Shown one piece after another: positions 1 to 64,000 of a stretch of 64,000 nt of DNA. Source of the stretch: Mesostigma viride. Lineage: Eukaryota > Streptophyta > Mesostigmatophyceae > Mesostigmatales > Mesostigmataceae. How positions within the stretch are numbered: position 1 is the first letter of the stretch; every line of letters begins with the position of its first letter. Position numbers and translations under genes: made by a program. Location: contig RPFO01000041.1 in assembly GCA_009746045.1 (NCBI GenBank), forward strand, positions 7,852,613 to 7,916,612. Reading direction: 5' to 3'. The notes under the pieces were generated by a model that saw only the letters and a program-made list of their open reading frames with translations, was not told the DNA's origin and searched no databases.

Positions 1-190
1 GTTACGCCTTTGGCATTTGGGCCTTACGGGAGCAACGCATGCGCCGTAGCGTGACGCGCAGCACTGGGAGTTGACAGCGGTACTGACATGCGTCACCAGG
101 AGGTCAGTGCCAACGCTGGCAAGCAGCACGCACTGGCTGCTGGACTACAACATGGACCATGCAAGAGGAGGGGTGACATTGAGCCAAGCT

Positions 191-242
191 AAATAGGGGC
201 CGGATCCTGCAGCCGCCAGTCCAGAATGTCTGGCCCCTATTT
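191..242. repeat. 11-bp perfect inverted repeat (hairpin)
   Basis: AAATAGGGGCC at 191-201 is the exact reverse complement of GGCCCCTATTT at 232-242, with a 30-nt loop. The same GGCCCCT core is found in two more inverted repeats nearby, so this looks like a family of small palindromic units rather than chance. Confidence 0.7.
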
Positions 243-296
243 CCATACTAGGGGCCCGTGCAGCTACCGGCACCAATTCTAGCTAGCCCCCATCTT

Positions 297-330
297 TTCG
301 GCCCCTGTAGGGGAGATTTCAGGGGCCGAA
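297..330. repeat. 11-bp perfect inverted repeat (hairpin)
   Basis: TTCGGCCCCTG at 297-307 pairs exactly with CAGGGGCCGAA at 320-330 around a 12-nt loop. The motif TGCAGCCGCCAG follows this hairpin and is also found inside the loop of the 191-242 hairpin, which supports a common origin. Confidence 0.7.
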
Positions 331-543
331 TTTTTATGCAGCCGCCAGCCCTAGATTTCGGGCCCCCATATTGTACAGCAGGCGCGGCATGCCGCATCAT
401 GCCACGTGGCGTCCCATCTTGCTTGCCATGCCCCGGATGCCAGCTATGTACGGGCCTACGGATGCCTACACAAAAAACTGTGTCGGCATCCGTCCTCACG
501 CCGCGCCGCGCTATACTGTCATGCAGTCTGCAGAAGTCTTGCC

Positions 544-573
544 CAGTTCAGTTCAGTTCAGTTCAGTTTAGTT
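544..573. repeat. (CAGTT)n short tandem repeat
   Basis: Six consecutive 5-bp units, CAGTT with one CAGTT to TAGTT change, in otherwise non-repetitive DNA. Simple microsatellite with no visible function. Confidence 0.85.
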
Positions 574-691
574 GGAATCCCACGCCGGTCATATCCAACA
601 GAGATAGTTTAGCGACGTAAGTAGAACGGATGGTACTAGGGTACTGTGATATGTCTTGCCCAGTAACTGCCTGTCGCCGGAGAGGCATGCC

Positions 692-793
692 GGCATCAAG
701 CCACATGGCGCCTCATCAAGCCACGTCAGGCGCCTCATCTTGCCACGTGGTGCCGCGTCTTGCCACGTGGTGCCGCAGCTCGGCCACGTAGCA
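692..793. repeat. Imperfect tandem repeat of about 20 bp with CCACGTGG
   Basis: About five degenerate units, each carrying a CATCAAGCCACAT- or TCTTGCCACGTGG-like core followed by GGCGC or TGCCGC. The palindrome CCACGTGG contains a G-box-like CACGTG, so a regulatory role is conceivable, but nothing downstream is transcribed recognisably. Confidence 0.6.
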
Positions 794-858
794 CTGCGCT
801 CAGTGTATTGGGGGCCAGTAATACGGGGCCACCGCCGCCGACCCTCGTTTTACTCGCA

Positions 859-882
859 GGCCCCTATTTCAATTCAGGGGCC
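859..882. repeat. GGCCCCT / AGGGGCC inverted repeat
   Basis: GGCCCCT at 859-865 is the reverse complement of AGGGGCC at 876-882. It is the third copy of the same palindrome core in the first kilobase. Confidence 0.6.
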
Positions 883-2154
883 GGCGCTTACCGCAGCAGT
901 CAGGCCCTGGGACGGGCCCCTAGTATCCAGGAAATTTTGCCTGGAGATGTCACCCCTCCTGGACCAAGCTAGGCTGCCAGCCTGGCAATTATGCGGATCG
1001 TGCAGGCTGAACATGCACGTGCACGCAAGCTGGCGCGTTATTGATTTCGAGAACTGTCCGCTGCAGGTAGATAATGTCGTGCAATATTGGCATTGATATT
1101 CGGCAGGCTGGCAAGCCGCTTTTGTGAATGTGACGAGGCAGCTTTTCTCGTCAGGGCCAGCTAGTTGTCGTACATGCTTGGGTGGTGATAGAGTTGTTTG
1201 GCAAGCTCAGGGGTCGGCAAGTCGACACTGGAGTGCTCTGCGACAAGGGCATTTTGTCGTCTGGGATTTCTGGCCTACCCAGGTTGTCTAGTTGATTTTG
1301 TCGTCTAAAGAGAAAGTGCTAGATGATATGTTTCATATATGCGGAACAGGGAGTCGTTGCAGACAACGACTTGGGATTTTGTGTACTTTTAGGTCTTGGT
1401 GCTGACCAAAGCCGAGTGCCACGGAGTAGCTTTGGTGTAATTGAAGCAGTATGGACGACAAAGCGGTTGTCGTCAGGATCAGATACTGAGCGTGGCTACG
1501 AGGTAAGGCTGACGCAAGATATTGCGTAAGTGTAAGGCATTCATTGGGATAAGTGTGTGTTTCCACCAGGGCGTTGGATGTAGCTCTGTGTGGATCCTTG
1601 AACTCTGTCTTGGTCATGGTGGTGCGTGGCAAGTGTGGCCAGCCCTCCTTTCTTTCATCGAGCCCAGCCATTGCTGAAACAGAGCTGCCAAGTTAGGTAG
1701 AGTATTGGTAATAAAAACGTTATTTCATTTGCAACAAAGAACACAGTGTGAAGCCTAACCTAGTCATACCTCACTCTCAGGTCTCACCTTTTTGAGAAGT
1801 GCAGTTGGCACTGGCTTCTCGTCTTATCCACACAGAGCTAGACTGAGAGTTGGTAGGTAAGCTTGGTCAAGGCTGAGGCCTCTTCCTGAATACTAGGAAT
1901 AGAGGTAAAGCTGGCTGTGCAAGGCTGTCAAGGCAGGCAGCTTGCAAGAAGGTCGTGAAGCAGCATTGGTTTTCAGCTTTCAGGCAATTGTTTTCTTTCT
2001 CCTTGCCCTGTGCATCTGGTGTGGTGCCAGCAAGTTGAAGGGGCCAAGTGGTGGCCCCTGTGGTGCATACTGATTTTGCACTACGTCTGCTCACTCTGTA
2101 GCCCACTGATTGGTTGCAGAAACGGTGCTCACGAGAGCACAAGCACGAAGCTTG

Positions 2155-4124
2155 ATGGCAGACCAAGATGGTCAACATCAAGGGGGCGCCAACCCCAACC
2201 AAGGCACGGTGGTGGATGGCGCACCGCGGCAGGGTGATGCTGCAGGCACGCAGGCATCCTTGCCAACTGGCGACAACGGCAATGGCCCACTCGTCCCACC
2301 AGCAGCCTCGGGTTCCGGGATGGGCAATGGGGGGGGGTCGCCGATCGGAGTGGTGGCGTTGGTGGTGGTGGTGGTGACACATCGGTCGTCAACGGAGGGC
2401 TGGGTGGCAGCGCGGCAGGTCCTCAAGATGGAACAGTACTTCCCATCACACCATCATCGCAGATACGGCTCAGCGGGTTGGCAGGCACCGGGCTAGCGCC
2501 GGGGCCAAGTGCCAGCCAGGGGGTGGGTGCGGATGTGTTGCAGCAGATTTTGCAACATGTAGCACAATCCCAACAACAGATGCAGCAGCAACAGCAGGCT
2601 ATGCAGTTGCAGCAGCAGCAGACGGCGCAGTTGGCGGCGCAGATTGCAAGTCTGCACGCGACGTGGACCGCGCAAGCAACGCTGACACCAGCGCCGCACC
2701 TACCACAGCCGCAAGTGTTGCAGCCGCAGGCGCAAGTTTGGCAGCCCCAAGCGCAGGTGTTGCAGTCGCAGGTGCCTTTAATGTCGCAGGCACCATCCGT
2801 GCAGCCACAGGCGCAAGCGCCACAGATGCAGGCGTCGCGGCAGCATGTGCCTGGGATGCCTAGTGCACAAACTGGGTTTTCTTTTGGCGTGCCGCATGCG
2901 CCGGCACCAACAAACCCAGCGACGCCACGGCTACAAACACCGTGGGTGCGGCCAGGCATCATTCCGGGATTGCAGCGAGGCAGTCCATACACGGTGGAAC
3001 GAGGCTATGGGCTGGAGCCGAGGTTTGTGGCTACTCTACCAAGGACGCCAAGCATGCCGGTGGGCTACAATGGGTCGCCGATTGAGGGATCCAAGGTGGG
3101 AATGCCGGTGCAAGCGCAGGTGGAGCTCAAGGACAGGTATACTGCTGACGGTGGGCTTGTTGACATCAACCAAGCCTATTGGAAATATAAGACTTGGCTG
3201 CACCAGCAGTATATCGTCACGCATAACCAGCTGCCGAAGTCCTTTGAGATGGACAACATCCCAATGTTTTTCTCGGGCAACACGCAAAAGCTGGTGCAGC
3301 GGTGGGTCACAGGCTACCATGAGGTGGCGCTGAAGACGGGAAGATCCGATGTGTGGTACAGGCGCGACCAACAAGGCTTGCCGGACTACCAACACGTGGT
3401 ATTTGACGTCGACCCTGCCGAGGAGCTGTGGGAACTGCTGCGCGCCAAGTACGCCCACTCCTCCACCAAGGCGGAGGCGGAGTGGCATGATTTCAAGGTG
3501 GGGGACAAGGAGTCGCCTGACGCCACGATGGACCGCCTGGAGGTCTTGCGGGATGAGGTCCCGGCATGGACGGAGGCGGAGGCGTGTGAGAAGTGGCTCA
3601 AGGCGTTGGGTCCAAAAGCTGCCATGATCCCACAACCTAGATTTGGTTGTCACTGGGACCTGGCCCAGCTGTGCACGGAAGTGCATGCATTCAACCGGCG
3701 ACAGGCACGGGGTCTCCCGGACCTAGTGGAGCTGGTACGCCAAGAAGTCGCCCAAGCGCACAAGGGTAACAGGGTGGGTGGCGCGCAATCAGGCGGTGGA
3801 GGGTCCAGCGGTGGAAGGGGTGGACCAAGCAGCCGGCAGTTTGGGTCGCAGGCGGACAAGCCAGCCAGCGCGGGGGGCGACAACACGGCCTCCAGCAGCA
3901 CCGGCCAGGCGACGGCTGACCCGCACAAGGCATGTTGGATCTGCGGGAAGCCAGATCACGTGAAGCGGGCCTGCCCAGCCCATGCAGTGCAAGAAGGAGC
4001 ACGCGGCTGGAACGCCCGCCCATGCTCCGGCAGGGTGCAAGTACCCAGTGGTCACCAAGACCGTGCAAGCACATGCAGCGGCCATGGTGGCGGCCGACAG
4101 CACGCCAACAGAGCAGGCAGCTGA
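2155..4124 (+). CDS. gag: Element A Gag: Gln-rich capsid with CCHC zinc knuckle
   Basis: Capsid/nucleocapsid protein of element A, expected to package the element RNA in cytoplasmic particles. The start chosen is the ATG at 2155. Reading begins in one frame and moves to another at the run of nine G at 2329-2337; after that the frame is open to 4124. A Gln-rich stretch (about 2540-2870, coiled-coil-like QQQ blocks) is followed by a capsid-like region with WHDF and EKWL motifs (about 3120-3740), a Gly/Ser linker and a zinc knuckle CWICGKPDHVKRAC near 3934-3975 (C-x2-C-x4-H-x4-C). Just after the knuckle a second frame change leads to the protease region. The frameshift at the G run may be a consensus error. 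Confidence 0.8.
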
Positions 4125-5320
4125 GGTATCGGCAGCGCCGGCGTCACCCAGCCAACCGAGTGGGCAGGCGGCGGGGATGGAAGCGTATGACGCGTATACG
4201 CTGGTGGAGCAACCCGACTTGTTCTGGGCTCCTATCCATGCCGTCGAGGTCCAGGCAGCTACCCGAGGCAAGCAGGCGCGGGCATTGCCGTCGTTCCTAC
4301 CAACCACGGGAAATGGTGAGGGGCGGGGGCCACCCCAGCTTCCTGCATCGTTCCCGGCAGGTTCAACCGGCGGTGAGTCATCGCTGCTGGAGCACCCGAA
4401 CCCCGCCGACGCCGAGCAGCGGCGCAAGCTGCCACCATTCTTGCCAGTGGATGGAGTGATTGATGCTCCCTTGTTTTCTGCCAGGCAAGTGATTGATGGC
4501 TGCGGGCAGCGGGGCATCACGTTGGTGCACCAAGCAGCTGCGGCACTGCAGCGGTGCGCCGACAGCCTAGACGCACGCACATTGCCGGTGGCGGAAACTG
4601 CGCGGCGGGTCACCATGCCATGCAGTTATGCCGGCAACCCCGGCAGACGTCCCAGCACCAACCATGCCCCGGGAAGCAACCCGCGAGGAGCGGATGTCAC
4701 GGGTGCCGAGGACAGTCACGGTGGCAAAGCACCCTGATGGGTCCCCGGCTATCGCTTTCCAGGCAATCAGCGAGGACGGCACTTGTTGGGGCCCTATGGT
4801 GTGCCCCAGCGCAAAGTCCGTCACCAAGCTGGATGGCGGAGCCGGGCCGCTCGTGATCACCATGGAGCTGGCCAAGATGTGTGGTGCGACCCGTGAGAAC
4901 GGCGGGCTCATACATAGACAGCACCGTTCTCGTGGAGGGATGGAAAGGGCCAGCGGCGCGACCCGATGCAATGACTTCCATGCTGATCAACGTCATCCTC
5001 AACCCCACGGACCCAAAGCGGATGGCCTGCGTGGCTGTGCCGGCCTTGGTGGTCGACAGGTGTGGGTATGCAGCCCTTATCGGGATGGACGTCATGTATC
5101 GCCTCGGGCTCATAATTGACCCTTGGCTGGAGGTTGCGACCTACCGCCGTGATTGGCAGGGGGAGGGGAAGCAAAAGGCGCTTCTTCCCATTCAGTGCAG
5201 CAGCGACCCGGAGCCTAACCCGCAGGGGGTGGTGTCGCTAGACGCGTGTGTGGCTGCAGTGGTGTCGCCCGCCAGCATAGAGGTGGAGCCAGGGGATGCG
5301 GCTGAGAACTGGGGGGGGGC
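3982..5320 (+). pseudogene. Element A linker and retropepsin-like protease region (frameshifted)
   Basis: Three overlapping frames (3982-4737, 4628-5119, 4881-5320) continue the polyprotein after Gag. The first is a Pro/Ala-rich linker. The third contains LIGMDVMYRLGLIID near 5074-5118, which resembles the C-terminal half of retropepsins (hydrophobic-hydrophobic-G-x-D). An unmistakable DTG/DSG active site was not found, so protease is an inference from position and this motif. The transition to the next frame falls on nine G at 5311-5319. Its position between Gag and the methyltransferase fits a Ty3-type polyprotein. Either an old, damaged copy or a sequence with several indel errors. Confidence 0.55.
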
Positions 5321-6434
5321 GTGTGGCCGGACGCGCAAGCGGTGCACATGGCGCAAGCGGCTAGCGACAAGCGCGCGCGCGATAGGCACCGGTGTGTGCT
5401 GCCTGCGGCGTTGCCAGCGCGGGATGCGCAGAGGCAAAGTTGGCTTGCCCAGGTTGCGCCCCTGCCACGCCTGCGCGATGTGCGTGCACGGGTGATGGCG
5501 GCATGTCAGGCACTGCCCAAGGGTGCTGGGGGGAAGCGGCGCCAGCCGGGTGCGATCACGCCGTACCCCGGCTTTAGCGCAGAGGTGCTGGAACGCATCC
5601 CGGACTTCGGGCGTGCCACCGTCGTGCTGGAGCTGTTCGCAGGTATGGGTGGCGGCATAGCCGGTTTCCTGAGCAGCGGGGGGGTATGCAGCAAGCTCAT
5701 TGCGGTGGAGGCATCGCTCACAGCCAGGGCGGCATATTTGCACCACTGCGCTATCTTGTCGCAAGCATACCCAGCACAATTTCCTCCATCCGCCTGGGCT
5801 GATGTCTTCGGCGAGGGCACTCATGACGTGCGCTTCCTTGGGCAGCAGCAGCTGCGCCGCCTCATCTCACAACATGGCGAGGTAGGGTTGGTCATTGCTG
5901 GCTGGGAGTGCCAAGGCATGAGCCAGGCTGGGCATGGCCGGGGCCTTGCCGACAGCAGGAGCGGCCTATTTTGGGACACGCTGCGCATTGTGGGCGAGCT
6001 CCAGCAGCTGCAGCAGGTGCCACCCGCCTACTTATTTGAAAACGTAGTGGCGGTGGACAGTCCCAGCCCCACTGCATGTTCGGGAGGATTGGGGCACCAT
6101 TGTGGGTATTTTGGGGGAACCCGTGGTGTCGGACAATGCCGGGCTGGGAGGGAATACCCATCGGCTGCGCGCGTTCTGGACCAACATCGCTGGCCAAGGT
6201 TCTACGCAGGCGGTGATGCAGCATGTCGCTAGCCACATTGAGCTGCCACCGGTCGATGTCGTGTTGCCCAGTCAACTCACGGCGCAGTATGTGGAGCACG
6301 ATGATCAGGCACCCTACGCGCCCGTCAACAAGGCAGGCGCCCCCATGCGAGCACTGCCCACCCTTGTCAGTTACCAAGGGTCCCAGGCTTATCGTGACCG
6401 GGGCAAGGGGCTTGTGTGGGAGCGTGCCACAGGT
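5321..6434 (+). pseudogene. Element A C5 cytosine DNA methyltransferase, part 1 (motifs I-VIII)
   Basis: Transfers a methyl group from S-adenosylmethionine to cytosine C5. Motif I is ELFAGMGGG (about 5630-5656, cofactor loop). Motif IV is WECQGMSQAG with the catalytic Cys codon at 5909-5911; the usual Pro before Cys is Glu here. Motif VI is FENV (Glu codon 6038-6040). After a +/-1 frame change near 6060-6075, motif VIII-like HRLRAFWTN follows. The frame is cut at 6434-6439 by element B; motifs IX-X lie on the far side of B at 14946. Upstream 5321-5620 is basic linker. Retroelement methyltransferases are known from dinoflagellates and charophytes. The Pro-to-Glu change may reduce or alter activity. 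Confidence 0.85.
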
Positions 6435-6439
6435 CTCCT

Positions 6440-6894
6440 AGTTAGATGAGATGCTTAGGCTGACACACGGATTTCCGGCCTGCGCGCCGCGTATTGCCTA
6501 CCGCGGCTGAGCGGGACACCTCAGTACAGTACGGCAGGGTGTACGGTACTGAGGTGTCATGTGGACAGATGTGCGGTTAGTGCCAGACTGTTCCTAGGTG
6601 CTAGCTCGACCCGCCAGGTCCGGTGTAGCCGGGCCTGACGGGCCGAGTCTTAGCTGGATGCTAGTGACGTGGTCGCATGGCATTGCAGTGTACACTTGTC
6701 CACTGGTCGTGTGCTGCAGGTAGCACCGCCATAGGCATATAGGCGTAGCACTGGGGAGTGCCACAGCACCCGAGTCTGCCCAGTTCCATTCTGAGCCCTC
6801 AGCTTTCATCTCTCTCTCATTGTATTATTGTAATACAATCATCATTCGCTCTCAGCTTTCGCAGTTGTTCGTCGTCCCTAGTCTCCATCCAACT
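6440..6894 (+). repeat. Element B 5' LTR
   Basis: 455 bp, identical by eye to 14486-14940. Begins AGTTAGAT and ends ATCCAACT, so its ends are an imperfect inverted repeat but not TG...CA. Preceded by the target duplication CTCCT. It should hold the promoter; no clear TATA box is seen. Confidence 0.95.
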
Positions 6895-6905
6895 TGGACT
6901 GAAAA
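6895..6905 (+). other. Element B primer-binding-site position
   Basis: TGGACTGAAAA follows the 5' LTR with no gap, where the minus-strand primer should anneal. TGG would fit a tRNA CCA end, but the same 11 nt are exactly complementary to TTTTCAGTCCA at 14356-14366 in this element's own 3' untranslated region. Confidence 0.7.
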
Positions 6906-6936
6906 GTTCGATATTTTTTTTAAGCAAAAAAAAGAT

Positions 6937-9608
6937 ATGGCTTCCAACAACGGCAACAACGGCAACAACAACAAGGGGAAGGCGCCTGCCAGGCGCACCT
7001 CACCCCGCCTTTCGCCGGAGGGCACGCCCTCCACCACCGATGCGAGGGTGACGCCCAACGTCCCTTCCGCACGGTGGTCGCTGACCAACCCAGGCGTCGG
7101 GGCCCGCAGGTGGGGCCCGGCGCCCGGGGGATGGCGAGCGGGCGGCCGTTTGCCACTGGCGGTTTGTCCGCCATGGCACCTGGGGGGCAGGTCCCCCGGG
7201 CACGACGTTCCCCGTCGCAGGTGACGGGGGTCGTGAGCGGAGTGATTCCTCCGAGGAGGATGGCGAGGTGCCGCCTGCGAGGCCTCGGCCTTCGCTTGAG
7301 CTTTCGTCGCAGACACCTGCGACGTCTGGCAACCTTTCCGTGGGCCGACAGATGGCCACCATGGACATTGACCGGTATGGGGAACATGTTCCGCCCCCGG
7401 TCATGTTCGGGCGCCCACCCCATTTTCTCCCCCTTGGGGAGGACGACATCCCGGCGTTCATTGCGGTGAACGGCCGGATCTTGCTCGATCGTTTTCAGTT
7501 GCTTCCAGATGAGCAGATACACGCGATAGAGGTTCATCGGGTGCACTCGCTGATCGAGGGGCGTCTTAGGATGCAGTCCCACTGGTTCAGGTGGCGGTTT
7601 GGCTGTACTGTTTCGCCAATCGGCCGCGGCACAACCCCGGCACTGTTGATCAGTGGGCGTCCAGGCAGCGCCAGAGAGAGGCGCTGCGCGTGGTCTCCAG
7701 ACCAGAGATCGCGCTGACTCCGTTGCCAGCGTGGCCCCAAGTCACGCCAGTTGGCTGGGGCCCGGATAGGCGTGAGGCGGCTGCGATGCCGCCTGCGACG
7801 GGGCGCGGGGCGGCAGACGCCCCCAACACGCCCATGGGTGGTGAAGCCACCCAGGACCCTCTGGCAGGTCAGAGGGTCCAACCTCAGCCGCAGGCTCCCC
7901 CGCCCGCGTGGGGGGCCAGGTGGCTGAGGAGGCCACCGGGGTCGCAGGGACCCCGGCGGCGACACAAGCGCCCGGGGTCGCAGGGACCCCGGCAGCGACG
8001 CCGGCGCCTCCGGCGCTGGCGGGGGATGCAGCCCCCATGGAGGGTGTCACGGGCACCTCCAGCGGCTCTGGGGGGCAGGCCCCCTCTAGTCGCACAAGGA
8101 CAAGTCCCTGGCAGGGCCGGAGGGGCCCCAGGGTCCCACCGCAGCTGGGCAGCAACCAGCACTGCTGGAGGGCGACCTGCAAGGTCGCGACTTCATCACC
8201 CTGGTGATGAGGCCGTGTGGCGTGCCATACAGACAGCCACAGCCTCCTTCCGTGGGCTGGCCGACAGGAGCCAGCAGATGCATGTCGCGGAGGCGGGCAG
8301 CCTGGTGTGTGCAATCATCACGCACATCCTGGGCCTGCCCAACCTCCAAGAGGGCACACGCAGGGTGTGCGACGACCTGCTGCCTGCCCTGCAGGCTCTC
8401 CTCTCAGGGAGGAGGGTGCAGGGCAGCAGGGTGCGTCTGGTGCGTTTGCTGGAGCTCCTACACAACGCCATCCTGAGAGGGGCGGGTAGGTGGCTAACTC
8501 TGCCTACCTGGTTGCATCACAATCTTACTAACCCTACTGACGATGACGTGTCCCTCTCTCCCACCTTCCATGATTGGGAGGAGGCCCGCAGCAGGAGGCG
8601 GGAAGTGACACACACTCACACCCCCAACCAGCCCACCCCTATGTTGTCTAACCCTCCTACACAGCCCATGTTTGCCCATCCTGCTCAGCTCACTCAAGTA
8701 GCACTTCCCTCTCAGCAGGTCTCTCCTGTGAATGCTGCAGCAGCAACACCATCTTCTCCCTCTCCCCCTGCATCCCCCTCTAGGTTGCCCACTTACAATG
8801 AAAACCGTCCTGTGGATAGGATTAATGTCAGGGGGCTGCCTGAGGGGTATACTAGGGAGCAGGGGAATCATGCACTTCTCTCTCTGCAGCTGGCTAGGGA
8901 GGAACTGAATGTCAAGAATTGGTTTGGATCTCTCATGCAGGGGGATTTTACCATCAGTCCTCTTCTCAGATTCAGAATCTCATTCTTGTCTTCCAGCGTA
9001 GGTATCCCAAGTGGCAGGACACGCAGGCTAGGGCAGTTTGGGAGGCTTTCATGAAGGAGCTAACTGACCTCCTCTCCACCCCCTCATCTGTGGACATCTA
9101 TGGGGCATTCAGGTGGGTAGAGGAATACAGGGTCACATCAGTGGACTATGTGGCTGAGACAAAGAAATATGAGCTAGCCATCAAAGCACGTCCTGATGTC
9201 CAGCAGCTAGATCACAAGTTCTTGCTGCGTTCCTTCCTTGAGAAACTCAAACTTGACAAAAACACCTACGCCATGCTTGCAACAGGAATGGCAAAGTACT
9301 GGGAGGACATGAAGGAGGCATTGGATTATATCAAGCTGGCCTTGGCTCCCCTTAGCCAGGGGGCCATGGGCACCTCTGTAAAGAGGGTCAGGGGGGAAGA
9401 GAGGGAGGAGGAGGATAGGGAGAGGGAAGACAGGAGCAAGAGACCTGTCACTATGGCAGAAGTCAAGTCCCTGCTGGGACAAATGTTTAAGGGCAAGGGC
9501 AAGGGCAAGGGCAAGGGCAAGGGCAAGGGCAGGGGCTGGGGCAAGGGCAAGGGTAAGGGGCAGTCTCCCTCCAAGGGGGGCAGCTCCAGCAACAACAACA
9601 ACAACAGT

Positions 9609-9659
<51 letters not shown>

Positions 9660-9870
9660 AACAACAACAACAACAAGAAGCAGGACAAGGAGGACAAGTC
9701 TTCTCAGCGGTGCACCCGCTGTGGCATGAAGTACCACCTGCGGCCCACCTGCCGCAAGAACGTGGACGAGCTGGGGCATTTGGACGTCCTGTGCCACAAG
9801 TGCCACGGGCCGCCCCACGGTGACCCCAAGGACTGCAAGCGGCCTCCTTACGGCAAGAAGTGTGAGTCTC
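6937..9870 (+). CDS. gag: Element B Gag (frameshifted N-terminal part, intact C-terminal part)
   Basis: Particle protein of element B. The ATG at 6937 opens an Asn/Gly-rich N-terminus; reading then passes through frames 7268-7610, about 7610-7905, 7908-8100 and 8200-8960, with changes near G5-G6 runs. From about 8960 a single frame runs on into integrase. Visible parts: a helical region at about 8200-8500, a capsid-like region at 8970-9350 (FQRRYPKWQD, FLLRSFLEKL), an acidic/basic stretch, lysine-glycine repeats at 9487-9560, polyasparagine at 9589-9675 and cysteine clusters CTRCGMKYHLRPTC and CHKCHGPPHGDPKDC (9711-9840), which look like zinc binding but are not the standard CCHC spacing. The basic repeats and cysteines likely bind RNA. 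Confidence 0.75.
9589..9676 (+). repeat. (AAC)n microsatellite coding polyasparagine
   Basis: Almost uninterrupted AAC/AAT codons within the element B Gag, giving about 29 residues, nearly all Asn, next to lysine-glycine repeats. It lies in a coding frame, so it is expressed as a low-complexity tract. Confidence 0.95.
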
Positions 9871-12002
9871 CCTCTCATGCTGGCTTGAGTGTGCCTGCTT
9901 CACCTTCTTCTTCTGCATGCCCCACTGTCAGAGCAGTGAGCAGTTCTGGAAAGGTGCTACAGCTGGTTTCAGAAGATTATGTCTCTAAACCAACCTTCAC
10001 ATCTATGGTTCCCAAGGTGTGCAGAGTGTCCCCAGCAGAGGATGCTCAGATCAGTTTTCAGGAGCTTGCTTTGCAGTTGCATTTCCTTTATGGGCATGAA
10101 GTGAGTGCAGAGGTGGTGGCAGCAGCAATAGGGGGGGCAGCACTCAGACGTGCATGCCAGGTGGTCAGATCCCACTGCCAGCATTGTCAGTTCAATGCAC
10201 CCAAACCCCCTAAGTGGCATGTAGCTACCCCACCTAAGAGCAAGGGCAGGGTGGTAGGAGATGTCTTTCATATCAAAGGACAATCTTACTTGGCACTTAA
10301 AGATGCATGGTCAAGGTACACAACCATTGAACCATTACCTGGAATGGACAAGACACAGTTGCTCAGGGCTCTCTTGATTGCTCAGGCCAGGTACTACCCT
10401 GTGGAGGCATTGTTACTGGATCAGCAGTTCACATGTCTTGCCAATGAACCAGGGTGTGAGGCTATTGATCTGGCTGGGCTAGAAGATCATGAGAGGCAAG
10501 GCATTATTGAAAGGGCCATCAGGTCCATTAAAACCCTTGTAGCCAAAGAAGATGGCAATCTGCTGGCTGACAGTGGGTCCTATGCTGACAGAGCTCTGTG
10601 GTCCACCAGGTTGTGCCAAGTCCTCAACAGGAGGCCACTCATGAAAACCCCACAAGGGGTGGTCATTACACCAGATGGATTGCATGCAGGCATTTATCCA
10701 CCTGAGGTACTAGCCCTCTACAACGCACAGCGAGCACAGACAGCTAGCAGGTTAGCTGTCAAGGATGCAAAGCATCCACGTCCCACCTTCAGAGAAGGGG
10801 ATCAGGTCCTATTCTACAAGGAGTCGGGACTAGGCAAGGTGGGTACCTGGCATGGGCCAGCCACCATCCTAAAGTTTAACACCACTGGCAGGACAGTGTT
10901 AGTTAAACACAATGACACGGGAAAAATTCACAGGTGTTCACCTCACAGGATGAAATTGTATTTTCCAACTGTGTCAGACGTGGCAGAGGAGGAAGAGCTG
11001 TTGGCCGACAGCCCTGTACAGTTGCCTGGCATCCCAGCGTTGCCCAGTGAGTGGTTGTTTGGAACACCCACTGGTGAGTGTGAGAGCCACACCCACTGTG
11101 ACACCCAGGTCACCCTTGATGATTGCAGGCAGTCACTGCAGGATTGGCCCCCTGCAGCAGAGGGTCACATTGGCAAAACAGGTGATCAGCAACCTATCAC
11201 CTCTACAAGTGTGAACATAGCTCAGCCACTAGCTGCACCTTCCAAACGCAGCCTAGCAGACGCTGTTCGCATTTTACAAGCAGCTCATAGAGCCAAAGCT
11301 CAAACTGCTGCAGGATCAGCTAAGGTGGGGAAGGTTGGGCAGAATGACAATAGCCCATTTATGGTTGCAGTGGACACACAAGCCCAGGTCAGCATTATCA
11401 GTGCCCTGGCTGTGCCCCATTTGCCTTTGGAACCTTCACCCTGGCACCATGTGGCTGATTTCTCAGGGCAGTCATCCCTCAAGGTATTAGGTCAGGTCAT
11501 GTTGACTATACTCGGTATCCCCACTCCTTTTCAGGTATTGGAAGGTTATAAAGGGAATGCTTTGTTGGGGGATCCTTTTCTCTGTTACCCTGGTGTCCTC
11601 ATATCCAGTGATAGACTATCCATCCAGGACATGGGTGGTGTTGATCTGAATCATTTCAAAATTTCTCTTGAAAAACTTCTTAACACCAACATTGCTTCTG
11701 TAAAATTTGCTACACCCAAGTATGCCCCAGGGCAAGAACCCTGTGTGGCAGACCTGGTTCACAACCAAAAACTTCATCCCAACTCATTTGGATTGGGCAA
11801 GCATGATGTGGCTAAAATGTCTCCTCTTTCTTATGAACAGATAGAGCAAGACTGTCGCACACACATAGGATTCCTAAAATGGGTGGAGGCCTTTAACAAG
11901 GCCAGGGAAGAATGGGTAGTGCCAGATCCTCTTAGTCCTTCTCATACTCCCCTGTCACACCTATTGACAAAAAGCCTGCAGGGTGCAAGCACTTGCGCCT
12001 GA
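9870..12002 (+). CDS. pol: Element B integrase and protease (IN before PR)
   Basis: Continues the Gag frame without a stop (frame 8919-12002). Integrase: zinc-binding HFLYGH and CQHC (about 10075-10185), catalytic Asp in GDVFHI (about 10258), second Asp in LLDQQF (about 10419) and Glu in GIIERAIRSIK (about 10505), then a C-terminal domain with FREGDQVLFYK. The protease follows integrase: VDTQAQVSII (about 11370-11400), a flap-like VLGQVMLTILG and ALLGDPFL. Retropepsins normally have DTG or DSG; here it is DTQ. In Copia the protease precedes integrase, so the order is unusual. The frame closes at 12002 and RT continues in another frame, joined near 11940-11955. Confidence 0.88.
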   Translation, partial: PSHAGLSVPASPSSSACPTVRAVSSSGKVLQLVSEDYVSKPTFTSMVPKVCRVSPAEDAQISFQELALQLHFLYGHEVSAEVVAAAIGGAALRRACQVVRSHCQHCQFNAPKPPKWHVATPPKSKGRVVGDVFHIKGQSYLALKDAWSRYTTIEPLPGMDKTQLLRALLIAQARYYPVEALLLDQQFTCLANEPGCEAIDLAGLEDHERQGIIERAIRSIKTLVAKEDGNLLADSGSYADRALWSTRLCQVLNRRPLMKTPQGVVITPDGLHAGIYPPEVLALYNAQRAQTASRLAVKDAKHPRPTFREGDQVLFYKESGLGKVGTWHGPATILKFNTTGRTVLVKHNDTGKIHRCSPHRMKLYFPTVSDVAEEEELLADSPVQLPGIPALPSEWLFGTPTGECESHTHCDTQVTLDDCRQSLQDWPPAAEGHIGKTGDQQPITSTSVNIAQPLAAPSKRSLADAVRILQAAHRAKAQTAAGSAKVGKVGQNDNSPFMVAVDTQAQVSIISALAVPHLPLEPSPWHHVADFSGQSSLKVLGQVMLTILGIPTPFQVLEGYKGNALLGDPFLCYPGVLISSDRLSIQDMGGVDLNHFKISLEKLLNTNIASVKFATPKYAPGQEPCVADLVHNQKLHPNSFGLGKHDVAKMSPLSYEQIEQDCRTHIGFLKWVEAFNKAREEWVVPDPLSPSHTPLSHLLTKSLQGASTCA

Positions 12003-13420
12003 AGTTTGTGTGTAAACATAAGCCAGCAGCAGATGGGTCAGTCATCTTTCATGCTAGACCTTGTGTGACAGAGTTCAAGGGCACCACTGATCTGACAGAG
12101 GCAGAGTTGTACACGCCAGGCATTCAGCAAACATCCCTAAAAATCTTGCTGTCTGTCTTTGTGGGTCATCTCAATGATGGGGATGACTATATCTGTAAGG
12201 CTACAGACATTAAAAGGGCTTTCCTGAAAGGCTCACCTGAGATAGCACAACAAGTGTGGCATGGTCAGGTGTACGTAGTCTCCACTCCCAGAGTTTGGGC
12301 AAAACACATCCCTCAGCAGTACCTGAAAGCTAACATAGGTGTTGAAGGGCTGCAATCAGCTCCTCGCATTTTCAGGATGTCAGCTCAGGCTGTGTTTGAA
12401 AAGTTAGGGGCTAGATATGATGACATAGACCCTTGCTTCTTTGTGGTCCCACACCCTCATGGCATTCTCACCTTTGTGTGGCATGGGGATGATCAGCTGA
12501 TTGCTGGGCCAAGGCGTGCTGTGGATGATTTTATTCAACAAGTGTCACAGCATTTTGAGATTGGCAAGCAAGTAGAGCTGGGCACCACTGCCATAAAATT
12601 TTGTGGCACAATGTTACAACTCCAGCAGCATCAAAACCAGTGGGTGTGTGCACTCTACTCTCCCAATGATTACATGCACAGCTGCTTGGAGGTTTTGCAA
12701 ACAAAAATCAAACCTGGAGCCTGTCCTACCATTAGAGGCAAGCTGGGGTGGTTGTGCTCAACGTGTGCACCTCACCTGGCTGTGGTTAGCAGAGTTGATG
12801 ATGATGTCTTGATGCAAGTAGGTCACAAAGCCATCACCAAAACTCTCCAGGAGGGCCCTCCCCTTATCTTGCACTCCTTGGATCTCCACAAAACCATTCA
12901 CATCCAAGCTATGATGGATAGTTCCATGGAGTCCAGGCAGATTACCAAGATGCAGGCAAGGGAGTCAGGCTTGTATTTTGTGCAGAATGATGATGCACCC
13001 TTGTCTCTCATTTCATGGTACAGCCGGTTGCATAGACGCAAGGCTGTCAGCAGCAATGCTGCTGAGTGCAGGGCAGTGGTGTCAGCAGTGCTTCATGCCA
13101 GGTACTTGAATCATGTGCTGGTTTGGTTGCAGATGCAAGCAGGCAGCAATGCTGGGGTGGTGGCACACTTGCTCACTGACAGTCAGTCAGTCCTCAGTTT
13201 CCTTGCTAACCCCTATGCTGTCCACACTGATCTTGACTGGGTGGTCCTGAAACAGGAGTCCACCTACTGGGAGTCCACCCGTCACGTGGAGGACAAACAC
13301 AACGCTGCTGATGCACTCACTAAAGTGCCTCAGCAGGCAGCTGAACAATATCAGCTGTTGTACCACTTGATGAACCCCTATGGCAAGCAGGCAACCCTGC
13401 CCCATAGGGGGGACGCCTAG
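11940..13420 (+). CDS. pol: Element B reverse transcriptase and RNase H (HGDD box)
   Basis: Copies element RNA to DNA and removes the RNA. RT motifs: DIKRAFLKG (first catalytic Asp), GVEGLQSAP, and WHGDDQLIAG with HGDD at 12482-12493 in place of the usual YVDD. RNase H follows: MDSSMESRQ, AECRAV, LTDSQSVLS and AADALTK supply the acidic residues and the Copia-like ending. Reading joins from the upstream frame at about 11940-11955, where DKKPAGCKHLRLKF continues the protein, so the break is one frame change and not a new gene. Stop at 13418-13420. The rest of this frame is intact. Confidence 0.9.
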
Positions 13421-14485
13421 CAGGGTCCTGTTCACCAGGGCCGCCTAGGTCACCCAGTACCCCTTGGGCAGGTCCAAGGGGTAGGTTGTGGCTTCCAGCA
13501 AGGGGGGTTGGTTGGAGTCTGTTTTCATACATCTGCGTGCCCTATGCCCAATAAAATCTGTTTTGATTTTCTCAACACCATGGAATTTCGTTATGCACAC
13601 CTTCATAGGTGGGCATGGGATGTATCTCACACCTTTATTCCCTAGGGCGTATGCCTTGGTGGAATGGCCTTGAGCTCAGTGGCTCAGGTGCCCCCATTCA
13701 AGTGGAGGGTCAAAGCTCCCTTGACAGGTGGTTACCCAGGACCCCAGTTCACTGTGGCTATCCTGGGCCACCTGGCCTTACTGTTCAGTGGCAGTAAGGC
13801 ATGGGTGCTGTCATGTTGTCTAGTACAACGTGCTCAGCACAGGTGCAGGATGAAATATTCCTGTCACCTGTCACCAGGACTTCAGTCACCCATGTGCAGG
13901 GCAGGGGTGGCTGGTCTCCCACGTTGTGCAGGTGCAATGTGGCCAGGTCCAGGATGTCATAGTCCTGTCACCTGTCACTCGGACTTCAGCCCCCTCTGTG
14001 CAGGGCAGGGGTGGCTGGTCCTCACATGTTGTGCAGGTACAACATGGACAGTGCAGGGTGCAATAAACCTGTCCACTGTCACTCCTCAGGTTGCAGGTAA
14101 CCTGAGCTCAGTTGACCCAGCCTGGCTGGGTATTTTCTCTCTGAGTGGGCGATGATGATGGAACAACATGGAACCTCTTAAACGGTTACCTTGGCATTTT
14201 TTTTACAAGGCTCTCTTGGCTGGTGGTGCACTCCCTGGATAGGCAGACAGGCATAGCTATCTCCCTTGTGAGCTCGCGAGGAGGAGGAACTCCCCGGGCA
14301 TGTTGAGCTAAACGTGATGCCATCACAAGTATTGCACGAGTTCTGGGGCCCATCTTTTTCAGTCCAGATGTTGCAGTATGGGTGTCAGTTGCTCAGCACC
14401 TCAGTCAGCTTGGAGTCAGTCTCCTAGCTGGGCAGGGTCAGGCTTGAAGTCGCTAGCCTTCAACCTGAAAGGAAAACATAATGGG
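13421..14485 (+). other. Element B 3' untranslated region with three 104-bp tandem repeats
   Basis: No coding frame. Three imperfect units with a 104-bp period (about 13803-14115) share CCTGTCACCTGTCAC and GCAGGGCAGGGGTGGCTGG. The primer-complementary 11-mer lies further down at 14356-14366. The last bases before the 3' LTR, GAAAGGAAAACATAATGGG, are purine-rich and probably act as polypurine tract for plus-strand priming. Confidence 0.75.
14356..14366 (+). other. Element B 3'-UTR sequence complementary to its own primer-binding site
   Basis: TTTTCAGTCCA is the exact reverse complement of the first 11 bases after the 5' LTR (6895-6905). An RNA ending at 14366 would anneal flush against the LTR and end in CCA, like a tRNA primer. 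See findings. Confidence 0.65.
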
Positions 14486-14940
14486 AGTTAGATGAGATGC
14501 TTAGGCTGACACACGGATTTCCGGCCTGCGCGCCGCGTATTGCCTACCGCGGCTGAGCGGGACACCTCAGTACAGTACGGCAGGGTGTACGGTACTGAGG
14601 TGTCATGTGGACAGATGTGCGGTTAGTGCCAGACTGTTCCTAGGTGCTAGCTCGACCCGCCAGGTCCGGTGTAGCCGGGCCTGACGGGCCGAGTCTTAGC
14701 TGGATGCTAGTGACGTGGTCGCATGGCATTGCAGTGTACACTTGTCCACTGGTCGTGTGCTGCAGGTAGCACCGCCATAGGCATATAGGCGTAGCACTGG
14801 GGAGTGCCACAGCACCCGAGTCTGCCCAGTTCCATTCTGAGCCCTCAGCTTTCATCTCTCTCTCATTGTATTATTGTAATACAATCATCATTCGCTCTCA
14901 GCTTTCGCAGTTGTTCGTCGTCCCTAGTCTCCATCCAACT
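14486..14940 (+). repeat. Element B 3' LTR
   Basis: 455 bp, identical by eye to 6440-6894, AGTT...AACT, followed by the target duplication CTCCT at 14941-14945. Confidence 0.95.
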
Positions 14941-14945
14941 CTCCT

Positions 14946-15784
14946 GGTTCAGCCACCCGCGGGGTTTCGTGAACTAAGCATGGGCTTTGCCGAAGGTGCA
15001 TCCGCCGCCCCAGGGCTCCTGGAGGTGGAGCGATGGTCGCTCATTGGCCAGGCCATGTCAGCCTGGCAGGTGGGGTACACCTTGCTAGCAGCGCAAGGTG
15101 TGCGGAGGGTGCAGCGGGTTGCACTTCCCGTCCATGCTGCGACTGCACAGGCGCAGAGTGACACTTCTCCACCCACCGGTGCTGCGCCGGCTGATGTGCC
15201 TAAGGCGGAGCGTGCAGGCGGCAGGGGCCAAGGGTGGTCCTACACCTGGCGCCAGGTATGGTCAGTCATCCTCATGACTGCGCTCCTCACCAGCTGTGTG
15301 TTCTCGGCGGCTCCGGCCTTTCAGGTCCTCGTGGTGAAGGCACAACGGCAGGTGGGAGAGCGAGGCATTACGCCGGGAGCGGCGGCATACATGCTGTTTC
15401 AGTCGGCGGCCGTGCGCGGTCCCACGGTGGCTGTGCACAATGTCTCGAGCGCAAGCGACCCGGCAGCAAACCATCAATGGAGCGTCTGTGAGCACCTCAC
15501 AGCTGAGCAACGTGCGAGGCTGCTCAAGTGGCTGGAAGGTGCGCGCAACGCGTTTGCATTCAGCAGTCAAGAGCTGGGATGCTACAATGGTGGGCAGATG
15601 CGGGTCCCGCTTGACACCGATCAGCCACTGTTTCGCCGACAACACCGGCTGAGTCAAGCTGAGCTGGAGTTTGTGCAGCAACAATGCGAGGAGCTGGAGG
15701 CTGCTGGCATCATTCGGTCATCCACATCCAACTATGCGGCCGCGACCGTCGTGGCGCCCAAGAAGGATGCCATTACAATTCGTT
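14946..15784 (+). pseudogene. pol: Element A methyltransferase motifs IX-X and start of RT
   Basis: Continues the A polyprotein after element B. Residues just after the junction read ELSMGFAEGASAAPG and SLIGQAMSAW, which match the C-terminal motifs IX-X of C5 methyltransferases (Gly-Phe-x-x-Gly ... R ... G-Q-A). A basic linker and one hydrophobic segment (WSVILMTALLTSCVFSAA, about 15255-15310, perhaps membrane-spanning) follow. From about 15490 the Ty3-type RT N-terminus begins: PLFRRQHRLSQAE, LEAAGIIRSSTSNYAA and VVAPKKD. The frame is then broken by the inserted 779-bp element at 15771 and resumes at about 16557. Confidence 0.82.
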
Positions 15785-16549
15785 CAAGTGGCCCGCCGGA
15801 GCGGCTGTACAATTTTTCCCAGTGAGCGCGCTGCCAAGTGTACTTGTGGGCAAATTTTTAGGTGCCCCGTCACTTCGAGGTACTAAAAATTAGGCTACGG
15901 TACGAATTCAGCGAATTTCAGCGAATTTTCAGTCGAACCAAAGGAAGTGACGGCAACTACCAAAAAGTTTCCGTTACGAATTTTCAGCCCAACACTCGCG
16001 CAAAATGAAGTGACGGCAACTACCAAAAAGTTTCCGTTACGAATTTTCACTCCCACACGTTTGCACAAGAGGAAGTGACGGCAACTACCAAAAAGTTTCC
16101 GTTACAAATTTTCAGTCCTACACTTTGCGCAAATTTTAGTAGGGCTGCACGCAAGCTACCTTTCAAAATTTTGCGCTAGTATGGAACGCATTTCATTCGT
16201 CTGGAGGAACGCTGCCCGCCAACTACCCCCGTTCAGAATGTTCCGCCGAAATTTACTTGAGATTTGGAAATCTGAACGTGCGCGCAAATTTTAGTAGGGC
16301 TGCACGCAAGCTACCTTTCAAAATTTTGCGCAAGTATGGAACGCAATTCATTCGTCCGGAGGAATGCTGCTCGTCAACTGCCCACGTTCAGAAAGTTGCG
16401 CCGAACTTTACTTGAGATTTGGAAATCTGAACGTGCGGTTGGAGTTTCGCGGGGAAACCCAAGTTCCCGAGTAATTCACCAATGACGCGCTTCGAACACT
16501 TGCCCGCTAAAACCTAAGCAGCCGCTCCGGCTGGCCACTTAAACGAAAC
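15771..16549. mobile_element. 779-bp terminal-inverted-repeat element (MITE-like), copy 1
   Basis: Non-coding 779-bp unit inserted in the element A RT. Its ends are imperfect inverted repeats: TTCGTTCAAGTGGCC on the left and, read inward on the other strand, TTTCGTTTAAGTGGCC, followed by a shared GCCGGAGCGGCTG. Inside are about four tandem units of about 63 bp containing GTGACGGCAACTACC and two of about 140 bp containing GTAGGGCTGCACGC. The same 779-bp unit is found in reverse at 19988-20766. No transposase is encoded, so it would move in trans. GGATG is found at both flanks but the exact target duplication is unclear. Confidence 0.8.
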
Positions 16550-16556
16550 GGGATGG

Positions 16557-19193
16557 GTGACAGGTGAATGGACTGGGATGCGCATGGCGACGGACCTGCG
16601 GCAACTCAACGCACACACCCCGATGGACAGGTACCCCATGCCGCGAGTGGACGATGTGCTTGACCGGATATCGCCACGCGTGCAGTTCATCTCATCCCTA
16701 GACCTCCGCAGCGGGTTTCACCAAATCCAAGTGGCGGAGGGTGACCAACGCAAGCTCGCGTTCTGGGGGGGCCACCGACTCTATGAGCCGGTGGATCAGG
16801 AGTGGGTCAGGGTGCCTTTCGGGCATAGGAATGCGAGTGCCATCTTTCAGCGTGCCATGGATCAAGTGTTGAATGGCATGTCATTCGCTGCGTGTTACAT
16901 TGATGATGTGATCATCTTCAGTGAGACATTTGAGCAACACCTCCAGCACCTTGAGCAGGTGCGCATGGCACTGGCGCGAGCCAACCTAAAGCTGCATCCC
17001 GAGAAGTGTCGGTTTTCGCAGCAGAGCCTCGACTTCCTCGGACACCAGATCATTCCTGGCGGCAGAACTCCACAAGCGGCCAAGGTGGAAGCGATCGTCA
17101 ACGCGGCAACGCCCACGGATGTGGCGGGTGTGCGGGCTTACCTGGGGCTGGCGGGGTATTACCGAGGTTATATCCCCAACTTCAGCACCAAGGTTAAGCC
17201 ACTGACGGAGCTGTTGAAGAAAGGTGCAGTCTGGGCATGGGGTCCGGCGCAGCAACGCGCCATTGAGACCATCAAGGCAGAGCTCACCTCAGCGCCGATA
17301 CTCCGTCAGCTCGACTATGCCCAGCCATTTGTGCTATACACGGATTGGTCCAGGGTTGGACTTGGTGCTGTGTTGGCACAGAAGGACGTGCATGGCAAGG
17401 AACATGTGGTGGCGTATGCCAGCAGGAGCAACAACACGGCTGAGGCCAAGTACTCATCGTATGAGGGCGAGGCTCTGGCCGTGGTGTGGGCCATCAAACA
17501 TTTTCGGCCATACTTGTTCGGGCGTCAGTTCACGCTGGTCACCGACCATCAGCCACTGCAGTGGTTGATGACAAGTGCCAATCTGACTGGCAAGCTGGCG
17601 CGCTGGGCCATGATTATTCAAGAATATAACATGACCATTGTACACCGCGCTGGGGTGGACCATTCCAATGCCGATGTCTTATCACGCTATGCTTTGGCAA
17701 CGTCAGAGGACCGGACGGGGGTGCGAGCGCAGGGCGCGGAGGGACCACAGGGCTCAGTCGTCTTTGTCAACGCAGCCGGGCCATGCGATTCCGAGTCGCG
17801 ATGGCTTTCCTGCAGTGATGCCGTGGCGGAGTTTGCGTGCTACGCCAATCCCGTACGGCCAGCGGCTTTCACGCCATCCCAGGGCGTGATATTTCTTCCT
17901 TTGGCTGAAGACACGCTTGCGCAGCCGGTGGATCCGGCGAGCATGGGCTGTGTGGTGCTGCATGCTGCCGCCAGTCACGCCATTGCGGTGGAGTGCTGCG
18001 CTGGGGACGTGTGGCTGGATGGGAGGGTTCTCGAGCGGGTGCAGGGTTTGCCTGCCTCTCCAGCCCCTGCTGACTGGACACCGACGCAGAGGCAAGCCGA
18101 GCAAGAGCGCGTGGAGCGCCGGGCTGTGAATTATACCTGGGAGGGCAACCAGGTCTACAAGCTTGTGGGGCGCCGCAAGCTGGTCGTGCCGCCCCCTGAC
18201 AAGCGTGCTGCCCTCGTTGCACATTACCATGAGCGGTTCGGGCACATGGATGCAAACCGCACAGGTGCCATGGTGCGTGGGGTCTATTGGTGGGCGGGCA
18301 TGAAGCATGCCGTAGCACGGCAGGTAGCCAGTTGTGCTGAGTGTGCTCGCGCGAAAGCGCGTTTCAACCTGGACCATCATGACAAGGAGCTCATGAGCTT
18401 GCCCATCCGGGGCTTGTTCTACCGGTGGCACGTCGACTTGTGTGGGCCCTTTGAGCTCAGCACTTCCGGCAACCGTTACGTCATGGTGTGTGTGGAATCG
18501 TTCAGCAAGTGGCTGGAACTGATTCCCCTACCCGACAAGCACGCCGCCACCACAGCCACCTACTTCCTGGATGTTATTGCTCGGTATGGGGCACCGGCGG
18601 AGGTGGTTTCAGACCAAGGCGGGGAATTTCGTGGGGAATTCCAAGAGCTATTGGATTCCTGCTCCATCGATCATCGGCACACGTCGCGGGAGCACCCTCA
18701 GGCCAATGGACTGGCTGAGCGTTTGGTTCAGACAGTCAAACAGGCGCTGCGCAAATGGGCGTTGCAAGCAGCACGTGTGGCCACCTGGGATAGGGAACTA
18801 CCCTGGATCGCCATGGGCTACCGGATGAGCCCACAAGAATCCCTCGCCCAGTTCTCCCCCTATTTTCTGCTCTTTGGTCGGGCACCATTGTTGCCCTCTG
18901 AGGTGCAGGAAGCTCACCCCCAGCCGATTCAATGGGATGACGCCAATGAGTGGCTGCGGGAGGTTGTGGCGCGCGCCGCCACATTTAAGAAGGTGATGCC
19001 CATCGCGATGAACAATCTGTTGATCGCGCAGCACCGCGACACACTGCGGTACGCCCAGCGACGGGGTGGCAAGTATATGGCCAGGCGGCTGCATGCAGTT
19101 CCACCCCGGCCAGTATGTGTTTCTGCGGACTCAACCCCAACACACGCTGGACGTCACGGCCGGGCCCACCATCCTTCGCATTGTGGAGATTAA
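16557..19193 (+). CDS. pol: Element A reverse transcriptase, RNase H and integrase (Ty3 type)
   Basis: An 878-codon open frame. RT: MATDLRQLNAHT, SSLDLRSGFHQI, VPFGHRNASAIFQRAMD and CYIDDVIIFS with YIDD at 16896-16907. RNase H: VLYTDWSRVGLGAVLAQ, EGEALAVVWAIKHFRPYL and VTDHQPLQWL. Integrase: zinc-binding HYHERFGH ... CAEC (about 18222-18345), then catalytic Asp in WHVDLCGP, Asp in VVSDQGGEF and Glu in NGLAERLVQ (about 18430-18730). These are standard Ty3/gypsy motifs and spacing. The first methionine is not a true start; the frame continues RT from before the 779-bp insertion. Near 19075-19100 the protein passes to the next frame. Confidence 0.93.
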   Translation: MTGEWTGMRMATDLRQLNAHTPMDRYPMPRVDDVLDRISPRVQFISSLDLRSGFHQIQVAEGDQRKLAFWGGHRLYEPVDQEWVRVPFGHRNASAIFQRAMDQVLNGMSFAACYIDDVIIFSETFEQHLQHLEQVRMALARANLKLHPEKCRFSQQSLDFLGHQIIPGGRTPQAAKVEAIVNAATPTDVAGVRAYLGLAGYYRGYIPNFSTKVKPLTELLKKGAVWAWGPAQQRAIETIKAELTSAPILRQLDYAQPFVLYTDWSRVGLGAVLAQKDVHGKEHVVAYASRSNNTAEAKYSSYEGEALAVVWAIKHFRPYLFGRQFTLVTDHQPLQWLMTSANLTGKLARWAMIIQEYNMTIVHRAGVDHSNADVLSRYALATSEDRTGVRAQGAEGPQGSVVFVNAAGPCDSESRWLSCSDAVAEFACYANPVRPAAFTPSQGVIFLPLAEDTLAQPVDPASMGCVVLHAAASHAIAVECCAGDVWLDGRVLERVQGLPASPAPADWTPTQRQAEQERVERRAVNYTWEGNQVYKLVGRRKLVVPPPDKRAALVAHYHERFGHMDANRTGAMVRGVYWWAGMKHAVARQVASCAECARAKARFNLDHHDKELMSLPIRGLFYRWHVDLCGPFELSTSGNRYVMVCVESFSKWLELIPLPDKHAATTATYFLDVIARYGAPAEVVSDQGGEFRGEFQELLDSCSIDHRHTSREHPQANGLAERLVQTVKQALRKWALQAARVATWDRELPWIAMGYRMSPQESLAQFSPYFLLFGRAPLLPSEVQEAHPQPIQWDDANEWLREVVARAATFKKVMPIAMNNLLIAQHRDTLRYAQRRGGKYMARRLHAVPPRPVCVSADSTPTHAGRHGRAHHPSHCGD

Positions 19194-19788
19194 GCCTTCG
19201 GGGGTGGCCATCCTCGAAGGTGCGGATGGTAGTAAGACCACTGACAATGTGTCGAACCTGTCTCCTTGCTCCATGCCCCACCTGGCACGGAGCATCCAGC
19301 CGCACACCGCTAGGCGCATCCGCGATGCGCAGTGTCAAATTTGTCACCGGGTCGACCAGCCTGAGGTCATGTTGCTGTGTGATCACTGCAACTGCGGCTG
19401 GCATCTTCACTGCCTTCAACCCCCTCTGTCTCAGGTACCTGAGGGTTCCTGGTTTTGCCCTGTGTGCATTGCTGCGGGGTTCACCACCCATGCGATTCGA
19501 AAAGTGGGCAGCACTAGTGGGGTAAGGCTAGCATGTGGCCCATCGATCACTCATGCAGCCATACCTCATGAGGGCCAACGAGGTCGTGGGCTACTGTCAG
19601 TGCAGGGAGTTTGGCACGAGTACGCGACATCCTCTGCTCCCTCCTCGGGCGCACCGACGCCGAGATATCTGGGCTCCATCCATCTCCGCCCCCACACTCC
19701 GTTCCATCCTTACGGAAGCCTTCCAGCAGCACGTGACCCCCCTTGCTGCCGATGTGGCAGCAATGGGAGGAGGCACGCTGGCTGCTGA
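19066..19788 (+). CDS. pol: Element A integrase C-terminus and PHD finger
   Basis: Continues integrase in a new frame: FHPGQYVFLRTQP and ILRIVEIKPSGVAIL are typical of the integrase C-terminal domain. A PHD finger follows at about 19333-19470: CQIC, then LLCDHCNCGWHLHCL, then GSWFCPVC, giving the Cys4-His-Cys3 pattern and the conserved Trp before the last pair. PHD fingers read histone H3 tails, so it may guide integration or bind chromatin where chromoviruses use a chromodomain. That function is inference. Beyond about 19510 this frame degenerates and the protein seems to continue in other frames. Confidence 0.85.
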   Translation: MASIWPGGCMQFHPGQYVFLRTQPQHTLDVTAGPTILRIVEIKPSGVAILEGADGSKTTDNVSNLSPCSMPHLARSIQPHTARRIRDAQCQICHRVDQPEVMLLCDHCNCGWHLHCLQPPLSQVPEGSWFCPVCIAAGFTTHAIRKVGSTSGVRLACGPSITHAAIPHEGQRGRGLLSVQGVWHEYATSSAPSSGAPTPRYLGSIHLRPHTPFHPYGSLPAARDPPCCRCGSNGRRHAGC

Positions 19789-19961
19789 GCTCCCTCACCT
19801 TTCCACCACCGTCGCCTCCACCTCCTCTGCCATTTCCGGCCTCCACTGCCGACATCAAGGCCCAGCTCCTCGACCTCGACCAACGCCTCCACGCCACCGC
19901 CACCACCCTTGAGTGCTTGCACGCCACGGCAGGCCTCACCGCCCAGGCCGTGAAGAATTAA
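19743..19961 (+). CDS. Element A coiled-coil-like segment
   Basis: Short frame with a heptad-like stretch (ADIKAQLLDLDQRLHATATT, 19839-19898) just after a Pro-rich segment; a neighbouring frame (19535-19912) contains a similarly helical region with LRSILTEAFQQHV. It ends at 19961, right before the second 779-bp element. Together with 20766-21344 it looks like the coiled coil of an L1-type ORF1 protein. Which frame is used in detail is unclear. Confidence 0.45.
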   Translation: MLPMWQQWEEARWLLSSLTFPPPSPPPPLPFPASTADIKAQLLDLDQRLHATATTLECLHATAGLTAQAVKN

Positions 19962-19987
19962 TCGCTGCCCAGCCGGCATCTCATCAA

Positions 19988-20766
19988 GTTTCGTTTAAGT
20001 GGCCAGCCGGAGCGGCTGCTTAGGTTTTAGCGGGCAAGTGTTCGAAGCGCGTCATTGGTGAATTACTAGGGAACTTGGGTTTCCCCGCGAAACTCCAACC
20101 GCACATTCAGATTTCCAAATCTCAAGTAAAGTTCGGCGCAACTTTCTGAACGTGGGCAGTTGACGAGCAGCATTCCTCCGGACGAATGAATTGCGTTCCC
20201 TACTTGCGCAAAATTTTGAAAGGTAGCTTGCGTGCAGCCCTACTAAAATTTGCGCGCGCATTCAGATTTCCAAATCTCAAGTAAATTTCGGCGGAACATT
20301 CTGAACGGGGGTAGTTGGCGGGCAGCGTTCCTCCAGACGAATGAAATGCGTTCCATACTAGCGCAAAATTTTGAAAGGTAGCTTGCGTGCAGCCCTACTA
20401 AAATTTGCGCAAAGTGTGGGACTGAAAATTCGTAACGGAAACTTTTTGGTAGTTGCCGTCACTTCCTCTTGTGCAAACGTGTGGGAGTGAAAATTCGTAA
20501 CGGAAACATTTTGGTAGTTGCCGTCACTTCATTTTGCGCGAGTGTTGGGCTGAAAATTCGTAACGGAAACTTTTTGGTAGTTGCCGTCACTTCCTTTGGT
20601 TCGACTGAAAATTCGCTGAAATTCGCTGAATTCGTACCGTAGCCTAATTTTTAGTACCTCGAAGTGACGGGGCACCTAAAAATTTGCTCACAAGTACACT
20701 TGGCAGCGCGCTCACTGGGAAAAATTGTACAGCCGCTCCGGCGGGCCACTTGAACGAATTGTAATG
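19988..20766. mobile_element. 779-bp terminal-inverted-repeat element, copy 2 (inverted)
   Basis: Reverse complement of the unit at 15771-16549, the same 779 bp in length with only scattered base differences by eye. The two copies therefore form a large inverted repeat around the RT-integrase region. The ends are GTTTCGTTTAAGTGGCC on the left and the complement of CATTACAATTCGTTCAAG on the right. No clear target duplication flanks it. Confidence 0.8.
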
Positions 20767-21344
20767 TGCTGGCCCGGCCAGCGATGCTCCCTCCACCTGG
20801 GTGGACCTGCTTAAGCACCACACCATGCACCTCCACCACCTCCACCATCGCGGCACAGCTCAAGCAACAAGCACTCGACCTTTGTGAGGAGCGCAGCCAC
20901 AATGTCTTTGTCAAGCACTTCCACCAGCCGGCAGATGAGACCCCGACAACTCTTCTCACGGCCTTTAAGCGCGACATTCTTGCCCCCATGCTACTCACAG
21001 GTGAGCTGCGGATGTCGGCTGTCCGCCTCCCCCGCGCGCAGGGTAAGGCTGGCCCGGCTGCCCCGGCACCCGTGCTCCTCACCTTTAAGTACATGGCGGA
21101 CAAGCTGTCGTTCCTTAAATGCCGCAAGAAGCTCTTGGGGACTCGCTTTACGCTGGACGACGACTTGACCCTGGCCCAGCAACAGCGGCGACGCGAGCTA
21201 TGGCTGACCTACCTTCAGCTCCGGCAGAGCGCAGGGGTGAAGCCGGTATACTGGAGGGGGGCGGTCATCCACGTTGACCATATAAGCCCTGGCAGGCACC
21301 TCCTGCCACCCCAGCAAACCAGTCTAGGGAATATATACCAGTAG
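20766..21344 (+). CDS. LINE-ORF1p-like RRM and C-terminal domain at the end of element A
   Basis: Open frame with a pattern known from L1-type ORF1 proteins, RNA-binding trimer proteins. Visible: a helical start with IAAQLKQQALDLCEER, an RRM-like strand SHNVFVKHF, a second strand VLLTFKYMADKLSFLKCRKK, and a C-terminal domain with GTRFTLDDDLTLAQQQRRRE, LWLTYLQLRQSAG and KPVYWRGAVIHV. The preceding coiled-coil segment (19743-19961) fits the same fold, split by the inserted 779-bp unit. Either element A acquired an ORF1-like tail after its PHD finger or a LINE fragment lies next to A. No LINE RT or endonuclease is seen on this strand here. Confidence 0.6.
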   Translation: MLARPAMLPPPGWTCLSTTPCTSTTSTIAAQLKQQALDLCEERSHNVFVKHFHQPADETPTTLLTAFKRDILAPMLLTGELRMSAVRLPRAQGKAGPAAPAPVLLTFKYMADKLSFLKCRKKLLGTRFTLDDDLTLAQQQRRRELWLTYLQLRQSAGVKPVYWRGAVIHVDHISPGRHLLPPQQTSLGNIYQ

Positions 21345-21757
21345 TGTAGATTAGTCAGGCTTAGTAGCCTAGCATGTGGCCTACGCGCATGTGCGCCCAT
21401 AATAATGGCCCCCATGGATGATGCCTTCAGAATTTAGCCAAGCCATGCCTATAATGGGATCCCCCATGGATGTTGCATTAAGAATTTAGCCCTGCTATGC
21501 CTATGCAGAGAGTCGCTCTCTGCATTGAGACGCCATGCCCTAGCTCTTGTATAGCCATGGTGATCTTCCCCTCCCATGACAGGCTCCCCTTAGCTGGGTT
21601 GAGCTTGATAGATCGTGGTGGTGCAGGTGCCCTTGGTGCACCTAGAGCAAGTGTTGTTTACATTCCCACCCTTGCAGGAAGTAGCTAAGAATGTATTGAA
21701 AGCCATATGCCCCTTCTCTGGGATATGTGCTACATACACTCCCAACGGAGTTATGTT

Positions 21758-21759
21758 CC

Positions 21760-21831
<72 letters not shown>

Positions 21832-21895
21832 CACTTACTTACTTACTTACTTGTAAACTTACTTACTTAGTTACTTACATGTACTTACGTAATAT
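21758..21895. repeat. (ACTT)n microsatellite
   Basis: About 25-30 tetranucleotide units, nearly perfect in the first hundred bases and degenerate afterwards (TGTAAACTTACTTACTTAG). Simple sequence repeat. Confidence 0.95.
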
Positions 21896-22040
21896 ACTAC
21901 TACGAATTATGTGATATAACTATGCATGCTCAGCTACATTCATGCAGGTTGCCTTGGCGCATGATCTGAATCCGCTGCGTTAGTGCGACGCCGATTGCTT
22001 GCATGACATGGTAGCCCTCAAGTAGTAGAAATTGGCCGAC

Positions 22041-22205
22041 CTAGTGGTCCCAGCTCAGTTTGAACACCGCATCCAATCCCTCTCCCTTCTTTGGACTGCC
22101 ATGCAGAACAAGAAGCGGTGGCAAAAGATTGTCCAGGTTCACACGCCAGCCCCTCAGTGTGGGCAAGCCACCCCCCCCCAAGAGGAAGGGGTGTTTTGCT
22201 GTCAG
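22041..22205. repeat. Diverged duplicated segment, copy 1 (second copy about 22557-22728)
   Basis: Shares AGTGGTCCCA, TTTGAACA, GGACTGC, ATGCAGAACAAGAAG, ATTGTCCAG and a C-run followed by CCAAGAGGAAG with 22557-22728 in the same order and orientation. On the plus strand copy 2 ends in a basic PKRKRR-type peptide and a stop, so this may be a duplicated terminal exon of a dead gene. No family recognised. Confidence 0.6.
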
Positions 22206-22556
22206 TATAGTGTAGTCAGGATTTCATTATAGACTAGATATATCTATATAGACAGCAGGGCTATTAGGTTCCTCCCGTTAGGAGTTTCCATTGGTCTTAT
22301 CGTAGTATCGAGCTTTGACATGGCTCTGTATATAGGTTTATAGCTGGGCGTTTGCTTTGGTTTGAGTGATTTCACTCTGCTGTAAGTAATTATATTTTTA
22401 ATCTATATAGACTAGATATATAGATATAGCTATAGCTTAGAGTTAGGTTAGTCCGATTACGCGGCTTCTCCCACCTCCACCCCCCATCAATGAATATGTG
22501 CTACATGATCTCCCCACGGAGGCATGACGTTATAATTTAATTTAATCTAAGTTTTT

Positions 22557-22728
22557 AGTGGTCCCACCCCCGCCGGTTTGAACATCGCATTCACTCGACC
22601 CTCTCTCGATCTTGCTTGGACTGCTATGCAGAACAAGAAGAGGTGCTGAAGACGATTGTCCAGACTCACACGCAAGCCCCTAGCTAGGTGGGCAAGCCCC
22701 CCCCCCCCAAGAGGAAGCGGCGCTTTGC
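22557..22728. repeat. Diverged duplicated segment, copy 2
   Basis: Direct repeat partner of 22041-22205, about 515 bp further on. Similar ATATGTGCTACATGATC blocks follow each copy (22494 and 22831), so the duplicated unit may be about 0.4-0.5 kb. Confidence 0.55.
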
Positions 22729-23905
22729 TGAGTAGAGTAGTTAGGGGTTTTCTAGATAGATTAGCTTAGAGTTAGACTAGTTCAGTTTCGCGGCTTCGCC
22801 CACCTCCATCCATCCAGCTAGCAAGGGAATATGTGCTACATGATCGATCTCCCAACGGACGTCATGTTATAATTTAATTTAATTTTGATTTAAGTAGAAT
22901 TTCCATCATGTTCCCCTCCCACTGAGGACTTATGCTCACGTGACGCAGTCACGTGTCTATTGAGTACCATTTAAGGGTTAATTAATTAAGTAGAATTTAC
23001 TGACTCTGAAGATATAGATAGACAACTATATATAGCCGCTACACTACTGCGCCCGTCTGCATCGTTACTATGCGTAGAAGACAGCTCGGATGAGGAGTAC
23101 ATCTCCATCTAGTGTACAGCTGGGGGGGGGGGGTATGATGTAGACAATCGATTTATTTTTTACATTTGTGTTGTTATACTAAAAATGAGATTAGCATAGT
23201 ACTCCGTGGCAAGCCTCTGGATGTGCATGCATGGCCGGCACACAATGACAAGAATCACTTATCATTTATCTCCCTCTGCATGGTAGGGAAGGCACAGGCT
23301 CACCCGCCATGGCCGCGCAAACTGCGTCAGGATCGACCGTGCGGCCCTAGACGTTATAGAATCAGTTATAAATTAGACTAGGCCTCGATCTTCATATCAA
23401 CTCGAGCTAGGGTTTAATGCTAGCTCTGTGACTCCCCTACATGCAGGGCCGCGTGTAAATCATTAGTTAGTCTCTCTCTTCAGCTTCTTCAAGCTCACTG
23501 CACGTGACCTCGACGCGCTCGGCTCCGCAACCCAGCCCGGCCTGCGCAGGGCTCCGGCAGCCACACCGGCTCCTTCCCTCTGCAAGGATGACATCCGAGC
23601 AGTGCTGGAGGAGCACGTTACCTGGCCGCTGCATGCATGGCCGAGAAGATGACATTGCATTGATGACTACAGCGCTCAACACGGTGGAGGCCAAGGTCTC
23701 CAATACGGAAACCAAGGTCGCACACAAGCTATACCGAACCTCAGCTCTGACACGGCGCTGCAGACCACGGCGGTATCAGTTAACGTTTTTAAACGCAATG
23801 TATAAGGATATGGTTGCAATGCAGCAATGTGTGAATGTGGTTGGAACGGAGCTTTGTTAAAATTGGATAATGTTACAGCGCTCACACACTTGAGGCTTAT
23901 ACACG

Positions 23906-24471
23906 AGTTTGCCAAGTCAAGGCAACACACGTGAGGCGGGCTCGCAAGAGATGCCCAATTGGCACTGGCCTATTCTTTATATACTTGTGCACTGTGCTTT
24001 GCTAGTCCTGAGCAGCCTCGTAGGCCTGCTCAGTATTAACACCCCCGGTACAGTATTAACAACGTGTACAGCGTCCAGATCCTATACAGTAGGTCTGCCA
24101 TACAGGCACAGTGACCACAGAGTACAGTCCACAGTGATTATTGCATCTGCACCTAGAAGTCCAGGACTAGGCCTGCGGTACCACCAGACCACAGGTTAAG
24201 GTTCCTATTTCCTGCGTACGACGTATTAATCCAATACCGTCGTAGGTTCAGCACCTAATTCCTGTCAGCCCAGGAATTACTGTCGACCCCATATGTCGTC
24301 GGCAAATATTCACGCCCGACTTAGAAGAACAGCCGGCTCGCGCTCGCGCGCGACCGGGAAGTCGGAACGCCATAACTTTCTTGATACTTGTCGGAATGAA
24401 CTCGTTCCGGTGCCGCTGGAATCGCAGAGATATGCCGAATCAGGAACACGCCAATGCGCTTGGCGTTAACT
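23906..24471 (-). repeat. Element F 3' LTR (left edge uncertain)
   Basis: The right edge is set by AACT at 24468-24471 followed by the polypurine complement CCAATCCTTTCTTTTCTTGA, matching the same junction in C, D and E. Internal similarity to the other LTRs includes CGGGAAGTCGGAACG and TTTCTTGATACTTGTC. The left edge is placed at AGTT 23906 by analogy only; the partner LTR is outside the window. Confidence 0.45.
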
Positions 24472-24982
24472 CCAATCCTTTCTTTTCTTGAGCTGTAGTA
24501 GCTCACACAAGTCTACATACAAACACACACAACAATGATGGGTACTGGACATCCTCCCCGACTACAAGTCACAACCCGCTGGGCATGACAGTCAGCTTGG
24601 ATTCCTTATTATATGTACATAGCACCCATACTGGTTCAGGAGCACAAACAAATTACAATGAGTCCCTATCCCTTCCCGGGAGGCTCGTTGTGTTACCCAT
24701 GTACAAGAGGTTGGCCAACTGTGGCAGCCCATAGGTGTTCAGTGAAGAACTTGAGAAGTATGAACAACCTTCAGGACCTTAGGCGAAACCCCACAGATCA
24801 CCCACAACAGCTCATCAGAAAATATTGCTGACCCCCAGACGGGAGTCGGCGCCGGTCAGCTGCCCCTTATCGAACCAGATACAACATCTACGCGAAGCAC
24901 ATGCAAACACACAAGCTCCTATACTCATTCCAACCGTGGAAAATCAGGGGACCTGTCGCCACCTCACCAGCATGGTGGATGG
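24472..24982 (-). other. Element F 3' untranslated region, left part
   Basis: Non-coding. On the minus strand AAGAAAAGAAAGGATTGG directly precedes the LTR and matches the polypurine tract of C, D and E. The rest continues on the far side of element D at 41877. The target duplication of D, GATGG, is at 24978-24982. Confidence 0.7.
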
Positions 24983-25630
24983 AGTTAGAAAGAGCTCCCA
25001 ACGTATGTGAGCTCTTGATCTTTCACTGTCAGCGCGTCTTAGCCAATGTTGCAAGGCAGCAACCTTAAATCTGTTCACCAGGCCACGACCACGATGGGCA
25101 CTTCCACGACCAAGGTGGCACCCACGGTTCGTGCTTTCCGAGATAGCTGGTCATCCCCCATGACCAAGCTATATCCTTTGCGTTGTTCCTCGTTCCCATC
25201 GGCGTGACGAGGCACGTGCAGGCGTGCAAGCAAATCCTCAACGTCCACTGGCATCAGTGCAGAGCCAGGACGAACTGGATTTGCCTAGACTCTGCAACCT
25301 AGGAAGTACAGGACCTGTCACAAGCCTGCAAGGCCTAGTATCCTTGCAGACCTGTGCCAGCTCCAGTATTCCACCAGTCACAGGCTGCTGCTCCTCTGAT
25401 CTACGTGGACCACAGTCACGTGATAATCAGGCTAAGCCTGTGCAGGCACGGCCTGCCACGTGTCCTGTCCACTATACCAGAGGACTGCACCCTAGTCGGC
25501 CACGGATGGCTAGGACTTCGGGACTTGATATCTTTCTCGTCCCTTGTCTGTTTCAGGCGGTCAGCACGGCGTTGGAAAGGTCTTTCCAAACTGCATCCAC
25601 TTAGCATATTGGTTGCCCAAAATGCTAACT
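24983..25630 (-). repeat. Element D 3' LTR
   Basis: 648 bp, matching 41233-41876 apart from a 4-bp TGTC indel and a few substitutions. AGTT at 24983, AACT at 25627-25630. Confidence 0.95.
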
Positions 25631-26443
25631 CCAACCCTTTCTTCTTTTGGAGCTGGGCCAGTTTGAAACAAGCCCAACCTTGCTTGTGCCCACTCAGCCA
25701 CAGACCGCTTGGTCCCTTGGGGTTGATCAGACCTGATAGGGCCCAGGGTCCTGCCTCCTTTTGGGTAACAACATATACGCCCTTGGACCAGGCTAGGTGT
25801 ACTGGCCAGTGAATCATCTGAGGTCACCCCAGGTTATCCCCTGACCCCTTGGTCAGCTCCCAACCTTTCCTTGGGAACTTGTGTTAGATTAAAGTCAAGG
25901 CACGTTACCTAGTCCAATGGCTGGGATTAAAGGATGCCAAGAACGTATTATTGTGAGTTCCTGATCTTTCACAGTTATCACAGGCGCCCGTTCTTATGGC
26001 GCCCGCCTTGGCCAGCCTTCCCCTTTTATGCTCAAAGAGACTCAGGTAGCACCTATACAAATACTGCCTTATTGGGGAGCCCATGTCTTCACTGGGTGTT
26101 AAGCCCAGGAATCACTCATGCCAGGCTGTGGCTCTGCTGGGGAATTGAACCCCACCCCAACCTCCAGGTTTATAGGTGACCTGGAACTTTACACAAGAGA
26201 AACATGACAATCATGAGAACAACATGAGAATGACATGACATGATTATGTTTTATTCAAGCATTATATAACCCAGAATGTGGTTCCCTGGCAACCATGTTC
26301 CACATGGTCACACCACCAGGTTCTTTATTAGCAACAGGTTGGAAACAAGCACTAGAAAACATATATACAGCAACCTGTAAGAACCAACATTCGGGTTGCC
26401 CTTGCATGGCCTAACTGTTTGAGGCCAAAGGCGTCGACTTAAG
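25631..26443 (-). other. Element D 3' UTR (distal part) with primer-complementary module
   Basis: Non-coding. In minus-strand order it holds a tRNA T-arm-like GGGGTTCAATTCCCC (26139-26153), a GGCGCC-based hairpin (25983-26007), CAATAATACG (25944-25953), which is complementary to the bases after the D 5' LTR, and finally the polypurine tract AAAAGAAGAAAGGGTTGG next to the LTR. TTAAG at 26439-26443 is the target duplication of element C. Confidence 0.75.
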
Positions 26444-27097
26444 ATTTGCGCAGCAACTCGTCAGCAGAGCTTGTGAGCTCCTGGTCCTTGCCGGCTGGAA
26501 TGACCCTAGGCTGCTGGCTAGCAACCTTTATCCTCACACCAGGCCTACGACCCTCGATAGGCTCGCCACTCGTCGTGACGACCAAGGTTCGTGTGTGAAG
26601 ACGCTCGTTGCCTCGTTGAGCCTCGAGCTATATGCAACCTCGTTCCATCCTTGTTCCTCGGTCATGAGCAACGCTGGGCAACGCTACATTGCCAGAGCCT
26701 CGTATCGCTGCCCTGCATCCTTGTTGCAGGCAGCATACAGGAATCTCTGGCTATCCTGTGTCTAGGACAGCACAGGACCTGCCACAGTCCTGCAAGGACT
26801 TACATCCTTGCAGACCTGCTGGCTGGTTACTGGCTTCTACTAGCCACAGTACCGTTGAGCCCTCAGTACACTGTGTCCCAGTCACGTGAGAGTACAGGCT
26901 AAGCCTGTGCAGGCACGGCCTGCCACGTGTCCTGTCCACTATGCCCTGAGTGTGCCCCGCCCTCGCCCACCGGTCGGCAGTACTTCGGGACTTGATAACT
27001 TTCTAGTCCCTTGTCTGTTCTAGGCGGTTGACACGGCGTTGGAAAGGTCTCCTCAACCTGCATCCATCTAGCACATTGGTGCCCCAATATGCTAACT
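26444..27097 (-). repeat. Element C 3' LTR
   Basis: 654 bp, close match to 34182-34834 (653 bp) with a few differences such as TTGGTGCCCC against TTGGTTACCC. The right end is AACT at 27094-27097. Confidence 0.93.
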
Positions 27098-28034
27098 CCA
27101 ACCCTTTCTTGTTTTGGAGCTTGGACCAGCCTGAGAACCTATCAGCCACTGTCCCCACAAGCCTTCAGACATCTGATCCCTCCCAGAGACCAGACCTGCC
27201 TTTTCTTTTGGAACCTGAGGTGCCTCCAAATATTAGCTAGGCCTGCTCATTGGTTCAAAGGTTGCCCTCTGACCCACATGACATCCCAACCCTTTCTTTG
27301 GGAACCTGGTGTAGATTAAAGTTAGGTCTTCACTTAGTCAGAGGAGTTTGGATAGAGGAGTCCATGAACGTACTATTGTGAGTTCCTGGTCATCCAGTTA
27401 TCACAGGCGCCCGTTCATATGGCGCCCGCCACGGAGCCTCCTTTATCTTTTAAATCCTTCCAAAGACTGAGAGAGCCCTGACAAATGTTAGCCAACACAT
27501 GGGGAGCCCATGTCCTCACTGAGGGATAAACTCAGGATTCATACATGCCAGGCTGAGGTCAGCTGGGGAATCGAACCCCACCCCATCTCCTCCAGGTTTG
27601 GATCAGCTCCTGGAACTGAGCATCACAAACAACAAGACATGACAATAACAAGATTATGTTTTATTATAAAGGAGTATAACCCATAGTGAGGCCCCTGGCA
27701 ACCACGTCCAACATGGTCACACAACCAGGGATTTTATTAGCATGCAACAGGTTGGTTACAGAGAATATATACAAATGTACAGCAACCTGTTAGAGCCAAC
27801 ACTTGGGCTGCCCTTGCAGGGTCCATTCCATGAAGACCCAAGGCCCATTACAAAGTCCTTAAGACTCTTCTGCAGCTCCATGACAGAGCCAGGCGAAATT
27901 CTCAGCCAGGGGAGTGACTCCACCCTGACCCCTGTCCAGCAGAGTGTGTCTGAACTCTGAAGGACCTGCTGTCAGCCACCACGTGGCTGCCCAGCCCACT
28001 GGGATGCCTCCCACCTAGAGCAAGGCTGTTTGGT
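27098..28034 (-). other. Element C 3' UTR with primer-complementary module
   Basis: Non-coding. Minus-strand order: T-arm-like GGGGTTCGATTCCCC (27566-27580), GGCGCC hairpin (27406-27430), CAATAGTACG (27369-27378) complementary to 34172-34181, and the polypurine tract AAAACAAGAAAGGGTTGG before the LTR. The loop of the GGCGCC hairpin differs from D and E while its stem is kept. Confidence 0.75.
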
Positions 28035-31000
28035 CTACTCTGGCCCTCCCCCCTTGGAGGCCATGAGCCCACGAAGCAAAGGGTATTGCAGCTCAGCCTT
28101 CTCCTCCAGCTTGGTGAGAGCATCTGCAGGGTTGTCCACGCCAGCCACATGTTCAATGTTAGCTAAGCAAGACATTTCCTTGAGCAACAAATAATCAAGG
28201 TCCCTGCTCCTGGCCAGCTGCCTGTGCACAAACTGCACCATGCCCATGCTGTCAGTTCTTACCAGTGTGTGCATCTGCAACCGACAGGAAGCCACTTGAC
28301 ATAGCTGGTAAAATAGCTCCCTCAAGTAAAGAGCAGTATGAAGCCCTTCACAGATTGCCCTGCACTCAGCAATGTCACTGCTGGGAGTTACCCTGTTTGC
28401 AACCGACTGTACCAGCAGACCAGAGAGGACTGTTCCTGCACCAGGGATATTAATGCTGCTGCACGGCCCCTGACCTCTGTGACCTTCCTACTATCCATAG
28501 AACTGTCCACATAGAGCATCATGTCAAAAGGCCTGTACAAATCCAAAGGACCCAGCATGAGAGGGGGAGACATGCGAACAGCCTCTACCACTCTCTCAGC
28601 ACCCACCTCAACCAGTTGGGAATCGGTCAACCGACTCAGTACCAACAGGTCAGGAGCACAAATGCTGGCCAGCCATGCCAACATACCTCGTATTGTTGCA
28701 CATCTGGCCTGGGTGATGGGCTCCTGCAAGGCATCTATGATCTGCTGAGGATAATCCTTACCACCCTCCAGCTGGATGGACCATGTACCCTGCTGATGGA
28801 CCAAGGTCGCCTGCATTCCACAAAACACCATGGGCTCATTCTCAACCATGTACTGGATCTTACCCAGTTCAAACCGTTTCTGGATCCTGGCCAGAGTCAA
28901 CTCTTGCCAAGTGGGATGGCCCAGGAGATGCAGATCATCACCATGCAGGGAGGCAAACGCTGGCAGCCCCTCATAGCTACCCTGAAACAGACAAGGATCA
29001 ACTGGAGAGACTGAGAGACCACAGACAGACCTGAGGTACTTCTCCAAGCTCTTCCTCCAGATGATGGGACTCGATCTAAGGCCTTCCACGCCTTTGAGAA
29101 TCCTCAAATACCTCGTCTTCAGCTCTGCCCTCCACACTGCAGGCACCTTAACAAAGAAAGGGGGTATTGTGCGCCAAGTATCCTGTGCTTCCTGCTGATC
29201 ACCCTTAAGAAAAGCCCTCTTGAAATCTACCAACACAGAGCTATAGGGTATCCCCTTCTGCAGAAAAGACAATAAATGCACAACAAAATCCTCCATGTAT
29301 CATGCAGCATCCCTGGTGTGTAAAGCTCCTCATCTGCTAACTGTCCAGTGCCATGGTACTCAGTCACAACTGGTCTAACATGTGGCACCTGCACGCCATC
29401 TACCTCCTTGAGCTTGAGGACAAACATCAACCTGAGCAGCTGGTGATCCTCAGGGAGGACATCCACAGGCTCTGCACAGTTGGCAACTATCCACTCATGC
29501 CCAGAAGCAACAAAGCCAAGAGTCCATGCCTTAGCCATCTTGGGGCTTTGCATCATCTCCACTAGCTTGCGCCAAGGTACAGGACTCGTTCCTGGGATCT
29601 GGTACCTCTGCACACCCAACTCACGTGGGTCAAACGTAGTAGGGAGGATCAGCAGGTCCCCAGCAATGGGCTCCTTTGTATCAGGACCCTCTGCCTCTAG
29701 ACCCCTCACAGCCCTTACAGCCACACTAAGACCCTGGGAGTAGCGATATCTCTGCAAGGGAAGGCGGCCCTGCCCTTCTAATGCTAGCTCCTCAGAGGAT
29801 ATCCTCACCCCTGGTAAGCACAAGAAGTTCTGACCTAGAATGGCAGGCCCCTGATACCCTTCAACCACACTGAACGTGGTGGGCACCCCCAGGATAGGCA
29901 CACTCACTTCTCCCAAGATCTTCATGGACACATTCCCAGAGAAATCAGACACAGCTAGGCAGCTAGGGGATGACCACTGCAAGCCTGCAGCATCCTCTAC
30001 CCTTAGAATGGACACCTGTGAGTTGGTATCCACTTCTAGTGCTGGTGCCCCACATGACCCCCATCCCGTGAGCTTAGATACCTTGGGATCACGCTTGCTG
30101 TTCTGCAGAGCTCGAATGATGTCCGCCATAAGCAGCCCCCTGGACTGTGGTGCAGCCCTGGCCACCTCTGGCCTTGTGACAGACGTCTCAGCAGACTCCT
30201 GCTCACCCTCATCCATCCAGGACAGACCATAATCCAAGCATGGTGGGTTAGCATCTGCTGCCTGGCTCTCATCCTGCTCATCTCCCTCCAAGGGAGGATC
30301 AGGGCCGTCTTCAGGCCAGATTGCAGTTGGCCTTCTCTCCTTGACGTGAGCCCAGGATAGCCTGTACACGTGCTTGGGATTACTCTCCAAAGCCACCAGA
30401 CAAGAATGGTTAGCTTCCTCAACATGGGTTACCTGCCCATCTTGCCACTTGCCACGCTTGCCTGGTAATGACGGTTCCTTCCACATCCTGACCCTCAGTC
30501 CCACCTGGGGCCTCAGCATTTTCCAACCCTTGTCCTTACGCCTCAATCTGGAAAACACCCTGTCTGCCTTCTTCAGGCAGGCTGCCACCACGTCCTGTGA
30601 TAGCATACCAAACTGCAATGCCAGGGGAGAGACTGCCACACCATCATAGTAATAGGTTACCCTGTGGTTAAGCTGCTCCTCAATCCCCTTACACCAAGCT
30701 GCTTTCTCTAGAGCTGATGCCACAACAGGCACACTCTAGCTGCTAGCACCACTGTTTTTACTTCACGTATAGATCTCTCTACAGCTCCCTGCTGCCCATG
30801 GCATTCCCTAGGGACCACTACCAACTTACAAGGAAGCTGGTCAGCCAGCTTGATCAAGCAGTCAAACTGCAAGTCAGCTTGCACCTTGGTGTACACCCCA
30901 AAGCCTGGCAACAAAGACTGGAGACCCATCAACAGCTGATGCTCCTGCATTCCAGGAAGAATGGTCAGCAACCTATATCTGCTAAACCTATCCACCCCCA

Positions 31001-31624
31001 CCAACAGATACATGCCCCTGATGTGTTGGATGTCCACCTGGATATCCCCCCGCTCTCTAGCAGGTTCTCTGGCATGGGACTGTGGGAGGCGAACAGCATT
31101 CTCCTGACAGACACAATTCTGAGCAGCTGCACTGCAGGCCTCTAGCAAAGGCTCCTTGCCAATCTTCCAAGCAAACATCTCTGCCTGCTTAGAGTGACCA
31201 AAGATATGGTGTAGAGTGTTTCCAGCCTGAGCATAGCTCAACCCCCTGTCAGCCTGGCTGCACAGAGAGGAACGTGACAAAGACTGTGTGCTTGGGATAG
31301 CACGACCCACCTGCTGTTCTCTTGCTCCAGGGACCTCCTCCAAGGTAGCTCGGCTCCCAGAGCCAGCCCCGGTTCCCACAGAAGCTGCAGGTCCTTCCAG
31401 TCTGGCGGCTTGACTCCCAGAGTCAACCCCAAAACTGGAGACCCTGCACCTGCCACAGGCACAGGGAATTCCACTGCTGCAGCAGCGTTATTGCAATCAT
31501 TGAGTGGAAGCACCTCATCATTCCCAACCCCTTGCTGCTGCACAAGAGGGACACCCCCATTACTATGTACAACTGTTCGTCCCACTAGGGGTGATTGACT
31601 ATTTACAGGGGACAACATCTCAAG
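28035..31624 (-). pseudogene. pol: Element C pol (IN-PR-RT-RH), several frame breaks
   Basis: Follows the gag UGA in the same frame (31238-31618), then runs through frames 30708-31379, 29227-30732, 28388-29296 and 28035-28325. Integrase: LHHIFGH, CVC, GDIQVDIQ, VQADLQFD and HGQQGAVERSIREVK. Protease: VDTNSQVSIL and AILGQNFL. RT: DFKRAFLKGD, GVEGLRSSP, LHGDDLHLLG. RNase H: YVDSSMDSRK, RTDSMGMV, ADALTK. Sequence and order match element D closely. The breaks imply it cannot make a full pol unless they are consensus errors. Confidence 0.88.
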
Positions 31625-32973
31625 TCATGGCTTACCCACCTGGCCAGAGCCTGCTCCAGCAGACTTGGCCTGGTCTGGGCAGTCACGTCGCCAATGACCC
31701 GTCCTGCCACATCCAAAGCATTTGTCATCCTTCCCAGCAGCAGCCTTCTTCAGGCCACCCTGGTTCTGGCTGCTCTGACTGGCCTGGGTGCCCTGGCCCT
31801 GGCTCTTGCCTTGCCCTTGGCCACCCTTGTTCTGCTGACCACCCTGGTGACCACCAGCCTGCTGCTGACCCTTGCCTTTGGATCCCTGCTGCTGGCCCTT
31901 GCCACCCTGGTTACCATTCTGCCTGCGCCTGTTAGCCCTCTGACGCCTACTAGGTCTGGTTTCTCCCTGAGCACCCTGCCCAGGGGCGTCACCATGGACC
32001 TGATGAGCGGAGGCTGAAGGGGCACCAGTCACCTGGATTGCCTTGCAAGCAGCATTGTCAGATGGACGGATATTGAAAATAACCTTTTGCAAGGCTGGCC
32101 ACGTCCCATCTGTCTGATCAGCAAACATCCTAGCTGCATTTCTCCCATCCACACTCAGCCCCATGCGATCCAGGAAGTAATCTGCCACTGCTCTATCAGT
32201 CAGATTGAAGCCATGCTTGGCCCCCTTCTCCCTGATGCGTGTGAGCCGCTGCAGCTCCTCAGCTATTGTGCCCTTGATCTCAAAGGTATCATAGCTGAGC
32301 TTATAGTGATTAGTGAGGTTGAGTACCTTATCAGAAAACTCCTGACGTAGGCCCTCTAGGAACTGAGACCAAGTCAGCTTGTCCTTGACAGCCTGCCTAG
32401 CCTTGTCCCTCACCCGCTCACTTGAATCCCTATTAGTCGTGGATGTGTGGAATACCTGCACAAGGTTGACAGTGGGATCTACAGAGCATGAAACTAGCTC
32501 CATATCCTCCAACCACTTGTCTAGCTCTTCCTGTCCCACAGGAGGCTTGAGAGGCTTCTGGCCATTCATCACAGCCACAGCACTCATATGAGGTCTAGTC
32601 CCAGGCAAAGCACGAGGGTCACTGCCAATGACAGCAGCTCCTACTGGTGCTAATGGCGCAGGAACATAGCTGCAGGAACACCAGACGCAGGCACACATGG
32701 TCTCTTACCAGGTGCTTGACGTTCAGCATCATTCTGGCCCTCCCCCGTCAGCACCACGCCGTCGGTTGGCCACCCTGCACGCTCCTCCCCTTGTGCCACC
32801 TCTTTCCTCTTCCGGTTGGACGCCCTCCTGCCATTGACGCCCTCTGCCGTTGGGATTGCCTGTCCCTCTGGCACGACGTTGGCGGGGCCTCCCGTGTCTG
32901 CCCTTGCCTCACCCCCGCCATCCCCCGCTCCCGCCCCGCTCCCGCTGCCGCCCCCGCGCGTGTTACGAAGCAT
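31625..32973 (-). pseudogene. gag: Element C gag, one frame break, ends in UGA in frame with pol
   Basis: ATG at 32971-32973. An N-terminal Gly-rich part (to about 32650) changes frame to the capsid part starting near PHMSAVAVMNGQKPL. The capsid region has WLEDMELVSCSVDPTVNLV and WSQFLEGLRQEFSD; a Gln/Gly/Lys-rich linker precedes the zinc knuckle CFGCGRTGHWRRDC (C-x2-C-x4-H-x4-C). The stop is UGA at 31625-31627 followed by CUU, and pol continues in the same frame, as in D and E. Confidence 0.85.
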
Positions 32974-33319
32974 TATAGAATACCAAAAACACACGCAGAT
33001 ATGGCTGCTGGAACCCACTCAGGCTCACGCACTTACTCCAGACGAGGCCGCCTCCTGGCTTGCACTCGCCTGCCCCTCCTCACGGTCTGGACGCTGCTCA
33101 ACACCCTCAGCAACCGATGTGGCTGCTGCTGCCTCTGCGACAATCTGGAGGTCTGGGTTAAACTCTCCCAGCACGCAGGTCACAGGTCGCCCGTCTCCTT
33201 GCGTTCGACTGGATGTTGTGTCTCACCTGGGTTGCGATGCCAAGCAAGATCGCGTACCCACCGCTTACCGCCGCCGACAAGCTCGTTCTGCTCGCCTCGG
33301 CCGTAACGATCGTACTCGT

Positions 33320-34158
33320 GAGTCACCTCACGAGGGATATGCAGATCAGCTCTCTGCCTTCCTCGTAGGTCTCGGTAGTGCCGTCGCCCTCGTTTATCTG
33401 CTGGGCTGAGCGCTTGACGGAGCCCTCTGGCTTGTCAGTCCACTCAAAATGGACGTCTTCAGGCGTCTTCTCGACCCCTGTGACAATCTCCACCTCCGGA
33501 CCCCACGCAGTGGTGGTTTCCGGCCTCGGTGTATCAAGCCTGGAGTACACTCCGAAAGGCTGCGTGGTAATATAGAACCTGTCTGCGTACCCTCTCGACT
33601 CTTGCAAAAGGACAGCAACAAGATTCTCAATGGTTTGGGCAAATACCTCCGCCGTGCTCCAAGGATTTACCGTCTCCCGAGCACGCGCGTTCCGGATGAT
33701 GTCGGCGTCTGGTACCCCCTCTCCTAGCACTGCTGTCGCCACCCAGTGGTTGAACAGTCTGGTGCTGCCGAGCGCTGTTGCCACGATCTGGCTAAGCGCC
33801 TCCCTGGCTAGGTCGAGACCGGCAAGCGTGATATGGGCGCCCTGATAAGCGACCTCCACACGATTAGCAGTTTCAGCTAGCGCGTCCGAATGCGCACCAA
33901 CTCTTCCACCGCCACTCGCCCCGTCTCACCTGGAGAAATCACGACGCGAGCCCGTTGTATAATCGGGTCCGCCGCCGCTGGCCTGCTGCCTCCCCCACTC
34001 ACCGCCACCCACCCCTCTTCTGCCAAGTGCCTCGCTACGTAGGCCGCTTGCACGAATGTTGGAGCGTTTGCTTGGTTACGGTAGGGGAAAAACGCTTGCG
34101 CGTCTCTCTGCTCGTTCGCCTCACCAGCACCGTGGCTGCTTGACGATGAACCAGACAT
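33320..34158 (-). pseudogene. Element C ORF1 (unknown protein), broken
   Basis: ATG at 34156-34158. Two frames (33877-34158 and 33323-33859) match the ORF1 of D: PTFVQAAYVARHLAEEGWVA, LDLAREALSQIV, RLFNHWVAT and LLQESRGYADR. The C-terminal part is truncated or further frameshifted below 33320. Function unknown. Confidence 0.75.
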
Positions 34159-34171
34159 GAAAGCGTGGAAG

Positions 34172-34181
34172 CAATAGTACG
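34172..34181 (-). other. Element C primer-binding-site position
   Basis: On the minus strand CGTACTATTG follows the 5' LTR without a gap. It is the exact complement of CAATAGTACG in the C 3' UTR (27369-27378). It does not start with TGG, so a normal tRNA CCA end cannot be the primer. Confidence 0.7.
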
Positions 34182-34834
34182 ATTTGCGCAGCAACTCGTC
34201 AGCAGAGCTTGTGAGCTCCTGGTCCTTGCCGGCTGGAATGACCCTAGGCTGCTGGCTAGCAACCTTTATCCTCACACCAGGCCTACGACCCTCGATAGGC
34301 TCGCCACTCGTCGTGACGACCAAGGTTCGTGTGTGAAGACGCTCGTTGCCTCGTTGAGCCTCGAGCTATATGCAACCTCGTTCCATCCTTGTTCCTCGGT
34401 CATGAGCAACGCTGGGCAACGCTACATTGCCAGAGCCTCGTATCGCTGCCTGCATCCTCGTTGCAGGCAGCATACAGGAATCTCTGGCTATCCTGTGTCT
34501 AGGACAGCACAGGACCTGCCACAGTCCTGCAAGGACTTACATCCTTGCAGACCTGCTGGCTGGTTACTGGCTTCTACTAGCCACAGTACCGTTGAGCCCT
34601 CAGTACACTGTGTCCCAGTCACGTGAGAGTACAGGCTAAGCCTGTGCAGGCACGGCCTGCCACGTGTCCTGTCCACTATGCCCTGAGTGTGCCCCGCCCT
34701 CGCCCACCGGTCGGCAGTACTTCGGGACTTGATAACTTTCTAGTCCCTTGTCTGTTCTAGGCGGTTGACACGGCGTTGGAAAGGTCTCCTCAACCTGCAT
34801 CCATCTAGCACATTGGTTACCCAATATGCTAACT
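34182..34834 (-). repeat. Element C 5' LTR
   Basis: 653 bp, partner of 26444-27097. Its internal edge is ATTTGCGC at 34182, directly next to CAATAGTACG (34172-34181). The outer edge AACT is followed by the target duplication TTAAG. Confidence 0.93.
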
Positions 34835-35040
34835 TTAAGTCCTGGCGACTCTTCTGAACCCCATGGGGAGGGCCAGGCATGATTCTCAGCTGGTAGGAGT
34901 GACATTCCACACCAACTCCTGTCCAGGAGGGTGTTCCTAACCCTGAAGGACCGGCTGTCAACCAGTAAGCACCAGTCACCACTTGGTACTTTGGTCAAGC
35001 AGCCCACTGGGGGCACCCAAGCTGAAGCAAGGCCTGGTCT

Positions 35041-38000
35041 CTATGGCCGCCCGTGTAAGGGGTCCATGAGCCCACGGAGCAGGGGGTACTGCCTCTCCGC
35101 CTTCTCCTCCAGCTTGGTGAGGGCATCTGCAGGGTTGTCCACACCAGGCACATGTTCAATGTGAGCTAGGTAGGACATCTCCTTGAGCAACAAGTAGTCA
35201 AGGTCCCTGCTCCTGGCCAGCTGCCTGTGCACAAATTGCACCATGCCCATGCTATCAGTCCTCACCAGTGTGTGCAGCTGCAACCTACAGGAAGCCACTT
35301 GACATAGCTGGTAGAAGAGCTCCCTCAAGTAAAGAGCAGAATGCAGCCCTTCACAGATTGCCCTGCACTCAGCAATATCACTGCTGGGTGTAACCCTGTT
35401 CTGCAACCGACTGTACCAGGTAACAAGTGAGGTGTGATCTTGCTCCAGGGTAACTAATGCTGCTGCCCTGCCCCTGACCTCTGTGACCTTCCTATTATCC
35501 ATAGAACTGTCCACATAGAGAACCATGTCAAGGGGCTTGTACAAATCCACAGGACCCAGTATAAGAGGGGGAGACATCATGACAGCCTGCACCACACTCT
35601 CTGCACCCACCTCAACCAGCTGGGAATCAGTAAGTCGACTCAAAACCAGCAAGTCAGGGGCACATATACTTGCAAGCCATGCCAGCATGCCCCTGATGGT
35701 AGCACACCTAGCCTGCGTGATGGGCTCCTGCAATGCATCTACAATCTGCTGTGGGTAGTCCTTACCACCCTCCATCCTGATGAACCACGAGCCCTTGGCT
35801 TGGAACAACGTAGCCTGCATGCCACAGAAGACCATAGGCTCATTCTCCACCATGTGCTGTATCTTACCCAGCTCAAACCGCTTCTGGATCTTAGCCAAGA
35901 CAGCCTCAACCCAGTCTGGTGGACCTATGAGATGCAGGTCATCACCATGCAGTGAGGCAAAGACAGGAAGGCCGTTGTGGGACCCTTGGAACAAACAGGG
36001 ATCCACTGGAGACACAGAAAACCCACAAGTATTCTTCAAGAATTTCTCTAGGCTCTTTCTCCAGATAATGGGACTGGACCTGAGACCTTCCAACCCTTTC
36101 AGAATTCTCAGGTACCTGGCCTTTATCTCTGCTCTCCATACAGCAGGTACAGTCACAAAGAAAGGAGGGATATCTCTCCAAGTCTGCCTAGCCTGATCTT
36201 GGTCACCCTTGAGAAAAGCCCTCTTGAAATCAATCAGCACAGAGCTGTAGGGCACACCCTTAACCAGGAAAGACAGAAATATACACAGCAGAATCCTCCA
36301 CGTGTCATGCAGCATCCCTGGAGTATAGAGCTCCTCATCTAACAACTGGCCAGTGCCATGATACTCGGTCACAACTGGTCTGACATGTGGCACCTGGACA
36401 CCATCTACCTCCTTGAGCTTGAGGACAAACATCAATCTGAGCAGCTGGTGAACTTCTGGCAGCTCATCCACAGGTTCTGCACAGTTGGAAACTATCCACT
36501 CATGCCCAGAAGCAACAAAGCCAAGAGTCCATGCCTTAGCCATCTTGGGGCTCTGCATCATCTCGACTAGCTGGCGCCAGGGAATAGGACTGTGAGCAGC
36601 TATCTGGTACCTGTTTACCCCTAACTGCCGTGGATCAAAGGTGGTTGGGATTATCAACAGGTCCTCAGCTATGGGCTCCTGACCTTGAGGACCCTCAGCT
36701 GGCTGACTCCTAACAGCCTTCACCGCCACTGCAAGACCCTGGGAATAGTGATATCTTTCAAGGGGGAGGCTGCCCCTGCCTTCTAGTGCCAACTCATCAG
36801 AGGTCAAAGTAACCCCTGGCATGCACAAGAAGTTCTGACCCAGAATGGCAGGCCCCTGATAGCCCTCTACCACACAGAACGTGGTGGGCACCCCTAAGAT
36901 AGGCACACTCACTTCCCCAAGGATCTTCATGGACACCTTTCCTGAGAAATCAGACACAGCAAGGCAACTGGGATGGGACATCTGTAAGCCTACAGCATCC
37001 TCTTCCCTGATGACAGACACCTGTGAGTTGGTATCTACCTCCATTGTAGCTGCCCAGCACGACCCCCACCCCGTGAGCTTGGATACCTTGGGATCATGTT
37101 TGCTGCGCATGAGTGCTCGGATGACGTCCGCCATGAGAGGCCCCCGGGCCTTAGGTGGCTGCCCCGTCCCCTCTGGCCTTGTGACAGTTGCTTCAGCAGC
37201 CTCCTCCTGCTCGTCATCTTCCAGCAGGGACAGACCATCATCCACCACCAGAGGATTGTTAGCTGCTGCTGCCTGGCTCTGGCCTGGCTCCTCAACCCAG
37301 CTGGGAGGGCCTGGCCCGTCTGCAGGCCAGATTGCATGTGGCCTTCTTTCCTTGACATGAGCCCAGGACAACCTGTACACGTGCCTTGGATCCTTTTCCA
37401 AAGCCACCAGGCAAGATCTGTTAGCTTCTTCCACACGAGTGACAACCCCATCCTGCCACTTCCCCCGCTTGCCTGGAATAGATGGTTCCTTCCACATCCT
37501 GACCTTCAGCCCCACCTGAGGCCTCAGCACATTCCAGTTCTTGTCCTTACGTCTCAGCTGGGCAAATAACCTATCTGCCTTCCTAAGACTGGCCTGCACC
37601 ACGTTCTCAGGCAGTAAGCTATACTGCAGGGCCAGGGGAGAGACAGCCACACCATCAAAGTAATAGTTAACCCTGTGGTTCAGCTGCTCCTCTATCCCCT
37701 TACACCAGGCTGCCCTCTCTAAGGCAGATGCCACAAGTGGCACTGACTCTGCTGCTAGCACCACTGTCTTCACTTCACGTATGGATCTCTCTACAGCCCC
37801 TTGCTGCCCATGACTCTCCCTGGGGACTACTACCAGCTTACAAGGCAGCTGGTCCTGATGCTTGAGCAAACAGTCAAACTGCAAGTCTGCCTGCACACTC
37901 TTGCACACCCCAAAGCCTGGGATCAGGGCCTTCATACCCAACAACAAGTGGTGCTCCTGCATACCAGGCAGAACGTCTATCAGCCTGTATCTGCTGAACC

Positions 38001-38613
38001 TGTCCACCCCCACCAATATATACAAGCCCCTGATATGCTGGATATCCATCTGGATGTCGCCACGCTCCCTAGCAGGCTCCCTAGCATGGGACTGAGGTGG
38101 GTGAACAGCATTCTCCTGGCAACCACAGTTCTCAGCAGCAGCCTGGCAAGCCTCCCACAAAGGCTCCCTACCTAGCTTCCAAGCAAACATTGCTGCCTGC
38201 CCAGAATGCCCAAACATATGATGCAACCTATGGCCAGCCTCAGCATAGCTCAGCACTCTCTCAGTACTGACCTGGCGAGACGTCTGAACCGTGTGTGGGG
38301 ACACATGATCCACTCCTGAGGTTCCAGGGCTTCCCTGCAGGCCGTCCTGACGCCCCAAGTCAGGTCCTGCACCCTGGACCGCTCCAGGCCCTTCCAGCAA
38401 GGTCCCTTGGCCCTCCAGGCCAGCACCTGCTGGAGACCCACCACCTGCATGAGGCATAGGGAATTCAGCTGCAGCATTGTTATTGCAATCCAGTGGAAGA
38501 ACAACATCTTTACACCCTTGGTGCTGCACAAGGGGCACACCCCCGTCCTTATGTACATCCAGCACACCTTCCCCAAGGGGTGATTGACTATTTACAGGGG
38601 ATGATGTAGCTAG
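35041..38613 (-). CDS. pol: Element D pol: integrase, protease, RT, RNase H (intact)
   Basis: Same frame as gag, entered past the UGA at 38614-38616. Numbering residues from 38565 (1174 in all). Integrase: His115/His120 and CGC near 147-149 for zinc; GDIQMDIQ at 169-176, ADLQFD at 226-231 and GQQGAVERSIREVK with Glu259. Protease follows: VDTNSQVSVI (Asp511) and AILGQNFL (573-580). RT: DFKRAFLKGD (779-788), GLEGLRSSP, and ASLHGDDLHL with HGDD at 873-876 (35938-35949). RNase H: Asp1020, Glu1067, Asp1105 and the ADALTK end near 1150. The protease lies after integrase and lacks the usual DTG. No break is seen, so D is probably autonomous. Confidence 0.93.
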   Translation of the reverse strand, partial: LATSSPVNSQSPLGEGVLDVHKDGGVPLVQHQGCKDVVLPLDCNNNAAAEFPMPHAGGGSPAGAGLEGQGTLLEGPGAVQGAGPDLGRQDGLQGSPGTSGVDHVSPHTVQTSRQVSTERVLSYAEAGHRLHHMFGHSGQAAMFAWKLGREPLWEACQAAAENCGCQENAVHPPQSHAREPARERGDIQMDIQHIRGLYILVGVDRFSRYRLIDVLPGMQEHHLLLGMKALIPGFGVCKSVQADLQFDCLLKHQDQLPCKLVVVPRESHGQQGAVERSIREVKTVVLAAESVPLVASALERAAWCKGIEEQLNHRVNYYFDGVAVSPLALQYSLLPENVVQASLRKADRLFAQLRRKDKNWNVLRPQVGLKVRMWKEPSIPGKRGKWQDGVVTRVEEANRSCLVALEKDPRHVYRLSWAHVKERRPHAIWPADGPGPPSWVEEPGQSQAAAANNPLVVDDGLSLLEDDEQEEAAEATVTRPEGTGQPPKARGPLMADVIRALMRSKHDPKVSKLTGWGSCWAATMEVDTNSQVSVIREEDAVGLQMSHPSCLAVSDFSGKVSMKILGEVSVPILGVPTTFCVVEGYQGPAILGQNFLCMPGVTLTSDELALEGRGSLPLERYHYSQGLAVAVKAVRSQPAEGPQGQEPIAEDLLIIPTTFDPRQLGVNRYQIAAHSPIPWRQLVEMMQSPKMAKAWTLGFVASGHEWIVSNCAEPVDELPEVHQLLRLMFVLKLKEVDGVQVPHVRPVVTEYHGTGQLLDEELYTPGMLHDTWRILLCIFLSFLVKGVPYSSVLIDFKRAFLKGDQDQARQTWRDIPPFFVTVPAVWRAEIKARYLRILKGLEGLRSSPIIWRKSLEKFLKNTCGFSVSPVDPCLFQGSHNGLPVFASLHGDDLHLIGPPDWVEAVLAKIQKRFELGKIQHMVENEPMVFCGMQATLFQAKGSWFIRMEGGKDYPQQIVDALQEPITQARCATIRGMLAWLASICAPDLLVLSRLTDSQLVEVGAESVVQAVMMSPPLILGPVDLYKPLDMVLYVDSSMDNRKVTEVRGRAAALVTLEQDHTSLVTWYSRLQNRVTPSSDIAECRAICEGLHSALYLRELFYQLCQVASCRLQLHTLVRTDSMGMVQFVHRQLARSRDLDYLLLKEMSYLAHIEHVPGVDNPADALTKLEEKAERQYPLLRGLMDPLHGRP

Positions 38614-38616
38614 TCA
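38614..38616 (-). promoter_or_regulatory. Gag/pol readthrough stop UGA CUAG (element D)
   Basis: Gag ends CAG UGA CUA GCU and pol continues in the same frame with no further stop. UGA followed by CUAG is the best-known eukaryotic readthrough context. Readthrough would give a small proportion of Gag-Pol, as retroelements need. Confidence 0.7.
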
Positions 38617-39966
38617 CTGCTGCCCAGACTGGCCTCCTGCCCCAGCAGGCTTGGCCTTCCTGTCAGGACACTCACGACGCCAGTGACCTTCCTTGCCACA
38701 CACAAAACATGCTCCACCCTTCTTCCCAGACCCAGCCCCACCCTTGCCAGGCTTCCCCTGGCCTCCCTGAGGCTGCCCACCCTGCTTGCCCTGGTTGCCT
38801 TGAGCTTGGCCCTTGCCTTGCCCTTGGCCACCCTTACCCTGCTGACCACCAGCTTGCTGGCCCCAACCCCTCCTTGGGACCTGCACCCTTGCCACCCTGA
38901 GCCCCTGCCTCTGGCGCCTGAAGCGCTTACGCTTGTTGGGCCTTGCCCCATCACGGGCTGGGTACCCGGGGACATCACCTTGGCCCTGCACAGCGGAGGT
39001 GGCATTGCTGCCATGGGACTGGATAGCCTTGCAGGCAGGATCTGGCTTCCTTATGCTGAGGATTACAAGCTCCAGAGCACGCAAGGAGCCATCAGTCTGG
39101 TTAAGAAACATGCGGGCACCGTTCCTCCCATCCACACTCAAACCCATACGGTCCAGGAAATAGTCTGCCAAGGCCCTATCTGTGACCAGGAAGCCATACT
39201 TGGCCCCCTTGTCCCTGATACGGTTGAGCCTAGCCCATTCCTCTGCCACAGGGCCCACTATCTCAAAGGTGTCATACTGATGCTTATAGTAGTTGGTGAG
39301 GTTGAGAACCTTGTCAGAGAACTCCTCCCTCAACCCATCCAGGAACTGTGCCCAGGTTAGCTTATCCTTGACAGCAGTCCTAGCCTTCTCCCTGACACGC
39401 TCTGACGAGTCCCTGTTGCACGTGGACGAGTGAAACACTTGCACTAGGTTGACAGTGGGGTCCACGGAGAACACAACAAGCTCCATGTCCTCTAGCCACT
39501 TGTCCAAAGCTTCCTGTGCTAGTGGTGGGTTAAGAGGCTTTTGTCCATTCATAACAGTGACAGCACTCATGTGAGGTCTCGACCCTGGCAGCGCCTTCAC
39601 TGGCTCCACCACAGCGGGTGTCACAACAACAGCACCACTTGGTCCAGCAGGCACAGGGGAGAGCACATCCACATGAGGCCTCTTACCATTGCCGTCAGCA
39701 GAGGGGTCCCTCTTACGCTTCTCCACGGCAGGTTGCCCATTCGCCACCGTTATTGCATCAGATGCCCCCAGCGCCCGCGCCTTGCGCGCCTCCTCCACCG
39801 AGTCTTCGTGTCGCCTCTTGCTCCCTGGTCGCTTTCCCCCATCGCCGTCGCTGGCTGGGATCGCCTCTCCCACCAGCGCCTCCTTGCCCTTCCCAGGCTC
39901 CTGGCTCTCTCCAGCCGGTGCCCCCTCCTCGCCCTTGTCGCCGTCGCCCGGTTTGCCACGAGGCAT
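38614..39966 (-). CDS. gag: Element D gag with CCHC knuckle (intact)
   Basis: 450-residue particle protein. Start at ATG 39964-39966 (MPRGKPG), preceded by TATATA. The N-terminal third is charged and Gly/Lys-rich with a likely nuclear-signal-like KRRHEDS and KRKRDPS. The capsid region (about residues 145-300) contains WLEDMELVVFSVDPTVNLVQ, WAQFLDGLREEFSD and DYFLDRMGLSVDGRNG. A Gln/Gly/Lys-rich linker is followed by CFVCGKEGHWRREC, a canonical C-x2-C-x4-H-x4-C knuckle for RNA binding. It lies 53 bp after the stop of ORF1 in another frame, so it needs its own initiation or mRNA. Confidence 0.92.
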   Translation of the reverse strand: MPRGKPGDGDKGEEGAPAGESQEPGKGKEALVGEAIPASDGDGGKRPGSKRRHEDSVEEARKARALGASDAITVANGQPAVEKRKRDPSADGNGKRPHVDVLSPVPAGPSGAVVVTPAVVEPVKALPGSRPHMSAVTVMNGQKPLNPPLAQEALDKWLEDMELVVFSVDPTVNLVQVFHSSTCNRDSSERVREKARTAVKDKLTWAQFLDGLREEFSDKVLNLTNYYKHQYDTFEIVGPVAEEWARLNRIRDKGAKYGFLVTDRALADYFLDRMGLSVDGRNGARMFLNQTDGSLRALELVILSIRKPDPACKAIQSHGSNATSAVQGQGDVPGYPARDGARPNKRKRFRRQRQGLRVARVQVPRRGWGQQAGGQQGKGGQGQGKGQAQGNQGKQGGQPQGGQGKPGKGGAGSGKKGGACFVCGKEGHWRRECPDRKAKPAGAGGQSGQQ

Positions 39967-40019
39967 TATATACAAGTGGGGACACAACAATAAAGGCGAA
40001 GGAAAAAGGAAGAACTGAC

Positions 40020-41207
40020 TCAAGCACTGGCGTCGCTGGGGGATGCCGTGGGCACCGTCCCAGCTACTGACTCAGCACCTGCTTGGTTCGCTGCCTCCAG
40101 CTCTCGCTCTTGAGCAGTGGCTGCGATGGGCGTCTCTGGCCGCTCCTCGTCGCTGCCAGCGGCGTCCTCCCCGTCGGCGTAGGGTCCAAACACTCTGCTA
40201 ACGGGTCGCCCGTCTGCAGACTTCTCCACTGGGATCCGGGGCTCGCTCCCACTCGAGCGATCCCACTCAAGGTTCCTCACCCACCGCGTTCCACCACCCC
40301 GCTTGTCGTTGCAAGCCCCACGACCACCGTAGTCGTGTTCGGGCTCTTGCGGGACGTGCAGCTCAGCACGACGTCGTGCAGCGTACCCTTCTGTGGTACC
40401 GTCGCCTTGATCTATCTGCTGAGATGAACGTTCGATGATCCCCTCTGGCTGATCAACGAATTGGTAATGGAAGTCTTCTGGCGTTACCTCCCGACCCGTG
40501 ATGACCTCGACCACTGGATCGTGTGCGTCTGGTTCCGCCGCCCGCGGTGTGTCGAGTGTTGACCAAATCCCAAATGGTCGTGTGGTTATCACCCACCGGT
40601 CTGCGTTGCCCCGTGACTCCTGCAAAAGAATGTTCACGAGGTGTTCGCACGTTTGTGAAACCACCTCCGCCGACGACCAGGGGTTGTCGACTTCGCGCGC
40701 CTGCGCTTGCCTGATCACGTCCGGGACTTCAACTCCCGCGCCCAGCACAGACGTTGCCACCTGATGGTTGAACAGTCGCGCTGCTCCCAGTCCAATGGCC
40801 ACGATCTGGCCCAGTGCCTCCCGCGCCAAATCCAGCTGCGACACGGTCACGTGCCCGCCCTGGTGAGCCACCTCCAGACCGTAAATGGTCGAGGACAGCT
40901 CGTCCCTTAGCGACACAAACTTTTCGACGGCCTCTCGCGACAATTCGCCGGGAGCTGTCGAAGCCTCAATCTGCATCACAATGGGGTCGCTCGCCGCCGG
41001 CCCTGCTGCAGTTCCGCAAACTGCTACCCAACCTTTCTTCGCCAGCCCCCTTGCCAGGTACGCCGCCTGGACGAAGGTTGATGCGGTGCTCGGATGAGCG
41101 TAGGGATGAAAAGGTCGTGATCGCTCCGGGGCTCCTACCCGAAGCTGCGGCTGCGAGCTCTGGCTTTGCGAAGGCTCAATGGCCTGTTCCCTCGGCACGT
41201 TGGACAT
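40020..41207 (-). CDS. Element D ORF1: conserved unknown protein upstream of gag (intact)
   Basis: 395-residue protein starting at ATG 41205-41207, 25 bp after the 5' LTR, so it is the first gene on the transcript. I recognise no family. It has a Ser/Gln-rich start, a conserved block ASTFVQAAYLARGLAKKGWV, a helical middle (LDLAREALGQIVAIGLGAAR), CEHLVNILLQESRGNADRWV, a Trp/Pro-rich stretch, and a charged C-terminus rich in Asp/Glu. No transmembrane segment, signal peptide or catalytic motif is apparent, which speaks against an envelope protein. Homologous but broken copies stand at the same place in C and E, so it is a fixed part of this family. Confidence 0.85.
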   Translation of the reverse strand: MSNVPREQAIEPSQSQSSQPQLRVGAPERSRPFHPYAHPSTASTFVQAAYLARGLAKKGWVAVCGTAAGPAASDPIVMQIEASTAPGELSREAVEKFVSLRDELSSTIYGLEVAHQGGHVTVSQLDLAREALGQIVAIGLGAARLFNHQVATSVLGAGVEVPDVIRQAQAREVDNPWSSAEVVSQTCEHLVNILLQESRGNADRWVITTRPFGIWSTLDTPRAAEPDAHDPVVEVITGREVTPEDFHYQFVDQPEGIIERSSQQIDQGDGTTEGYAARRRAELHVPQEPEHDYGGRGACNDKRGGGTRWVRNLEWDRSSGSEPRIPVEKSADGRPVSRVFGPYADGEDAAGSDEERPETPIAATAQERELEAANQAGAESVAGTVPTASPSDASA

Positions 41208-41222
41208 GAAGAAGTAAGGAGA

Positions 41223-41232
41223 CAATAATACG
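41223..41232 (-). other. Element D primer-binding-site position
   Basis: Minus strand CGTATTATTG directly after the 5' LTR, the exact complement of CAATAATACG in the D 3' UTR (25944-25953). Compared with C and E it has one C-to-T change, matched by a G-to-A change in the 3' UTR copy. Confidence 0.75.
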
Positions 41233-41876
41233 AGTTAGAAAGAGCTCCCAACGTATGTGAGCTCTTGATCTTTCACAGCGCGTCTTAGCCAATGTTGCAA
41301 GGCAGCAACCTTAAATCTGTTCACCAGGCCACGACCACAATGGGCACTTCCACGACCAAGGTGGCACCCACGGTTCGTGCTTTCCGAGATAGCTGGTCAT
41401 CCCCCATGACCAAGCTATATCCTTTGCGTTGTTCCTCGTTCCCATCGGCGTGACGAGGCACGTGCAGGCGTGCAAGCAAATCCTCAACGTCCACTGGCAT
41501 CAGTGCAGAGCCAGGACGAACTGGATTTGCCTAGACTCTGCAACCTAGGAAGTACAGGACCTGTCACAAGCCTGCAAGGCCTAGTATCCTTGCAGACCTG
41601 TGCCAGCTCCAGTATTCCACCAGTCACAGGCTGCTGCTCCTCTGATCTACGTGGACCACAGTCACGTGATAATCAGGCTAAGCCTGTGCAGGCACGGCCT
41701 GCCACGTGTCCTGTCCACTATACCAGAGGACTGCACCCTAGTCGGCCACGGATGGCTAGGACTTCGGGACTTGATATCTTTCTCGTCCCTTGTCTGTTTC
41801 AGGCGGTCAGCACGGCGTTGGAAAGGTCTTTCCAAACTGCATCCACTTAGCATATTGGTTGCCCAAAATGCTAACT
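41233..41876 (-). repeat. Element D 5' LTR
   Basis: 644 bp, partner of 24983-25630. AGTT at 41233, AACT at 41873-41876, then target duplication GATGG. Confidence 0.95.
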
Positions 41877-42124
41877 GATGGGTCAGCCAGTCCGTGAAAC
41901 TCCGCCTTAAGACGGCACCAGGGAATCGAACCCCGCCCACAAACCACAGATCTGGGGAAACCTCAGACTGAGATGAAAACCCCAGATAGACATCTCTCCA
42001 TCAGAGACAATGTCAGACATTCCCACACCAGAGACATGTCTCACCCCTCAAGGTGTGCTCAGGATTATGTACAATCAAGCTCCCAGCCTGATATCCAGAG
42101 ACTTAAGCACCCAGCTCTCAGCTT
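41877..42124 (-). other. Element F 3' UTR, right part
   Basis: Non-coding continuation of the F 3' UTR, interrupted by D. It contains the T-arm-like GGGGTTCGATTCCC (complement at 41921-41934), at the place where C, D and E carry theirs. Confidence 0.7.
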
Positions 42125-42887
42125 TTAGACAGATTGACCGACTTGACAGCCAGCATTCATGAGCTTCCTCAGTACATTGTACTGGGCTGGGGCCTTGTGT
42201 GGCAGCTTGGTCAATGCATCAGCAGGGTTCTCCTCGCCAGGGATATGCTTTAAGTCAACCAAACTGGCCAACTCCTTCAGCAACAAATAATCCAGGTCCC
42301 GGCTTCTGGCCAGCTGCTTGTGAACAAACTGGACCATACCCATGCTGTCTGTCAGCAACAACGTCTCCATCTGCAAGGTCCAAGGGGTAACTGAAGCCAG
42401 CTCCAGCATTAACTCCTTTATGTACAAGCTGGACTGGATCCCCTCGCATATGGCCCTGCATTCTGCCACATCTGAACTGATACAGACCCTCTTCTGCAGT
42501 CTGCTGTACCAGCTGAACAAACTTGCCCTCCTCTGATAAAAAGCAAACAGAGCAGCAGATGTCCCCCTGACCTTGGTAACCTGGCGAGCATCCATGGAAC
42601 TGTCAACAAAGATCTCCAAGGTGATAGGCTGGGCAAAGTCAATCCCAGACAAAATCAGATCAGGGGTACTCTCCACCAATCGGGCTATGACTCGAGGCTT
42701 CTCATCCTCAAGCACATCATCAGGCATTCTGCTATGGACCATCAAAGACGGACCACAGATGCTGGCAAACCAGCTGGCCCACATGCCTCTCAACTCAGGT
42801 CCTGCAGCCTGGGTGAACTTCTCTGGCAAGGCCTTCACAATGGTCTGTTTATAATCTCCTCCAGCCTGAAGCCTGATACTCCACTCC
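42125..42887 (-). pseudogene. pol: Element F RT end and RNase H
   Basis: Open to the insertion point of E at 42887. Minus-strand reading resumes with WSIRLQAGGDYKQTIVKALP and continues MWASWFASICGPSLMVHSR. RNase H motifs: EIFVDSSMDARQVTKVRG, AECRAICEGIQSSLY, LLTDSMGMVQFVHKQLARS, and NPADALTKL near the end. It is about half identical to D in this part, which shows F is another subfamily. Stop at 42125. Confidence 0.88.
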
Positions 42888-43534
42888 AGTTAGACGAACC
42901 AGCCCAGAGCGTGTGAGCTCTTGGTCTTTCACGCAAAGCTTGAGCCAATTGCTGGGGACAGCAACCCTTAGCCCAAACACCAAGCCACACCTTGTTGGTC
43001 GCTTTCACGTTCAAGTGGGCAACCAGAGCGCGTGCTTTCCAGATAGCTTGGCCATCCCCATGACCAAGCTATATGCTTCTTTGTTGCTCCTCGTTCCCAT
43101 CGGTGTGACGAGGCATATTGCAGGCTTGCTAGCAAATCCTCAACGTCCACTGGCATCCTTGCAGAGCCAGGACGAACTGGATTTACCTAGCCACCTGCAA
43201 CCTAGGAAGTACAGGACCTGTCACAAGCCTGCAAGACCTAGTATCCTTGCAGCCTTGTGCCAGTTCCAGTACCCCACCAGTCGCAGGCTGCTGTCCCTCC
43301 TGGTCTACGTGGACTACAGTCACGTGATAGTCAGGCTAAGCCTGTGCAGGCACGGCCTGCCACGTGTCCTGTCCACTACCCCAGAAGGTTGCACCCTCGC
43401 CGACCGCGGACGGCTAGGACTTCGGGACCTCGTATCTTTCTTGTCCCTTGTCTGTTTCAGGCGGTCAGCACGGCGTTGGAAAGGTCTTTCCAAACTGCAT
43501 CCACTTAGCATATTGGTTGCCCAAAATGCTAACT
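42888..43534 (-). repeat. Element E 3' LTR
   Basis: 647 bp, partner of 55247-55893 with about six substitutions (for example CTTGTCCCTTG against CTTGTACCTTG). Confidence 0.95.
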
Positions 43535-44472
43535 CCAACCCTTTCTTCTTTTGGAGCTGGACCAGCTTGAAACAACCTAGCCTAGCTTGTGCCCACTCAG
43601 CCACAGATCGCTTGGTCCCTTGAGGTTGATCAGACCTGTCAGGGCCCAGGTTCCTGCCTTCCTTTTGGGAACACAACATATGTGCCCTTGGAACAGCTTG
43701 GGTATGCTGGCCAGTGAATCAGAGGTCACCCCAGGTTATCCCCTGACCCCTTGGTCAGCTCCCAACCTTTCCTTGGGAACTTGGTGTTGGATTAATGTCA
43801 AGGTACATTACCTAGCTCAATGGCTGGGATTACAGGATGCCAAGAACGTACTATTGTGAGTTCCTGGTCTTTCACAGTTATCACAGGCGCCCGTTCTTAT
43901 GGCGCCCGCCTTGGCCAACCTTTCCCTTCTGCTCAAAGAACCCAGGTAGCACCTAGATTAATGCTGTCTCCTTGGGGAGCCCATGTCTTCACTGGGTGTT
44001 AAGCCCAGGAGTCATTCATGCCAGGCTGTGGCTCTGCTGGGGAATTGAACCCCACCCCAACCTCCAGGTTTATAGGTGACCTGGAACTTCTCACAAGACA
44101 AACATGACAACCATGTGAACAACATGAGAATGACATGATTATGTTTTATTCAAGCATTATATAACCCAGAATGTGGCTCCCTGGCAACCATGTCACATGG
44201 TCACACAACCAGGTTCTTTATTAGCAACAGGTTGGAAACAAGCACTAGAAAACATATGTACAGCAACCTGTAAGAACCAGCATTCGGGTTGCCCTTGCAT
44301 GGCCTAACTGTTTGAGGCCAAAGGCGTCGACTTAAGTCCTGGCGACTCTTCTGAACCCCATGGGGAGGGCCAGGCAAGATTCTCAGCTGGTAGGAGTGAC
44401 ATTCCACACCAACTCCTGTCCAGGAGGGTGTACCTAACCCTGAAGGACCGGCTGTCAACCAGTAAGCACCAG
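43535..44472 (-). other. Element E 3' UTR with primer-complementary module
   Basis: Non-coding. Minus-strand order: T-arm-like GGGGTTCAATTCCCC (44039-44053), GGCGCC hairpin (43886-43910), GTGAAAGACCAGGAACTCAC, CAATAGTACG (43847-43856) complementary to the bases after the 5' LTR, and the polypurine tract AAAAGAAGAAAGGGTTGG next to the LTR. Confidence 0.75.
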
Positions 44473-47400
44473 TCACCACTTGGCACTTTGGTCAAACAAC
44501 CCACCGGGGACACCCAAGCTGAAGCAAGGCCTGGTCTCTATGGCCGCCCGTAAGGGGTCCATGAGCCCACGGAGCAGGGGGTACTGCCTCTCCGCCTTCT
44601 CCTCCAGCTTGGTGAGGGCATCTGCAGGGTTGTCCACACCAGGCACATGTTCAATGTGAGCTAGGTAGGACATCTCCTTGAGCAACAAGTAGTCAAGGTC
44701 CCTGCTCCTGGCCAGCTGCCTGTGCACAAATTGCACCATGCCCATGCTATCAGTCCTCACCAGTGTGTGCAGCTGCAACCTACAGGAAGCCACTTGACAT
44801 AGCTGGTAGAAGAGCTCCCTTAAGTAAAGAGCAGTATGCAGCCCTTCACAGATTGCCCTGCACTCAGCAATATCACTGCTGGGTGTAACCCTGTTCTGCA
44901 ACCGACTGTACCAGGTAACAAGTGAGGTGTGATCTTGCTCCAGGGTAACTAATGCTGCTGCCCTGCCCCTGACTTCTGTGACCTTCCTATTGTCCATAGA
45001 ACTGTCCACATAAGGATCATGTCAAGGGGCTTGTACAAATCCACAGGACCCAGTATAAGAGGGGGAGACATCATGACAGCCTGCACCACACTCTCAGCAC
45101 CCACCTCAACCAGCTGGGAATCAGTAAGTCGACTCAAAACCAGCAAGTCAGGGGCACATATACTTGCAAGCCATGCCAGCATGCCCCTGATGGTAGCACA
45201 CCTAGCCTGCGTGATGGGCTCCTGCAATGCATCTACAATCTGCTGTGGGTAGTCCTTACCACCCTCCATCCTGATGAACCACGAGCCCTTGGCTTGGAAC
45301 AACGTAGCCTGCATGCCACAGAAGACCATAGGCTCATTCTCCACCATGTGCTGTATCTTACCCAGCTCAAACCGCTTCTGGATCTTGGCCAAAACAGCCT
45401 CAACCCAGTCTGGTGGACCTATGAGATGCAGGTCATCACCATGCAGTGAGGCAAAGACAGGAAGGCCATTGTGGGACCCTTGGAACAAACAGGGATCCAC
45501 TGGAGACACAGAAAACCCACAAGTATTCTTCAAGAATTTCTCTAGGCTCTTTCTCCAGATAATGGGACTGGACCTGAGACCTTCCAACCCTTTCAGAATT
45601 CTCAGGTACCTGGCCTTTATCTCTGCTCTCCATACAGCAGGTACAGTCACAAAGAAAGGAGGGATATCTCTCCAAGTCTGCCTAGCCTGATCTTGGTCAC
45701 CCTTGAGAAAAGCCCTCTTGAAATCAATCAGCACAGAGCTATAGGGCACACCCTTAACCAGAAAAGACAGAAATATACACAGCAGAATCCTCCACGTGTC
45801 ATGCAGCATCCCTGGAGTATAGAGCTCCTCATCTAACAACTGGCCAGTGCCATGATACTCGGTTACAACTGGTCTGACATGTGGCACCTGGACACCATCT
45901 ACCTCCTTGAGCTTGAGGACAAACATCAATCTGAGCAGCTGGTGAACTTCTGGCAGCTCATCCACAGGTTCTGCACAGTTGGAAACTATCCACTCATGCC
46001 CAGAAGCAACAAAGCCAAGAGTCCATGCCTTAGCCATCTTGGGGCTTTGCATCATCTCGACTAGCTGGCGCCAGGGAATAGGACTGTGAGCAGCTATCTG
46101 GTACCTGTTTACCCCTAACTGCCGTGGATCAAAGGTGGTTGGGATGATTAACAGGTCCTCAGCTATGGGCTCCTGACCTTGAGGACCCTCAGCTGGCTGA
46201 CTCTTAACAGCCTTCACCGCCACTGCAAGACCCTGGGAATAGTGATATCTTTCAAGGGGGAGGCTGCCCCTGCCTTCTAGTGCCAACTCATCAGAGGTCA
46301 AAGTAACCCCTGGCATGCACAAGAAGTTCTGACCCAGAATGGCAGGCCCCTGATAGCCCTCTACCACACAGAACGTGGTGGGCACCCCTAAGATAGGCAC
46401 ACTCACTTCCCCAAGGATCTTCATGGACACCTTTCCTGAGAAATCAGACACAGCAAGGCAACTGGGATGGGACATCTGTAAGCCTACAGCATCCTCTTCC
46501 CTGATGACAGACACCTGTGAGTTGGTATCTACCTCCATTGTAGCTGCCCAGCACGACCCCCACCCCGTGAGCTTGGATACCTTGGGATCATGTTTGCTGC
46601 GCATGAGTGCTCGGATGACGTCCGCCATGAGAGGCCCCCGGGCCTTAGGTGGCTGCCCCGTCCCCTCTGGCCTTGTGACAGTTGCTTCAGCAGCCTCCTC
46701 CTGCTCGTCATCTTCCAGCAGGGACAGACCATCATCCACCACCAGAGGATTGTTAGCTGCTGCTGCCTGGCTCTGGCCTGGCTCCTCAACCCAGCTGGGA
46801 GGGCCTGGCCCGTCTGCAGGCCAGATTGCATGTGGCCTTCTCTCCTTGACATGAGCCCAGGACAACCTGTACACGTGCCTTGGATCCTTTTCCAAAGCCA
46901 CCAGGCAAGATCTGTTAGCTTCTTCCACACGAGTGACAACCCCATCCTGCCACTTCCCCCGCTTGCCTGGAATAGATGGTTCCTTCCACATCCTGACCTT
47001 CAGCCCCACCTGAGGCCTCAGCACATTCCAGTTCTTGTCCTTACGTCTCAGCTGGGCAAACAGCCTGTCTGCCTTTCTAAGACTGGCCTGCACCACATTC
47101 TCAGGTAGTAAGCTATACTGCAGGGCCAGGGGAGAGACAGCCACACCATCAAAGTAATAATTAACCCTGTGGTTGAGCTGCTCTTCTATCCCCTTACACC
47201 AGGCTGCCCTCTCTAAGGCAGATGCCACAAGTGGCACTGAGTCTGCTGCTAGCACCACTGTCTTCACTTCACGTATGGATCTTTCCACAGCCCCTTGCTG
47301 CCCATGACTCTCCCTGGGGACTACTACCAGCTTACAAGGCAGCTGGTCCTGATGCTTGAGCAAACAGTCAAACTGCAAGTCTGCCTGCACACTCTTGCAT

Positions 47401-47681
47401 ACCCCAAAGCCTGGGATCAGGGCCTTCATACCCAACAACAAGTGATGCTCCTGCATACCAGGTAGAACGCCTATCAGTCTATATCTACTGAACCTGTCCA
47501 CCCCCACTAATACATACAATCCCCTAATATGCTGGATATCCATCTGGATGTCGCCACGCTCTCTAGCAGGCACCCCAAAGCCTGGGATCAGGGCCTTCAT
47601 ACCCAACAACAAGTGGTGCTCCTGCATACCACTGAGGTAGAACGTTTATCAGTCTGTATCTGCTGAACCTGTCCACCCCCA
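44473..47681 (-). pseudogene. pol: Element E pol, part 2 (IN end, PR, RT, RNase H)
   Basis: Large frame 44949-47627 plus 44473-45009. Nearly identical to D pol: ADLQFD, GQQGAVERSIREVK, VDTNSQVSVI, AILGQNFL, DFKRAFLKGD and LHGDDLHLIG. A one-base loss near 45010, just before YVDSSMD, splits RNase H into the second frame. At the start the segment from RERGDIQMDIQ to LIPGFGV is found twice in tandem (171 bp, in frame). The stop lies further on than in D because of a 2-bp difference after MDPL. Confidence 0.88.
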
Positions 47682-47691
47682 CCAATATATA
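47400..47691 (-). repeat. 171-bp tandem duplication inside element E integrase
   Basis: CACCCCAAAGCCTGGGATCA starts at 47400 and again at 47571, a period of 171 bp or 57 codons. The second copy is cut by the LINE at 47692 and carries a 4-bp extra ACTG near 47632. It doubles the part around the first catalytic Asp of integrase. Confidence 0.85.
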
Positions 47692-47901
47692 TTCATTGAG
47701 AATGATAGATTACGGAGGTGAGATAGGCATGCAACATAAGGAAAAACCCGATAACTGGGAGAATAACCCTGAAGAAATTAATAGTAATCTGACACAGACA
47801 TCCAAGGATCACGCCAGCGGCACAAGGTACAACTAACTAGACATCACAAAACTACACGCAGCAACAGCGCTGCCGGCCCACCATGCAGGCCTGGAAGGGA
47901 T
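47692..47901 (-). other. LINE 3' untranslated region
   Basis: About 210 bp between the stop codon at 47902 and the 3' end of the LINE. No poly(A) tail or simple repeat; a sequence-specific 3' end would be expected for a restriction-endonuclease type LINE. Confidence 0.7.
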
Positions 47902-50310
47902 CTAGACCGCATGGGTCGCGACAAAGTCGGCCCGGGTGCGGCGGAATAACACATCAGCCACGGTGCGAGTGAGGGCGAGTGACAGGCGCTGCCGCCAATA
48001 CGAGGACCACGTGCGGGCCGACCACGGGGCGGTCTGACCCTCGAGGTCGAGGCGGTCTTCACGGCGCTGGCAGCACTCGTGGAAAAACTCCGCTGTCTTG
48101 GGGCCCATGGCCCCGAACTCCTCAAGGACAAAGGGGATGACCCGGTGGGGCCCCACATTGCCGTAGGAGGCAAACTTGTCGCGCTCAGCCACAGTGGCAG
48201 CAGCGCCGGCATCCACAGCCGCCCGGAGGATGTGGCGACCGGAAAGCGGCCGAGCCACGGAGACATCGATGAGCAGGTGGCAACCCTGCCCGTCGTAGTC
48301 AAGCACGGTAATGTCGGGGCGGTGGTTGGGTGAGTAGAGGGCGGCCCCATCCGCGTCCTCGCACTTGATGGTGGAGTGGGGAAAGACCGACCGAACCATG
48401 GCACACACCACCCGGAGGAGAGCGGTATGGAGATAGAGGAACCAGTTCTGGTTCTGCTGGCCACCCATGCACGCGATGTAGTGCGTCCCAGTAGTATCCA
48501 GAGCAAGCCCGCAGCTGCCGCAGGACGCACCCGCCGTGATGAGAGGTTGCGGGGCAAAGAGCTGGTGGCGGAGAGCGATGGCGTAAAGGGCCGGAACCAG
48601 CGTGAACAAAGGGCTCATGGGGAGGGCGCGCAGGAATGCGGACCCCACGCTCCCCTCAAGGGAAACGGAGTGAAGCCAAGCCTTCCCCTGATCGTTCAAG
48701 CTCGCGTGCAGACCCATCCAGTCGGCACAGTGTAGTATACCCGCGTAGGTCTTTTGTTGTTTTTCATGAACGCAGGCAGGGAAGACACTAGGACTGACGA
48801 CAGTAGACACGCCGGGCGTGCCCCGGGGCAGGCGACGGTGGACGGCCTGAGCGGGGCGGACGAGGTCGCAAGCCTGCTGGATCCCGAGGTAAGAATCCTG
48901 CACAGCCTGCACAAAGGGGAAGGGGGATGGGGTGACCAAGTCGGGAATGGCGCTGACGGCGCTGGGGACCAACCGGCGGATCTCCGCCCAGGCTTGAGCA
49001 ACAGAGCCAAGGAAGGCGGCGGGGGCGAGGCGGGCGGCGCGGGTGAGCCCACACCCGCCCATGCGGCAGGGGAGGGTGGCCAAGCGCATGGAGTGAGCTG
49101 GCAGGCTAGGGCCGGGGAGGAGCACCTGCAAGGCGGCCTGAATGCGCTCGTCATGGCCTTCCGCGGCAAGCCGCACCAAGTGGGGGGGAGCGCCACGGAG
49201 CCAGTGAACCACCCGCGGGTGGGCGCAAAACCACAGGAGGAGCCCTTTGGTCTGGGGGTCCTTGAGGCGCGCCCAAGTCTCGAGGACATGGGTGCGCTGT
49301 TCCACGGTGGCCCGGAGCTCCTCTTCGACGTAGTCAGGGTCACCCACAGGGACGCCTAGGCACGAGAAACCACGCGCCCGCGCCAATGCCCCCGGGATAG
49401 CCGCGGGGAAGCCAGAGCAGTCCCCCTGGGGCGAAAAGACTGCACACTTGGGGAGGGTGAGCCGAAGGTTGATGGCCGCCATGGCCACTTCAAGGGCAGC
49501 CAGGGCGGCAACCACAGCGTCGGCCGGGCCAAGGGCATGGATATCGTCCATATAGGCGAGGAGCACGACATCCGGGTGCGCAGCGTGGACACCTTGGAGA
49601 GCCTTGTGCAGCGGGGCAGACAGGTAAAAGGGGCCGAGGGGGTCACCTTGCTGGGTTCCCGTGCGGGAAGCGATGTCGGCGAACGTCCCATCCTCCATGA
49701 GGAAGGAGAGTTGAGTGGGGTCGCCGTAGCAGGCTGCTGTCCACGCAAGAAGGTCAGGGAACGCCTCGCCGACGGCCTCAAAGATGCTAGCCTTGGTGAC
49801 AGCATTGAACGCATTGTGGCAATCCACCTTCAGCGCCACATGGGTCGGATGCGTCTCGAGGTAGGCCTGAACTGTGTGCACGATGATGTCGCTGCCCCCT
49901 TTGGTGGCGACGCCAAGCTGGGCCGCGACGGACTCCTCAGTATCACTCCGGTTGGGGCAGAAGTAGGCGCGAAACTCGGGGGCCTTTTGGCGACAAATGA
50001 CCTTACTCACCAGCTTGCGTAGGACCTCGCCGCAAGCAATGGGACGAACACGGCCAGCAGGCGGGGGGACGTCGTCTTTCAGGAGGGCAATGAGGCGTGC
50101 CCCAGCCAGCCAAGGGCGCGCCTCGGGGGCCAGGGACCCCGCGGCCAAGTCGGCGGCAGCCTCAAAGAGTGCGGTCGCCCCGCCATGGCCCGCCATCACG
50201 GAGAGGTGCTCGTAGCGCCAGCCTGAGGGGCCGGTGGAGGAGGCGTTCGGCAGATCCTTCAGCACAGCCGTGAAGATGTCCAGGTCCAGGACAATAGGCG
50301 GGGGCGGGGG
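47902..50310 (-). CDS. LINE reverse transcriptase and C-terminal endonuclease
   Basis: Copies LINE RNA at a nicked target. RT motifs numbered from 50265: ALKVDCHNAFN (Asp148), RTGTQQGDPLGPF (202-213) and LAYMDDIHALG with YMDD at 238-241. After a long thumb/linker come CGSCG...THYIAC, a CCHC-like knuckle, and RPDITVLD ... LLIDVSVARP, the PD-(D/E)XK core of restriction-like endonucleases. This layout (RT, CCHC, restriction-like nuclease at the C-terminus) is that of early-branching LINEs such as the R2, NeSL and CRE groups, which often insert at chosen sites. The frame begins upstream of 50265 (PPPIVLDLDIFTAVLKD), after a change at C runs near 50300. Confidence 0.9.
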   Translation of the reverse strand, partial: PPPPPIVLDLDIFTAVLKDLPNASSTGPSGWRYEHLSVMAGHGGATALFEAAADLAAGSLAPEARPWLAGARLIALLKDDVPPPAGRVRPIACGEVLRKLVSKVICRQKAPEFRAYFCPNRSDTEESVAAQLGVATKGGSDIIVHTVQAYLETHPTHVALKVDCHNAFNAVTKASIFEAVGEAFPDLLAWTAACYGDPTQLSFLMEDGTFADIASRTGTQQGDPLGPFYLSAPLHKALQGVHAAHPDVVLLAYMDDIHALGPADAVVAALAALEVAMAAINLRLTLPKCAVFSPQGDCSGFPAAIPGALARARGFSCLGVPVGDPDYVEEELRATVEQRTHVLETWARLKDPQTKGLLLWFCAHPRVVHWLRGAPPHLVRLAAEGHDERIQAALQVLLPGPSLPAHSMRLATLPCRMGGCGLTRAARLAPAAFLGSVAQAWAEIRRLVPSAVSAIPDLVTPSPFPFVQAVQDSYLGIQQACDLVRPAQAVHRRLPRGTPGVSTVVSPSVFPACVHEKQQKTYAGILHCADWMGLHASLNDQGKAWLHSVSLEGSVGSAFLRALPMSPLFTLVPALYAIALRHQLFAPQPLITAGASCGSCGLALDTTGTHYIACMGGQQNQNWFLYLHTALLRVVCAMVRSVFPHSTIKCEDADGAALYSPNHRPDITVLDYDGQGCHLLIDVSVARPLSGRHILRAAVDAGAAATVAERDKFASYGNVGPHRVIPFVLEEFGAMGPKTAEFFHECCQRREDRLDLEGQTAPWSARTWSSYWRQRLSLALTRTVADVLFRRTRADFVATHAV

Positions 50311-52075
50311 GTGGCCGGGGCGGGCACCGCAAAGGCCGGTTCGTCGGGGTGAAGGTCGCGCAAAGCCTGCAGGGTCGGGGGAGTGGAGGGAGCCAACGCG
50401 GTCAGTTCAAGCTTTTGCATGGCCCGGCTCAATTCACCTACCTTCACCAACCGCATGACGTCAGCTTCCACCCGGGCAAAGGAGGCGGCCCCCGACACCC
50501 GGGTGGAGGCCGGAGGCTGCAGCGCCCACAGCCCTTCCCAATCCCCGAGGAGGAACCGCCGGCAGCGAGCGATGACCGCACCCTGTACGCCACGCACGCC
50601 CCGCTCCAACGGCGCTAAGAGGAGCCGGGGGGTGACGAGAAACAGCTTGTGGCCGAGTTCGTCGAGAGGGTGACTATGCATCCGGGCCAGGGAAAGCAGG
50701 GCGCAGCGCGTAAACAAGCTCCGGGCGCGGTGAGGGACGTCCGGGAGCGTCATGCAAGGGTTGCGCGCACAGGCGGCAAAAGGGAGCGTGGCCAGGAATG
50801 CCCAGCCTGCCGAGAGGTCCCCCGGATCGCTCGTACCCTGCGATGCCGGTGGAGGGGCAGGGGCCGACCGAGGGGCCGCCCCGGACCGGGAGGCCGGTGC
50901 GGCCGCCGGGCCGCCGGGCAGGCCGTTCTGGGGGGTTTGGCGGCGGCACTGCCGCTCATGCTGGTACCGCCCGTGGATCGAAAAAATCCGCTGGCAATGG
51001 GCTGCCGGGCAGCGGTAGCAGTCCATGGCGCGCATGGCGGCCTCCGTGATGTGGGGGTGGGAAGCCCGAATGTGCACCAGCAACGAATTCCGGTTGGGCA
51101 GGCGCGCGCCACACGGGTCACCAAGGGGACCATCGACTTGGCAATAATGGAAGCCATCTGAGGGGGGCGCCCACCCGGTTGGGCCGCCCCGGGTCGAGAG
51201 GGGGAGGGGTCGGGAAAACCCTCAGCCAGAGGAACTACAGCTGCAGCGGAACCCAGGGCGGGGCCGGCCGCCGGGCGGTCAGCAGGGCTCGTGGCAGCCG
51301 AGGACAAGACCGGCGCGGGGACGGCCCCCACGGCCGGGAGGGGGGCGCTGGAGGAGGCAGCCAAGCCGGCGCGCGACCCACGACCACGCACAGGGGAGGC
51401 AGGTGTCGGGGCAGGCGCGTGGGACTGGCGGCGCACGGACACGGGCGAGGGCCCCAGCGGGAGAACGCCAGGAGGCAAGGGGGAAAGGACCGCGGCCCGG
51501 CAAAGGGGGCAGGTGGCGGAGGTCGCGTGCAAGCTCGTGGCGATGCAAGCTTGATGGAAGACGTGGCCGCAAGCAGGGAGGCGGCAGAGACCGTCACCAG
51601 GGCGAGGCAGGTCCAAGCAGATGGGGCAGGAGGGGCCGCTGGCAGTGACATCCACCAAGTGGGCCGGCCCGTAGTGGGCGGGCGCCGCGTCCCACCCCAG
51701 CTCCCAGCTCGGCAGTCGGGCGATCTCATCGGCGGAGAGAAGACGGCGGCGCGGACCAGCAGGGTGCCAGACATGGGGGATGCCCGCAAGCTCGAGCACA
51801 TCGTGCAAGATGGCGGGCACGGCCGCACCCGCGCTCAGCTCGAGAACACGCCCCCCCCCGCATCGTACAGAACCAGGTCACCGGCGTGCACGGTGACAGG
51901 AGCCCCGAAGTCAACGCGCAGGCGGGCGGCTTGCGCTGGGGTGACCGCCGTAGTCAAGCGCCCGTGGGCCTGCGCAACAAGGCCGGCCGAGCCGGGCCCG
52001 GCAGAGGCAAGAAACGTGTGCAGCTGAGGGCGATCGAGCAAGGCGTGGTCGGTGGCCCCCCCCGCGAGATATGCC
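50259..52075 (-). pseudogene. LINE N-terminal region: RING-H2 finger and C2H2-like zinc fingers (5'-truncated, frameshifted)
   Basis: Three frames joined at G/C runs. The first (51835-52075) is open from the truncated 5' end and shifts at nine C at 51851-51859. The second (from about 51850 to about 51170) holds a RING-H2 finger at 51500-51628: CPIC, then PACGHVFHQAC, then CPLC. The third (about 51160-50259) holds zinc-finger-like DPCGARLPNRNSLLVHIRAS and CYRCPAAHCQRIF ... HERQC, like the DNA-binding fingers ahead of RT in R2-type LINEs. RING fingers usually mark ubiquitin ligases; the role here is unknown. Confidence 0.8.
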
Positions 52076-52085
52076 CCAATATATA

Positions 52086-52679
52086 CAAGCCCCTGATATG
52101 CTGGATATCCATCTGGATGTCGCCACGCTCCCTTGCAGGCTCCCTAGCATGGGACTGGGGTGCATGGTGAACAGCATTCTCCTGGCAACCACAGTTCTCA
52201 GCAGCAGCCTGGCATGCCTCCCACAAAGGCTCCCTACCTAACTTCCAAGCAAACATTGCTGCCTGCCCAGAATGTCCAAACATGTGATGTAACCTATGGC
52301 CAGCCTCAGCATAGTTCAGCACTCTCTCAGTACTGACCTGGCGAGACGTCTGAACCGTGTGTGGGGACACATGATCCACTCCTGAGGTTCCAGGGCTTCC
52401 CTGCAGGCCATCCTGACGCCCCAAGCCAGGCCCTGCACCCTGGACCGCTCCAGGCCCTTCCAGCAAGGTCCCTTGGCCCTCCAGGCCAGCACCTGCTGGA
52501 GACCCACCACCTGCATGAGGCATAGGGAATTCAGCTGCAGCATTGTTATCGCAATCCAGTGGAAGAACAACATCCTTACACCCTTGGTGCTGCACAAGGG
52601 GCACACCCCCGTCCTTATGTACATCCAGCACACCTTCCCCAAGGGGTGATTGACTATTTACAGGGGATGATGTAGCTAG
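52086..52679 (-). pseudogene. pol: Element E pol, part 1 (pol start to integrase), cut by the LINE
   Basis: Begins after the gag UGA (52680-52682) in the same frame: SPVNSQSPLGEG, then LDVHKDGGVPLVQHQ, the zinc-binding LHHMFGH and CGC, and RERGDIQMDIQHIRGLY with the first integrase Asp, ending at the LINE target duplication at 52085. It continues at 47681. One in-frame codon is added compared with D (VHHAPQ against VHPPQ). Confidence 0.88.
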
Positions 52680-54012
52680 TCACTGCTGCCCAGACTGGCC
52701 CCCTGCTCCAGCAGGCTTGGCCTTCCTGTCAGGGCACTCACGACGCCAGTGACCTTCCTTGCCACACACAAAGCATGCTCCACCCTTCTTTCCAGACCCA
52801 GCCCCACCCTTGCCAGGCTTCCCCTGGCCTCCCTGAGACTGCCCACCCTGCTTGCCCTGATTGCCTTGAGCTTGGCTCTTGCCTTGCCCTTGGCCACCCT
52901 TGCCCTGCTGACCACCAGCTTGCTGGCTCCCAACCCCTCCTTGGGAACCTGCACCCTTGCCACCCTGAGCCCCATTCCTCTGGCGCCTGAAGCGCCTACG
53001 CTTGTTGGGCCCGGAGGTGGCATTGCTGCCGTGGGACTGAATGGCTTTGCAGGCAGGGTCTGGCTTCCTGATACTAAGGATTACCAGCTCTAGAGCACGC
53101 AAGGACCCATCTGTCTGGTTCAGAAACATGCGGGCACTGTTCCTCCCATCCACACTCAACCCCATTCGGTCCAGGAAATAGTCTGCCAAGGCTCTATCTG
53201 TGACCAGGAAGCCATACTTGGCCCCCTTGTCTCTGATACGGTTGAGCCTGGCCCACTCCTCTGCAACAGGGCCAATGATCTCGAACGTGTCATACTGGTG
53301 TTTATAGTAGTTTGTGAGGTTTAAAACCTTGTCTGAAAACTCCTCCCTCAGTCCATCCAGGAACTGTGCCCAGGTTAGCTTGTCCTTCACAGCCACCCTA
53401 GTCTTTTCTCGTACACGTTCAGAGGAATCTCGGTTGCATGTTGAGGAATGAAAGACCTGCACTAGATTCACAGTGGGGTCGACAGAGAGCACCACCAGCT
53501 CCATGTCCTCAAGCCATTTATCTAGTGCTTCCTGCGCTAATGGTGGACAGAGAGGCTTTTGGCCATTCATGACGGACACGGCGCTCATGTGAGGCCTCGA
53601 CCCCGGTAACGCCCTAACTGTCTCAGCCACAGGGGGAGTCCCAGCAGCGACACCAGCCACAGCGGGCGTCACAGTTACGACACCACTTGGGCCAGCAGGG
53701 TTGGGGGAGGACATCTACATGACGACGCTTACCATTATCGTCAGAGGACAAGTCCCTCTTACGTTTCTCCAGCGTTGGTTGTCCGCCAGCCACCAGCACA
53801 GCATCTGAAGGCCACTCCGCCCGCGCCCGTTTGGCCTCCTCCATCGCCTCCTCATGTTTGCGCTTGCCTCCCGGCCTCTTGCTCCCGTCACCGTTGCTAG
53901 CCGGGATCGCTTCCCCCGCCATGGGCTCCTTCTCCTTTCGCACCACCTGGCCCGTCTCCACAGGCCTCTCCTCCTCGCCTTTGTCGCCGTCGCCGGCCTT
54001 CCCACGAGGCAT
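52680..54012 (-). pseudogene. gag: Element E gag, one frame break, UGA CUAG at its end
   Basis: ATG at 54010-54012 (MPRGKAG). The charged N-terminus shifts frame near 53700-53715, then PSGVVTV and PHMSAVSVMNGQKPL lead into the capsid region (WLEDMELVVLSVDPTVNLVQ, DYFLDRMGLSVDGRNS) and the knuckle CFVCGKEGHWRREC. A short internal deletion relative to D removes the part around QGQGDVPGYPARDGARP. The stop UGA at 52680-52682 is followed by CUAG and pol continues in the same frame. Confidence 0.88.
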
Positions 54013-54070
54013 TATATTATGTACAAAGCGACACTGCAACACGCAAGGGTATGCAAAAGAAGACCGGACT

Positions 54071-55219
54071 TCAAGCGTCGGGCAGCTCCTCTGCCTCGCG
54101 CTCTGCCTCAGCGGCGGCTTCTCTCTCCCGCTCTTCAGCAGTGACAGCCACCGGCGTCCTCACCCGAGGAATAGCTCGCACCTCCTCCTCAGAATAAGGT
54201 CCAAGAAGGCGACTGACGGGCCTCCCGTCTGTGGTTTGGTCAAACGGTATACACGCCTCTCGTTCGGGCGCCTGCCCCACACCACGTTACGCACCCAGCG
54301 TCCTCCCCCACCTCGTCGCTCGTTGTATGCCCCAAGGCCGTAAGCGCTGTAGTCGTGCAACGGCTCCGGCGGGATGTGATAATCTGCACGTTGCCGCTCG
54401 GAGAACCCTGCTGCAGAACCGTCTCCCTCGTCCAACTGCTGGGACGAGCGTGCAATAACTGTCACCCGACGGGCGGTCGACGAACTCGTCGTGCACTGCC
54501 TGTGGAGACAGGTCCCGGCCTGTGACGATTTCCACCGACGGACCGTATGCACCGGGGGCTCCAACAACACGAGGAGTGTCTAATGTGGACCAGATGCCGG
54601 CAGGACGCGTGGTGATAAGCCACCGATCTGCGTGGCCTCGCGACTCTTGAAGCAAAATGTTAACAAGGTGCTCACAGGTTTGAGCAACTCCCTCTTGCGA
54701 GGGCCAGGGGCTGTCCTGCTCACGCACCTGCGCGTCACGCACGAGGTGTGAAGCGTTCGTCCCTTCACCGAGGGAACTTGTTGCGACCCAATGGTTAAAT
54801 AATCGGGTGGCACCAAGGCTGATGGCGACTAGCTGTCCCAACGCCTCTCGAGCAAGATCCAAACCGTGTAGCGTAACGTGACCACCTTGATAGGCGATCT
54901 CAAGAAGGCTGTAGATAAGCGCTGCGACCTCGTCTCTCAGCGCAATCAAGCGCTCCACCGTCACACGACTCGTCTCCCCCGGAGAAGTCGTGGCCCGCAC
55001 ACGCATCACAACAGGGTCGTTGGCAGACGGCCCTTCCGAGTTGCCGAAAACAGCCACCCAGCCTCCCCGCGCCAAGCCCCTCGCCAAATGCGCAGCTTGT
55101 ACAAACGTGGACGCGGTTTCTGGCTGGCTGTATGGATGCAGGGGTCCTTCTGCCTCCTGCCGCGGCACTGCGGCTCCTTGGCTTGGCGATTGCGCAAGCG
55201 CCGGAATTTCTTCCGACAT
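54071..55219 (-). pseudogene. Element E ORF1 (unknown protein), two frame breaks
   Basis: ATG at 55217-55219. Frames 54287-55219, 54160-54570 and 54071-54280 together match D ORF1: ASTFVQAAHLARGLARGGWV, LDLAREALGQLVAISLGATR, CEHLVNILLQESRGHADRW, SSQQLDEGDG and TDGRPVSRLLGPY. The breaks are near 54490 and 54230. Function unknown. Confidence 0.8.
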
Positions 55220-55236
55220 GAAATGCGCCACGGAAC

Positions 55237-55246
55237 CAATAGTACG
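55237..55246 (-). other. Element E primer-binding-site position
   Basis: Minus strand CGTACTATTG directly after the 5' LTR, the exact complement of CAATAGTACG in the E 3' UTR (43847-43856). Confidence 0.7.
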
Positions 55247-55893
55247 AGTTAGACGAACCAGCCCAGAGCGTGTGAGCTCTTGGTCTTTCACGCAAAGCTT
55301 GAGCCAATTGCTGGGGACAGCAACCCTTAGCCCAAACCCCAAGCCACACCTTGTTGGTCGCTTCCACGTTCAAGTGGGCAACCAGAGCGCGTGCTTTCCA
55401 GATAGCTTGGCCATCCCCATGACCAAGCTATATGCTTCTTTGTTGCTCCTCGTTCCCATCGGTGTGACGAGGCATATTGCAGGCTTGCTAGCAAATCCTC
55501 AACATCCACTGGCATCCTTGCAGAGCCAGGACGAACTGGATTTACCTAGCCACCTGCAACCTAGGAAGTACAGGACCTGTCACAAGCCTGCAAGACCTAG
55601 TATCCTTGCAGCCTTGTGCCAGTTCCAGTACCCCACCAGTCGCAGGCTGCTGTCCCTCCTGGTCTACGTGGACTACAGTCACGTGATAGTCAGGCTAAGC
55701 CTGTGCAGGCACGGCCTGCCACGTGTCCTGTCCACTACCCCAGAAGGTTGCACCCTCGCCGACCGCGGACGGCTAGGACTTCGGGACCTCATATCTTTCT
55801 TGTACCTTGTCTGTTTCAGGCGGTCAGCACGGCGTTGGAAAGGTCTTTCCAAACTGCATCCACTTAGCATATTGGTTGCCCAAAATGCTAACT
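55247..55893 (-). repeat. Element E 5' LTR
   Basis: 647 bp, partner of 42888-43534; AGTT at 55247, AACT at 55890-55893, then target duplication ACTCC. Confidence 0.95.
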
Positions 55894-56427
55894 ACTCCCC
55901 ATCCCTCCTGAACAGGGTAGCCTGCATTCCACAGAACACTACAGGCTTGTTGGGCTCCTGCCACAGCTCCTTGCCCAGTGAAAACTTGCCACTGATGACA
56001 GGAATAAACTTCTTCAGCCAGGTCGTGGGGGCTAGCAAATGCAGATCATCTCCATGCAAACTAGCATACACTGGCAGACCCTCCCATTGGGCCAGCAACA
56101 AACAGGGATCAACTGAAGACACTCTCAAGCCACACTCACTGATCAGAGCTTCCTGCAGCGTGAGTCTCCAGATGATTGGGCTCGACCTGAGTCCTTCCAG
56201 GCCCTTCAGAATAACCAGGAAATGTTGATGCAGCTCCAGCTTCCAGATAGCAGGCACCTCAACACAGTAAGGCTCATCCTGCTTCCACACCCTCCTGGCC
56301 ACTTCTGGATCAGATTTTAAAAATGCCCTCTTGAAGTCCAGCAGCACTGATGACATAGCTGCTCCCCTGTTTAGCAACCCCACGTATGTAGAGACATAGC
56401 AAAATTCTCCATGTGTCGTGTAACATT
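55894..56427 (-). pseudogene. pol: Element F RT, central part
   Basis: Between the insertion points of H (right) and E (left). Minus strand reads MLHDTWRILL-like start, SSVLLDFKRAFLKSDPEVAR, ILKGLEGLRSSPIIWR, SSVDPCLL, YASLHGDDLHLLAP and FCGMQATLFRRDGE. HGDD is found here as in D. The sequence joins in frame with both flanks when H and E are removed with one target copy each. Confidence 0.88.
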
Positions 56428-57205
56428 TGTTGGGGATCATATACCCACCTGCCCACACTATATTCCAGCCTGACTTTATTCTTCTTTGTTTTACTTCACA
56501 AGGGCTGAGAATTTGATAGATTTGATAAGTTAGATGAATTGCTCTCAATGAGCTGATCAATGTTCATGTGCCATAGTCCTATATTTGGCCATAGATCTCT
56601 TGTACCTGAGTTGGTCTAGTAGCATCACTTCCATGCTTGACAAGTGGTGTACTTCTTTGGTAGACAAGTGTCCATTCCATGAGCTGACATGTGTTGGAAG
56701 CTCATAGTGACAAGTGTTGCATTCCATTGACTGACAAGTGGATAGACTCATTGGATTACACTTGTCATTCCAAGTAGAAACCATGTGTCACTTTATTAAG
56801 CATTAGATGTGGCACATTGTTCAGAGGACATTTGGCAATCAACTGTCATGCCAGCTCATTAGAACCTTTCTAGAATGACCTTGGAATGTTCTAGGAATAT
56901 ACCAGGAATATTCCTGGAATATACTGAGAATATGCTGGGAATATGCTTAGATGTTTCTACAAGCTTCTATGATGACATCAGCATCTGATGTCATCCTTCC
57001 TAGCTAGAAAGGTATAAAAAGAAACTGGCTCCTAAGGCCAGGTACCTCTTTTCCTAACCTCTCAGCCTAAGAAATAAAACTCTTTTTCTGGTCTCTCTTC
57101 CATTGTCTTCAAGCTCAGTCTTTCATCACCTGCAAGGTGCAAGGGTAACAAGGCCAAGCACAAGGCATTGTGTAAAACCCATTAGTTTCCTCTACCTTTC
57201 CAACA
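56428..57205 (+). repeat. Element H 5' LTR
   Basis: 778 bp with 6-bp inverted ends. Promoter signs: TATAAAAA at 57013-57020 and AATAAA at 57073-57078. Upstream the motif GACAAGTG recurs (about 56638, 56662, 56707, 56732, and inverted near 56757) and GGAATAT-type units cluster near 56886-56944; both could be transcription-factor sites. Confidence 0.96.
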
Positions 57206-57217
57206 TGGTATCGGAGG
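57206..57217 (+). other. Element H primer-binding site
   Basis: TGGTATCGGAGG directly follows the 5' LTR. It closely resembles the TGGTATCAGAGC complementary to the 3' part of initiator tRNA-Met used by many Copia elements, with one changed base in the first ten. Confidence 0.85.
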
Positions 57218-57224
57218 AATCTTC

Positions 57225-58090
57225 ATGAGCTCCAAGAAGACCACCAAGAAACCCAGCCCAGCTACAAGCTCCATGGCAAGCGACGTCGACTACACTCCTA
57301 TGCTGAATGTGTGCTCCAAGATGGTGCTGAAATTCGATGGCACAAGCCTACGTGGCTGGGAGGAGACCAAGACATCTCTTGAGGGTTTCTGTTCCTTCTA
57401 TGAGGTTAAGGACGTCCTGCTGGGCACCAGGCAGGACCGCAAGGCTGACCAAGCTGTTGGCCTTGTCATCTCAGCTGCACTTGTGGGAGAAGCGAGGCGC
57501 ATCCTATCGCTCGTGCCAGACCAATCTGGCAGCAAGCTCTACAAGACGCTGAGGGAGGTCTACGAGCAACAAAAGCTCACCAAGAGTCACCGCATGGACC
57601 TCAGGATTCAGCTTCACCGGCTGCAAATGAAGCCTGGGGAGACCATGGGGCAGTATATCCTACGTGGATTGCTGCTGCTGGCGGACTACCGTGCGGTGGG
57701 AGGCGTCATGAGCGACCAAGATTTTGCGGCTATCCTCAAGAGCGGCCTGCCTGACCGATATCGCCCTGCCCTGATTTCAGCGCACTTCAAAGAGGAGGAC
57801 AGCTTGGAGGAGGTCAAGGCTGCGCTGCTGGAGGCGGAGGACATGCTGCTGGGAGGACGGCCTTCTCAAGCACCAAGGAGGAGCCAGCCCAAGGTCAAGC
57901 TTTCCACACTGCCAACAAGGGTGGTGAGAGGAAGCACTGCGCCTACTGCAACAGGAGTGGGCATGCGGAGACCCAGTGCTGGCAAAAGAACTCCCAGCTC
58001 AAGCCACGAAGCAAGAACCAAGGACGGCGGGGCAACCAGCGCAGGAGGGGCAACCAAGCGACCAAGAAGGAGACCTCACCTGGCGGAAGC
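57225..58090 (+). CDS. gag: Element H Gag (capsid and CCHC knuckle), one frame change
   Basis: ATG at 57225. The capsid is the Copia UBN2 type: MVLKFDGTSLRGWEETKTSL, LYKTLREVYEQQ, LRIQLHRLQMKPGETMGQYI and LKSGLPDRYRP. Near 57855 the reading moves to the pol frame (STKEEPAQGQAFHTANK), where the knuckle HCAYCNRSGHAETQC (C-x2-C-x4-H-x4-C) lies at about 57935-57980 and the protein runs on into pol. In intact Copia elements this is one frame, so a single indel near 57850-57865 is likely. Basic linker to about 58090. Confidence 0.88.
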
Positions 58091-61000
58091 GTGGCCAACA
58101 ACACCCAGGAGGCCGCGGAGCTGCCGGAGGGCTTCGTCTTCACCACCATCGCCGAGTCGGCGCCGTCGCAGGAGGCTGCTGCACTCACGCAGTATAGCCC
58201 CAAGCCCCCTGCCTGGGTTCTGGACTCCGCTGCAAGCAGCCACATGTCCCCATGCCGCACTGACTTTGTGTCCCTCACCCCCACCACTAGGAACATCGTC
58301 GGATCAGGAGGACGTCTTCGCGCGACGGGAGTGGGCACGATTCGGCTCAAACTGCCCAACCAGCATGTGCACCTGAATGGTGCGCTCTTCGTGCCCGGCT
58401 TGAGCGCCCGACTGCTATCAGCTGGGCAGCTCGCCAAGGACGGCCACAAAGTCGACCTCACCGAGCAGACAGTGGTGCTGGACAACGAGACGCACAAGAT
58501 TGCGCTGCAGAACAACATCTACGTGTTACCTGCGGAGCGCGACGAGGCGGCAATGGCTGCCACGGCCATCGAGCGGCCGGCGAGCCTGCTCTGGCACTGG
58601 CGTCTTGGGCATGCTGGCGAAGATCGGATCAAGAGGCTGGCCGCCATTCCGGAGTCTAACCTTTTTTCGAGGCGCCTGTCATCGCCTGGCTGCCCATCCT
58701 GCCCTGCTGGCTTCATCAAGAGGCGCTCATTTTCGCCTGGACAGCTCCGATCGACTGTTCCCCGAGCCAAGCTTCACAGCGACATTCTCGGGCCGATGCA
58801 GCCAGCAATTGGAGGCACCCGCTACATGCTCGGCTTCACCGACGATGCTACCCGCTGGCGATGGTGCTTTCCGCTTCGACACAAGGACGAGGCTGTTGAC
58901 GCCTTGCAACAGCTGCTCACGCGCGAAATTCGCCCCTTCTACAACGGTTCGATTCTTCTCCGGACCGACAACGACGCAGTCTTCACTGGGCAGGCGTGGC
59001 GGGCCGTCTGCGCTGAACACCGAGTGCACCAGGAGTTCTCCAGCCCCTACACTCCTGAGCAGAACGGAGTGGCGGAGCGGCTGTGGGGTCTGGCCATGGG
59101 CATGACACTGGCAATGCTCACGCATGCCGGTTTGCCCAAAGGATTCTGGGCACTAGCCTTCAATTGCGCGGTTTATATACTTAACCGCCTGCCGTCTAGC
59201 TCGAATCCTGGAGGTGCCACGCCACACTTCCTGCTCACCGGTCGCAATGCGGATCTCTCGAATCTTCGAATTTTCGGCTGCCCTGCCTTCTATCGGGTGG
59301 AGGGCCCACGTGGCAAGCTGGAGGCCAAGGCTCTGCCTGGAATCTTCGTCGGCTATGATCTGGAATCGCCGGCGTACCTCATTTACCGTCCAGAATCCAA
59401 GGATGTCATTCGCCGCCTGCATGTCACCTTCAATGAGGCCTGGCGCAATGGGGCCATGCCAACTCCTGCGCCGCTTCTGGAAAGTTCTGCCGCACTGGAG
59501 GAAACTTCACCAACTGATCTTCCGGCTGTAGCAGAAGTTCAGCCAAATTCTCTGGCCGAACCTAGCGGACCGGTCACCCGGTCTCAGGCGAGGTTTCTGG
59601 ACGCCACCAGAAGGGATATTCCTGAGGAGCTTCGCCACGAGGGAGCGGACGCACCAAGTCCTGATGCAGTCAACGTCCCAAGTCCTAGACCAGTTCCGGA
59701 GGCGCTCGACGGTGCTCCAAACTTTTCACAGCCCGTCCTAACTACTGACGACGTCTCCCCAAGTGACGCACGGGAGCTGTCTGCTGGTCCACCGGTCACT
59801 GCCACTTCAAGTGCTGCTCGACTGCAAAGTACAATCTCTGCGCTGCGACGTAACCCAGCTGGTAATGTCGCCATGGCAACTGCTGATGAGCTGATGTTTT
59901 GCGGTAGCACCCGTGAACCCCTCGCGATGGAGATTACTACCTATGCTCCCCCTGTCACGGTGTCGCCTAAATGGGCTCGTTTTTTTCCGCATTACCAGTC
60001 AGTTCGTGATCTTTTTGACACAGTGCATTTTACTGGCAGTGACGTTTCCCTTCCCGTCTCCTTTACTGAGGCTAACAACAGTCCAGAGTGGCGGGCTGCG
60101 ATGTTGAGCGAAATTAATAGCATTCGTGATCATGCAGTATACTCGCTTGTGAGCCCGCGTACTTTGCCCGCCGGTGCCAAGGTCCTCCCTTCCCGGTGGG
60201 TATTTGCTGTCAAGTCCGACGGCCGTCACAAGGCCAGGTTTGTCGTGAAAGGTTTTGCCCAACGTGAAGGTATCGACTTTAATGAAGTCTTTTCCCCCAC
60301 TGTTCGTGCGTCCACCGTGCGACTTGCTCTTGCTTTAGCTGTCACGTCTGGCTTTACTGTCAAGCAGCTCGATGTCCGAACCGCTTTTCTCTATGCTCCC
60401 CTACAGGAGGATGTCTTTGTGCGTCCCCCTACTGGCTTTGAAGAGCGGGATGCCAATGGCGATGTGCTTGTGTGGAAGCTGCACCGCAGCTTGTATGGCA
60501 TCAAGCAAGCGCCACGCAATTGGCATAAAACGTTCCGTGCACACCTTCTTTCTGACGGCGCCATCCAAAGCCAAATTGATGCGTGCCTGTATTACTACCC
60601 TTCGTCTCGTGGTTTCGTGTTCGTGCACGTCGATGACATTCTTGCTGCTCATCCTTCCCCTTCCTGGCTGGCATCCTGGTCTCGCCGTTTGGCTAATACT
60701 TTTCAAATCACTGAGTCGGACAATCCCTCTCTTTTCCTCGGTGTTTCCCTTACTATCGACCCTGCGTCTCGTTCCCTTACCATGCACCAACGGCCCTACA
60801 TTGAAGCTATTGCTGCCCGTTTTGGGCTTTCTACCCCTCACCCTGTGCACACCCCTATAGTGCCTGGTAGTCCCCGTCGCGAGGGGGGAATGTGTGATGC
60901 CCCAAACCATCAACTCTTTCAGCAGATTGTTGGTGCTCTCATGTACGCCGCGACATGGACGCGCCCAGACATTGCTTTTGCTGTCAACCAGCTGGCCCAA

Positions 61001-61567
61001 TGCATGCAGGCACCCACGGAGGGCGACTTGGAGCTGGCCAAGCGAGTGGTGCGCTACCTTGTCCACACCAAGGACTTGGGACTGCGCTATGGTGGCCAAG
61101 GGGGGCTGGAGGGGTGGACGGATGCCGATTGGGGGAACTGCCCTGAGACACGCAGATCTGTCTCTGGCAATGTAGTGATGTTCAGGGGGGCCGCAGTCGA
61201 GTGGTGCAGCCGCAAGCAGCACGTTACCGCCCTGTCTTCCTGCGAGGCGGAGTACATTGCTGCTAGCAGCGTAACCCAGCTAGTGCTTCCACTGAGGCAC
61301 ATGTTGGGGGAGCTGGGGCATCCAGTTCAGGGGCCCACGCCTGTCTTCTGCGACAACACAGGCGCCGTGGCACTCGCTCGTGACCCTGTTCATCCCAAGC
61401 GCACGAAGCACATTGACGTGCGTTTCCATTTCATCCGGGAGAAGGTGGAGGGGGGACTCATCGCCATGAAGCATTGTCCTGGGGAGGACATGCTTGCTGA
61501 TCTTCTGACGAAGGCACTTTCACGTGCCAGGTTCACTGCCCTGCGTGGCAAACTCATGTCAACTTAG
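58091..61567 (+). CDS. pol: Element H Pol: protease, integrase, RT, RNase H
   Basis: 1158 codons, intact, stop at 61565-61567. Protease: WVLDSAASSHMS (Asp45; DSA instead of DSG). Gag-pre-integrase HWRLGHAGEDRI; integrase with LHSDILGPM, LLRTDNDAVF and PEQNGVAERLWG carrying D, D and E. RT: SRWVFAVKSDGRHKARFVVK, QLDVRTAFLYAPL, KLHRSLYGIKQAPRNW and VHVDDILAA (HVDD for YVDD, near residue 847). RNase H: GWTDADWGNCPETRRS, SSCEAEYIAAS, CDNTGAVALA, KHIDVRFHFIR and LADLLTKAL. The layout and motifs are those of Ty1/Copia elements of plants and algae. Confidence 0.95.
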   Translation: MANNTQEAAELPEGFVFTTIAESAPSQEAAALTQYSPKPPAWVLDSAASSHMSPCRTDFVSLTPTTRNIVGSGGRLRATGVGTIRLKLPNQHVHLNGALFVPGLSARLLSAGQLAKDGHKVDLTEQTVVLDNETHKIALQNNIYVLPAERDEAAMAATAIERPASLLWHWRLGHAGEDRIKRLAAIPESNLFSRRLSSPGCPSCPAGFIKRRSFSPGQLRSTVPRAKLHSDILGPMQPAIGGTRYMLGFTDDATRWRWCFPLRHKDEAVDALQQLLTREIRPFYNGSILLRTDNDAVFTGQAWRAVCAEHRVHQEFSSPYTPEQNGVAERLWGLAMGMTLAMLTHAGLPKGFWALAFNCAVYILNRLPSSSNPGGATPHFLLTGRNADLSNLRIFGCPAFYRVEGPRGKLEAKALPGIFVGYDLESPAYLIYRPESKDVIRRLHVTFNEAWRNGAMPTPAPLLESSAALEETSPTDLPAVAEVQPNSLAEPSGPVTRSQARFLDATRRDIPEELRHEGADAPSPDAVNVPSPRPVPEALDGAPNFSQPVLTTDDVSPSDARELSAGPPVTATSSAARLQSTISALRRNPAGNVAMATADELMFCGSTREPLAMEITTYAPPVTVSPKWARFFPHYQSVRDLFDTVHFTGSDVSLPVSFTEANNSPEWRAAMLSEINSIRDHAVYSLVSPRTLPAGAKVLPSRWVFAVKSDGRHKARFVVKGFAQREGIDFNEVFSPTVRASTVRLALALAVTSGFTVKQLDVRTAFLYAPLQEDVFVRPPTGFEERDANGDVLVWKLHRSLYGIKQAPRNWHKTFRAHLLSDGAIQSQIDACLYYYPSSRGFVFVHVDDILAAHPSPSWLASWSRRLANTFQITESDNPSLFLGVSLTIDPASRSLTMHQRPYIEAIAARFGLSTPHPVHTPIVPGSPRREGGMCDAPNHQLFQQIVGALMYAATWTRPDIAFAVNQLAQCMQAPTEGDLELAKRVVRYLVHTKDLGLRYGGQGGLEGWTDADWGNCPETRRSVSGNVVMFRGAAVEWCSRKQHVTALSSCEAEYIAASSVTQLVLPLRHMLGELGHPVQGPTPVFCDNTGAVALARDPVHPKRTKHIDVRFHFIREKVEGGLIAMKHCPGEDMLADLLTKALSRARFTALRGKLMST

Positions 61568-61587
61568 TCCTTTGTGTTCAGCTGGCT

Positions 61588-61595
61588 AAGGGGGG
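61588..61595 (+). other. Element H polypurine tract
   Basis: AAGGGGGG immediately before the 3' LTR, the expected plus-strand primer. Confidence 0.85.
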
Positions 61596-62373
61596 TGTTG
61601 GGGATCATATACCCACCTGCCCACACTATATTCCAGCCTGACTTTATTCTTCTTTGTTTTACTTCACAAGGGCTGAGAATTTGATAGATTTGATAAGTTA
61701 GATGAATTGCTCTCAATGAGCTGATCAATGTTCATGTGCCATAGTCCTATATTTGGCCATAGATCTCTTGTACCTGAGTTGGTCTAGTAGCATCACTTCC
61801 ATGCTTGACAAGTGGTGTACTTCTTTGGTAGACAAGTGTCCATTCCATGAGCTGACATGTGTTGGAAGCTCATAGTGACAAGTGTTGCATTCCATTGACT
61901 GACAAGTGGATAGACTCATTGGATTACACTTGTCATTCCAAGTAGAAACCATGTGTCACTTTATTAAGCATTAGATGTGGCACATTGTTCAGAGGACATT
62001 TGGCAATCAACTGTCATGCCAGCTCATTAGAACCTTTCTAGAATGACCTTGGAATGTTCTAGGAATATACCAGGAATATTCCTGGAATATACTGAGAATA
62101 TGCTGGGAATATGCTTAGATGTTTCTACAAGCTTCTATGATGACATCAGCATCTGATGTCATCCTTCCTAGCTAGAAAGGTATAAAAAGAAACTGGCTCC
62201 TAAGGCCAGGTACCTCTTTTCCTAACCTCTCAGCCTAAGAAATAAAACTCTTTTTCTGGTCTCTCTTCCATTGTCTTCAAGCTCAGTCTTTCATCACCTG
62301 CAAGGTGCAAGGGTAACAAGGCCAAGCACAAGGCATTGTGTAAAACCCATTAGTTTCCTCTACCTTTCCAACA
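61596..62373 (+). repeat. Element H 3' LTR
   Basis: 778 bp, identical by eye to 56428-57205; TATAAAAA at 62181-62188 and AATAAA at 62241-62246. Followed by the target duplication ACATT. Confidence 0.96.
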
Positions 62374-64000
62374 ACATTCCTGGCGTGTACAGCTCCTCTC
62401 AATAGCAGACTCCCCGTGCCGTGATACTCATTCAGGACAGGCCTGACATGGGGCACTGATACCGACCTCATCCACAACCTTCCTCTTCAGCACAAATCTC
62501 AAAGCAAGCTTCCTTGATGCTGGGGGACGCCTGTCTGTTGGTGCAGCACACTCAAACTGCAACCACTCCTCCAATGCCTTGGAGAAGGCGAGCTTCCAAG
62601 CCTCAAACAAAGTAGGCGAGCTCATCTCTTGGACTAGCTGGTCATATGTCAAAGGAGAGTGTGCAGCAAGGCTCCTGTGAGTTATGCCAATACTGCTGGG
62701 GTGCAACACAGCTGGAATCACCAAACTGGCTGCTGGGGGCACCTCCCCTTCATCCCATTTTACACATACCCTTGACCGGCTTGGCCCTGCACCTGATTGG
62801 AAATGTTGTCCTAAATTTTCTAGGGGAATAATCCCCCAGCCATCTCTTCTCAGAGCTGTAGCTCTGATAGAAATCCCAGGATTGCCCAGAAAATTCTGAC
62901 CCAAAATCACAGGGCCATCATAGTCCTCTAGGACAAGGAAGGTCACATCCACACCCATGACAGGGGCAGTAACCTCTCCCAACACCCTTAGATGCGTCCT
63001 ACCACTGAAATCAGACACCCAGGGGCAACTTGGTTCACCGACCAGCAGTTCTCCTGTATGCTGAGGTCCCATGACAGAAACCTGTGCATTGGTATCTATT
63101 TCCATGGCAGCTACCTCAGGTTCATCCAACTGGACAAGCTTGGACACCTTAGGCTCCTTCTTGGCTCTTTGCAAAGCCTGTACAATATCTGATAGACGCA
63201 CACCCCTAGGCCTGGTGTCGGGCCGTTCCGGAGGTGCAGCCTGTCCGCCTGCTTGCCCAACCACCGTATGTGAAGGTACCCCAGGGGCCGGGCCAGGGTC
63301 ACCCTGAGAGCTCGATACGGCTGTAGCACCCTGATCAGGAAGTTCCACGTCACCCCCGCCTTGTACACCAACGGGCACCTGGAAGAGGTCTCCTTGATTA
63401 CCTCCCCGGGGACGGATCTTTGACCAGGACAGACGGTGCACTGCTTGGGAGCCATCAATGTCCACCCAGCACTTATGGCCAGCGGCTTCTACTCGGGTCA
63501 CCACCCCATCTTGCCAGCTGCCACGTTTCCCTGGAAAGCTTGGCTCCTTCCACACAACAACCTGTTGTCCAACGTTAGGTTCTAGGACACTCCAGCCCTT
63601 GTCTTTCTGCCTCAGCTTGAGGAACTTGGCCTCTAGCTTCTCCTTCCATGCCTGCTCAGCATCAGCTGGCAGCATCCTGGTGTGCAGCATAAGAGGATTG
63701 ATGGCAATGTCACCAAAGAACATGGGAGTCCTGAGGTTCAGCCTATCCTCCACAGAACGTAGCCATGCAGATGTCACAATGGCAGATGACGTCCTTGGAA
63801 TCCTCTCCACCAGCAGCACAGTCTTGATCTCTTGGATGGCTCTCTCCACAACCCCTTGCTGGCCGTGGCTCTCCCGGGGTGTAATCAGCAACTCTGGAAA
63901 TTCTGGCAGGTTCTCACAGCACTCAAACTGAATGTCACACTGCAGCAACTCCAACCCAGGGTACCTGCTCCTTGTCAACTTCAGAGCAGCAATCAACGTA
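62374..64000 (-). pseudogene. pol: Element F pol: integrase C-terminus, protease and start of RT, runs off the window
   Basis: Frame 62428-63996 plus two short shifted frames to 62374. Integrase: LLQCDIQFECC (second Asp) and SHGQQGVVERAIQEIKTV (Glu), then WKEPSFPGKRGSWQDGVVTR, also found in D. Protease: EIDTNAQVSVM and VILGQNFLGNPG. RT start: LRFVLKRKVVDE, PHVRPVLNEYHGTG and, in the third frame, EELYTPGM, where H is inserted. Two frameshifts in about 80 bp near 62400-62480 show decay. About half identical to D. The integrase start and upstream genes are outside the window. Confidence 0.88.

Follow-up and report, generated by a model that had tools for sequence, protein, structure and literature searches.

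Four groups of LTR retrotransposons bear on the elements described here. According to the accessible text of a survey of plant LTR elements, reverse transcription is primed in one of three ways: by a whole tRNA, by a half-tRNA, as in the copia elements Osser and Bryco, or by a self primer cut out of the 5' LTR (PMC6317226). In the Tf1/sushi group (Tf1, Tj1, and Tcn1 in plants), as here, the primer-binding site (PBS) complements the element's own structured RNA, but in the part of the source available the primer comes from the mRNA 5' end, within the LTR (PMC4600332), whereas here the complement lies in the 3' UTR. Moreover, the reverse transcriptase (RT) of that group is of the Ty3/gypsy kind, whereas the RT matches found here are to RVT_2. 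The TAR lineage of plant Ty1/copia elements (Houba, Osr-1) also combines copia affiliation with a predicted self primer, but, as far as the survey's accessible text goes, the search for self primers was confined to the 5' LTR (PMC6317226). In Ty1, through CYC5 and CYC3, and in Ty3, through a bipartite PBS, the genome ends are likewise joined at the start of reverse transcription; however, in the sections of the source at hand both are primed by tRNA-iMet, CYC5 of Ty1 lies downstream of the PBS, and the 5'-3' link of Ty3 runs through the tRNA (PMC4974528). Finally, the fungal GalEa copia elements resemble those studied here in having neither a tRNA-type PBS nor a Tf1-like complement, but they carry in place of the PBS a conserved, palindromic hairpin site at the 5' end, and the available portion of the source describes no 3'-UTR partner for it (PMC5445492).

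The elements analysed here lie in a 64,000-nucleotide stretch of Mesostigma viride DNA, which as a whole is called the window. Their positions and LTRs are as follows.

6440-14940, + strand: element A, of a family distinct from C, D and E in the same window
6440..6894, + strand: 5' LTR of A (AGTTAGATG...CCAACT)
14486..14940, + strand: 3' LTR of A; the two LTRs are identical
34182..34834, - strand: 5' LTR of C (AGTTAGC...GCGCAAAT)
26444..27097, - strand: 3' LTR of C
41233..41876, - strand: 5' LTR of D (AGTTAGC...CTAACT)
24983..25630, - strand: 3' LTR of D
55247..55893, - strand: 5' LTR of E (AGTTAGC...CTAACT)
42888..43534, - strand: 3' LTR of E

The LTR boundaries of C, D and E were set from the LTR pairs and from 5-bp target duplications (CTTAA for C, CCATC for D, GGAGT for E), and a purine run, AAGAAAGGG, lies immediately 5' of AGTTAG in all three. 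Two LTRs, a 5-bp target duplication and a polypurine tract preceding the 3' LTR identify these elements as LTR retrotransposons. With the RVT_2 profile, A exceeded the cut-off of 31.6 bits with 34.4 bits, and E (22.4 bits) and D (21.8 bits) scored under it. Upstream of the RT, the translations contain what we take, by eye, to be integrase-like motifs; integrase family profiles gave no match for pieces of A, C, D or E. D and E are 89% alike across the 3' UTR and LTR stretch. The 5' end of an older element, G, lies beyond the window, and the 1001 bases at its estimated place contained the 3' end of an A-family copy. Among viral contigs, neither a relative nor a match was found.

The PBS positions and their complements in the 3' UTR (anti-PBS), together with a control, are listed below.

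34172..34181, - strand: PBS position of C, CGTACTATTG, the first 10 bases past the 5' LTR
41222..41232, - strand: PBS position of D, CGTATTATTGT, 11 complementary bases
55237..55246, - strand: PBS position of E, CGTACTATTG
6895..6905, + strand: PBS position of A, TGGACTGAAAA
27369..27378, - strand: anti-PBS of C in the 3' UTR, CAATAGTACG
25944..25954, - strand: anti-PBS of D in the 3' UTR, ACAATAATACG
43847..43856, - strand: anti-PBS of E in the 3' UTR, CAATAGTACG
14356..14366, + strand: anti-PBS of A in the 3' UTR, TTTTCAGTCCA, 120 bases 5' of the 3' LTR
57206..57217, + strand: PBS position of F, an ordinary copia element used as control, TGGTATCGGAGG, whose partner is absent from the 3' region of F

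The original prediction was that the decamer adjoining the 5' LTR of C, D and E has an exact complement in the 3' UTR of the same element, and all six sites were found as described. The change in D is indeed matched on both sides, but the pairing there spans 11 bases and not 10. The same arrangement is present in element A with an unrelated pair of 11 bp (TGGACTGAAAA/TTTTCAGTCCA). Over 10 bases, the PBS matches its own anti-PBS in A, C, D and E, or 4/4 elements of the window. The string CAATARTACG occurs six times in the window (at 25944, 27369 and 43847 on the - strand and at 34172, 41223 and 55237 on the + strand), against a mean of 0.06 over 100 dinucleotide shuffles.

Further sampling covered 20 genome stretches, in which both ends were readable in 11 copies; no readable 5' end was present in the other nine (L033, L034, L036, L038, L040, L041, L044, L045 and L046). 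The PBS string is present in L046, yet there is no LTR pair around it. Covariation between the two sites, proposed beforehand as the check, held in 10 of the 11 copies, which matched 10/10 and were of two PBS types, but not fully in L031, an old copy with LTRs 96.5% identical, in which 8/10 bases match. The base changed in D was met again in family H, the LTR type of which is the same as that of C, and a new family, K, has another PBS type with its own complement (9/9 bases). When partners were swapped between families, a full match was obtained only inside PBS types (A; C and E; D and H; K). Judged from these sequences, the anti-PBS changes together with the PBS between families. The sampled copies are mostly of a few young types. 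For family J, the 5' LTR of which lies in L032, TTCAAAATCCA was predicted beforehand for the 3' UTR; the 601 bases fetched were a different sequence.

At each of 90 offsets round the LTR junction, we determined how long a stretch has an exact complement in the 3' region of the same element. Offset 0 was the sole best in 6/6 families (A 11, C 10, D 11, E 10, H 11 and K 9 bases); in control F it gave 5 bases, and 54 of the 90 offsets were equally good. The predicted pairing begins at the first base past the LTR in all six of these families. Markov resampling, carried out for three families, produced such a complement in the last 1000 bases in 18 (A), 0 (C) and 15 (K) of 20000 cases. No Ty1-type complementarity separate from the PBS was seen, as the stretch that pairs coincides with the PBS position, at offset 0. 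The self-primer complement of Tf1 is about 10-11 bases long. The best Tf1-type complement in the 5' LTR reached 7/11 bases in A and 7/10 in C, D and E, and a Tf1-type LTR self primer was rejected for all four: their LTRs have no copy of the anti-PBS, and therefore a self primer of the Tf1/TAR type is not seen in them.

In five of the families the anti-PBS appears to be part of a folded RNA, for which the window contains three predicted examples.

27361..27435, - strand: predicted three-way-junction RNA module of C
25936..26012, - strand: predicted three-way-junction RNA module of D
43839..43915, - strand: predicted three-way-junction RNA module of E

According to the structure model, the anti-PBS is the joining strand of a conserved three-way junction in C, D, E, H and K. 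The module forms an island of conservation between E and C, with 86-88% identity in 50-column windows, as compared to mostly 32-72% outside it, except for two further islands at 82-86%. A structure model built from C, D and E detects K (E = 1.6e-5), and across 8 distinct modules pairing is kept in 99.5% of cells. Two-sided changes were counted in 11 of the 23 pairs within the module, and 0/500 shuffles reached this, with the alignment fitted to the structure; when the count is restricted to C, D and E it is weak, with 57/500 shuffles as good. Stem P1 of H has a different sequence and is still 7/7 paired. At the core of the joining strand are six bases (AUAGUA, AUAAUA or GUAAUA), which are predicted to be free and to adjoin a CG that closes P1. 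Their predicted unpaired values are at least 0.90 throughout in C, D, E and H, and in K 0.67 at the first base and at least 0.93 at the remaining five. The folding z-score of the module of E is only -1.9. An alternative hairpin, CCAGGAAC/GTTCTTGG, with the anti-PBS in a 12-base loop, was dropped because its partner strand is, by eye, missing in H, in which the three-way junction persists. In element A a three-way junction was sought and not found, and the folding of its 3' region does not surpass that of shuffles (z 0.61; -1.06 and 0.76).

Sequences resembling a tRNA T-arm or B box also occur in these 3' UTRs.

27564..27580, - strand: T-arm-like (B-box-like) sequence in the 3' UTR of C
26138..26154, - strand: T-arm-like sequence in the 3' UTR of D
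44038..44054, - strand: T-arm-like sequence in the 3' UTR of E
41922..41932, - strand: this B-box-like core again, in the 3' UTR of G, an older element

ARAGORN found 0 tRNAs within the window, and no Rfam family reached its gathering score there. Of the three matches under that score at 43800-44200, wcaG (24 bits vs 42) and Mu-gpT-DE (15.9 vs 49) were judged to be due to chance, and tmRNA (9.3 vs 47) to T-arm likeness. The U5 motif GACCARGARCTCACA is repeated next to the anti-PBS in C, D, E and H; it has no counterpart near the anti-PBS of K or A.

At the level of sequence, the complementarity, its start at the LTR edge, its change together with the PBS and the two-sided stem changes are established. 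Since the PBS position has an exact complement in the 3' UTR, these copia-like elements probably supply themselves with a primer and do not depend on a cellular tRNA. We consider it fairly probable that the joining strand, cut past its last base, is the element's own minus-strand primer. The original prediction had allowed either such a primer or a mere closure of the genome, and this interpretation is partly supported: the covariation speaks for it, and L031, with only 8/10 matching bases, against it. The primer is preferred to closure because, in every family, the first paired base is the one directly at the LTR edge.

Closure, in which the pairing would circularise the genomic RNA or join two genomes as needed for the start of reverse transcription, with another RNA as the primer, seems to us rather unlikely. 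It has a precedent in Ty1, which requires direct 5'-3' pairing, and in Ty3, the ends of which are linked via the primer tRNA, but CYC5 of Ty1 lies downstream of the PBS, as stated in the available text (PMC4974528), whereas the PBS position is itself part of the pairing here. The loop-like, free joining strand of the model would suit a long-range contact, and the cut of the 3'-UTR RNA is a prediction. On the other hand, closure does not require the LTR-edge start seen in 6/6 families, and a separate primer would need to displace the pairing.

Priming by a host RNA, either a half-tRNA or another small RNA, with the 3'-UTR copy serving packaging or arising by capture, is distinctly improbable. 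The argument that sites lacking TGG cannot take a tRNA CCA end held for a whole tRNA with CCA, but it does not extend to a half-tRNA, and the accessible text of the plant survey describes half-tRNA primers for copia elements of several lineages, including Osser (PMC6317226). Moreover, a tRNA could serve A, as its PBS starts with TGG. However, several PBS types, each matched by its own 3' UTR, would require several captured RNAs, and the anti-PBS lies inside a conserved fold with changing stems. Chance likeness, or merely the shared descent of near-identical copies, is highly improbable, even though D and E are close (89%) and most sampled copies are of few young types, as A and K are unrelated in sequence at both sites and resampling seldom produced such a complement (A 18, C 0, K 15 of 20000).

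In the self-primer mechanism that we propose, the PBS would be annealed either by the joining strand of a genomic RNA molecule or by a separate small RNA from the 3' UTR. The cut, between ...ACG and the following base (for C, D and E a predicted bulged U in P1), would be made by an endonuclease, which may be the RNase H of the element, as in Tf1. The predicted primer would end in ...CAAUAGUACG, or in ...CAAUAAUACG or ...UGUAAUACG, depending on the family, and its new 3' end would then be extended into U5 and R. If the primer is copied during plus-strand synthesis, the PBS would be rewritten from it, and therefore the two sites would stay matched. A primer cut from the full genome would make a second RNA copy necessary, because the cut removes R there; as a counterpoint, a genome cut in its 3' UTR would be destroyed as a template for strand transfer. 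We regard it as evenly balanced whether this amounts to a fourth kind of primer, a dedicated 3'-UTR three-way-junction module with a joining strand that is cut and a PBS that is rewritten in each cycle; the upstream T-arm/B-box-like sequence may even drive a separate Pol III small RNA.

The three primer types that the accessible part of the plant survey names (PMC6317226) do not include a self primer taken from the 3' UTR. Our literature search found no title or abstract opening that names a 3'-UTR primer, which is weak evidence, as subscription papers lie mostly outside the search. If true, a primer of this origin would be a fourth type, independent of host tRNAs; it would also account for the ability of a PBS to change and yet remain matched. 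Elements reported as having no PBS could be re-examined by comparing the first ten bases past the 5' LTR with their own 3' UTR.

The LTR borders of four retrotransposons, A on the plus strand and C, D and E on the minus strand, were drawn from their LTR pairs and target duplications (CTCCT for A, CTTAA for C, CCATC for D, and GGAGT for E). Their LTRs start with AGTTAG and end in CTAACT (D and E), GCAAAT (C) or CCAACT (A). By eye, C sits inside the 3' UTR of D, and an older element, G, with its 5' end beyond the window, encloses D, E and F, the last being an ordinary copia element (RVT_2 score of 166 bits) used here as a control. The two LTRs of A are identical across 455 bp, and of two relatives of its reverse transcriptase (RT), one is a Mesostigma protein (40% identical) and the other, labelled Prorocentrum lima, is 64% identical over half of the query. 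All 90 scored genomic places of the A RT-RNaseH (90 scored of 7454 candidates, G000) are 99-100% identical, and thus their sequences suggest a very recent burst of the A family. The following features were also observed in the window:

5321-6232, plus strand: ORF with a C-5 cytosine DNA methylase domain (PF00145, 45 bits), just upstream of A
8919-12002, plus strand, and 44949-47627, minus strand: stretch of the DTNAQVSV...ILGQNFL kind, apparently between integrase-like and RT parts (P0004)
15771-20766: inverted 785-bp copies, 98.6% alike, flanking a gypsy-type RT-RNaseH-integrase ORF
21750-21880: extended array of GTAA-type tetranucleotide repeats, downstream of the 3' LTR of G

Read by eye against known motifs, the DTNAQVSV...ILGQNFL stretch looks protease-like; a protease between integrase and RT would be an unusual order for copia elements.

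According to the original prediction, the ten bases after the 5' LTR in C, D and E (the primer-site position, PBS) are complementary to a decamer in the element's own 3' UTR (the anti-PBS), which would act in priming or cyclisation. The decamers lie where they had been placed, with no gap between the 5' LTR and the PBS, and their six matches are the only ones in 64 kb (0.06 expected). In A, TGGACTGAAAA directly follows the 5' LTR, and its exact complement, TTTTCAGTCCA, lies at 14356-14366, 120 bases upstream of the 3' LTR. The corresponding site in the control F is TGGTATCGGAGG.

Further copies were sought in the assembly of 439,911,974 bases. The 3'-UTR string GGGCGCCTGTGATAACTG gave 448 + 469 matches at no more than three mismatches, compared with 65 + 66 for the reversed control. 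From 30 loci, 20 long stretches were taken, picked for variety rather than at random; both ends were readable in 11 of them, the 5' end being unreadable in the remaining nine. The agreement of the two decamers extended in full to ten of these 11 copies and only partly to L031, in which 8/10 bases match (CGTACTACTG vs CAATAGCACG) and the LTR identity is 96.5%.

Genome stretches with a 10/10 match between PBS and anti-PBS
D-type: L035, L037, L039
D'-type: L042, L043
E-type: L047
C-type: L048, L049, L050
Family H: L032 (5' LTR recognised because it resembles the L033 and L034 3' LTRs; an insertion cuts off its own 3' LTR)

A search for similar LTR starts in the fetched stretches revealed a complete element of another family, K, within L045. 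Its LTRs (AGTTAACG...CACAACT) are 99.8% identical, its target duplication is CCTAA, and the complement of its PBS, CGTATTACA, begins exactly at the LTR border. The anti-PBS, TGTAATACG, is an exact complement located 451 bases upstream of the 3' LTR, and another 3' end of K, in L034, carries an identical one.

The position of the complementarity was assessed by measuring, at 90 offsets around the LTR junction, the longest exact-complement run against the element's own last 1000 bases (804 bases for D; the C, D and E slices stop no more than about 20 bases short of the LTR, and that of H at an insertion of another family, J). Offset 0 was the sole best in six of six families, with runs of 11 bases in A, D and H, 10 in C and E, and 9 in K; other offsets reached at most 8 or 9 bases. 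In the control F, offset 0 gave 5 bases, and 54/90 offsets were equal or better. When the PBS and 3' UTRs were swapped across families, a full match occurred only inside the PBS types A, C+E, D+H and K. The LTR types cross these PBS types, as C and H share one and D and E another; this LTR likeness suggests at least two origins of the change at the single differing base, or its transfer by recombination.

The anti-PBS regions of C, D and E have similar predicted folds (z-scores of -3.5, -3.5 and -1.9); longer 3'-UTR stretches (259-262 bases) fold less strikingly (-1.5, -1.6 and -2.2). The predicted module is a three-way junction in which stem P1 encloses two hairpins, P2 (with GGCGCC arms) and P3; P3 is followed by six unpaired bases and then by a CG, which belongs to P1 as its inner end. 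The anti-PBS runs from the final two bases of P3 through the free hexamer to this CG. Pair counts from C, D and E alone are weak, as 57/500 shuffles were equally good. H has a different P1 (GTTGTGA/TCATAAC) that still pairs 7/7, K differs in both P3 (AATAG/CTATT) and P1, and a model built on C, D and E detects K with E = 1.6e-5 in 285,960 bases searched. Among eight distinct modules, in an alignment fitted to, and so biased towards, the structure, 99.5% of 184 cells are paired, with two-sided changes at 11/23 pairs; 0/500 shuffles reached these values, and slid controls pair at 33-45%. The unpaired probability of the six free bases is at least 0.90 in C, D, E and H; in K it is 0.67 for the first and at least 0.93 for the other five. 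For A, the predicted fold puts the anti-PBS at the apex of a long hairpin (7/11 bases unpaired at 0.59 or more). The A 3' region folds no better than shuffles, and no three-way junction was found in it. Both P2 arms, each a GGCGCC palindrome, are invariant in 8/8 distinct modules, among them those at 25936-26012, 27361-27435 and 43839-43915 and that of K in L045, and could also permit RNA-RNA pairing between two molecules. Across the LTR ends of C, D and E and the genome stretches L031-L050, a motif like GACCARGARCTCACA lies some 25-50 bases upstream of the LTR terminus in C, D, E and H, and recurs next to the anti-PBS in their 3' UTRs; it was not seen in K or A.

Ty1 and Ty3 are described as linking their 5' and 3' ends, yet they are primed by tRNA-iMet (PMC4974528), and fungal GalEa elements as carrying a hairpin site in place of a PBS (PMC5445492). 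The primer of Tj1 and Tf1 is outlined as the mRNA 5' end (PMC4600332); the best Tf1-like complement in the LTRs of A, C, D and E was only 7/10 or 7/11. For plant LTR elements, one survey distinguishes three primers: whole tRNA, half-tRNA, and a self primer excised from the 5' LTR (PMC6317226). Self primers were looked for there in the 5' LTR, whereas here the complement lies in the 3' UTR. In the titles and abstract openings of the literature searched, no 3'-UTR primer is named.

C, D and E share the T-arm-like TGGGGTTCRATTCCCCA in their 3' UTRs. Its core, GGTTCRANTCC, has four matches in the window, which fall in the 3' UTRs of these three elements and of G, and it is found in K as well. This B-box-like sequence may belong to a putative Pol III promoter that would drive a separate primer RNA, or it may form a T-loop fold. 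In LTR elements, the first base added to the primer becomes the last base of U5, so the primer 3' end sets the LTR end. A primer predicts a complement that starts exactly at the LTR border, as seen in each family, and a contact closing the genome needs no such start; self-priming from the 3' UTR is thus the reading favoured by these sequences. The primer would be cut by a presumed enzyme behind ...ACG, adjoining the U that bulges out of P1 in C, D and E; a second RNA copy would be used, and the PBS would be rewritten from the primer.
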